From: a virus
IMG/VR virus record: IMGVR_UViG_3300025120_000230
Location: 1 to 34,973 of that record
Length of the DNA: 34,973 nt
Strand: one strand, 5' to 3'
Shown: piece by piece, positions 1 through 34,973 of the stretch
Layout: each line of letters starts with the position of its first letter
How positions within the stretch are numbered: the first letter of the stretch is position 1
Translations under genes and position numbers: made by a program
Notes under the pieces: model-generated
The model's input: the letters and a program-made list of their open reading frames with translations, nothing else
What the model was told of the DNA's origin: nothing
Database searches by the model: none

Positions 1-642
1 CGAACCACTAACATTTAAACCAGTTGCTAAAGAAGTTCCTACATACTGATATGTGGTCATATAGACATATTGACTATCAGTTGGATCTTTATCTGCATTT
101 AAAAACTGAACAATACCAGTTTTATAATCAAAAACATAATCATTGGTGGAAACAATATCACCACCAGCCAAAGAACCAGTTTGTAAACTATGACTTACTG
201 CGGATGATTTATACAATACCGCTAAATATCCTGGTGTAGCATCTTCTGTTGTCGAGTTTGCTAATGAAGATGCTCCATACTTGGGTGATATGAAACTTGT
301 CTGTTGGTCTGAACTAATCAACTGAGCTCCTATTCCACTATCACTTCCTGTTGGGTTTAGAAAAAACCAAACCTCATTATTAGTGTTTGATTTAGTCATT
401 TTCTGTCTAAACCAATATCTCATTATATTATCACCATCAACAGAATAATACGAACCGATATCTGCACTTCCACTAAATGGTAATCCAGTTGAAGGTATTA
501 GGTTTGCCTGAGTAAATACCTCTCCAGCACCTAAATCTAATACATCCGTAAATGCTTCTTGTGCTGTCGTAAAGGTATTGTGTGTATATCTTCTTGACGC
601 TAATAATCTACCCGACTTCGATCCTGAATCTATTAATCCCAT
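1..642 (-). CDS. Virion structural protein, C-terminus beyond the window
   Basis: The frame is open from an ATG at 642 to the left edge: 214 codons with no stop, so the gene is partial. The start MGLIDSGSKSGRLLASRRYT is preceded by AAGGATAAG, a good ribosome site, 9 nt after the stop of the upstream gene. The sequence is rich in Ser, Thr and Gly, with aromatic beta-type stretches such as MRYWFRQKM and FDYKTGIVQFLNAD, and it has no signal peptide or membrane segment. Composition and position, last in a run of fibre-like genes, suggest a tail, baseplate or fibre component. I recognise no specific family and assign no precise role. Confidence 0.75.
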   Translation of the reverse strand, partial: MGLIDSGSKSGRLLASRRYTHNTFTTAQEAFTDVLDLGAGEVFTQANLIPSTGLPFSGSADIGSYYSVDGDNIMRYWFRQKMTKSNTNNEVWFFLNPTGSDSGIGAQLISSDQQTSFISPKYGASSLANSTTEDATPGYLAVLYKSSAVSHSLQTGSLAGGDIVSTNDYVFDYKTGIVQFLNADKDPTDSQYVYMTTYQYVGTSLATGLNVSGS

Positions 643-651
643 ATCTTATCC

Positions 652-3015
652 TTAACTAAAACCCAATGTTATTGAAGATATTGGTGTTGGATCACCTTTA
701 TATCTAACAATTACATAAAGTTCATTATCACTTGAATCTAAATACATACCATCACCATTTCTTATTGGCATAGTATATGTTCCACTTGAAACACTACCAC
801 CAGTATTTCCATATAAATCTATTGCTGTTGAAAATGGATTTTTAATGTGGTCTTGGGATATATTAGCCTCTATCAAGTTACTTGTTGTTGCTGTTGGATC
901 GTAAATCCTTGCCCTACTCAATTCTACATTATTACCACTTCCATTTCCTGAACTCTCAAATAATATAACACATGCTATACTATCAGCTGTAGTTGCGTTC
1001 CATGCTACTAATGTTGTGCTACTCAAATTAACCGTCATACTTGATTTTGTTCCACCATCAGTTTGAAATCTTCTGATGTAATATCTATATCCTGCAGTAC
1101 TTGCTGCTAAAGTATGATTCGTAAACCAATATCCATTACTACCAGTTGGATCTGCAAGGAATCCTGGCTTTACTTGTAAATCATTTCCACTTAAAACACC
1201 ATCTCCATCATCATTAGTTTGATAACTATCAGTTGTGAAATATGCTCCATTAAATGCCTGAACATTATCTGCCAACACTATTCTAAAATCTTCTCCTGTA
1301 AATGTTTCTGTGGTATCTTGTAAAGTATTGGAATCATATCCTTGAGCTCTACTATAAACTGCCATACTTCCACTATCAGAATGTTGATTAAATCTTGCGG
1401 CGTTATATAAAGATATAGTTCCTGATGAAGAATCTACTGCCGTGTTTTTCCAATTTCTACCTCTAGCTCTAAATACTAATGAATAATTTAAAGTATTGTT
1501 TGATGAACGATTCTGTCCTACATTTTCAGTATTACTATCCAATGTAAAGGATAAAGAAGAACTTGCTATACATATATCAGAAAGATGAGGTACTGAATTA
1601 CTACCTCGTGTCGTTCCTTTGTCTTGTGAAACAACTTTTAAATTAGATGAAGTTGATTGAACTCCACTATTAGTTACTGACACCGTAGTATTAGATAAAG
1701 TTGTTGAACCAATGTTTTCCCAAGTATCTGTTGTATGGCTATTAACTAATGGTGATGATGCATATCCATAACAAGGATCAAAAGATTTACTCACCTCTGA
1801 TTCGAATAGCACGGTGTAAGTGGTTGTTAATAAATAAGGAGCTCCACTTAAACTACGAGATGTTGCTGAAAATGCACTTATATGTGCACTACTCGTAACA
1901 ACTGCCGTAGGTTGACTATTAGTTATATCACTTGGTAAACCACCTGCGTATAAATAAAATCTTGTAGTTCCATCTGAACCATCTTTGTATTCAAAATCAC
2001 TCATAGAACCAGTCTTTAATCCAACTTTTATACCATGAGTTGCATAATATCCACTAGCAGATATACTATTTTGGTCGTGAGAACCACCTGTATAAAATCT
2101 ACCACTCATATTACTTGCAACACTATTAAAATCACCATCTTGATATGCAGATGGAATAACTGCTGGTTGTGATGTTACTATCTTACTTAAAATTAATCCA
2201 TTTGATGTTCCAAATGAACTTATACTATGTTCTGATGTGGAACCTGTGTGATATGTTGAATTTTGGTCAGGTGTAGAATCATCATAATTATCACTAAAAG
2301 AATGTGATGCAGCTATCCTTACGGAATATGCTGTTGGCCCTCCACTTGTTAAAGTTCCTAATCCAAAATAATTTGAATTACTAAAAACCGTAGATGAACC
2401 ACCTGCGTTAGCACTTATTGTAAAATTATTTGTGTCGAAAGTTGCATTTGTCTGTATGGTTGAGGGGATACGAGAAGCATAACTTCCATGAAATGGATTT
2501 GTTCCTGTATCGTTTCCAAAATCACCTCTATCACTATCTAATACCCAACCCTTTAATGTTAAATATTTTTGAACTGCTCGATATGAACCAGTTTCACTCA
2601 TATCTATAAATGCAGATGAAGTCCAATGTTGAGATAATCTTGCATTTTCGTAAGTATCACCTAATACACCATCCAACAATGAATTTTTACTTGTGGTTGA
2701 ACCTTCGGTGTGTGATGTCGAAACCGTATTCCAAAATTTTGTATTTGGTGATGCATCTGATACATCTAATGAATGACTCATAGCACCTGCTATAAATCTT
2801 AAAATTTCACTTACATGAGTTGTATTGTCAAAATTATTAAAGTAACTTCCTACTAAATTTTGTCCCCAATTATTAGAAGTTGGATAACCATTCTGTATAT
2901 TGTTTGTAAAAATTGCAGTAGAACCAGAATCGGCACCCTTGTCAACTGTTAAAGTTGAACCGGAAATAACTTGTGCGGTTTTCTCTACCTTTTTTCCTAT
3001 GTATTTTAAGGACAT
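652..3015 (-). CDS. Large Ser/Thr-rich virion structural protein (787 aa)
   Basis: The ATG at 3015 follows GGAGATGACATAAT, and the site overlaps the end of the preceding gene. The 787-residue protein is very rich in Ser, Thr, Asn and Gly and low in Lys, which fits an extracellular beta-structured virion protein and contrasts with the lysine-rich genes above 12.6 kb. The N-terminal part includes HVSEILRFIAGAMSHS and DASPNTKFWNT, the type of segment I associate with marine phage tail or fibre proteins. I see no catalytic motif or collagen-like repeat. It is probably co-transcribed with the small structural genes at 3017-3567. Structural role likely; exact place in the tail unknown. Confidence 0.8.
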   Translation of the reverse strand: MSLKYIGKKVEKTAQVISGSTLTVDKGADSGSTAIFTNNIQNGYPTSNNWGQNLVGSYFNNFDNTTHVSEILRFIAGAMSHSLDVSDASPNTKFWNTVSTSHTEGSTTSKNSLLDGVLGDTYENARLSQHWTSSAFIDMSETGSYRAVQKYLTLKGWVLDSDRGDFGNDTGTNPFHGSYASRIPSTIQTNATFDTNNFTISANAGGSSTVFSNSNYFGLGTLTSGGPTAYSVRIAASHSFSDNYDDSTPDQNSTYHTGSTSEHSISSFGTSNGLILSKIVTSQPAVIPSAYQDGDFNSVASNMSGRFYTGGSHDQNSISASGYYATHGIKVGLKTGSMSDFEYKDGSDGTTRFYLYAGGLPSDITNSQPTAVVTSSAHISAFSATSRSLSGAPYLLTTTYTVLFESEVSKSFDPCYGYASSPLVNSHTTDTWENIGSTTLSNTTVSVTNSGVQSTSSNLKVVSQDKGTTRGSNSVPHLSDICIASSSLSFTLDSNTENVGQNRSSNNTLNYSLVFRARGRNWKNTAVDSSSGTISLYNAARFNQHSDSGSMAVYSRAQGYDSNTLQDTTETFTGEDFRIVLADNVQAFNGAYFTTDSYQTNDDGDGVLSGNDLQVKPGFLADPTGSNGYWFTNHTLAASTAGYRYYIRRFQTDGGTKSSMTVNLSSTTLVAWNATTADSIACVILFESSGNGSGNNVELSRARIYDPTATTSNLIEANISQDHIKNPFSTAIDLYGNTGGSVSSGTYTMPIRNGDGMYLDSSDNELYVIVRYKGDPTPISSITLGFS

Positions 3016-3016
3016 A

Positions 3017-3343
3017 TTATGTCATCTCCAATATACTAGCAAAAACATCCACATCACCATCAGCTGATGCCTGTGTTTCTAACTTATCTCCTGCACCTAA
3101 ATTAATTGGTTTTTCAATCACTACTGTAGAATCTGCAGGAACACTCACCGTTTTTAACAAATACCTACGATTAGTAAAGTTAGCACTTCCACTAACACTC
3201 AAACTTATTGTGGCATCGTTTGTTCCATCCACATTACTCAAATATACAGCATGTATAATTGATGTAGTCCCTGCCGGTGCAGTATAAATAGGTTGAAGTG
3301 TAGTCGTTGATCCTGTTGCTGCACTTGTAAATGTATTAGCCAT
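3017..3343 (-). CDS. Small beta-structured virion protein (108 aa)
   Basis: The ATG at 3343 follows a strong GGAGGATAATA site. The protein is predominantly beta: TTLQPIYTAPAGTTSIIHAV, then an alternating hydrophobic segment, then VSVPADSTVVIEKPINLGAGD and SADGDVDVFASILEM. This pattern (Tyr-Thr-Ala-Pro near the N-terminus, Val-Pro-Ala in the middle, Gly-Ala-Gly-Asp turn near the end) resembles a widespread class of small phage structural proteins that decorate capsids, tails or fibres. It lies between two other Ser/Thr-rich proteins. The family resemblance is from memory; the exact location in the particle is unknown. Confidence 0.75.
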   Translation of the reverse strand: MANTFTSAATGSTTTLQPIYTAPAGTTSIIHAVYLSNVDGTNDATISLSVSGSANFTNRRYLLKTVSVPADSTVVIEKPINLGAGDKLETQASADGDVDVFASILEMT

Positions 3344-3345
3344 TA

Positions 3346-3567
3346 TTATCCTCCAAAAACTATTGCCATTGCTGTTGCGTGATCTACAACCGAACTACCC
3401 TTTTCAAAAACTCTTCCAGTTCCTGTGGTATTAATACTTCCGCTTGTAGATAAAACATAAGTTCCTTCACTCGGTTTATCACTTCCAGATACAAAAAATG
3501 AACCTGTTGCTACGGAAAAGGATCCTGAAAATGCAGGATTTAATTGTTTACTATCTATCAAAGCCAT
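3346..3567 (-). CDS. Very small structural-type protein (73 aa)
   Basis: The ATG at 3567 lies inside the end of the zinc-finger gene (17-nt overlap), with GAGGGAGACATAGATT upstream as ribosome site. The 73 residues are Ser/Gly/Thr-rich with two GSF and two SGS turns (FSGSFSVATGSFFVSGSD) and end in AMAIVFGG. There are no cysteines or membrane segments. The composition matches its downstream neighbours, and the 2-nt gap to the next gene suggests translational coupling. Function unknown; most likely a minor tail or fibre component. Confidence 0.65.
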   Translation of the reverse strand: MALIDSKQLNPAFSGSFSVATGSFFVSGSDKPSEGTYVLSTSGSINTTGTGRVFEKGSSVVDHATAMAIVFGG

Positions 3568-3826
3568 AATCTATGTCTCCCTCTTTTCTCTTTTCCCACC
3601 ACAAAGTCATTCCTTGTGAAATTTTATTTTTATGCTCTTTAGACTTTGGTTGTTTCATTTTTTCAATGGTTTCCATTGTTAGTTTTCTATCTTGTTGTGC
3701 ACAAGATTTACAAACTGTATTATTACCAACTGCCCTATCAAAAGAGTCTTTTCTTGTATAAGTTAACATCCTATTACAAGTAGGACATTTTCTATTTTTT
3801 CTGTCTGGCCAACTTCGTTTTCTCAT
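3551..3826 (-). CDS. Small zinc-finger protein with NUMOD3-like segment (91 aa)
   Basis: Two CxxC pairs, CPTC (residues 14-17) and CKSC (39-42), make a likely zinc ribbon. The basic segment SKEHKNKISQGM at about 62-73 resembles NUMOD3, a short DNA-binding module often found in homing endonucleases; no GIY-YIG or HNH catalytic core is present. The protein is highly basic, unlike the Ser/Thr-rich structural proteins on both sides, so it may be an inserted or degenerate homing-element remnant or a small DNA-binding regulator. The ATG at 3826 has no Shine-Dalgarno site but sits 2 nt after CTATTTATTA, the same leader seen before the gene at 28795. Confidence 0.65.
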   Translation of the reverse strand: MRKRSWPDRKNRKCPTCNRMLTYTRKDSFDRAVGNNTVCKSCAQQDRKLTMETIEKMKQPKSKEHKNKISQGMTLWWEKRKEGDIDYGFDR

Positions 3827-3828
3827 AC

Positions 3829-3838
3829 TAATAAATAG
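3829..3838 (-). promoter_or_regulatory. AT-rich element 2 nt upstream of a start codon lacking a ribosome site
   Basis: On the minus strand this reads CTATTTATTA, then two bases, then ATG. The identical ten bases occur at 28798-28807 with the same 2-nt spacing to the ATG. Neither gene has a Shine-Dalgarno site. It could be a promoter giving a nearly leaderless transcript or an A/U-rich translation enhancer. Only the motif and its spacing are observed. Confidence 0.35.
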
Positions 3839-3871
3839 AAGAAAATAGTAAAAGAAAGGTGGAGATACTAA

Positions 3872-4501
3872 CTATTTTAAATTCATAAATAATAGTTTAC
3901 CAATGTTTTCACCAAACTTAGTATCACTTGGATAGTGTGCCCTTGCCATTAATCTTGATTCACTTATCATCTTACCTAACTTGTAGAATTCCATTTTATG
4001 ATTTGGATACTTCTTTCCTAAAGCCTTTCCAATAAAAATACCTTGTGTGGAATGACCACTTGGATATGATGGTGTTTTTGCAGTATCTAAATTATGTATT
4101 TTAAAATCAGGTATTTGATAAAACTCTCCCAACTGAAATGGTCGTGGTCTATTATACTTATATTTTAATTTATATATTATTTTGGCACTATCTTTAATTA
4201 ATTCAGTTACATATTTTTTAGGATATTCTAAATTATTTTTATCACAATATTTTTCGAATACTTCTTTTATATCATCACCTTCCATGACAACATTTCTTGT
4301 TATTTTACCATCATTATAGTCTAACAACCAATGTAATTCTCTTAATGTCTCTTTACTGCCATTATCGGGTGGTGGATTATGTGAGATGATAGGTTCATGT
4401 ATATGAACGAGTTCTCGTTTCATTTTTTTATTGTGTTTTTCTTTAATTGTATTAGAAAATACCATGTTTTCTAATTGTAAAAGTTCTTTTAGTTTAAGCA
4501 T
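3872..4501 (-). CDS. PAP2-superfamily phosphatase with capsid-targeting-like N-terminus
   Basis: All three PAP2 / class A acid phosphatase motifs are intact: K111-x6-R118-P119, PSGH at 147-150, and S182-R183-x5-H189-x3-D193. His150 and His189 are the expected phosphohistidine and acid/base residues. At 209 aa with no hydrophobic helices it is a soluble enzyme, unlike membrane lipid phosphatases, so its substrate may be a nucleotide, sugar phosphate or RNA end rather than a lipid. The N-terminus MLKLKELLQLE matches the peptide shared by the putative internal proteins encoded near the protease gene. The start overlaps the end of the fibre gene by 8 nt, with GGGGA upstream. It is surrounded by tail genes, an unusual place for an enzyme. 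Confidence 0.85.
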   Translation of the reverse strand: MLKLKELLQLENMVFSNTIKEKHNKKMKRELVHIHEPIISHNPPPDNGSKETLRELHWLLDYNDGKITRNVVMEGDDIKEVFEKYCDKNNLEYPKKYVTELIKDSAKIIYKLKYKYNRPRPFQLGEFYQIPDFKIHNLDTAKTPSYPSGHSTQGIFIGKALGKKYPNHKMEFYKLGKMISESRLMARAHYPSDTKFGENIGKLLFMNLK

Positions 4502-5354
4502 TAAATTTTCCCCAAGCCCTTATGTTATCAACACTACTATTTAAGTCAAATCCATAACTATCAGGATTAACAATCAGTAAAAAAGTGCTACCACTCTGTT
4601 GTATAGTTAGTGCATCGTGTTCTATTACATTTCCATTATTAAAAAATATAAAATCATTTTCACTTACAGCTGCAAACCCATCGGCAGTTGATGCTGTTAT
4701 CGCATTAAAACTACAAGTGTTATTTGTAATGGATGTTGCAGATTTGTTATAATTTTTTCTCAGTAAGTTTATTATAGCTGCTGGTGGATCTGTATCACCA
4801 CCGACAATTGAACCAGTTCTTGAACTTGTGTAAGCCCTTACAGAACTTTCGGTTGAAAGTGCCGTGGTTAACATCGAACCTGATGTTGCATCATTACTTA
4901 CACTTGTATATGATGTATTACCAACTTTTATTGAACCAGTTGATTGAAAGCTACCACTAAATCTATGTGTGTCGTCTGATGAATCTCCAAATTTTGTTGA
5001 ACCTGATTCTTGTATTACATTCGAGGTTTGATATTCTGAGACTATATTTTGTGCCGTTAATGTCCCACCGATTGTCAAATTTGTATCGAGTGTGAACGAA
5101 CCCGTTACCTCAATACTACCAGTAATCGGTAATTTAAATACATTATTGGTAAAATATGTATCAACATGATTACCACCTACTAAAAGTCCATTTGTTAATG
5201 TCAAATGATTGAATGTAACATTTCCAGCTGATGTTAAATCATTTCCAAGACTTACAACATTCCTTCCTGATGATAATCCATTAAATACTCCACCTGGTGA
5301 AATAGTAACATTACTACCACTTAAAGTTGCACTATTTCTTAACTGCTGTGCCAT
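4494..5354 (-). CDS. Fibre-like structural protein paralogous to the C-terminus of the gp15 fusion
   Basis: The 286-residue protein opens with beta-repeat-like sequence (ATLSGSNVTISPGG, FNHLTLTNGLLVGGN). From about residue 97 to the end it aligns with residues 389-571 of the protein encoded immediately upstream. Shared landmarks in order are GTxTAQ, SGSTxFGDxxDDTHxFxGS, ISNDA/VSNDA, LRK, a DFxFFxNGxxxEHDAxxIQQ block and a final AWGKFNA / AWGRFNS. It therefore represents a free copy of the fibre-like domain fused to gp15 next door. The ATG at 5354 follows TTAGGTT, 3 nt after the neighbour's stop. Likely a neck, collar or fibre component; binding target unknown. Confidence 0.8.
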   Translation of the reverse strand: MAQQLRNSATLSGSNVTISPGGVFNGLSSGRNVVSLGNDLTSAGNVTFNHLTLTNGLLVGGNHVDTYFTNNVFKLPITGSIEVTGSFTLDTNLTIGGTLTAQNIVSEYQTSNVIQESGSTKFGDSSDDTHRFSGSFQSTGSIKVGNTSYTSVSNDATSGSMLTTALSTESSVRAYTSSRTGSIVGGDTDPPAAIINLLRKNYNKSATSITNNTCSFNAITASTADGFAAVSENDFIFFNNGNVIEHDALTIQQSGSTFLLIVNPDSYGFDLNSSVDNIRAWGKFNA

Positions 5355-5357
5355 AAC

Positions 5358-7073
5358 CTAAGAGTTGAATCTACCCCACGCAACAATTTCGTCATCTGAT
5401 TCTAAATTATACCCAATATTGTCCGTATTGACTTTAACATAAAATGTAGATGCGTTTGCTTGTTGTATTTCTATTGCGTCATGTTCCATATATTGCCCAT
5501 TGATAAAGAATAAGAAGTCATCCTCAGTTGTTGTTGCCAATCCAGCTGGTGCTGATGCGGTAACTGCTGAAAAACTGGCAGTTTGTGCATTAACAATACC
5601 TGATGATATCTTTACGAATTGTTTCCTTAAATATGAAGTATATGAACTAACTGCAGCAACAGCGTTATCCATATAAGTTTTTGCTGCAAATTCAGTTACT
5701 AAAGCTGTTGTACTTGTATCAGTTAGATTTGCGTCATTAGATATCTCGTTAATTGAATATCCATTTATCTGATGTGAACCTTGTATTTGTAAACTTCCTG
5801 TAAATTCATGTGTATCATCTAGCGTATCACCGAATTGAGTAGAACCACTTGTAAAGATTATACTACCTGAGATGTATTCGGTATGAAATTCTTGTGCAGT
5901 TACAGTTCCACCTATTGTTGCGTTTCCACTAATTGATAAATCTGTTCCAGCTATCAATGAACCAGTTACGGTTAAATTTTGTAGTCCAGCACTTGTCAAA
6001 CTAAATGCAGTTGGAGAATTAACCGTTAATTGTGATACTGCAACCGAATTAAATGTTGGACTCGAAGTTGAGTCTAATGCCTGTGATACAGAAATTGTGT
6101 AATTTCTATCTACCGTTCCATCAAATGGTAAACCATCATCCGTAACGGTTATTCCTGCACCGGCTGCTATCGTAAACTGATTTTGTAAAATATTTGAAGT
6201 TGGTAAACTTCCACCAAGTTGTGTCAATGATGATTCTGCAGTTAATGTTTCTCCTGAAATCTGTTCCATTGCACTTGGAACTTCTACATCTGTTTCAGTT
6301 CCAATTATTAATCTTTTTGGTGTTAAAAATGTTTGATTTGTATGTGGACCTTGAAGGTCGTTGAATGCATCTGGTATTAGATATCCTTTTAAACTGACAC
6401 TAAATTCTGTCTTTACTACTCTGTCGGTTTCAGATACATCAACCGAATCGGTGTAATTTTCAATGTTGGTTTTAAACCTCATCTTACCAGGTTCACCCCA
6501 ATATGAACCAGCTGACCAATTGATTCTCTCAACCAACTTGTTCATCTGTTCTATGTAATGAGTATAGATGATAAAATCATAATTCAACACCATATAATCA
6601 GGAACTGCTACATTGTGAAATTCTCTCTGTGGAATTATACCTTGTTGAACAGAAAGATTATCATATCTGTTCCTGTCGGTGTATTTTCTTTCAAATGTAT
6701 AAAATAATTTAGGATCTAAAGGATCAATTTTATCAACGGCTATGGTATCATCCTTTTCCATACCAGTTCTTCTAAAAACAATAACAGGTAAAATTAATTG
6801 TCGTTTTGAATCTCTTACGAAGCCTGTTTTATTGATAGAATACCATCTTTCAGGTGAAGCATATAGTAATGGAACTTTTTGATGTTCACCATTTTCAAAT
6901 ACGGTTGGTTTAATAACATTTTCAAAATAATACATTATCGAACTATCCATATCCATTAAACTTACGGATATGTCTGGTGCATCATCTGCATTTCTCTTAT
7001 ATTGTCTTGCTCTATTTAGTTCGGCTCTTTGATTTCTTGGAACTGGTTTTTTTCTACCTATGGTAATAGACAT
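5358..7073 (-). CDS. gp15-like tail terminator/sheath stabiliser fused to a fibre-like domain
   Basis: The first 260 or so residues resemble T4 gp15, which caps the tail tube and joins the tail to the head: MYYFENVIKPTVF followed by VPLLYASPERWY (T4: VPITYASKEHF), LPVIVFRRTGM, YDFIIYTHYIEQMNKLVERI and FSVSLKGYLIP. T4 gp15 is about 270 aa, yet this protein continues for another 300 residues of Ser/Thr/Gly-rich beta sequence. The last 183 residues are paralogous to the next gene (4494-5354). I see no frameshift or stop at the junction (around residues 265-290). ATG at 7073 follows TAGGAG and overlaps the previous stop by one base. The gp15 part is probable; the role of the extension is inferred to be an external whisker or fibre. 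Confidence 0.8.
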   Translation of the reverse strand: MSITIGRKKPVPRNQRAELNRARQYKRNADDAPDISVSLMDMDSSIMYYFENVIKPTVFENGEHQKVPLLYASPERWYSINKTGFVRDSKRQLILPVIVFRRTGMEKDDTIAVDKIDPLDPKLFYTFERKYTDRNRYDNLSVQQGIIPQREFHNVAVPDYMVLNYDFIIYTHYIEQMNKLVERINWSAGSYWGEPGKMRFKTNIENYTDSVDVSETDRVVKTEFSVSLKGYLIPDAFNDLQGPHTNQTFLTPKRLIIGTETDVEVPSAMEQISGETLTAESSLTQLGGSLPTSNILQNQFTIAAGAGITVTDDGLPFDGTVDRNYTISVSQALDSTSSPTFNSVAVSQLTVNSPTAFSLTSAGLQNLTVTGSLIAGTDLSISGNATIGGTVTAQEFHTEYISGSIIFTSGSTQFGDTLDDTHEFTGSLQIQGSHQINGYSINEISNDANLTDTSTTALVTEFAAKTYMDNAVAAVSSYTSYLRKQFVKISSGIVNAQTASFSAVTASAPAGLATTTEDDFLFFINGQYMEHDAIEIQQANASTFYVKVNTDNIGYNLESDDEIVAWGRFNS

Positions 7074-7558
7074 TAAATACTCCTAATTCTATTCATATTA
7101 CTAAACGATTGCCGAGATAGGAATGATTGTAATGTAACACTCCAATTATTTTCTTGCTGTCCACCTATTAATTGATTTTCCAATACACCATTAACCTCAA
7201 AAAATCCAAAATTCCATTCTATGATATCTCCTATTTCAGGAATAAGACTAACATCTGTAAGTGTCTGTCTTAATATGTGAAAACTTGCATTTTGTCTAGC
7301 ATCTGGCCCAAACTCATCTGTATTGTAATCAAAATCTTCAGCCTCTACAATACATGCTATCTGAATACCATCTTTAAAATTTTTACCATTCATGGCCTCC
7401 CCATACATATTTGTTGAGGTATCATAGGCACTTACTTTGTATATGACGATTTTCTGATTGATAATTCCATCATCATTTGTTTTTAAATCACCAATTAACT
7501 CTTTGTTGATTCTTTCTAAAAAATCTCTGTCTCTCTGTGGTAAAAAACGACCTGCCAT
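7073..7558 (-). CDS. Neck protein, T4 gp14-like
   Basis: The 161-residue protein follows the gp13-like gene and precedes the gp15-like gene, which is the T4 order 13-14-15. Features consistent with gp14 are an acidic central segment EAEDFDYNTDEFGPDARQN (T4 gp14 has a comparable region with FGED) and PEIGDIIEWNFGFFEVNGV, corresponding to T4 [20 protein letters not shown]. In T4, gp13 and gp14 complete the head and form the neck that accepts the tail. It is shorter than T4 gp14 (256 aa). ATG at 7558 follows AGGAT. Identification rests on synteny plus short motifs. Confidence 0.65.
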   Translation of the reverse strand: MAGRFLPQRDRDFLERINKELIGDLKTNDDGIINQKIVIYKVSAYDTSTNMYGEAMNGKNFKDGIQIACIVEAEDFDYNTDEFGPDARQNASFHILRQTLTDVSLIPEIGDIIEWNFGFFEVNGVLENQLIGGQQENNWSVTLQSFLSRQSFSNMNRIRSI

Positions 7559-7562
7559 TTGA

Positions 7563-8717
7563 TTATCCTATGAAAATTGGTAGTGGAACTTTGTTTAATT
7601 TTTCCTGTAAGTGTTGTGCCTCATCTTTATCAGCTTCCATTGAGTTTCTACGACTTGATGCTTCTAAATCTTCTCTCAATTGTGATATTAATGCATCTTT
7701 TTCTGCACTTGCCTCACTTCTTAATGCATCACCATCTAATGTTGTTTCTGCGTTGGGTATCGGTATTGAACCATACTTTGACCTAATTATTCCAAGTAAT
7801 TCTTTAGTCAAAGCTAACCCATATTTTCTAATCCATTGTTTACCCACATCATTTATGTTATTATATTCCATATTCTGATAAGGAACATTTGAACTATCAG
7901 AAACCGTTCCAATTCCTTCACCACCTGAATTTTGAAATGGTGTATCTCTATCCTTTTTAAGTAAATATTGAAAATGTAGTTTGTAATCTCTGGTTGGATA
8001 TGGGAAAATTCTTATTTTATTGTTAATTAACTCAAATGAATGGGCTGATTTTCTTATTTGGTCGTTAAATTCTATTGCTTGAATCCTTAGTAGGTCTGCG
8101 TACATGGGCATCATCATGAATTGAACTGCTGGAGTCATACCACCAAACCCAAAACTATCTAACATACCTATTGAACCTGCTCCTGTTCCAGCAAATGGAT
8201 CGAAATATCGAGTTACTGCCGGTGAAGCTTCATAAAATACTCTACGAACTTCCATCCTATCACCACTTTCCGATACAGAACCCCATAGTTCTTGTAAATC
8301 ATAAACTTGTGAACCACTAAGTATATTGATAGAACCACTCTTAAAATCTACACTACCACCAACTCCTGCCTCAGTTCCATACTGTTCTGATAGTTGAATT
8401 GACCTACCAAAGTTCGGTGTAACTCTTTTATGAGTAACATTATTTGTAGAACCAGTAGGTTGTCCTTGTAAATGTATTAAATTTTCTCGTATATTGAACG
8501 AGTTTACTTGTGATGAATACTCACTTATAGATTCTTCAAAACATGCATAAAATTGTGAGTCTTGCATTTCAATTGACATAATTGGATATCCCAACCTTCT
8601 AGCACACCAAGTTGCAAATTTCGGTGCATCTGATTGAAATGTCGTATCGTTATCGTAAAGGTTAAATGGTGTATTTCCACTTACTGCGGAACCACTTCCT
8701 GGCCATATGGCTTCCAT
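7563..8717 (-). CDS. Neck / head-completion protein, T4 gp13-like
   Basis: 384 residues. The N-terminal region (about 30-70) contains WCARRLGYPIMSIEMQDSQF and FEESISEYSSQVN, a helical pattern typical of phage head-tail connector adaptors. A later region has FELINNKIRIFPYP and YKLHFQYLLKKDRD, then KYGLALTKELLGIIRSKYG. T4 gp13 (309 aa) binds the portal-proximal neck; position just before gp14- and gp15-like genes supports that role. The last 70 residues are charged and probably coiled coil (SAEKDALISQLREDLEASSR). The start follows TTTTAGGAGAATTCT, about 35 nt downstream of the ATATTTATA motif that follows the 8769-8796 terminator, so it may begin a transcription unit. Confidence 0.65.
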   Translation of the reverse strand: MEAIWPGSGSAVSGNTPFNLYDNDTTFQSDAPKFATWCARRLGYPIMSIEMQDSQFYACFEESISEYSSQVNSFNIRENLIHLQGQPTGSTNNVTHKRVTPNFGRSIQLSEQYGTEAGVGGSVDFKSGSINILSGSQVYDLQELWGSVSESGDRMEVRRVFYEASPAVTRYFDPFAGTGAGSIGMLDSFGFGGMTPAVQFMMMPMYADLLRIQAIEFNDQIRKSAHSFELINNKIRIFPYPTRDYKLHFQYLLKKDRDTPFQNSGGEGIGTVSDSSNVPYQNMEYNNINDVGKQWIRKYGLALTKELLGIIRSKYGSIPIPNAETTLDGDALRSEASAEKDALISQLREDLEASSRRNSMEADKDEAQHLQEKLNKVPLPIFIG

Positions 8718-8751
8718 AGAATTCTCCTAAAATTGGATATATTACTTCTAT

Positions 8752-8759
8752 TATAAATA
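8752..8759 (-). promoter_or_regulatory. Candidate promoter element ATATTTATA after a terminator
   Basis: The minus strand reads GATATTTATAATAG about 10 nt past the T-tract of the 8769-8796 terminator and 35 nt before the ATG at 8717. The same core follows the other terminator (9457-9464) and occurs in three other gaps. It is the reverse complement of the T4 late -10 box TATAAATA, so it is not a canonical T4 late promoter in the direction of the genes. Function is a guess from position and recurrence. Confidence 0.35.
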
Positions 8760-8768
8760 TCTTGGGCC

Positions 8769-8796
8769 AAAAAAAAGGGGAGTATTATACCTCCCC
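8769..8796 (-). terminator. Rho-independent terminator after the 8831-9325 gene
   Basis: On the minus strand a perfect 6-bp stem GGGGAG / CTCCCC encloses an 8-nt loop and is followed by eight T residues. It lies 35 nt past the stop of the 164-aa gene and is nearly the same hairpin as the one after gp23. Confidence 0.85.
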
Positions 8797-8830
8797 TTTA
8801 ATTTTAACCGAGTTTAATAAGTGTTAGTTA

Positions 8831-9325
8831 TTAAGCAGCAGTTACTGGTAACTCACCACTAAACCATTGAACAGCATCCTGTGCTATACATATAAGCATA
8901 GTGTCTGCAGCTATTGTAACAGCACCATTATCGGATACTGGATTTATAGCATCACCTGATCCAGGATACACTTCTAATGTTTTGTTTGAAAGGTTATTCA
9001 TGATTATATACACTTCACCTACACTAACACTTGATAATACTGGTAATCTAATACCCTTTGTGTTATCTGCAGTTGAACATAATACGACTGCTCCACCTTG
9101 AGCTGTAATAGCTCCTGCACCAGCTTGGTCTGAACCAGCTGCTACTACAGTTTGTAATCCTAATACAAATCCTGCATTTGCAACTAAGTTTGCACTAAGT
9201 GTTTGTATTCCTGTAAATGTATTACCATCTGTTAAAGTTGCTACACTATCGGCTAAATCATCAAAATATCTGGCCTGTGATTGTCTCAACTTGTTTTTAA
9301 TAGAGGCTTTTGATACTACTCCCAT
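8831..9325 (-). CDS. Virion protein in a terminator-bounded unit, possibly capsid decoration (164 aa)
   Basis: The N-terminal 30 residues are helical and basic (VSKASIKNKLRQSQARYFDD), followed by beta-rich sequence. The C-terminal half has the GIRLPVLSSVSVGEVYIIMN...LEVYPGSGDAIN pattern, then AQDAVQWFSGE. That C-terminal pattern is common in small phage structural proteins. The gene directly follows gp23 but has its own leader with a 31-bp direct repeat and is isolated by terminators on both sides, so it can be expressed independently of capsid and neck genes. ATG at 9325 follows AGGAGAAAAATA. An abundant head decoration or fibre protein is the likeliest guess; no family is certain. Confidence 0.7.
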   Translation of the reverse strand: MGVVSKASIKNKLRQSQARYFDDLADSVATLTDGNTFTGIQTLSANLVANAGFVLGLQTVVAAGSDQAGAGAITAQGGAVVLCSTADNTKGIRLPVLSSVSVGEVYIIMNNLSNKTLEVYPGSGDAINPVSDNGAVTIAADTMLICIAQDAVQWFSGELPVTAA

Positions 9326-9357
9326 TATTTTTCTCCTAATTAGTTTTATGAATTGAT

Positions 9358-9388
9358 ATAGGTTCGGTTTAATTACTTAGGCTATATC
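9358..9388. repeat. Direct repeat copy A in the leader of the 164-aa gene
   Basis: This 31-bp copy matches 9408-9438 at 25 of 31 positions, exactly 50 bp apart. The conserved blocks on the plus strand are AGGTT, GGTTT, ACTTAGGC and ATATC. Both copies lie between the gp23 terminator and the ribosome site of the next gene, so they may be operator or transcript-structure elements. Confidence 0.6.
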
Positions 9389-9407
9389 ATATAGTCATAA
9401 GGAACAT

Positions 9408-9438
9408 ACAGGTTAGGTTTTTATACTTAGGCCATATC
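9408..9438. repeat. Direct repeat copy B in the leader of the 164-aa gene
   Basis: Second copy of the 31-bp repeat at 9358-9388. The intervening 19 bases are not conserved beyond it, so this is not a simple long duplication. The shared core on the minus strand is GATATnGCCTAAGTA followed by AAACCnAACCT. Confidence 0.6.
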
Positions 9439-9456
9439 TTCCGAATTGTATACATC

Positions 9457-9464
9457 TATAAATA
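9457..9464 (-). promoter_or_regulatory. Candidate promoter element ATATTTATA after the gp23 terminator
   Basis: The minus strand reads ATGATATTTATAGATG about 10 nt past the T-tract of the 9475-9499 terminator. The arrangement terminator, 10 nt, GATATTTATA is the same as at 8752-8759. It lies about 130 nt before the ATG at 9325. Confidence 0.35.
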
Positions 9465-9474
9465 TCATGGCAAT

Positions 9475-9499
9475 AAAAAAGGGGAGTGTTAAGCTCCCC
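9475..9499 (-). terminator. Rho-independent terminator after the major capsid gene
   Basis: The minus strand forms a perfect GGGGAG... stem of 6 bp (9494-9499 with 9481-9486) and a 7-nt loop, followed by six T residues. It starts 39 nt past the gp23 stop and probably ends the capsid transcript. Confidence 0.85.
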
Positions 9500-9537
9500 T
9501 TAATTACTTCAATGTTGAAAATTAACTTTATCTAAGT

Positions 9538-11205
9538 TTAGACGTAGTTAACATCAGCAACAATGACTTCACCGTAGAATTCAGGTCTTACCATCTTCTT
9601 TGCGTATCTTGTCATTACACCCTTACGAGGAGTAAAGTTGACAGGATCGTAAACAAGAGGAGTCATGATTAACGGAACATATGGTGCGTATACTGCTCCA
9701 GTTTCTAAGAAATTACTTCCTCTGAAACCAAGTAGTATGTCGTTTTCTAACATATAAGGGTTTTTGTAAACCGTGTATCTGTTATTTAAAGCTCCAACTT
9801 TTTGAACACCCATTGCGTAGGAGTTGTTGTTAGAGTCACCATTTGAATCTGCTGCGTATCCAGGAATTGACTCAATGATTGTTGCTGTTTCAGGTGAAAC
9901 CACCATGAAATTAGCACCACCACGAAGAGTCTTTTGATGGATTGCGTTAGATACAGACTGTAGTTTGTTTCCAAGAGTCTGGAACCAAGTTCCTTTTGTG
10001 TAAGCGTTAGACGCTCCACTTGACTCTGCGAATCCACCACTTGATGAATTCAATGATGCATCATACTCATGACCAACACGAGCTGACCAATATTCTGTTT
10101 TTGCGTTAGCGTTTACTTTCAACATATCAAGTATTTCCAAATCAATTTCCATTGAGATGTACTCACTTAACATAGAAGTAAGTTCTGCTTCTGCATCAAC
10201 ACTATGGTAAGCGTTAAGGTCTTGAGCTAATTCAGGAGTCCATACTGCCTTTAACTTACGAGTTTTAGCGACAATTGAAATCTGACGTAATGCAATGTCA
10301 ATTTCAGGAATGTCGATATCATCCGAAGAGGTTGGAGCTGGTTGTGAAAAACTACTCTGTTCAAAATCACCACGAGCTGTTTCAGTAGGTTGTGCACCAT
10401 ACTTAACAGTTAGTGTTTTTGCTGGGGTGAATGTTCCTGCTGCGATAAATGCTACATTAGTTTTAGCTGCGTTCCACTTAGTATAAGCTGGATAGAAAGC
10501 TGTTACTGATGCTGTATCTGCCACACCTTGAAGAGAATATGCACGAACACCTTCAAAATCAGGTGTTGTGAAATCTTCTACATCAATTGTAATCTTCTTC
10601 AATGTTCCTGCGGAAACTGAAGCTGATAGTGCAGGTTCGAATTCTACATCTGCCCAAGTAACTGAACCAGTTAAGTAAGCTCCTGCAGATTCTGCTGATG
10701 CTTCTGCTGCTGCTAATGTAGCAGTATCAGAAGATTTATCGTTTATAGAATATCCAAATTTACCTGCTCCATAAAGACCACCACTGGCGTCTGTGTTGGA
10801 TGCAGATACGTTACCATGAATATGCGAACCTCTTATATGGTTATTCGTTTGAGCTGAACCGTATTTGAAATCAAGATAAAAAATAAGTCCACTTGGAAGA
10901 TTCATAGGCTGTACGCTTACGAAATCTTGAGCTGCTAACTCACCAAAGATTCTACGAACCAATGGTAATGCAACACCTGACCATTCCTCTGAACCACTTC
11001 CACCAGTTTTTGATGATTCATCAATTAACTGACGGGCTTGGTTCTCAAGAAGAACTGCCATTCCATGTTGTTTATTATTATCTCCCATTCCTTCAAGTAA
11101 TCCAGTGGGCTCCCACTTTTGGACTAACTTTTGGGTTTCAGCTAAACGGGACCTTACAGGATCGTAAGTTTTCATCATTTTTTCGATATTATCGAAATTA
11201 CTCAT
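9538..11205 (-). CDS. 23: Major capsid protein gp23
   Basis: The protein (555 aa) carries the gp23 signature near residues 84-115: PLVRRIFGELAAQDFVSVQP followed by MNLPSGLIFYLDFKYGS. A later RKLKAVWTPELAQDL segment and the C-terminal end (VKKMVRPEFYGEVIVADVNYV type) also fit the family. The N-terminus is a propeptide: WEPTGLLE at 31-38 is followed by Gly, a typical prohead protease site, so the mature subunit probably starts at residue 39, shorter than the 65-residue T4 propeptide. ATG at 11205 follows ACGGAGAAATAAA. It forms a unit with the scaffold gene upstream and ends at the 9475-9499 terminator. No gp24 vertex paralogue is in the window. Confidence 0.95.
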   Translation of the reverse strand: MSNFDNIEKMMKTYDPVRSRLAETQKLVQKWEPTGLLEGMGDNNKQHGMAVLLENQARQLIDESSKTGGSGSEEWSGVALPLVRRIFGELAAQDFVSVQPMNLPSGLIFYLDFKYGSAQTNNHIRGSHIHGNVSASNTDASGGLYGAGKFGYSINDKSSDTATLAAAEASAESAGAYLTGSVTWADVEFEPALSASVSAGTLKKITIDVEDFTTPDFEGVRAYSLQGVADTASVTAFYPAYTKWNAAKTNVAFIAAGTFTPAKTLTVKYGAQPTETARGDFEQSSFSQPAPTSSDDIDIPEIDIALRQISIVAKTRKLKAVWTPELAQDLNAYHSVDAEAELTSMLSEYISMEIDLEILDMLKVNANAKTEYWSARVGHEYDASLNSSSGGFAESSGASNAYTKGTWFQTLGNKLQSVSNAIHQKTLRGGANFMVVSPETATIIESIPGYAADSNGDSNNNSYAMGVQKVGALNNRYTVYKNPYMLENDILLGFRGSNFLETGAVYAPYVPLIMTPLVYDPVNFTPRKGVMTRYAKKMVRPEFYGEVIVADVNYV

Positions 11206-11234
11206 TTTATTTCTCCGTTTAAAATTAAATTAAA

Positions 11235-12473
11235 TTAAAGAATTTTAGCCAACTTCTGAAAACGTTCCTTCATTTCAAATCCTTCAGAAATCACTTCTGT
11301 TTTCTTAGATTTTGTAGAAGCAACAGCTTTTGAAGCTGAACCTTTACTTTCTTTAATTGGTTTATTTGGCTTACTTGCCACTGCTGTTTTACTACCAAAA
11401 GATTCGGCCAATGTTGAAAATACCAACTTGACTTCTCTTAGGTTTGTTGCTCTGTCGAAAGTCTCTACCACTTTCAGCTTCTGTCCATTGTTTAAACCGT
11501 AGTTACGGAATAATTTGTTAGTAAACAAAAGTTTAGCGTTAAGTAGATTTACTTCATTCAACTTAGAACGAAGATATTTGACCACATTACGATGTTCATC
11601 AAGCTCTGATGTAAGTTTAGAAACTGCTTCGTCTTTCGACTCTTCTTCTTCCTTATCATCTTCTTCTTCTGTTAGAGCCTTTAGAACTTCTTCTAAGTCA
11701 ATATCTTCAACCAAGTCATCAACGACTTCATTGTTATCATCTTCTTTACCAGCTTCTGATTTAGAACCTTCACCTTCAGGTCCTTGGCCGATATCAGTTG
11801 AACTACCTGCTTCAGGTTTTAACTTGTTGTCTGCTGCACCGATTTCAGAGGATACGTCATTTTCGTCCATCTTTTCGTCTTTGTCATCATCTTCTTCTTC
11901 ATTGACAGATTCGTCTTTGATTTCATCTTCATCTTCTTCTTCTTCAAGTTCACGAAGTATAGATTCTAAATCAAGGTCCTCATTGTACCCTTCATCTTCA
12001 TCTTCTTCATGTTCACCCTCATGCATTCCTTCATCTTCATCTTCCATCTCTTCTTCTGAGACTACAGGTGCATACTTAACACCATCGATTTCGATAATTC
12101 CATCACTAATTTCATCAGCTTCTTCTTCATGCTCACCTTCGTGATGCATTTCATCAGCGTCAGCTATTTCATCTTCATCAGCAATTTCATCAGAATCGAC
12201 ATCTGCAATTTCATCAGATGCTTCTTCACCAACTTCAGGTTCTACTGCGACTTCAGGTTTTTCTTCTCCAGCTTCTTCGCCTTCGTGTTCACCTTCATCG
12301 TAATTACCTTCGTCTTGATCTTCTTCACCTTCTATTTCAGATTGAATCTTATCAGATAACATAGATTGAATTCGTGGAGTAAATGCTTCTTCAAGAGCTA
12401 TTTTAGCGTTTGCAAGTGCCGTTTCTCGGACTGCTTTAGCATCAGCTATTGCGTCTTTTAAAAGATCATCCAT
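11235..12473 (-). CDS. 22: Prohead core scaffold protein, gp22-like
   Basis: It lies directly before gp23, as T4 gene 22 does. The N-terminal 40 residues are helical (LKDAIADAKAVRETALANAK); residues 45-280 are an extremely Glu/Asp-rich low-complexity tract with repeats such as GEHE and DEIAD; the C-terminal third is basic and helical and ends EGFEMKERFQKLAKIL, the usual scaffold tail that contacts the capsid shell. T4 gp22 is 269 aa; this one is 412 aa because of the acidic expansion. In T4 the core is digested by gp21. ATG at 12473 follows AGGAGAAAAATA; the 160-bp leader contains five inverted repeats. The acidic tract gives a false Ser-rich ORF on the plus strand. Confidence 0.88.
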   Translation of the reverse strand: MDDLLKDAIADAKAVRETALANAKIALEEAFTPRIQSMLSDKIQSEIEGEEDQDEGNYDEGEHEGEEAGEEKPEVAVEPEVGEEASDEIADVDSDEIADEDEIADADEMHHEGEHEEEADEISDGIIEIDGVKYAPVVSEEEMEDEDEGMHEGEHEEDEDEGYNEDLDLESILRELEEEEDEDEIKDESVNEEEDDDKDEKMDENDVSSEIGAADNKLKPEAGSSTDIGQGPEGEGSKSEAGKEDDNNEVVDDLVEDIDLEEVLKALTEEEDDKEEEESKDEAVSKLTSELDEHRNVVKYLRSKLNEVNLLNAKLLFTNKLFRNYGLNNGQKLKVVETFDRATNLREVKLVFSTLAESFGSKTAVASKPNKPIKESKGSASKAVASTKSKKTEVISEGFEMKERFQKLAKIL

Positions 12474-12493
12474 TATTTTTCTCCTATGAGATT

Positions 12494-12616
12494 ATATTTG
12501 AGCATAACTCAAATATGGATTTAATATAGTTATTGGGAACTATAATGTGATTACATTATTTATGTATGTCATATAGAATTGATGACATATTCTGTTATGT
12601 ATATAAATATACATAA
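12494..12616 (-). promoter_or_regulatory. Leader of gp22-gp23 with five consecutive inverted repeats
   Basis: Five perfect inverted repeats follow one another: 12494-12502/12508-12516 (9 bp, 5-nt loop), 12525-12531/12538-12544 (7 bp), 12542-12548/12553-12559 (7 bp, sharing 3 nt with the previous one), 12565-12572/12582-12589 (8 bp) and 12595-12604/12607-12616 (10 bp, 2-nt loop). None has a T-tract, so they are not terminators. The last stem on the minus strand lies 6 nt before the AGGAG of the scaffold gene. A structured 5' leader affecting mRNA stability or translation is plausible, but the region is AT-rich. Confidence 0.5.
12602..12609 (-). promoter_or_regulatory. Candidate promoter element ATATTTATA upstream of gp22
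   Basis: The minus strand reads GTATATTTATATAC at the far end of the gp22 leader, within the 10-bp inverted repeat. It shares the ATATTTATA core with 8752, 9457, 13594 and 24223. It could drive the scaffold-capsid unit; this rests on recurrence only. Confidence 0.35.
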
Positions 12617-12632
12617 ATATAAAAAGTGGTAC

Positions 12633-12878
12633 TTATTTACCGTATCTATCTCTTAGAGCAGATGTTGGTGCTTCTCCACACCAATCAGGATTTTGTTCTC
12701 TTTGTCTAATCCAATTACGAACCTTTCCTAACTTTCTCTGTTCTCTTTTTTTATCTGATGGTTTTGTATAGAACTGGCGTTCTCTTAACTCTACCATCAT
12801 ACCACTATCTTTAATTTTTCTCTTTAATATTCGTAGAGCTCCCTCTACGTTATTTCTTTTTACTTTTACTTGTAACAA
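12633..12878 (-). CDS. rpsU: Phage-encoded ribosomal protein bS21
   Basis: The 81-residue basic protein has the bS21 pattern throughout: VKVKRNNVEGALRILKRKIK, then SGMMVELRERQFYTKPSDKK. The remaining 30 residues extend the usual helical tail. bS21 is a small-subunit protein near the 3' end of 16S rRNA that helps mRNA binding, and it is the ribosomal protein most often reported in phages. No ATG is available; the start is TTG at 12878, 4 nt after a strong GGAGG. It lies between an internal-type protein and the scaffold gene, so it would be made late with the virion proteins. Confidence 0.9.
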   Translation of the reverse strand: MLQVKVKRNNVEGALRILKRKIKDSGMMVELRERQFYTKPSDKKREQRKLGKVRNWIRQREQNPDWCGEAPTSALRDRYGK

Positions 12879-12893
12879 GTAACCTCCGTTTTT

Positions 12894-13574
12894 TTAATCT
12901 TTTTCGTCTTTTGCAGAATAGTTTTTATCTACATAGTTAAAAAATTTCTTTTTCTTTTCATCATCTAATTCATCTGGTGAACTAATACCAAATTTTTTCA
13001 TGGCTGCTTGAAAGAATTCTTCATACTCTCCCTCACGAACCATACCATTAAATTCTTCCTTTACTTCTTTCTCTTCGACATCTGGTTCACTTATTTCATA
13101 ATAACGACCAAGAATGTGTCCCATATCTTCGTATAAACCACTCATTCTTTCTTGTAAAGCTTGTGCCTCCGAAGCAACTTTTTTAAATTGTCCTGACAAA
13201 CCAGTTAATTCTTTCATATTACGATTAACCGTAATCTTATCAAACCAATCTTCGGTTTCTTGAAGTGTGTGCTGTTTTGCTGTTTCAGCTAACTTAGACA
13301 TACGAGATGCTAATTCTTTTAAATTTCCTTCACGATAAATTTCTTTACCATAGGAATTAAAATTACCTACTTCATGAACAAACTCCTTAACATTAATTTT
13401 AGGTTTTTGTTCACCATACATATCCTCAACGATATTAGTTAGTTTTGTAGAAGTATTGTTTCCCTTTGGATGTTGTGTTCTGAACCCCATGTCTATGTTT
13501 GAGAACGCGTTACCCGAAACTACACCACCCATTGTGGTTATATCTTCGTTTAATAAATCTTTTAATTTAGCCAT
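12894..13574 (-). CDS. Putative internal head protein with capsid-targeting-like N-terminus (226 aa)
   Basis: The start is the ATG at 13574, preceded by TTAGGAGACATATA; an upstream TTG in frame lies before the ribosome site and is not used. MAKLKDLLNE followed by Asp matches the peptide shared by proteins at 13603, 15905, 21424 and 22447, with a hydrophobic-x-Glu ending like a gp21 site. After a Gly/Asn-rich linker the protein is mostly charged helix (KELASRMSKLAETAKQHTL; FKKVASEAQALQERMSGLYED) and ends in a Lys/Asp-rich stretch. No enzyme motif. The helical, charged nature would suit a core or internal protein. Confidence 0.75.
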   Translation of the reverse strand: MAKLKDLLNEDITTMGGVVSGNAFSNIDMGFRTQHPKGNNTSTKLTNIVEDMYGEQKPKINVKEFVHEVGNFNSYGKEIYREGNLKELASRMSKLAETAKQHTLQETEDWFDKITVNRNMKELTGLSGQFKKVASEAQALQERMSGLYEDMGHILGRYYEISEPDVEEKEVKEEFNGMVREGEYEEFFQAAMKKFGISSPDELDDEKKKKFFNYVDKNYSAKDEKD

Positions 13575-13593
13575 TATATGTCTCCTAATCAAA

Positions 13594-13601
13594 TATAAAT
13601 A
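13594..13601 (-). promoter_or_regulatory. Candidate promoter element ATATTTATA before the 226-aa internal protein
   Basis: The minus strand reads AGATATTTATATTTGATTAGGAGA: the ATATTTATA core lies directly before the ribosome site, 20 nt from the ATG at 13574. The gap to the upstream gene is otherwise minimal. Confidence 0.3.
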
Positions 13602-13602
13602 T

Positions 13603-14295
13603 CTATTTTCTTAATTTTCCGTCTTTTGAATATCTTCTAAATCCATCACGAACTTTTCTCCACAACATCTTCATAAAAGGTCTTTCACCTTCATGTGTTC
13701 TATTCCACTCACCAGTTTGAATTCCTCGTGTGATGTCCATGGCATCATACTTACCACTTTTAACACCATCCATCATAATCTTTATTACTTGCTGTGAAGC
13801 CTTACCTAAATGTTTTGACATCTTTCTAATGTCATTATCTAAATGAATTTTAGCTTCTTTCGAACTAAATGCTGGTGCATTTACTTCACCAAATCTTTTT
13901 ACCCTTTTCTTTCTCTTATCCTTTAGTCCACCCAATACTTCGTCATCGTCATCCTCATCATCCCAATTGATAGCCCTTGAAGTTGATTTTTTAAATGCTA
14001 ATGGTGTTTGATATCCTGGCACATTAAATGATGTTGAAGCTTCATCTTGAAATTTATCATCTAACCCATCTTTACCATCTAAGTAATTGTATACAGATTG
14101 TAAATAATCCATAGACTTGGTTAGTTTGGATTGAACCCAAGCTGGAAACTGAACCTCACCATCACCACTCTTATCAACATTTTGAATGATTTTATAAATC
14201 ATCATTGCATATTTTTGACTTCTCTCAAGTTGAGATTTAGCCATTGAACCTTCGTGGTCTTTTTTCTCAATAAGTAAATTTTTTAGTTTTACCAT
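13603..14295 (-). CDS. Putative internal head protein with HEGSMAK and NVPGYQTPLAF modules (230 aa)
   Basis: MVKLKNLLIE at the N-terminus matches the shared targeting-like peptide. It is followed directly by KKDHEGSMAKSQLERSQKYA and a helical region with EVQFPAWVQSKLTKSMDYL, a module I recall from several marine T4-like phages. Residues 91-101, NVPGYQTPLAF, form a short motif echoed in the protein at 22877-23350 (NASYKTPHSFAG). An acidic DDEDDDDE patch follows, and the C-terminal 100 residues are basic. ATG at 14295 follows GGAGTTGTAGAAA and overlaps the upstream stop by 7 nt. Function unknown; a packaged protein is inferred. Confidence 0.75.
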   Translation of the reverse strand: MVKLKNLLIEKKDHEGSMAKSQLERSQKYAMMIYKIIQNVDKSGDGEVQFPAWVQSKLTKSMDYLQSVYNYLDGKDGLDDKFQDEASTSFNVPGYQTPLAFKKSTSRAINWDDEDDDDEVLGGLKDKRKKRVKRFGEVNAPAFSSKEAKIHLDNDIRKMSKHLGKASQQVIKIMMDGVKSGKYDAMDITRGIQTGEWNRTHEGERPFMKMLWRKVRDGFRRYSKDGKLRK

Positions 14296-15617
14296 TTTCT
14301 ACAACTCCAATAACGAGCCTTATGTCTCGGTCCGGGTGAATCACAATTATGTCTTGCTCTAAAATTAGCTCTAGCTTTAGGATTAGATTTTCTAATTCTC
14401 ATAGTTCCACCCTTAGCGTCTCCACCTTGTCCAAAGTTTACCTTTACGACATTACCTTTTGGATTCTTAACATATACTTTAAATTTCTTTGAGTCTCCCT
14501 GCATCGGTTTTCCAAGTTTAACCTTACGACCTTGATACTCAGCTTCTACCAATCCAGTCATTGTGTATCCCCAAGAACCATCTTCCATCCACAAATCATA
14601 AGATTCTTCTACAGATTCTTTTTTCTTCGTCTTTTTTACACAATTAGGATACATCTTACCAAACATCTTCTTCATACCTTTTTTCTCGTATCCTTTCCAA
14701 CAGGCTTCCCATAACTTATCACCCATGTTGTTTTCATTTACGGATTCATTGGCCTGTTGAAGTGCATCTCTTACTTTACTATGTAATGACATTCCTTTAA
14801 ACATTCTCTCAATCTTTTTAACAGCTCCGGTCATATTACCACCCATTGATTGAGCTATCTTAACTGCTTTATCGACTTTACTTTTTGGAAACAGAGAATC
14901 AAGAAAATCCCCTTTTTTCTCATTTACGGATTCTTTAATCTTTTGAAGTATCTTCGGATCTTCATCACCAAACATACTAATCAATGTATCTTGAATCTCA
15001 CCTCGTGAGTATCTCATCTGTTTTAATTGTCGTTTAGAATTATCTATCGCACCAAAAATAGGATTGTATCCCTTTTGTTTTAAAAGTTTTTTGACTTGTG
15101 GTCTCATCCTTGTGAGTTCATTTACATCATCATCGTTTAATGATTTTACACTTATACCAGGATAACCTTCTTTCTTTTTCTTCTTTTTACCCTTTTCTTC
15201 ATATCCACTAGCAAATGCTGCTCGTCTTTGAGCGTCACTTGAGAATCCTTCATTCGTAGATTCATATTTAGGTAATACCTTTGGCACTTTAAATCCAACA
15301 TCCTTTAATTTATTTGCTACTGCGGTAGCATCTCTTGTGGAATATTTAAATCTTTTCACAAAATAGTTGACTAAATCCTTACCATATAAAGTTTTACCTC
15401 TGTTTTTTTCATACACACCTTCTTTCTTTGATTTATTACCCCAATTCTTAGCACCTACCTTACGACACTTAACAAGTGCTCCACTTGCGTATGCTGAAGG
15501 CCATACATCGTAACGAGACTTGACTTTGTGGTAACAAGCATCTTTTTCACCTGCGGCTTCATCGAACTGAGCTTCTGTAAGAACTTTTCCAACTACTTCT
15601 TCTAATTTTAAACTCAT
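14289..15617 (-). CDS. Putative internal polyprotein of small Cys/Lys-rich modules (442 aa)
   Basis: Start chosen at the ATG 15617 (MSLK), 6 nt after AGGAG. MSLKLEEVVGKVLTE ends in a gp21-like site before Ala16. Next comes DACYHKVKSRYDVWPSAYAS with a second Cys at 51, a module I recall from cyanophages and giant viruses. Further modules are separated by ESTNE-G, ESVNE, ESVNE and ESVEE linkers; one is a helical block shared with the 17764 protein (positions 14736-14879). Another contains KLWEACWKGYEKKGMKKMFG with a following Cys, and the C-terminus RARHNCDSPGPRHKARYWSC is again familiar from marine phages. The basic, multi-module, linker-separated build suggests a precursor cut by gp21. Confidence 0.78.
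   Translation of the reverse strand: MSLKLEEVVGKVLTEAQFDEAAGEKDACYHKVKSRYDVWPSAYASGALVKCRKVGAKNWGNKSKKEGVYEKNRGKTLYGKDLVNYFVKRFKYSTRDATAVANKLKDVGFKVPKVLPKYESTNEGFSSDAQRRAAFASGYEEKGKKKKKKEGYPGISVKSLNDDDVNELTRMRPQVKKLLKQKGYNPIFGAIDNSKRQLKQMRYSRGEIQDTLISMFGDEDPKILQKIKESVNEKKGDFLDSLFPKSKVDKAVKIAQSMGGNMTGAVKKIERMFKGMSLHSKVRDALQQANESVNENNMGDKLWEACWKGYEKKGMKKMFGKMYPNCVKKTKKKESVEESYDLWMEDGSWGYTMTGLVEAEYQGRKVKLGKPMQGDSKKFKVYVKNPKGNVVKVNFGQGGDAKGGTMRIRKSNPKARANFRARHNCDSPGPRHKARYWSCRKW
14736..14879 (-). repeat. Helical module, copy 1 (NMTGAVKKIE block ending in ESVNE)
   Basis: This in-frame block encodes VDKAVKIAQSMGGNMTGAVK and a following basic helix ending QQANESVNE. The same block, with QAEKIAKSMSGNMTGAVKGI and YNESVNE, is encoded at 18361-18513 in a different gene. 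The two copies are about half identical over roughly 48 residues, clearly homologous, and both end at a linker. Confidence 0.8.
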
Positions 15618-15626
15618 CACCAACTC

Positions 15627-15905
15627 CTATTTCTTTTTTCTTCCAGCACAATGTGCTTTTTGACTAAATCCTTTTGGGTTATTACAATTAATACTCTTTT
15701 TATACTTTTGACTCCAATCTTCTCTCACATTATAAATATCAAGACAACCACAATTTTGTTTTTCTACAACAATAATTTCATTAGCCTTTATTGCCTTTTC
15801 TTGATTTCTAGCTGACTTTTCTGTATCGTGTGTTCCCAATCGTTTTCCACCTTTTTTGGGATACAAAACATACTTACTACCAATCTTTTTGATTACCTCT
15901 AACAC
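15627..15905 (-). CDS. Small basic cysteine-containing protein (92 aa)
   Basis: The start is a GTG at 15905 that overlaps the upstream stop (TAGTG); no clear Shine-Dalgarno is present, so translation is probably by coupling. The N-terminal 45 residues (IKKIGSKYVLYPKKGGKRLG, then DTEKSARNQEKAIKA) form a small beta-alpha module frequent in phage and giant-virus proteins. The C-terminal half has CGC, a lone Cys and a final NPKGFSQKAHCAGRKKK, so four cysteines could bind zinc. It sits between two linker-containing polyproteins and resembles one of their modules encoded as a separate gene. Confidence 0.7.
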   Translation of the reverse strand: MLEVIKKIGSKYVLYPKKGGKRLGTHDTEKSARNQEKAIKANEIIVVEKQNCGCLDIYNVREDWSQKYKKSINCNNPKGFSQKAHCAGRKKK

Positions 15906-17764
15906 TACTTTTTTGGTTTAGTAGAAACATATATTGGTTTCTTACCACCACCTTTTAATGATGATGTTCCACCTCTACCTTTTTTATTCTGTGCTGACCT
16001 CTTTCTACGAGTAGCACTGGCTTTTTGTTTTTTACTCATGTTCGAGGCTTTAGATTTAGGAACACATTTAGCGTATCCTCTTTTCTTTCCACTTGAACCA
16101 CATGGTGGATGTCCCCCACCTTTTTTCTTTTTACCGATGTTTACCCATTTATCACTAAACCATTTTCTTAAATTTTCGTTTGATGGATTACCACAATGAA
16201 TACAGATATTTTCTTTTATAGTCTCAACGACTGATTCTAATCCCAACATATCGGCTGCGACTACAAAGTTTGCAGTATCACCTTTTGATTTATCTAATGG
16301 TATCAATCTCACTCTTTTAAATGTTTTCTTCAACATCATTGATAATTTTTTTGCTTCCATCTTATCATCGATAAAATAACTTAAACTACCTTTACCTGTA
16401 TGCATACTAACAACTGATTTTATACCCATTGACTTTGCCAACTTGGACATAATATCTGACATCTTATCAGATATACCTTCTTTCATAGATTCTTTTTTCT
16501 TTTTTGCCAAAGCCTTCTTTACATCTTTTATATCTTGTTTTAACATTTTTAAATGTTTTGGGTTCTTAACCTGCTTTATCAAACTATTTAAATCTATCAA
16601 ATACATAGCTAATTCATTTCTTGTGAATCCGTGTCCATATGCTTCTCTATAAACTATTCTACCATCTTTTGCTTCAATACCAATCTTATGGTTTGGATAT
16701 CTTTTCTTTATATCCTCATACTCTGCTGGGATTTCTTTTAAATTTTTTACCGATACTTGTTTCGTTATTTTATTATTTTTGGTTATGATAATAGTCCAAG
16801 GTCCAGATTTAGGACCCCTACGAACACTCTTCATAATTTTAGAAAAATTACCTTCTTTTACGGATTCTACAGGTTCATATCCTCTTTTTTGTTTGTTTTT
16901 TCTATCTTGATATCCACCTTCAACATCGTAATCACTATCATCAAAATCATAAGTTGCGTGTTCTGCTCCTTTACCTGTTAAATGAGCTCCACTATGATAC
17001 TTATGGTGTTTGAAAAAATCATCACTCACTCCACCATCGGCTTGCCTTTTAATTTTTTTATCTGAATGCCTTTTAACACTCTTTAACTTTAATGGTAATG
17101 AACCAGCTTCCAAGAGAACTTTTAATATGTGCTCTCTCAAACCTTCTTTTTTAGGATCATATTGACCTAACATCTTATAGATATACATCTTATCAAGGTC
17201 TTTACCTTGAATTAAATTTTCTCCACCTTTCTGTAATTGTTTATATCCACTCCTACTACCAGCACTTTGTGAATTAGGTTCAGGAGTTGCAGGAATTCCT
17301 CCACTCTCAGTTCCTTCTGGTGGTGTTGTAGGTCTAACTAATACATTTTCTGCCGATGTTACAAAATTTGCAGACTCTCTCGGAATGGTGTAGTTTGGTG
17401 ATTTACCAAATGCTCTTCTCCCATAGACTCTTTGATTGGGTGCAAGAGGTGGAGTATCATCTCTCAACTCATGTGGATCTATAACTTCATTACTTTTTAC
17501 ATATTCAGGTGTAATTTTGGTTTTTTTCATAGTACCATTTTTTTCCATATCCATCTTTTCTCTTTGTGTTCCATCTCCACCATAAATTGAATCTGCTGCT
17601 GGTGCAACTAATTGTTTCATTCCTCTTGGCATACCAGCTGGTGTTATTAACCTTCTCTCACCATACTTTGTAAACAGACCATCAGGCCATGCATCACCTG
17701 TATTCAGTCCATAACCGACCGTGGTACCCGAACCTTCTTTCAATAAATTTTTGAGTTTTTTCAC
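15905..17764 (-). CDS. Putative internal polyprotein with ESVKE/ESMKE/ETIKE linkers (619 aa)
   Basis: GTG start at 17764 in a TAGTG overlap, with GAGAAAA upstream. MKKLKNLLKE-GSGTT is the shared targeting peptide ending in a gp21-like site. Landmarks: a Gly/Pro-rich first region (to about residue 215), VLLE-AGS, ESVKE-GNFSK, ESMKE-GISDK and ETIKE-N. The blocks between them are small compact units, for example PWTIIITKNNKITKQVSVKN and SVVSMHTGKGSLSYFIDDK. The last block has CIHC, PPCG and KKRGYAKCVPKSKASNMSKK, a basic Cys-containing tail I recall from cyanophages and giant viruses. No enzyme signature. A precursor of several small packaged proteins is the best explanation. Confidence 0.78.
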   Translation of the reverse strand: MKKLKNLLKEGSGTTVGYGLNTGDAWPDGLFTKYGERRLITPAGMPRGMKQLVAPAADSIYGGDGTQREKMDMEKNGTMKKTKITPEYVKSNEVIDPHELRDDTPPLAPNQRVYGRRAFGKSPNYTIPRESANFVTSAENVLVRPTTPPEGTESGGIPATPEPNSQSAGSRSGYKQLQKGGENLIQGKDLDKMYIYKMLGQYDPKKEGLREHILKVLLEAGSLPLKLKSVKRHSDKKIKRQADGGVSDDFFKHHKYHSGAHLTGKGAEHATYDFDDSDYDVEGGYQDRKNKQKRGYEPVESVKEGNFSKIMKSVRRGPKSGPWTIIITKNNKITKQVSVKNLKEIPAEYEDIKKRYPNHKIGIEAKDGRIVYREAYGHGFTRNELAMYLIDLNSLIKQVKNPKHLKMLKQDIKDVKKALAKKKKESMKEGISDKMSDIMSKLAKSMGIKSVVSMHTGKGSLSYFIDDKMEAKKLSMMLKKTFKRVRLIPLDKSKGDTANFVVAADMLGLESVVETIKENICIHCGNPSNENLRKWFSDKWVNIGKKKKGGGHPPCGSSGKKRGYAKCVPKSKASNMSKKQKASATRRKRSAQNKKGRGGTSSLKGGGKKPIYVSTKPKK

Positions 17765-19824
17765 TATTTTCTCGGTCTGAATGTGGTTAGATTTCCTGTA
17801 TACTTTTCAATCATATCGTGTAGTTGTTCTACACCTACACCTTTAACTTTCTTTATTACTTTCCAATTATACTTAAATACTTTTCCAAATGTCAAATCAT
17901 ATTCATCCCTATTTAAATCAATAATGATGTGTGATACTTTTTTTGGATTCTTACCAATGTGTAAGATTAGTCCATCAGTACCTACTGACTTAGATTTCAC
18001 ACCCATCAACATTTCAAATTTTCTTCCACCCAATTGTCTCATTATCTCTTGTGCTTGAGACTTAGAAACTCCTTCCTTTACGGATTCTATACCAAGATGA
18101 CTTATTTTACCCATACCTGATTTACTTTTAAGTCTAATTGGTTCTTTTGCTTTTTGTTTCAAATCAATACCGAATCTTTTCTTGATATTCTGTAAGGATT
18201 TTGGGTTAATTTTATCGATATTAATTGCTAATAATTTTTTATTTGAAGTGAGTCTAAAATCTTTATTTGGTGCTAAGTCAAGAACATGAGCTAAATATAA
18301 TCCTAAATCCTTAAACTTTTTCTTGTTCAAATCCTTAGAGTATACATGAGCCATATTGACTTCATTTACGGATTCATTATATTTTCTAAGTGCTACCCTT
18401 ACTCGCTTATGGCGTGATAACCCTCTTCTAATTTTTTCAATCCCTTTAACAGCTCCTGTCATATTACCACTCATTGATTTAGCTATCTTTTCTGCCTGTT
18501 TAATTTGTTTGAGTAGACTTTCGTTTACGGATTCTTTAAATGTTTTCTTGAACTCTTGTGATATCTTATTCAATGATTTCATCAACTTAGGTTCTTTTTT
18601 TACTTTCTTATCATATATAGTAATCTTACCATTAGGAGCAATATGAGCTATATCTTTATAGTCACCGGCCTTCTCTTGGTTTCTGTCATATACGGTCATA
18701 CCATTACCTTTGAATCCTGCTCCGGTATCAAATTTACCAAATATACCTTCATTTACAGATTCATTTGCCCACAAGGAACTCATTATTTCAGCTCGTTTTG
18801 CAGGTGGTGCACCCTTGTATAATTTTTTTACCACATCATAAAATCTAAGTTTATCGTTGGCATCTTTTTCATTATCACCTTTTTTGATAAAGTATTGCTT
18901 TATCTTTTCTTTATTTTCTATCACAACTTCATCTAAATCACCTTTCTTAAAATCTTTTAGGTTCTTTACCACTTGTGAACTACCAACTTTACCTAATTTA
19001 AAACCACCAGCTCTAATTCCTAACTCAACAAATGTAGCTTTTTTGCTAATGTATACTGGTAGAACAGCTGAACCTCTTTTTACTTTACCTTGACCAGGCA
19101 TATCCACTTTGTTATCGGATTTAACCGTATAGAATCCACCCCAAGCACCATTATGAAAACTTTGTTTCATAGGGTTAAATTTTATCACTTTTATTTTGGA
19201 TTGTTTAAAAACTTTATCCATATATTTTTTAAATTCACTTTTAGGATCGAAATACATTTCTTCATTTATGGATTCACCAGTGAATTGTTTTTTGTAAAAA
19301 TCTATATCTGATTGAGATTGTTTTTTAGGTTCTTGTTTTTTACTGTTTTTAAATTTTTTAAATAATTTTGAAAATACACTTTTTGCCCTATTATGAGATG
19401 GTTGAGTTTTATCTTTGAGGGCCGTTACGGCTGATATTTTGTTACCACTCTTACCTTGAACTTTAACATTCTTCATAGCTCGTATAGCACCTTGAGTTGC
19501 TGCTATGGCTACAGGATTTTCATTTAGGGTTACCTCTTTCTTTAAACGACTTTTTTCAGCTCTTCCTCTGTTTTTAGATTGTGATTCAAATCCCACTATT
19601 TTTCCCCCTTTGTGTGAAGCGTCTTTACCATCACCATTACCATAAGTTCCCTTCTTACGATTATATTGATTTAATTCTGCTCTGTATTTTTTAGACTTGG
19701 TAGATGATTGAAATTTTTTATATTCGGCCTTGTAATCTCGTTTCGTTTCTTCACCAAGTGAAATAATTTCTTGCTTTACCAAGTTTGAAAGATATTCTTT
19801 CATACGACTTCTATAATCGTTCAT
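17764..19824 (-). CDS. Putative internal polyprotein with seven or more ESVNE-type linkers (686 aa)
   Basis: The chosen start is the ATG at 19824 (MNDYRSRMKEYL), 8 nt after GAGG; an in-frame ATG at 19845 lacks a ribosome site. First module: DYKAEYKKFQSSTKSKKYRA and GTYGNGDGKDASHKGGKIVG, recalled from marine phages. It is followed by VTLNE-NPVAIAATQGAIRAM, a Lys-rich segment, GESINE-EM, NESVNE-G, KESVNE-S, NESVNE-V and IESVKE-G. The block between the third and fourth ESVNE-type linkers is the helical module shared with the 14289 gene. Blocks are 40-150 residues, basic, without catalytic motifs. Overlaps the next gene by TAGTG. The regular linkers suggest proteolytic maturation. Confidence 0.78.
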   Translation of the reverse strand: MNDYRSRMKEYLSNLVKQEIISLGEETKRDYKAEYKKFQSSTKSKKYRAELNQYNRKKGTYGNGDGKDASHKGGKIVGFESQSKNRGRAEKSRLKKEVTLNENPVAIAATQGAIRAMKNVKVQGKSGNKISAVTALKDKTQPSHNRAKSVFSKLFKKFKNSKKQEPKKQSQSDIDFYKKQFTGESINEEMYFDPKSEFKKYMDKVFKQSKIKVIKFNPMKQSFHNGAWGGFYTVKSDNKVDMPGQGKVKRGSAVLPVYISKKATFVELGIRAGGFKLGKVGSSQVVKNLKDFKKGDLDEVVIENKEKIKQYFIKKGDNEKDANDKLRFYDVVKKLYKGAPPAKRAEIMSSLWANESVNEGIFGKFDTGAGFKGNGMTVYDRNQEKAGDYKDIAHIAPNGKITIYDKKVKKEPKLMKSLNKISQEFKKTFKESVNESLLKQIKQAEKIAKSMSGNMTGAVKGIEKIRRGLSRHKRVRVALRKYNESVNEVNMAHVYSKDLNKKKFKDLGLYLAHVLDLAPNKDFRLTSNKKLLAINIDKINPKSLQNIKKRFGIDLKQKAKEPIRLKSKSGMGKISHLGIESVKEGVSKSQAQEIMRQLGGRKFEMLMGVKSKSVGTDGLILHIGKNPKKVSHIIIDLNRDEYDLTFGKVFKYNWKVIKKVKGVGVEQLHDMIEKYTGNLTTFRPRK
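18361..18513 (-). repeat. Helical module, copy 2 (NMTGAVKGIE block ending in ESVNE)
   Basis: Second copy of the module described at 14736-14879, here in the largest polyprotein gene. The middle stretch (SGNMTGAVKGIEKI) is the best conserved part; the DNA is also partly conserved on the plus strand (TTAACAGCTCCnGTCATATTACCA-type block, shown here as a pattern). It suggests module shuffling between neighbouring genes. Confidence 0.8.
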
Positions 19825-19898
19825 AGGTTCTTCCTCATGTTTCATCCAAACTGGATGTTCTTCACCACTATATGGTCAAGTATGGTGGCCAGGCTTCA

Positions 19899-20867
19899 CT
19901 ATTTTAACTCTGTCCAATTCTGTGGATTACCGTAATCTGATTTATAATACCATTTCTTATCTTTTAAATTGTAAATGTATCCAAATTCTTCACCACTATC
20001 AAATTTTACGGCGTCTCTATTTCTCCAATTACTTGTCATTTTACTTTTTTCACCTCTATCCCTACCATAAAATACGGTAACACCTTTATCAGGTTTTTCA
20101 AAGGAATGGTCTTTACTACCTTTAATTTTAGGGCCGATTGTAGAAATTCCTGACTTACCAAGTTTTAAAAGTTCTTTTGCCTTAGCAGGGTTGTTATAAT
20201 ACTTTTTTAAATGTTTTCCTGCCCATTCAGGATAACCATCGTAATGTCCGTATGTGGATAGAATTTTACCATTTGGTTGTTCAATACCAACTAACCAACG
20301 AGTTCCCTCATTAATAAGGTTTTGACTTTCTTCATTAATAATTTTTTTTATTACATATTCGAAAACTTGCTTTTTGTTCTCCTTGACATATTGTTTTGCC
20401 TCTTTTTTAGTCATTTTCTTAGAATCATCACTTTCATCTTTATCAGCCATATCTTTTATATGTTTATGTATATCACCGAGACTTGCGTTTCCATATTCAT
20501 CTTTATCCCTAACAACTTTTACTAATTCTATTGGATCGTCAATAGATACACCTGAATCGTCAGCCATTTTGTTTATTATCGTTTCTCTTTCTTCATCATT
20601 AAAAGATCTGATATGAGCATCCCGTTCATATCTATATTTATCTTCAAACTCTCTATCATCCATATCATCTGTATTTGGTTTATCTTGAGGTTCTTGTTTG
20701 GAAGCCTTGGCCTTATTAATAATGTCCTTTGCTTTTTTCTCACCCATCTTCTTTGTTATTGGATCATCACTCGTGAGAGCAGAACTCAGTTTTATATTCT
20801 GATTTGTTTTAGGACTTTTAATGGTTATCTTCTTAAAGATATTCATTACTTTTTCACTATAAGCCAT
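19899..20867 (-). CDS. Two-part protein: helical leader, LINE-G site, GTR/GHYDGYP domain (322 aa)
   Basis: ATG at 20867 follows TAGGAGAGAAAAG. Residues 1-185 are charged and helical (KITIKSPKTNQNIKLSSALT near the start). The sequence NLINE187-GTRWLVGIEQPNGK then begins a compact domain with YGHYDGYPEWAGKHLKKYY. In T4-like phages I recall free proteins that start MGTR and carry the same H(F/Y)DGYP block, so the predicted cut after Glu187 would release the domain with its natural N-terminus. Later landmarks are FYGRDRGEKSKM and FGYIYNLKDKKWYY. Biochemical role of the GTR domain unknown. Its C-terminus is 75 nt before the next gene. Confidence 0.75.
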   Translation of the reverse strand: MAYSEKVMNIFKKITIKSPKTNQNIKLSSALTSDDPITKKMGEKKAKDIINKAKASKQEPQDKPNTDDMDDREFEDKYRYERDAHIRSFNDEERETIINKMADDSGVSIDDPIELVKVVRDKDEYGNASLGDIHKHIKDMADKDESDDSKKMTKKEAKQYVKENKKQVFEYVIKKIINEESQNLINEGTRWLVGIEQPNGKILSTYGHYDGYPEWAGKHLKKYYNNPAKAKELLKLGKSGISTIGPKIKGSKDHSFEKPDKGVTVFYGRDRGEKSKMTSNWRNRDAVKFDSGEEFGYIYNLKDKKWYYKSDYGNPQNWTELK

Positions 20868-20877
20868 CTTTTCTCTC

Positions 20878-21150
20878 CTATAATCCTTTTTTAACTATAC
20901 GAACATACTTCATTAACTCATTTGGCTCAATACCAAGATTGGAGATTACCTTACCCAAGATAGCCAATTTTCGTTTTCTATTTAAATTACCTTTCTGTAG
21001 AGAATCTGTAAATTTTGTCATGAATCTTTTGATTTGACCAGGAATTGGAGCATCAAATGCATCCTTCTCTTCTTCATTTATATCTTCTTCAAGTCGAAAC
21101 TCTCTAAACTTTCTATTCATTTCCATTTGTTGTTTTGGACTCATTCCCAT
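20878..21150 (-). CDS. Small charged protein with LEEDINE segment (90 aa)
   Basis: Start at the ATG 21150, 6 nt after GGAG; a GTG four codons upstream overlaps that site. The first 30 residues are MGMSPKQQMEMNRKFREFRL then EEDINE-EEKDAF, a possible gp21-type site. The rest is helical and basic (IKRFMTKFTDSLQKGNLNRK; LAILGKVISNLGI). It is 1 nt from the previous stop, so it is coupled. No known family; perhaps another small internal protein. Confidence 0.65.
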   Translation of the reverse strand: MGMSPKQQMEMNRKFREFRLEEDINEEEKDAFDAPIPGQIKRFMTKFTDSLQKGNLNRKRKLAILGKVISNLGIEPNELMKYVRIVKKGL

Positions 21151-21151
21151 T

Positions 21152-21424
21152 TTATTCTCCACTATGTTGGATTTCTGTTTCCAAAAATCTTTTTAGAACA
21201 CTTCTATTGTAAAGTGAACCTAATATATTTCTTACATTACCTTTTTTGGCATCTTTATAAACCTCATAGGCAATTCTTTCAATACTTTTCTGTAGTTGTT
21301 TTCTCGTCATCACACCATACCCTTGAATCTGAATTTTAGCATCTAATGGTGTTTCCACTCCTTTTTTGGGTAGAGTTAATTTTGCCTCACGGACATTTCT
21401 TAATAATGACTTTAAACTAATCAT
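21152..21424 (-). CDS. Small putative internal protein, MISLKSLLRN start (90 aa)
   Basis: ATG at 21424 in a TAATG overlap. MISLKSLLRNVREAKL is a variant of the shared N-terminal peptide that lacks the Glu at position 10. Then follows KIQIQGYGVMTRKQLQKSIE and a basic helix (AYEVYKDAKKGNVRNILGSL). Proteins with an IxGYGxxxxxxL motif after such a peptide recur in my memory of marine T4-like phages. Function unknown. Confidence 0.65.
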   Translation of the reverse strand: MISLKSLLRNVREAKLTLPKKGVETPLDAKIQIQGYGVMTRKQLQKSIERIAYEVYKDAKKGNVRNILGSLYNRSVLKRFLETEIQHSGE

Positions 21425-21828
21425 TAACTTCTATCTTTACTACGATATTTCTTTAAAATTTTATCCCATACTTTATAAGAATTCTCCATGTCCTTTACTG
21501 CAGAATTGAGTTTCTTTCCTACTTTTTCCATATGTGAGTGAAATTCTTTTACAACTTTATCATAAAGACTTCTATCATTCCAATCATACATATCGGATTC
21601 TCTTGGGCCGTAATCATCAAATCTTTCCAATTGGTCAAATATTTTTCCCCAATCTCTATCATAATAGGACACATCATCTGGTGTTTTAAACTGAGGTATC
21701 GAAACTTCTTTGATAGGTTCTTTAGAATCTTGATGTTGTTTCATCACACTATCTAATGTGGGTAATGACTCACCAAAACCTCGTTCAAGATATTTACTCT
21801 CTTTTAATAAATCTTTTAATTTTTTCAT
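21424..21828 (-). CDS. Putative internal protein, MKKLKDLLKE start (134 aa)
   Basis: ATG at 21828 overlaps the stop of the protease gene (TAATG), with AGAGAGGGATA upstream. MKKLKDLLKE is the cleanest copy of the shared peptide. The middle region is rich in Asp, Tyr and Trp (VSYYDRDWGKIFDQLERFDD) and the end is a basic helix (EKVGKKLNSAVKDMENSYKV). It lies directly after the protease, where T4-like phages keep head-core genes. No catalytic motif. Confidence 0.7.
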   Translation of the reverse strand: MKKLKDLLKESKYLERGFGESLPTLDSVMKQHQDSKEPIKEVSIPQFKTPDDVSYYDRDWGKIFDQLERFDDYGPRESDMYDWNDRSLYDKVVKEFHSHMEKVGKKLNSAVKDMENSYKVWDKILKKYRSKDRS

Positions 21829-22445
21829 TATCCCTCTCTAATTATATTGTTAATAATTGATTCCACCTTACAGTATTTTCCACAGGTTCTACCTTCTGGA
21901 ATAACTTCATTCCCAACACTCTCTTTCAATGGATATAAGAAAGCTCCGTGTGTAGATGGATTAGATACGAAGTCAAATGCTATCAATTCAAAGTCTTGTC
22001 CAACTTGTTGTCCATCACCCTCTTGCATAGGTTCAACTGAACCCATACCACGAGAACTAATACCTAACTTGATACCAGCTTTAAATAATTCTTTTAATAT
22101 ATTACCACTTGGTGTTCCAAGAACTTCAACCGTTCCAACCAAGTTTTGACCTTCCCAATGCATTTCAGTAACATTATGGGAAACATTCTGTAAATTAACA
22201 ACAGAACTTTCAGGATGGTCTAACTCACCCATAGCACGTTTTTGTTTTACAAAACTAGCGGTGTATTTATCAGATTCTCTTTCTAATATTTCTCTCGGAT
22301 ACACCCTACCATTTTGATTCTTTGCATTAGCCCTTTGTAATACACCATGAACTATCAACTTACCACCATTCTGTGAAATTGATTCGTTAATCTGTTCGGA
22401 TGTTATTTCAAACGGTATATAATCTACTATTAATTTTCTGTTCAT
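21828..22445 (-). CDS. 21: Prohead core protease gp21
   Basis: This is the serine protease that digests the T4-type core and trims gp23 and internal proteins. The 205-aa sequence has the family order: VHGVLQRANAKNQNGRVYPR at 32-51, MGELDHPESS with the catalytic His77, LGTPSGNILKELFKAGIKLG, then ISSRGMGSVE with the Ser130/Ser131 pair holding the nucleophile, and FDFVSNPSTHGAF. Length is close to T4 gp21 (212 aa). ATG at 22445 follows GGTGAAGTAAA. Its position between portal and scaffold matches T4 order. All proposed hydrophobic-x-Glu sites in this window would be its substrates. Confidence 0.93.
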   Translation of the reverse strand: MNRKLIVDYIPFEITSEQINESISQNGGKLIVHGVLQRANAKNQNGRVYPREILERESDKYTASFVKQKRAMGELDHPESSVVNLQNVSHNVTEMHWEGQNLVGTVEVLGTPSGNILKELFKAGIKLGISSRGMGSVEPMQEGDGQQVGQDFELIAFDFVSNPSTHGAFLYPLKESVGNEVIPEGRTCGKYCKVESIINNIIREG

Positions 22446-22446
22446 T

Positions 22447-22683
22447 TTACTTCACCTTCTTTAACATTGCGATGCTGTCTTTCATAAATTTTGTTACCCC
22501 ACTTTTATACGAAGATTTTAATTGTTGAACCAATGCTTTATTCTTTTCATCTTTACCATAGGTTTCAGCTAATTTTATCATAGCAGTTCTGAACCGAGTT
22601 TCTATTTTTTGCAACCTCTGAGTTCTCTTTGCTGCCTGTGCTCTATCTTTTATATCTTCACTCAGAAGGTCTTTCAGTTTCAT
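22447..22683 (-). CDS. Small putative internal/core protein, MKLKDLLSE start (78 aa)
   Basis: Start is the ATG at 22683 (GAGGAAAAGTTG upstream; ATGA overlap with the upstream stop). An in-frame TTG one codon earlier is less likely. MKLKDLLSE-D matches the shared peptide. The remainder is a charged helix with many Lys/Arg and no Cys. Size and position just before gp21 recall T4 gp67, a prohead core protein, but I see no sequence proof. Confidence 0.65.
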   Translation of the reverse strand: MKLKDLLSEDIKDRAQAAKRTQRLQKIETRFRTAMIKLAETYGKDEKNKALVQQLKSSYKSGVTKFMKDSIAMLKKVK

Positions 22684-22868
22684 CAACTTTTCCTCATCAT
22701 AATTTCATGTCTTAAATCTTCGAGTTTCTTTATCCACTCATCAAGACGTTTAATCATATAGTTTTTATCTACATCCTTTTTATGTGTCTCGGTATGCCAT
22801 CTCTTTAACATGGTAGAGATGCCATACAAAGAATCCATATAGGATTTTTTGTTTTTATCAAATGTCAT
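22683..22868 (-). CDS. Small helical protein (61 aa)
   Basis: ATG at 22868 with no evident ribosome site, and an ATGA overlap with the following gene. The protein is basic and helical (YMDSLYGISTMLKRWHTETH; MIKRLDEWIKKLEDLRHEIM), with His and Trp residues but no known motif. Its place between portal-region genes and the protease suggests a head-core role; this is a weak inference. Confidence 0.55.
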   Translation of the reverse strand: MTFDKNKKSYMDSLYGISTMLKRWHTETHKKDVDKNYMIKRLDEWIKKLEDLRHEIMMRKS

Positions 22869-22876
22869 AGGAATTA

Positions 22877-23350
22877 CTACTGAAGCTGTCCGACTTTATT
22901 TGCTAACTTTACTAGCCTTTCGCTTATTTTTCTCAGCGCTTTATGTGTATTTTTCCAATAATCCCTTGAATCAACATTTAATTCATTTTTTAACTTTACA
23001 TTCATTTTAACAAGTCCTTCAAGTTGTGTTAAACTATCACGAACTTCTCTCATTGAACTACCAATTTTTTGTTTCGCACTTAGAGTATCATCATTTCTGT
23101 AATCATGATACTTTCCCTCTTTTCTTAACTTTGGGTCCTTGGCATGAAAATTGTCGGTAGATACTGTAGGATTTGTATGTCCACCACTATATCCAGCCTT
23201 CTTTTTTCTTTTACCTTTTTTGTTATTTCCAGCGAAACTATGAGGTGTTTTGTAGGAAGCATTTCCCACAGAGGCATTAGATGTTGCCTCTTCTAATTCA
23301 TTACGAATTAGCTCACGAATTATATCACGAAGGTTACTTTCGTTTGACAT
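22877..23350 (-). CDS. Putative prohead core protein with KTPHSFAG motif (157 aa)
   Basis: The start is ATG 23350 (MSNESNLRD), 8 nt after AGGAG; the longer in-frame start at 23374 precedes the ribosome site. The N-terminal helix LRDIIRELIRNELEE is followed by ATSNASVGNASYKTPHSFAG, similar to the NVPGYQTPLAF motif at 13603-14295, then a Lys/Gly-rich basic stretch and a C-terminal coiled coil (DSLTQLEGLVKMNVKLKNEL). It may be a counterpart of T4 gp68. It overlaps the upstream gene by 17 nt. Confidence 0.68.
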   Translation of the reverse strand: MSNESNLRDIIRELIRNELEEATSNASVGNASYKTPHSFAGNNKKGKRKKKAGYSGGHTNPTVSTDNFHAKDPKLRKEGKYHDYRNDDTLSAKQKIGSSMREVRDSLTQLEGLVKMNVKLKNELNVDSRDYWKNTHKALRKISERLVKLANKVGQLQ

Positions 23351-24191
23351 TTTTGAGCTCCTTAATGAGTTCATAATATCTCATCAATGAAACAACTTGT
23401 TTGTCTTTTACGATTCGTCCTTTTTTAATATTAGTTATTTGATTGACTGCCTCAGATAACTTTATACGAGTTATATCATCATCAATCCTATTCAACTCTT
23501 TACTTAGAATTGTTTTTATTTTGGACACTTCATTGTCGACAAATTCCCTCAAAGAATTAGTATTGGAGATATTATTAATATATTCTTTTAAGAGATTCTT
23601 TTGTTCACTACTTAGAGATTTATACTTACCATTAAAATTATCAACCATTAGTTGATAGGAAAGTAATCTTAAATCTTTATCTTGTTTTTCAAATTCTTGT
23701 TTTGCATCTGTTTGAACATCCTCTTTGATTATTTTTTTACCAATAATATGTTCAATTATAGTAAAGTTACTATCAACCTCGTCAATTGGATTAGAATTAT
23801 TTGCAAACATTTTATATATTGATGCGTAAACTTTGTAGTTTGGAATTCTTGATTGAAAAAAGTCATCAATCTTGTAATTTTCACTAATAGCCTTTATTAG
23901 ATTATACTTTTCCCTCTTTAAAGTCTTAGAACTTAATTTTGAACGAGACTTACCAACAGCCTCAACTAATTTCTGTGCCTTTGCAGAAGAGTTGTAATTG
24001 GTTTTAATTAAAATCTGATATAATTGATTTTCTTTACCAATCTGTGTATTTTCGTTGAAAAACCTTTTTAGCAACGAAATGGATTTACTCTTATTGTCAT
24101 CGTTGATGACATCCTGTGTTATCTGACGGGATAACAACTCGAAAAGAATACCCGTATTTTTAATCTTTGAGTGTTTTACTCGTTTATTCAT
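23334..24191 (-). CDS. Conserved-type helical protein between portal and protease (285 aa)
   Basis: Start is ATG 24191 (MNKRVKHSKIK), with GGAGTATAGA upstream; the in-frame TTG at 24203 is less likely. The first part reads KNTGILFELLSRQITQDVIN, a stretch I recall from marine T4-like phages next to the portal gene. The whole protein is helical and highly charged, ending LMRYYELIKELKNVKRK. There is no catalytic motif, and the internal KIIKEDVQTD segment is probably not a linker. A core/scaffold or portal-associated role is inferred from position. Confidence 0.65.
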   Translation of the reverse strand: MNKRVKHSKIKNTGILFELLSRQITQDVINDDNKSKSISLLKRFFNENTQIGKENQLYQILIKTNYNSSAKAQKLVEAVGKSRSKLSSKTLKREKYNLIKAISENYKIDDFFQSRIPNYKVYASIYKMFANNSNPIDEVDSNFTIIEHIIGKKIIKEDVQTDAKQEFEKQDKDLRLLSYQLMVDNFNGKYKSLSSEQKNLLKEYINNISNTNSLREFVDNEVSKIKTILSKELNRIDDDITRIKLSEAVNQITNIKKGRIVKDKQVVSLMRYYELIKELKNVKRK

Positions 24192-24222
24192 TCTATACTC
24201 CAATACTGTATAATATCTCTTA

Positions 24223-24230
24223 TATAAATA
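24223..24230 (-). promoter_or_regulatory. Candidate promoter element ATATTTATA after the portal gene
   Basis: In the 55-bp gap between portal and the 285-aa gene the minus strand reads TTTTTATATTTATATAAG. It shares the ATATTTATA core with four other gaps and lies about 32 nt before the ATG at 24191. Confidence 0.3.
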
Positions 24231-24246
24231 TAAAAACTTCTAATAA

Positions 24247-26079
24247 TTAGTCGTTTGCATCATTATTTAAAGAATTTACCTCATCGGTATATTCTTTTTC
24301 AACATCCATCGTTTCTTCTAACAATTTTCTGTCATGAGTTCCTAATTTTTTTAAGTCTTTTTCCATTGCGTTATAGTGTGCAAGTGCTATTCCGTATTGT
24401 TTCCGTCTATCATGACTTCCCAACGGGTCTCTACCACGAGCTCCACTATCTTTTCCAAACTTATTCGGTTCTTTTGGTCTACCACCGATTTCATCACCGC
24501 TCCTACCTACATTTCCAAGTTCAGCTGCATCTTCAGGATTTATTTCAGGTTCACCACCCGTCTCACCACCCATCATAGCTCCTTGTGTTCCAACAGCTTC
24601 ACCACTTTTAACAGGATCATTACCTTCTTGTTCTATTTGATCCCACCTAAACTTTCTCTTTTGGTCTTTAATAATACCAAGTCTTATTTTTTCTTTTTCA
24701 TCTTCTGTAAATTTAAAAATATTATTATATATCCACTCCGAATCCGCTATCTTAGAATCCATAAAGGATTGTGCTAAACTCTGTTTAGAATTCCACAACT
24801 CTACTTTTTCTTCTTCATAGATTTTTGACGGATTCGTAAGCATCAACTCAAAATCTACTAAATCTGCATCAGTATAACCTTGTGAATATAAATGAACTAT
24901 ACCAATTTTAGTTAATTCACTAATTGTAATTCTTTGTATTCTTTCTATCGTTCTAGCAAAACGAACATCTTCAGCTGCTAATGTAGCTTTACTACCAAGT
25001 GATTCCTCATAACCCATAAAGGCCTTTGGAACTTTTAGTGCTGCAAATAATTTGTTTCTTAGATATTCTATATCATCAACCGAGTCATAATTCAATCCAG
25101 CCAAACTATCAATCTGTGTTCCACTATCTCCACCACGAACAGGTAGGAAAAAATCCTCCGTTAAGTTTTGCATATTATATTTTAAGTTGTAATCACCAGT
25201 AGCGTTATCGATAACAGGAGCCTTTTTCATTTTACTTACAATTTTTTGCATAAAATTTTCAACTTCTGTTGGTGGTATGTTTCCAATATCAATCTTAAAC
25301 ACTCTTTTTTCAGGTGCCCTCATGATTCTATGAATCAACATGGCATCTTCCATAAGTGAAAGTTGTTTCCAAATCTTACGACCACCTTCAATCATACCTT
25401 TACCATAAGGTAAGAAGTTTGAATCACTCAATAATCTAAAATGTGCTATTTCGTATGAGTCAAATTCCTTTTCACTTCGATTGTATGAGTGTCTATGGTC
25501 AGCATCTTCTACCATAAATTTAGTCATATAAGGATTTTCAGGATCTAAACCATCAATTCTTGTTACATCATATGTTGACATTGGAACTACATTTGTAACA
25601 CCATATTTATCTTTTATATCTAAATAAAGATAAAAATCTCCATACTTACACATATTACGAATCCAAGGCCATAGGTTGAATTCAATATTCATGACATCAT
25701 AATATAAATTATGAAGAATATCATGTATATTTGAATTTTCAGTTCTTATATCTAACACCTTACCATACTCAGACCTCATTGTCGATTCATCAGCGTAGAT
25801 ATCAAGTGCAGAAGATATTATGGAATCATTATCCATTTCTTCATAATCTCTAAACAACCCAAGTCTTTGTGCCTGAAAACTTGTCGCCTGTGATTTTCCA
25901 TAACCACCAGTAGCAAGATTGGTATACAATCTTCCATATCTATCAACTAAATTATCTTTAGTAGCTGATTGAATTCTCTGAGTATCAGCAATCTTTAATC
26001 TTTTTCCACCTGCATGTCTTACGATTACATTTGTGGAAAATAATCTTTTTAGTCTTGCTCTTAATTTTGATTCGGCCAT
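24247..26079 (-). CDS. 20: Portal protein gp20
   Basis: The 610-residue protein fits T4-type portals: GLFRDYEEMDNDSIISSALD and YADEST near residues 75-105, WPWIRNMCKYGDFYLYLDIK, VPMSTYDVTRIDG, then HFRLLSDSNFLPYGKGMIEG, AMLIHRIMRAPEKRVFKIDI, and VPKAFMGYEESLGSKATLAA. The portal is the dodecameric ring at the packaging vertex to which terminase docks. The C-terminus is acidic and Gly-rich. ATG at 26079 follows AAGAGGATAAA, 12 nt after the terminase stop. In T4 the sheath and tube genes lie between 17 and 20; here they do not. Confidence 0.95.
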   Translation of the reverse strand: MAESKLRARLKRLFSTNVIVRHAGGKRLKIADTQRIQSATKDNLVDRYGRLYTNLATGGYGKSQATSFQAQRLGLFRDYEEMDNDSIISSALDIYADESTMRSEYGKVLDIRTENSNIHDILHNLYYDVMNIEFNLWPWIRNMCKYGDFYLYLDIKDKYGVTNVVPMSTYDVTRIDGLDPENPYMTKFMVEDADHRHSYNRSEKEFDSYEIAHFRLLSDSNFLPYGKGMIEGGRKIWKQLSLMEDAMLIHRIMRAPEKRVFKIDIGNIPPTEVENFMQKIVSKMKKAPVIDNATGDYNLKYNMQNLTEDFFLPVRGGDSGTQIDSLAGLNYDSVDDIEYLRNKLFAALKVPKAFMGYEESLGSKATLAAEDVRFARTIERIQRITISELTKIGIVHLYSQGYTDADLVDFELMLTNPSKIYEEEKVELWNSKQSLAQSFMDSKIADSEWIYNNIFKFTEDEKEKIRLGIIKDQKRKFRWDQIEQEGNDPVKSGEAVGTQGAMMGGETGGEPEINPEDAAELGNVGRSGDEIGGRPKEPNKFGKDSGARGRDPLGSHDRRKQYGIALAHYNAMEKDLKKLGTHDRKLLEETMDVEKEYTDEVNSLNNDAND

Positions 26080-26091
26080 TTTATCCTCTTA

Positions 26092-27669
26092 TTATTTTAT
26101 TAACCAAGTTAAATCTTCTGCCTCACCTTGACCAATTTTCATTTTCCAATCATCGGTAGAACCTTCTGATGGAGTATATACTGAGTCATATGCTAACATT
26201 TTATCTAACACGGTTTTTTGTAGTGCGATACCCTCTGATTTTAATCTTAGGGCGGTATCTCTTACCCATAGTCCAATAGATAGTGACATTGCTAAATCAT
26301 CATTATATCCTGACATTGCCTCTGCTCTATTATTGTTCCATATAAATACAAATAATTCATCTACTAATCTTGATGAGTGTATTATTACTGATTTTTCCCT
26401 AAAGTATTCTTCAAGTTTTGCTATTACTAATGGTCTTGTTTTCATCGTCATTGAAAATCCAGGAACCATTTGTCTTTCTGAATTTCTATATCGGTTTGTT
26501 ACTTGTCTTGCGACATCTACATAATGTAAATCTTTACTTGTATAAAATAGATTATCGTATTGTCTATCAATAACTTGTTGAATTGCTGCCCAACCAATAC
26601 TTGAGTTCTCAATCACAAGTAGTGCGTTGTTATATTCTGTAGCAGTATTCATACATAAATTACCAAAATCTTTGGTAGAAATCTTTCCTTTGTATTCTGC
26701 AACTTGTTCCATATTTTCAACATCCAATACATGAAATGCTGAAAAGTCTTGTCCATCACCACGAGCAACATCAGCGGCAACTACATAATCTTTGTTGTAA
26801 TTTGGTTGTCTGTATATCCACAGATTACTATCGATTCCTCTTTTTTCAATAGGCTCTTCTATTTGAGTAGTTTTATACTCTTCTAATATTCTTGGATCAA
26901 CAACACCTTGACCTGAAGTGATAAAATCACAATCACACTCTTGTGCGGCTCCACTCGGTCCTAAAAGTTTATCCTGTTCATCTCTCCAATCTTGTTCTCT
27001 ATCAGGATGACAAGTCCAATGAAGTTTGATAAAGTTCCAATCATTACTTCCTTCTTCTGCACCTACCCAAGTTTTGTGAAACCAATTACCAACACCATTT
27101 GGTGTGGACAGTGCTATACATTGACCACCTGTTGTTAAGGTGGCCTGAGCTGCAGTCCATATTGTATCAATTTTATCTACAAATGCTGCCTCATCAATAA
27201 CGAGTAAAGATAGTGCCTCTGAACGACCAGCATCATCAGTAGATGATACGGCCTTTACTTGAGAACCATTTGAATATCGTAGTGATAGTTTATTATCTTC
27301 AACACACTTTGACCTTACCCAACTTGGTAGGTTTGAGTGCATAACACGAATCTTAGTGACTAAATTTTTAGCAGTATCTTGTTTTGTTGCAATAACTAAT
27401 ATATTCTTATCTGTTTGAAATGTCATCATCCATAATGAGTATCCAGCAGTTAACGTGGATATACCCAACTGACGAGCCTTTAGAATAATATTATATTTAT
27501 TGTGTTTAAAATCTCTTATAGAATCTTCTTGAAACGGATATAAAGCAAAAGGAACTTTTCCTTTCATTGGATGTTGGATAACAGCATACTTTTTTAAGAA
27601 GTATACAGGATCTTGTGCACACTTTAAGTATTCTTGTTTAATTACATCTTTGATGTCCGCTTTCGCCAT
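26092..27669 (-). CDS. 17: Terminase large subunit gp17
   Basis: This is the packaging ATPase/nuclease. Walker A is KARQLGIST at 64-72, Walker B LLVIDEAAF at 155-163, coupling motif ALSTPNG at about 186-192. The C-terminal nuclease has Asp300 in VAADVARGDG, Glu354 in LLVIENSS and an Asp pair in GYNDDLAMS. At 525 aa it is somewhat shorter than T4 gp17 (610). Start ATG 27669 lies 1 nt after the upstream stop with no good ribosome site, so translation is probably coupled. No small terminase is recognisable, though one of the small genes at 27671-29411 could serve. Confidence 0.95.
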   Translation of the reverse strand: MAKADIKDVIKQEYLKCAQDPVYFLKKYAVIQHPMKGKVPFALYPFQEDSIRDFKHNKYNIILKARQLGISTLTAGYSLWMMTFQTDKNILVIATKQDTAKNLVTKIRVMHSNLPSWVRSKCVEDNKLSLRYSNGSQVKAVSSTDDAGRSEALSLLVIDEAAFVDKIDTIWTAAQATLTTGGQCIALSTPNGVGNWFHKTWVGAEEGSNDWNFIKLHWTCHPDREQDWRDEQDKLLGPSGAAQECDCDFITSGQGVVDPRILEEYKTTQIEEPIEKRGIDSNLWIYRQPNYNKDYVVAADVARGDGQDFSAFHVLDVENMEQVAEYKGKISTKDFGNLCMNTATEYNNALLVIENSSIGWAAIQQVIDRQYDNLFYTSKDLHYVDVARQVTNRYRNSERQMVPGFSMTMKTRPLVIAKLEEYFREKSVIIHSSRLVDELFVFIWNNNRAEAMSGYNDDLAMSLSIGLWVRDTALRLKSEGIALQKTVLDKMLAYDSVYTPSEGSTDDWKMKIGQGEAEDLTWLIK

Positions 27670-27670
27670 A

Positions 27671-27976
27671 TTAATATAATAAGTTTATGTCTGCACTACC
27701 ACTTATTTTACTTACAGAAAATGGATAGACTGATCCAGTAGTCAAATTTGAAGCCATTATAGTCCCACCACCTTGAAAGTATATTGTGCTATCATCAGAT
27801 ACGGCTCTTGATGAGTTGACTATCAATCCTCTATTTCCATTTGTAGTAGAACTCGTAGCATAAAAAGTTATACCTGTCGTATTTATTGTACGACTAAATT
27901 TTGCATTACTTTTACTGGTGTTCGGTGTTGAACCACTAACATTTCTATAAGTGTTAGGATATGCTGGTCCTGCCAT
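27671..27976 (-). CDS. Small Ser/Thr-rich structural-type protein (101 aa)
   Basis: ATG at 27976 follows AAAGGAGAAATAAA. Composition (Ser, Thr, Asn, Gly; few Lys) and alternating beta pattern (TINTTGITFYATSSTTNGNR, then GLIVNSSRAV, STIYFQGGGTIMASNLTTGS, ending SVYPFSVSKISGS) resemble the small virion proteins at 3017-3567 rather than its neighbours. No known family. Its location directly before the terminase gene is unusual for a tail-type protein; a capsid decoration role is possible. Confidence 0.65.
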   Translation of the reverse strand: MAGPAYPNTYRNVSGSTPNTSKSNAKFSRTINTTGITFYATSSTTNGNRGLIVNSSRAVSDDSTIYFQGGGTIMASNLTTGSVYPFSVSKISGSADINLLY

Positions 27977-27999
27977 TTTATTTCTCCTTTATATAATAA

Positions 28000-28281
28000 T
28001 TATTTAAGTTTTGAAAACTTACGAAGAAACTTGACAGCATCATCTACATCTTCATTTTTAAATGCCGTTTCCATCTTCTTTACTTCGTTCTTAGTTCTTG
28101 TTAATTTTCTTCTTGCATTAGCTAGAGTTCTTTTATTGGTTCTTTTTCTTGCTAACAATACATCTAAATCTTTTTGAAGTTGTTCTCTTTCGGATACGAC
28201 CTTTTCTATAATCTTTTTAAGTTCTAAAATTTCATTAGGTGTCGTCTTAAAAAAAGACTTGACTTTATCAATTAACCACAT
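28000..28281 (-). CDS. Small coiled-coil protein (93 aa)
   Basis: ATG at 28281 overlaps the upstream stop; GGAGATATTATA is the ribosome site. After a short hydrophobic start (MWLIDKVKSFF) the protein is one long charged coiled coil (ILELKKIIEKVVSEREQLQK through LTRTKNEVKKMETAFK). No enzymatic motif. Size, coiled coil and location before terminase are compatible with a small terminase subunit, but no DNA-binding motif is seen; this is only a possibility. Confidence 0.6.
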   Translation of the reverse strand: MWLIDKVKSFFKTTPNEILELKKIIEKVVSEREQLQKDLDVLLARKRTNKRTLANARRKLTRTKNEVKKMETAFKNEDVDDAVKFLRKFSKLK

Positions 28282-28562
28282 TATAATATCTCCATCATTC
28301 TTTTATAGGTTGATTCATTCTTTTCAGTTTTATGTGGTTCGTCAAAATCACTTTCCTTTGGTTTTTCATATTTACCATATCCATCTTTATCACGAGTTAT
28401 CTTTTCTTCCACTTTTGCAATTCTAAAGTTTACAACTTTTCTTCCGTTAATAGTTGGCATTCCATAATCATCTTTACCAATCTCTTTTACTTTAATTTTT
28501 TTATTTTTAAACTTACCACCTAATATGGTATCTCCAACATTTATATCAATAGTGATTGCCAT
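28281..28562 (-). CDS. Small basic beta protein (93 aa)
   Basis: The ATG at 28562 follows GGAGAGATTA and overlaps the previous stop (TAATG); an in-frame TTG four codons upstream overlaps the ribosome site and is not chosen. The N-terminal part, ITIDINVGDTILGGKFKNKK followed by IKVKEIGKDDYGMPTINGRK, reads as a small beta barrel of the KOW/SH3 type. The end is charged (KYEKPKESDFDEPHKTEKNE). In marine phages I recall similar G(D/E)xIxxGKFKNK proteins near the ligase-like gene. Function unknown. Confidence 0.65.
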   Translation of the reverse strand: MAITIDINVGDTILGGKFKNKKIKVKEIGKDDYGMPTINGRKVVNFRIAKVEEKITRDKDGYGKYEKPKESDFDEPHKTEKNESTYKRMMEIL

Positions 28563-28795
28563 TAATCTCTCCAACTTATCATAAGGTTTTGACCATCGAG
28601 TTTTTCAGTTACGTTATCCTCACGATTTAACTGACCGCCCAATCCCATTTCAATTATATTTTTTAAATCTTTGAAGGTTAGGTCTTTATCGTCAAAGGGA
28701 TGTGCCATGTGTCCATAGGCACCACCTTCGTTTAAGATTTCTCTTTTAATTTCTTCATCCCACCATTCTTTTGTCAAAGGCTTATACTTTTTCAT
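28562..28795 (-). CDS. N-terminal fragment of a ligase-like (DUF6267-type) protein (77 aa)
   Basis: The protein reads MKKYKPLTKEWWDEEIKREI, LNE-GG, GHMAHPFDDKDLTFKDLKNI and ends TEKLDGQNLMISWRD. KLDGQN matches motif I (KxDG/KxHGxN) of covalent nucleotidyltransferases such as RNA ligases, its Lys being the expected nucleophile. In intact relatives as I remember them, SWxx is followed by GKLIAARNKGHLK; here the gene stops, and that continuation is encoded 2 kb upstream inside 29705-32503. The leader ends in an ILNE-G site like those of the other internal proteins. No ribosome site; the ATG follows CTATTTATTA by 2 nt. Confidence 0.75.
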   Translation of the reverse strand: MKKYKPLTKEWWDEEIKREILNEGGAYGHMAHPFDDKDLTFKDLKNIIEMGLGGQLNREDNVTEKLDGQNLMISWRD

Positions 28796-28797
28796 AA

Positions 28798-28807
28798 TAA
28801 TAAATAG
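28798..28807 (-). promoter_or_regulatory. AT-rich element 2 nt upstream of the split-ligase N-fragment
   Basis: The minus strand reads CTATTTATTA-TT-ATG. The same ten bases with the same spacing precede the zinc-finger gene at 3826. Both genes lack Shine-Dalgarno sites. Confidence 0.35.
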
Positions 28808-28814
28808 TCATCCA

Positions 28815-29411
28815 TTAAATATTAATACTTTCTAATTCTGCTTCTGTTTCTACTTTCATCTTTTCATATTCTTCTATTGCCTCTGTTGCCATAGTTTTAA
28901 TCTTTTTAGTATCGACATTCCACTTCTCTTTCTCTATCTCAACACTATTCACACCAACTTGTTGTAAAAAGTTAGGTTGTTTAGTAGCTTCCTCTTCCCA
29001 ATTAGAAACACTTTTAATTTGTTCATCAATCCAAGATAATTTATTTTTTAATACCTTTGTCTTTTCCCATTCTTCATACTTACCTTCGATACGAAGCTTG
29101 TTTTCAAAATCAACTTGACAATCAAAGCAATGATTGAATAGACGATACATTTTATCATCTAATCTTTTTTTCATTATCTTTTTACAATTAGGACAAAACC
29201 AAGGCATTCTAGCTTCTCGTAGAGCATCAGAACGTTCATTTCTTTCTTCTCGTTCCTGTTTAATTTGTTCTTGTCTAGCCTGCTTCTCTTCTAAATCTTC
29301 CATTGGAAGAAAAATTCTTTTATCTGGCGTTTCTCCACGTGCTATCTGACGAATAGTTTTTACTTGTCTAGCTCTTTCTTGTGGATTATTACTTAACAAT
29401 GAATCACCCAT
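28815..29411 (-). CDS. Zinc-ribbon protein (198 aa)
   Basis: ATG at 29411, with GGAGTAATTAGGTT upstream. N-terminal third is charged and helical (LEEKQARQEQIKQEREERNE). Residues 70-108 hold a four-Cys ribbon: PWFCPNCKKIMKKRLDDKMY then NHCFDCQVDFENKL. The rest is helical with acidic tail (EAIEEYEKMKVETEAELESI). PWFCPxCKKxMKKRLD proteins recur in marine T4-like phages in my memory, function unassigned. It could bind DNA or act as a packaging accessory because it is three genes before terminase. It lies between the two halves of the ligase-like domain. Confidence 0.68.
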   Translation of the reverse strand: MGDSLLSNNPQERARQVKTIRQIARGETPDKRIFLPMEDLEEKQARQEQIKQEREERNERSDALREARMPWFCPNCKKIMKKRLDDKMYRLFNHCFDCQVDFENKLRIEGKYEEWEKTKVLKNKLSWIDEQIKSVSNWEEEATKQPNFLQQVGVNSVEIEKEKWNVDTKKIKTMATEAIEEYEKMKVETEAELESINI

Positions 29412-29414
29412 AAC

Positions 29415-29705
29415 CTAATTACTCCTTTTTAATGAATCTAACTTCCACTTAAACCTCAACTCTTCAAGTTCTTGGTCTCTTCTTAATGTGGATATTTCCA
29501 TTTTGATTAATTTTATCTTCTGTTCTTCTACCATTTGTTGTTCTAATCTACTAACTCTATCTTCCATCTTATACCAACCACCACCAAAACCACCAATAGC
29601 TGTAACAATACTTATCACAAACTTAATTAAGTTGTTTGCTTTTAACTTTTTTACCTGTTTATCACCAGCCCATTCTAATAAATCATCCTCCCAATCATCA
29701 CTCAT
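29415..29705 (-). CDS. Small membrane-anchored coiled-coil protein (96 aa)
   Basis: An acidic N-terminus (MSDDWEDDLLEWAGD) is followed by one hydrophobic segment at about 26-44 (LIKFVISIVTAIGGFGGGWY) and then a charged coiled coil (EDRVSRLEQQMVEEQKIKLI through LRRDQELEELRFKW). ATG 29705 in a TAATG overlap. The layout of one membrane helix plus coiled coil resembles small phage membrane proteins such as holins or spanin-like proteins, but there is no lysis gene next to it. Function not assigned. Confidence 0.65.
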   Translation of the reverse strand: MSDDWEDDLLEWAGDKQVKKLKANNLIKFVISIVTAIGGFGGGWYKMEDRVSRLEQQMVEEQKIKLIKMEISTLRRDQELEELRFKWKLDSLKRSN

Positions 29706-32503
29706 TAGAATGCTAATAATCCTGTTATTTGGTTGATAGGTGCAAATGCTCCTGTAAACTTATATGTGTTACCTTTATACTTAAATACAATTCCTTCACT
29801 TGGAACTATTGCCTTTAGTCCACCTATAGCATTTAATCTATCCATCTGTATTTTTAATGTGTTTAGTTTCTTTAAATCACCACCACTTCTTACACTTGAT
29901 ATTGATTTATCTAATCTTTTCTTTATACCTTGAACTGCTTTATCAGGACTTGCAGCTAACCAACCACTAACATTTTTCATTATTTCAGAACCAACATCAA
30001 AAAATAAAACCTCAAATGGTTTCATATTCTGTTTCATTTGTTTTTGATGGTTGTTCTTATCATATCCCAATACCCATTCTTTAAACTTTGGATATTTTTC
30101 ATAATCCTTTCTAATCATTGGAACGGTATATTTTTTATTAAAGAAGGCCCACCTCATAGTCAAATTCTTTAATTGAGTTGGTTTCAACTTAACTTTAAAC
30201 TTTTTAGCATTTTGTAAAATAAATCTTTCCCACCATTTTTGATGATAAAGTGAAAGTGAATCGTTGTCTTTTAAATTAAACTCTTTTTGTAGTTTTTGTA
30301 ATCTCGTAAAGTATTTCTTTTTCATTTTACCAAAATCTTGATGTTTTGGAACTGTTAGGAAGTTAGGTTTTCCTATCTTATAATGTCTTTGAATGTTTTG
30401 GTTAACTTGTTTAATCATTCCAGCTAACATTCTTCCACTATCCGAAACCTGTCCTACAACATTACCATCATCATCATACTCAAGTGCTCCGTGAAATACT
30501 ATTTCAGCTTTATCATAATCGATAACATTTGCTGACTTTGGCCACATTACTTCAAGATTCATAAATGAACTGCCATTCATAAAAACTTTATCTCTTTGTT
30601 TATCAGATAGTTTACCTATAGCACTTTCCATATCTTTCATTGCAAATATAAAAGCATCTGCTATATCACCACGACCTTCAAACTTACTTTTCATACCATT
30701 TACATCGAGTGCAGTTTTTCCCTTATTCTTTAAATGTCCTTTGTTTCTTGCAGCTATTAATTTACCCTCATTTAACATTTCTTTACCCTCATGTAGTCTA
30801 TCATCTTTATCTTTATTTATATCAGATAGTTTTTTTGATTTAGTAATATCTTCTTCTTCTACTTTCCAAGTATCTTTAATATCTATACCATCTTTTGGAT
30901 TCATCATGAACTTTATCAATTCCCAACCTAAAGCATCATTTATTTCTTTTTGTCGTTTAGCATATTTTTTAAATGGTTCATCTACACTTTGCCAATTTTT
31001 ACCATTTTGATTTACAGTTCTACCATATGTTACACTTGGAACTCTTTGATATTCGAATGTATAATCAAATGTAGGATCTACTGCACCATCTCCCAATATA
31101 AAATTTACTATTTCATATCCATGTTTTTCTGCCCATCTTGGTGAAATTCTTTTGTAATCTTCAAAATCTTCGAAGAAATCGTATAACCCTTCATCTGCTA
31201 AATTTGGAGCTGAAACATTAGAACTTTCTAATATTACTTTATTTATATCAGTTTGTTTTAAAAAAGTTTCATAATATTCATATAACTTTCTGAACTTATT
31301 AGTCATCATGGTGAATACACCCTTATCAAAGTAACCAAATGCATCTTTAAATAACTTTGGTCTTTCCTCATCTTTAATTTTAGGTGAACCCAATAAATCT
31401 CTCATTACCGTTCCACTAACTTCCTTACCACCTACTCTGATAGAAACATGAGGTGCAGTTAAGATATATCCGTGTTCTTCATACCCTTTTAAATTATTTT
31501 TATTTTTCTTAAATTCCTGATAATAAGACGGACTTCCATCTTTTTTCTTTCCACCTGCCAATCTACCCGCATCTTTAGCTCCAAATATATATATCACAGC
31601 GGTAGTCTCAGAATCGTATTTTTTTAGCACATTTTTTGCCACGTAGGGAATCTTCTCCTCTATGATACGATTCTTAGGAACACCCATCTTAACCATATGT
31701 CTAACTTTTTCTTTAAAGTTCATAGGATGTCTTGGTGGTTTTTTTATATTTGTAGTGGTGATGTATGCATCATCTACTTTTGATTTTAACCATTTATATG
31801 TTTTAAAATGATGTGGCCCGAATGGTTGATATCTACCACCATAGATTCCTACGATTTTTTTTATTTTTTTGACTTCAGTTATTTCCTTAATACTTTCTGT
31901 GGGTTGCTTTATCTCACCATCATAGTTTATTACCTTAACAGGTATTTTATTTCCATGACCAGTTTGTGCCATTAATCTCGTGTTTCCAGCTAACAACCAC
32001 ATCTCACCATTTTTATCTCTAACAGCAATTGGTGATTCTTGTGCCTCACCACTTTTTATATTTTTAGTTATGTAATCCCAACTCTTATCATATTCGATTG
32101 CCATTTTTTTAGCATGTTTCATTGGATTTTTAGAATCCAATACATCACCGGCATCACTATTATTTAACTTTCTTAAATCATCATCAGATAGTGTTTCTTC
32201 AGGTGCATCAAGTATTTTTTGTGTTAAATCATTTTCGTCTTTTGCTAGATTAGGCATTGCTTGAGATGCCACATCGTTTTCAAAATATTCACCAGTTTCA
32301 TCTTGAGCCTGTTCTCTTGAATATGGTTTTGTCTTTACGACATTTTCACCTTTTTCTTTTTTACCTGATGGATTAGATAACTCTATTGACTTGGGACTAT
32401 TAGGATAGTCTTTTAGATATTGTTTTTGAGCATCACCACTCATATCTGTCCACCAATCTTCAGGTAATAAGTCTCTTACGATTGATTCTACTAATTTTTT
32501 CAT
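29705..32503 (-). CDS. Multidomain protein: ParB-like, NMNAT-like, ligase-like C-terminal fragment (932 aa)
   Basis: ATG 32503 (ATGA overlap) follows GGTGGACGAAG. The N-terminus MKKLVESIVRDLLPED resembles a longer targeting peptide. A ParB-like domain has PIAVRDKNGEMWLLAGNTRL (158-177). After ESIKE (203-207) comes a nucleotidyltransferase of the NMN adenylyltransferase/cytidylyltransferase fold: GIYGGRYQPFGPHHFKTYKW with GPHH as the HxGH-type site, and SGTVMR at 363-368. A LADE438-G site precedes an unassigned region, and MLNE579-G580 precedes KLIAARNKGHLKNKGK, FMNLEVMWP (motif III-like) and EGIVFKYKG (motif IV-like). That last part (29705-30766) lacks motif I, which is encoded at 28562-28795. 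Confidence 0.85.
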   Translation of the reverse strand: MKKLVESIVRDLLPEDWWTDMSGDAQKQYLKDYPNSPKSIELSNPSGKKEKGENVVKTKPYSREQAQDETGEYFENDVASQAMPNLAKDENDLTQKILDAPEETLSDDDLRKLNNSDAGDVLDSKNPMKHAKKMAIEYDKSWDYITKNIKSGEAQESPIAVRDKNGEMWLLAGNTRLMAQTGHGNKIPVKVINYDGEIKQPTESIKEITEVKKIKKIVGIYGGRYQPFGPHHFKTYKWLKSKVDDAYITTTNIKKPPRHPMNFKEKVRHMVKMGVPKNRIIEEKIPYVAKNVLKKYDSETTAVIYIFGAKDAGRLAGGKKKDGSPSYYQEFKKNKNNLKGYEEHGYILTAPHVSIRVGGKEVSGTVMRDLLGSPKIKDEERPKLFKDAFGYFDKGVFTMMTNKFRKLYEYYETFLKQTDINKVILESSNVSAPNLADEGLYDFFEDFEDYKRISPRWAEKHGYEIVNFILGDGAVDPTFDYTFEYQRVPSVTYGRTVNQNGKNWQSVDEPFKKYAKRQKEINDALGWELIKFMMNPKDGIDIKDTWKVEEEDITKSKKLSDINKDKDDRLHEGKEMLNEGKLIAARNKGHLKNKGKTALDVNGMKSKFEGRGDIADAFIFAMKDMESAIGKLSDKQRDKVFMNGSSFMNLEVMWPKSANVIDYDKAEIVFHGALEYDDDGNVVGQVSDSGRMLAGMIKQVNQNIQRHYKIGKPNFLTVPKHQDFGKMKKKYFTRLQKLQKEFNLKDNDSLSLYHQKWWERFILQNAKKFKVKLKPTQLKNLTMRWAFFNKKYTVPMIRKDYEKYPKFKEWVLGYDKNNHQKQMKQNMKPFEVLFFDVGSEIMKNVSGWLAASPDKAVQGIKKRLDKSISSVRSGGDLKKLNTLKIQMDRLNAIGGLKAIVPSEGIVFKYKGNTYKFTGAFAPINQITGLLAF

Positions 32504-34839
32504 CTTCGTCCACCCTTATCAAAGGTAGTAAATTTCTTTAACTTGTCGAATGCCCTAAACTGTTTCATTTTATCTTGTTTTGTCCATTTCATTTTGTCAA
32601 AGACTTTCATTCTCATGTGTTGTTTTACTATGTAATAAATATCAAGAACATTACCACCCATTGATTTTATCCATTTGGCATATTTCTTAACCAACTTGGC
32701 TGAAACATTTTCATGTCCGTAGTGTGTCCAAAATCCTTTTTTCGGATGTAGTTTAGCAGTAGAGTCTTTTCCTATATCGTGAAATAGTGCTGCAAGTGCA
32801 AAGTCTATATCACCAGTTTTAAGTGCCCTATTCGTAACGGCTATCGTATGTTTCAACACATTACCTTCAGGATGTGCATCTCTCCTCTGGTCGTAGTTTT
32901 TTAGATTATACACGCGTTTCTTCAAGTCACTTGGTAACGCATTATAAATATCTTTAAACTTCTTTGGTTTTGGACGAACTGCTATTTCTTTTATTTTTTT
33001 CTTTGTATCTGTTTTCAAGAATGGGCCTCTCCTTAATGTTGAAAATCTTACAGGTGTCTCAATACCGAATAATTTCTTTGGTGCTAAAATTCTCAATGTA
33101 ATCATCTTTCTACTATTATCAACCTTCAAGGTTTCAAATTCAATTTCTTTGTATCTCTTACCTTTCATTTTAAGGTTATGACCTGTAATAAACTTTTCTA
33201 CTTTACTACCCTTTACGGCATTTGCCTCATCTGTTTTTTTCTTTTTAACATCAGGATTATAATATCTGTGCTCACCATCCTTTTGTATTGCAGGTACTGG
33301 TGCCTGGTTTCTAATGTAATTAGGATAGTTAGTCATCTCATTCAGATATTTTTCGGTTTCCATTTTTTGTATAGCTTTACCGATATCCTTTCCTTTTAAA
33401 TCTTTTGATACATCACTACCTTTTACCGATAGTTTAAATCTAACTAATTTTTTGAAATCTTTTCCAATGTATTTACCCCATTTAATAATTTGACCTTTAC
33501 TCAATTTAGTCTTTTCTTGAAACTTCTTAATTATAAAAATGTTTTCAGATTTAAAGTTTTGTAAAGAATTTAAAAACTGAATATCAATTATTTCCTGATT
33601 AGGATAAGCCAAACCATTTAATTTCCTTATAGAATTTACATCATTTTTTCGTAAAATCCAAGCTAAAAATAAAATATAATCGTTTTCATTTATGTAAGGA
33701 ATACTTACTTGAAACTTAGGAAGTATCTGTTTGGTAAATCCTAACTCATCACAGAGTTGTAAATACTTCTTGGGTGATTTTGCTTTCATTATGGATTTGA
33801 CAAACTCATCTCTGATTCTTTCTCCACTCACACCCTTTAGACTTGGGTTCTGTCTAAGTGCGTTTTCGGTTTCCTTACCTAACTTACCACCGAGTGCACC
33901 TTGAAATCTTAGTGCTCTCATCTTTCTTAACGGATCCTCATCAAATCTTTCGACAGCGTTTCCAACGGTTCGAATCTTCTTCTTTTTTAAATCTGCTATA
34001 CCACCAACCAAGTCTACAATCTCCCCCCTATCCATATCGTAGAAGAGTGCATTTATGGTCAAATCTCGTCTTTTTACATCACCCTCTATGTCGGTATAGT
34101 CAACTGAACTTGGGCGTCTCCCTTTACCAATATCCTTTCTGAATGTTGCTATTTCATGTCCACCAACTATCACGACACCGAATTGTTTTCCAACTTCTAC
34201 GGTTTTCAATCCACCCTTTTTTGCTATTTGTAATACCTCATCGGGTTTAGCATCGGTGGCTAAATCAAAATCTTTTGGACTCTTTCCTAATATTGCATCC
34301 CTAACTGCACCACCCACAACAAAAAGTTTTTTCTTGTTTTTCTTAAAAAGTTTGTGTATTTTCTTTATGTCATTGGGGATTCTAAGCTTAAATTTTGAAT
34401 ACTCGTTTAACTCACCCTCTTCTACCTTTTCGTATCCACTCCCATACGGAACAGAAGTATTACCTTTCTTCTTCATCTTATTTATCATCTTACGACTTGG
34501 TGAAGGTAAACCAGTCATTTCATTTTTCTCTTTGGTTTTCTTTTTCATCTTATTGATGTAAGCCCTATAGACAGCTGCTTCCGAACTCTTACCCATTTCT
34601 TTAGCTCTCTGTTCCATAGCTACAGCAGCTTGTATCTTATGTGCGTGTTTTTTACCACTTCCGTTTATCTTACTAACCGATGCCTTTGCATCCTTAACCG
34701 TAGCAAACTTTAATCCTTTGATTGTTCCCTTTGGATTCTCATCTGTGTATAAATCTGAATGAGACGATGAGTTCCTATGTTGACCTTTCTTACGAGGTTT
34801 TCTTGGAGCTTCGTTCAATAAGTTAATAAGTTTAATCAT
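32500..34839 (-). CDS. tRNA nucleotidyltransferase/poly(A) polymerase-like protein with HD domain and targeting-like N-terminus (779 aa)
   Basis: MIKLINLLNE-A is the shared targeting-type peptide. Residues 20-105 (KGLKFATVKDAKASVSKING, HAHKIQAAVAMEQRAKEMGK) form a basic module frequent in marine phages. EEGELNE146 then precedes a class II nucleotidyltransferase head: GGAVRD 176-181, DFDLATD with Asp190/Asp192 as metal ligands, RRDLTINA 257-264, and DPLRKMRALRF 302-312. A helical region follows, an unassigned stretch from about 480 to 640, and a C-terminal HD domain (LKHTIAVTNRAL, FHDIGKD with His687-Asp688, HYGHENVSA). Bacterial CCA enzymes may carry HD phosphohydrolase domains, but here the HD is far away. 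Likely acts on RNA 3' ends. ATG in a TAATG overlap. Confidence 0.85.
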   Translation of the reverse strand: MIKLINLLNEAPRKPRKKGQHRNSSSHSDLYTDENPKGTIKGLKFATVKDAKASVSKINGSGKKHAHKIQAAVAMEQRAKEMGKSSEAAVYRAYINKMKKKTKEKNEMTGLPSPSRKMINKMKKKGNTSVPYGSGYEKVEEGELNEYSKFKLRIPNDIKKIHKLFKKNKKKLFVVGGAVRDAILGKSPKDFDLATDAKPDEVLQIAKKGGLKTVEVGKQFGVVIVGGHEIATFRKDIGKGRRPSSVDYTDIEGDVKRRDLTINALFYDMDRGEIVDLVGGIADLKKKKIRTVGNAVERFDEDPLRKMRALRFQGALGGKLGKETENALRQNPSLKGVSGERIRDEFVKSIMKAKSPKKYLQLCDELGFTKQILPKFQVSIPYINENDYILFLAWILRKNDVNSIRKLNGLAYPNQEIIDIQFLNSLQNFKSENIFIIKKFQEKTKLSKGQIIKWGKYIGKDFKKLVRFKLSVKGSDVSKDLKGKDIGKAIQKMETEKYLNEMTNYPNYIRNQAPVPAIQKDGEHRYYNPDVKKKKTDEANAVKGSKVEKFITGHNLKMKGKRYKEIEFETLKVDNSRKMITLRILAPKKLFGIETPVRFSTLRRGPFLKTDTKKKIKEIAVRPKPKKFKDIYNALPSDLKKRVYNLKNYDQRRDAHPEGNVLKHTIAVTNRALKTGDIDFALAALFHDIGKDSTAKLHPKKGFWTHYGHENVSAKLVKKYAKWIKSMGGNVLDIYYIVKQHMRMKVFDKMKWTKQDKMKQFRAFDKLKKFTTFDKGGRR

Positions 34840-34973
34840 TAGATAGTTATCTCACCTTCTCGTTTTAAATACCATTTACGAAATTGTGCAGGTGTTCCTA
34901 TTGTAACTTTACTTTCAGGTACAAACTTAAATAATTCTTTTTTATGAGAGTCCACAGGTTTATCGTATCCTGA
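34839..34973 (-). CDS. C-terminal end of a gene entering from the right edge
   Basis: The frame is open from the right edge for 44 codons and ends with TAA at 34839-34841, overlapping the next ATG (TAATG). The visible end reads ELFKFVPESKVTIGTPAQFR then KWYLKREGEITI. It is basic with no recognisable motif, so no function is given. Confidence 0.6.
   Translation of the reverse strand, partial: SGYDKPVDSHKKELFKFVPESKVTIGTPAQFRKWYLKREGEITI

Follow-up and report, generated by a model that had tools for sequence, protein, structure and literature searches.

Why should a phage encode the same short peptide at the N-termini of many otherwise unrelated proteins, enzymes included, and place their genes among those of the head? 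The question is raised by the window considered here, a stretch of 34,973 nucleotides from an uncultured marine T4-like phage. In T4 the internal proteins IPI-III and Alt carry a capsid-targeting sequence that is processed by gp21. A first-pass annotation had interpreted the shared peptide in the same way, and this interpretation is largely supported: the protease, the leader rule, the capsid-protein cut and mass spectrometry (MS) of cyanophage virions agree. The peptide is likely to be a T4-type capsid-targeting sequence, with processing in this phage and cleavage at internal sites in any phage remaining inferences.

The peptide had been placed at seven 5' coordinates, with looser forms at 15617, 21424 and 32503. 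All ten are present, on the minus strand (Table 1). Two further leader-like N-termini, at 19824 (MNDYRSRMKEYLSNLVKQEIISLGE) and 28795 (MKKYKPLTKEWWDEEIKREILNE), had been overlooked. A strict pattern, ^M.{0,4}[LIVM]K.[LFIM][LIVM].E, matches five of the 38 window genes, against a mean of 0.056 and a maximum of 2 in 5000 N-terminal shuffles that keep composition. Extended to the first relatives it matches 88 of 1325 genes (1.2 in shuffles), and the leader core begins at residues 2-6 in 88 proteins when 0.3 would be expected from the rate deeper in the proteins. The motif is not genome-wide: leaders are confined to the head region, with one match among the 246 called genes of a 216-kb relative, and the leader genes of the window sit in the head region next to the protease and scaffold genes. 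One of them, 22447-22683, lies where T4 has its core genes 67/68 (T4 order 20-67-68-21-22-23).

Table 1. Positions of leaders, head genes and cargo in the window, with the leaders of virion-detected cyanophage proteins
Feature	Position	Strand	Remarks
Leader-like MLKLKELLQLE	4469..4501	-	PAP2 phosphatase 3872-4501 (PF01569); no L/I-x-E
Major capsid protein gp23	9538..11205	-	E63 of QLIDE (window 11017-11019)
gp22-like scaffold	11235..12473	-	contains ESVNE at residue 188
Leader MAKLKDLLNE	13545..13574	-	gene 12894-13574, 226 aa, unknown function
Leader MVKLKNLLIE	14266..14295	-	gene 13603-14295
Cargo polyprotein, 442 aa	14289..15617	-	predicted cuts after 15, 233, 295, 338
Second copy of F8 module	14733..14918	-	between ESVNE sites, other polyprotein
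Leader-like MSLKLEEVVGKVLTE	15573..15617	-	polyprotein 14289-15617
Cargo polyprotein, 619 aa	15905..17764	-	predicted cuts after 10, 304, 429, 514
Leader MKKLKNLLKE	17735..17764	-	GTG start; polyprotein 15905-17764
Cargo polyprotein, 686 aa	17764..19824	-	predicted cuts after 25, 102, 188, 359, 435, 488, 584
Module of family F8	18361..18519	-	between ESVNE sites; paralogue of 14733-14918
Looser leader form MISLKSLLRNVRE	21424 (5' coordinate)	-	
Leader MKKLKDLLKE	21799..21828	-	gene 21424-21828, immediately after protease gene
Prohead protease, gp21 family (Peptidase_S77)	21828..22445	-	PF03420, E=2.9e-28
Leader MKLKDLLSE, nine residues	22657..22683	-	gene 22447-22683
Other (KLDG-motif) half of ligase-like domain	28562..28795	-	separate gene; leader-like ...REILNE
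NMNAT/cytidylyltransferase-like polyprotein, 932 aa	29705..32503	-	predicted cuts after 15, 207 (or 210), 579
Long leader MKKLVESIVRDLLPE	32459..32503	-	NMNAT-like protein
CCA-type nucleotidyltransferase polyprotein, 779 aa	32500..34839	-	predicted cuts after 10, 146, 501, 618
Leader MIKLINLLNE	34810..34839	-	CCA-type protein
S-CREM2 SAM hydrolase leader MKDFDSFLEE			virion-detected
S-CREM2 kinase leader MKRFDAFLTE			virion-detected
S-CREM2 cytidylyltransferase leader MKNFSSFLTE			virion-detected
S-CREM2 gp13 leader MKDLHSFLTE			virion-detected
S-SM1 cytidylyltransferase leader MKKFSAFLNE			virion-detected
S-SCSM1 NMNAT leader MKSFLQFLKE			virion-detected

Some 320 related loci yielded 215 leader proteins. 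Single-linkage clustering after removal of the leader gave 42 unrelated mature families, so that the claim that these proteins are otherwise unrelated held, and one criterion of a T4-type system, a short N-terminal peptide (10-19 residues) common to such proteins, is met. The mature family of gene 12894-13574 alone is present in 47 leader proteins. To examine the sequence rule we used 155 proteins picked solely by the prefix M.KLK. These have L/I at residue 7 in 144 cases, L/I/V/M at residue 8 in 151 and E at residue 10 in 135, most of the remainder having a shifted xE; the hydrophobic residues fall at 4, 7 and 8. In T4 IPIII, residues 4 and 7 matter for targeting and residues 8 and 10 for processing (PMC9026906). 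A second criterion, that the peptide end in L/I-x-E, the gp21 cleavage motif, is also met with the exception of the PAP2 phosphatase, whose homologues have leaders ending LKLD (for example MIKLKELLKLD). The protein sequence is kept while the DNA varies, with 135 distinct 21-mers among the 155 leaders. Spread of the leader through DNA copying alone was considered and rejected in view of its many synonymous forms. Some recent copying is nevertheless suggested by a short stretch of matching DNA at 21800-21831 and about 14263-14294.

A protease of the required kind is encoded in the window, and the family was also found in five of the eight leader-bearing contigs searched. In the major capsid protein, E63 aligns with the known T4 gp23 cut at E65, and [IVL]xE is present at this aligned position in 91 of 93 major capsid proteins.

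The first-pass annotation missed that several of the cargo genes encode polyproteins. Successive modules are linked there through ES[VI][NK]E or LNE, and these sites end, like the leaders, in hydrophobic-x-E. Flavobacterium phage immuto, among annotated isolates the closest to have such a protein, encodes one of 841 aa that contains LNE, ESVNE and ESLNE sites. ES[VIM]xE occurs 214 times against 26 in shuffles, a count that takes in a conserved site in the neck protein; within polyproteins VNE occurs 190 times against 14 and LNE 72 times against 15. The ES[VI]xE of the neck protein is at a conserved non-cargo position and was not counted as a cleavage site. Our clustering of modules was flawed, since it lumped one large family together (F0, 167 members) and cut the portal and neck proteins falsely, and we therefore rely on an endpoint test and on the comparison of leaders with internal sites. 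In the endpoint test homology boundaries coincide with the sites in five polyproteins (p 0.005-0.04). Homology ends lie within 6 aa of sites in 46% of cases for polyprotein 15905-17764 (7% null), and at sites in 67% for 17764-19824 (14% null) and 48% for the NMNAT-like polyprotein (3% null). In the comparison, 16 module families were found both directly after a leader and directly after an internal site. The module of gene 13603-14295 is preceded, depending on the relative, by a leader (MVKLKDLLYE) or by an internal ESISE. Module order varies strongly, and the two F8 modules share 74% DNA identity over 145 bp. Modules of polyprotein 14289-15617 are related to the MS-detected virion proteins S-SCSM1 gp29 and S-CREM2 gp160.

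AlphaFold models of two polyproteins predict that the internal sites lie at low-confidence linkers. This is the case for the predicted sites of the CCA-type polyprotein and for six of the seven in polyprotein 17764-19824; the seventh, at residue 435, falls in a predicted helix, which counts against the cleavage reading. A Foldseek search of the polyprotein model against the PDB gave no match below E=0.001, leaving module functions unassigned. At ES[VI][NK]E sites the 15 bases of DNA vary less than expected from codon usage, and part of the site conservation may therefore reflect recombination rather than cleavage.

The CCA-type nucleotidyltransferase and the NMNAT-like protein had been proposed as leader-bearing cargo, and this is supported by relatives in which leaders are placed directly on the enzyme modules. 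The CCA-type polyprotein (PF01743, E=7.6e-31; PF12627; PF01966) has its enzyme module at residues 147-501 and an HD module after 618; relatives start with MIYLSNLIPLNE immediately ahead of the enzyme module. The NMNAT assignment is weak in the window (PF01467, E=0.0055) and above the cut-off in relatives, which carry MKKLVESIVRDLISE / MDKLTRELIRDLLPE immediately ahead of this module. The proposal of a ligase as cargo rests on a weak match only: the domain, split over two genes, scores below the cut-off of Pfam RNA_ligase, and a search of solved structures with it gave only chance-level matches. One half is the C-terminal part of the NMNAT-like polyprotein, and a half of this split enzyme starts directly after a hydrophobic-x-E site. 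The putative cargo of relatives also includes NUDIX, P-loop kinase and HAD-like phosphatase proteins.

Leader-carrying enzymes have been shown by others to be present in virion preparations of related phages. All six annotated genes with T4-type leaders that we found in three cyanophages with published virion MS encode reported virion proteins: cytidylyltransferase/NMNAT three times, a SAM hydrolase, a kinase and one unknown. All four leader genes from a six-frame scan of 148 kb of S-CREM2 are virion-detected, as is the single annotated leader gene in each of the scanned stretches of S-SM1 and S-SCSM1. The S-CREM2 enrichment, calculated from an incomplete gene list, is modest (Fisher p=0.013), and we had already seen the data when we fixed the final leader pattern. 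With the consensus MKxFxxFLxE, the leaders of the cyanophages are similar but not identical to the MxKLKxLLxE of the window. We considered the NMNAT-like protein as an orthologue of the S-SM1 virion cytidylyltransferase and rejected this, since BLASTP gave no significant match; the two have no more than the broad family in common. Neither the S-CREM2 nor the S-SCSM1 paper mentions a targeting sequence.

Comparison with known systems suggests that the window probably holds an extended form of the T4 internal-protein system. Shared with IPI-III and Alt are a conserved leader of about ten N-terminal residues on divergent proteins, the same key positions, a cut (here predicted) after L/I-x-E, a gp21-family protease and a location among head genes; the T4 gp24 propeptide, MAKINELLRE, is nearly the same as the window leader. 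Unlike T4, the system has dozens of cargo families, metabolic and RNA/nucleotide enzymes among them, encodes cargo also as polyproteins with repeated internal sites and has a cargo island of about 9 kb that separates the genes for protease and scaffold, direct neighbours in T4. Cyanophages S-SM1, S-SCSM1 and S-CREM2 have the same broad enzyme kinds, with T4-type ten-residue leaders, reported from purified virions, but differ in leader consensus and, for S-SM1, in cytidylyltransferase subfamily. Polyvalent proteins (Iyer et al. 2017; P1 DarB/DdrB) are likewise multidomain, encoded near late genes and thought to be packaged and split, and their criterion of several unrelated domains in one polypeptide near late genes is met here. 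Their splitting is, however, attributed to a built-in zincin-like metallopeptidase, whereas the window sites fit the head protease, and Pfam scans of the window polyproteins and of the relatives scanned found no peptidase domain. In phiKZ and SPN3US a relative of gp21 likewise processes many proteins of the inner head, cutting after x-x-E, but the consensus there is S/A-x-E and propeptides often exceed 100 residues. This pattern is not met by the L/I/V-x-E sites and leaders of about ten residues in the window, and the literature searched describes for these phages neither a short leader common to many unrelated families nor modular cargo polyproteins.

We propose that the leader, typically M-I-K-L-K-x-L-L-x-E, would form a short amphipathic helix by which cargo attaches to the core of the prohead, and that the gp21-type protease would remove it after hydrophobic-x-E. 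The same protease would probably also cut the polyproteins at internal ES[VI][NK]E and LNE. Once released, the modules would stay alongside the DNA in the head and be passed on to the next host. The putative cargo includes a CCA-type nucleotidyltransferase that also has an HD domain, one NMNAT/cytidylyltransferase-like and one ligase-like enzyme, and many small unknown proteins. That cargo docks, is cleaved, lies inside the head and is delivered is inferred, as are the enzyme activities; we know of no proteomic or N-terminal sequencing data on this phage or on close relatives.

Two alternatives retain some support, although we consider both unlikely. In the first, the leader is a docking tag that directs proteins to head or scaffold without being cut, and the internal E-S-V-N-E stretches merely act as flexible linkers within multidomain proteins that remain intact. 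Targeting and processing are separable in T4, where Asp at position 10 blocks only the latter (PMC9026906), an N-terminal signal targets P1 DarB (PMC9024508) and PAP2 leaders end LQLE or LKLD. Against this, E10 is kept in 135 of the 155 leaders, with mostly a shifted xE in the remainder, the capsid-protein propeptide ends in the same hydrophobic-x-E, leader and internal site are interchangeable ahead of the 16 module families and the split-enzyme half begins right after such a site. In the second, the internal sites serve chiefly as joints at which DNA recombination shuffles the modules, and their protein sequence is a by-product. In favour are the over-representation of GAATCCGTAAATGAA beyond codon usage, the use of TCC for serine in 44 of the 86 sites whose flanks are unrelated, although TCC makes up only about 10% of the serine codons of these proteins, and the highly variable module order. 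However, LNE/INE sites and leaders lack that DNA, near-matches vary at P2 but retain V/I/L at P3 and E at P1, and leaders occur in many synonymous DNA forms. Recombination-joint and cleavage roles are compatible.

It is very unlikely that the proteins act in the infected cell, with the peptide serving expression or stability and virion detection in cyanophages representing contamination. The authors of the cyanophage studies themselves caution that abundant proteins may co-purify with virions (PMC10665884; PMC9602691), but the detection of all four leader genes from the S-CREM2 scan and of the single annotated ones in the S-SM1 and S-SCSM1 stretches, the position of the window genes beside protease and scaffold and selection on the leader protein rather than its DNA all oppose this view. 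Chance similarity in a genome of 33% G+C, a composition favouring K, L, I and E, is all but excluded by the composition-preserving shuffles (0.06 against 5 in the window, 1.2 against 88 overall).

Returning to targeting and cleavage by the head protease, a bolder reading is that marine T4-like phages operate a modular system of delivery through the head. Within the prohead this protease would release individual effectors from shuffled cargo polyproteins, the site between modules would also act as a recombination joint, and some lineages would deliver an enzyme as two separately encoded halves which meet only after cleavage. Taken as one joint claim, this is slightly more likely to prove wrong than right.

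The findings offer an explanation for the recurrence of NMNAT-type metabolic enzymes in cyanophage virions, since those examined carry a T4-type targeting peptide. If our interpretation is true, the phage could begin each infection with its enzymes already supplied, and a simple sequence rule would predict from genomes which proteins are injected by ocean phages that are abundant and mostly uncultured. These would include functions seldom sought in virions, such as tRNA end repair, NUDIX and kinases. Encoding cargo as polyproteins would give the head protease a second role and phages a way to swap injected effectors.

The first-pass annotation had claimed that one shared short peptide begins many window proteins; every peptide listed was found where it had been placed, and the observation held. 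Its typical form in the window is MxKLKxLLxE. The strict form of this leader occurs in 5 of 38 window genes, compared with a mean of 0.056 in 5000 shuffles preserving N-terminal composition, and in 88 of the 1325 genes of the window and first relatives together (1.2 in shuffles), where the motif core is almost confined to the N-terminal neighbourhood of the proteins. A 216 kb relative has the leader in only one of 246 genes, adjoining a polyprotein in the head region. From an enlarged set of relatives 215 short-leader proteins were gathered, which form 42 families by single linkage once the leader is removed. The claim that the window leader proteins include enzymes held for a CCA-type nucleotidyltransferase with an HD domain and for PAP2, both of which were recognized.

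The window comes from an uncultured virus record, of which it is a 34,973-base fragment, and its minus strand carries a T4-like head region with terminase, portal, gp21-type protease, scaffold and major capsid protein. The last is 50–52% identical to the capsid proteins of Flavobacterium phage immuto, Microcystis phage Mel-JY01 and an uncultured large phage, and 35% identical to that of Rhodothermus phage RM378. Whereas genes 21 and 22 are adjacent in T4, cargo genes here fill the approximately 9 kb separating protease from scaffold.

Features of the window, of related phages (L numbers denote their contigs) and of cyanophage virion enzymes
Feature	Source	Position	Strand	N-terminus	Remark
gp21-type protease	window	21828–22445	minus		
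Scaffold	window	11235–12473	minus		
Internal site (ESVNE) of cargo polyprotein	window	18520–18522			example site
Internal site (ESVNE) of cargo polyprotein	window	18361–18363			example site
Cytidylyltransferase	S-SM1			MKKFSAFLNE	
NMNAT	S-SCSM1			MKSFLQFLKE	
SAM hydrolase	S-CREM2			MKDFDSFLEE	
APH/ChoK-like kinase	S-CREM2			MKRFDAFLTE	
Cytidylyltransferase	S-CREM2			MKNFSSFLTE	
NUDIX domain	L012				leader-protein family
P-loop kinase, AAA_33/zeta type	L133				leader-protein family
ParB-like nuclease match	L127				leader-protein family
HAD-like phosphatase	L178				leader-protein family; below Pfam cut-offs

In T4 IPIII, targeting depends on residues 4 and 7 and processing on residues 8 and 10, with gp21 cleaving after L/I-x-E (PMC9026906). 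Among 155 leaders chosen by the prefix M.KLK only, residue 7 is L/I in 144, residue 8 is L/I/V/M in 151 and residue 10 is E in 135, with a shifted xE in the majority of the remainder. The 21 bases encoding residues 3–9 take 135 forms among these leaders; conservation therefore acts on the protein. The window leader MAKLKDLLNE resembles the N-terminus of the T4 vertex protein gp24, MAKINELLRE. In the window capsid protein, QLIDE63 lines up with the point after E65 at which T4 gp23 is cut, and L/I/V-x-E is present there in 91 of 93 aligned capsid proteins. The leader as such belongs to the known T4 internal-protein type; what is new is how large the tagged set of marine far-T4 phages is and which enzymes it contains. 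PAP2 is an exception, its leader (4469–4501) ending in LQLE, not L/I-x-E, and those of its homologues in three relatives (L007, L009 and L011) in LKLD. Since Asp at position 10 of a T4 leader permits targeting but blocks processing (PMC9026906), PAP2 might be targeted with its leader left uncut, although this is a guess.

Mass spectrometry of purified cyanophage virions has revealed enzymes without a structural role, namely a cytidylyltransferase in S-SM1 (PMC3037559), an NMNAT in S-SCSM1 (PMC9602691) and a SAM hydrolase, an APH/ChoK-like kinase and a cytidylyltransferase in S-CREM2 (PMC10665884). A generalized T4 pattern matches four open reading frames in a six-frame scan covering 148 kb of S-CREM2, all four detected by mass spectrometry, and one annotated gene in each of the examined stretches of S-SM1 and S-SCSM1, both detected, together with one antisense frame of 51 residues. 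The T4 IPIII N-terminus, MKTYQEFIAE, would also match. This pattern was settled only after the data had been viewed; a looser test of leader against virion detection in S-CREM2, on a partial gene list, gave a Fisher p of 0.013. The S-CREM2 authors caution that carry-over into the virion preparation is possible, and do not refer to either capsid targeting or internal proteins (PMC10665884). The link between these unexplained virion enzymes and a T4-type leader is new, and we consider packaging of the leader proteins to be well supported, by analogy and by the mass spectrometry in related phages. Separately, S-CREM2 gp12 (L327:7704–10313), a 'CRISPR-Cas9-like' nuclease reported in virions, has RFASFMAEA some 18–26 residues in, conceivably a longer leader.

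Repeated internal ES[VI][NK]E or LNE sites occur in window proteins 14289–15617, 15905–17764 and 17764–19824 and in the two enzyme proteins, the CCA-type and the NMNAT-like one. Across the first relatives ES[VIM]xE is found 214 times versus 26 in shuffles, a count that takes in a conserved neck-protein position that is not cargo; inside polyproteins the figures are 190 versus 14 for VNE and 72 versus 15 for LNE, and the median spacing of sites is 99 residues. When these five window proteins were compared with relatives by BLASTP, 35–67% of alignment ends lay within six residues of a site, against 3–14% with the sites rotated (p 0.005–0.04). One module is present in two copies in the window, each between internal sites. 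Sixteen module families directly follow the N-terminal leader in some proteins and an internal site in others, and the junction falls at nearly the same residue in both. Of 16 examples, five have their 'internal' site no further in than residue 50. For the CCA enzyme, one of these families, relatives start with MIYLSNLIPLNE followed by YSKFRLNIP and the window has GELNE146 followed by YSKFKLRIP. AlphaFold models of two polyproteins place six of seven and four of four sites in, or a few residues from, low-confidence linkers.

Modules of 14289–15617 are related to the virion-detected gp29 of S-SCSM1 and gp160 of S-CREM2, and DUF3008, a module frequent in relatives, is a virion protein in S-SCSM1 (gp93, stand-alone, L330:31627–31836). 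In many cargo polyproteins (L055, L305, L317 and others) DUF3008 (MPAKSKAQQRFMGM...) forms the N-terminal module; its RTFKEFLEYIE looks like a T4-type leader but lies at the C-terminal end. The module at residues 29–94 of 17764–19824 has homologues of under 100 residues among hypothetical proteins of T7-like cyanophages (P-SSP7, P-SSP2 and further podophages), which suggests that modules pass between phage families. No earlier description of cargo polyproteins with head-protease-like sites emerged from the open-access literature searched, and within that scope we regard such polyproteins as new. The nearest concept, polyvalent proteins, differs in having a built-in metallopeptidase; Pfam scans of the window polyproteins and of the relatives scanned showed none.

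The internal sites may, more tentatively, be recombination joints as well as cleavage sites, because the 15-mer GAATCCGTAAATGAA, encoding ESVNE at ES[VI][NK]E sites, is over-used beyond codon bias even between unrelated modules. The Ser codon is TCC at 44 of 86 such sites versus about 10%.

In 60 relatives a ligase-like domain carrying the motif KLDG is uninterrupted; the window and 20 or more other contigs (L119, L129, L133, L139, L147 and others) encode it as two separate genes, a fission that could have passed through an intein stage. In the window the KLDG half is gene 28562–28795, with C-terminal SWRD, and the second half (GKLIAARNKG...) starts directly after the predicted cleavage site LNE579 of the NMNAT polyprotein (29705–32503). 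The ligase assignment is weak: the PF09414 match falls below cut-off, and a sequence comparison with solved structures found no relative. In one relative (L168:11680–12873) this second half follows a below-cut-off match to an intein C-terminal splicing domain (PF14890); the CCA module of L168 is likewise interrupted. If LNE579 is cut, the ends of the two halves would closely meet.

We propose a mechanism that we judge likely as a whole, with cleavage at internal sites, inferred from sequence alone, probable to a slightly lesser degree. Leader helices would dock on the prohead core, and a gp21-type protease, active in the prohead, would strip the leaders and also cut the polyproteins after hydrophobic-x-E; the released modules would remain with the DNA and then be injected.
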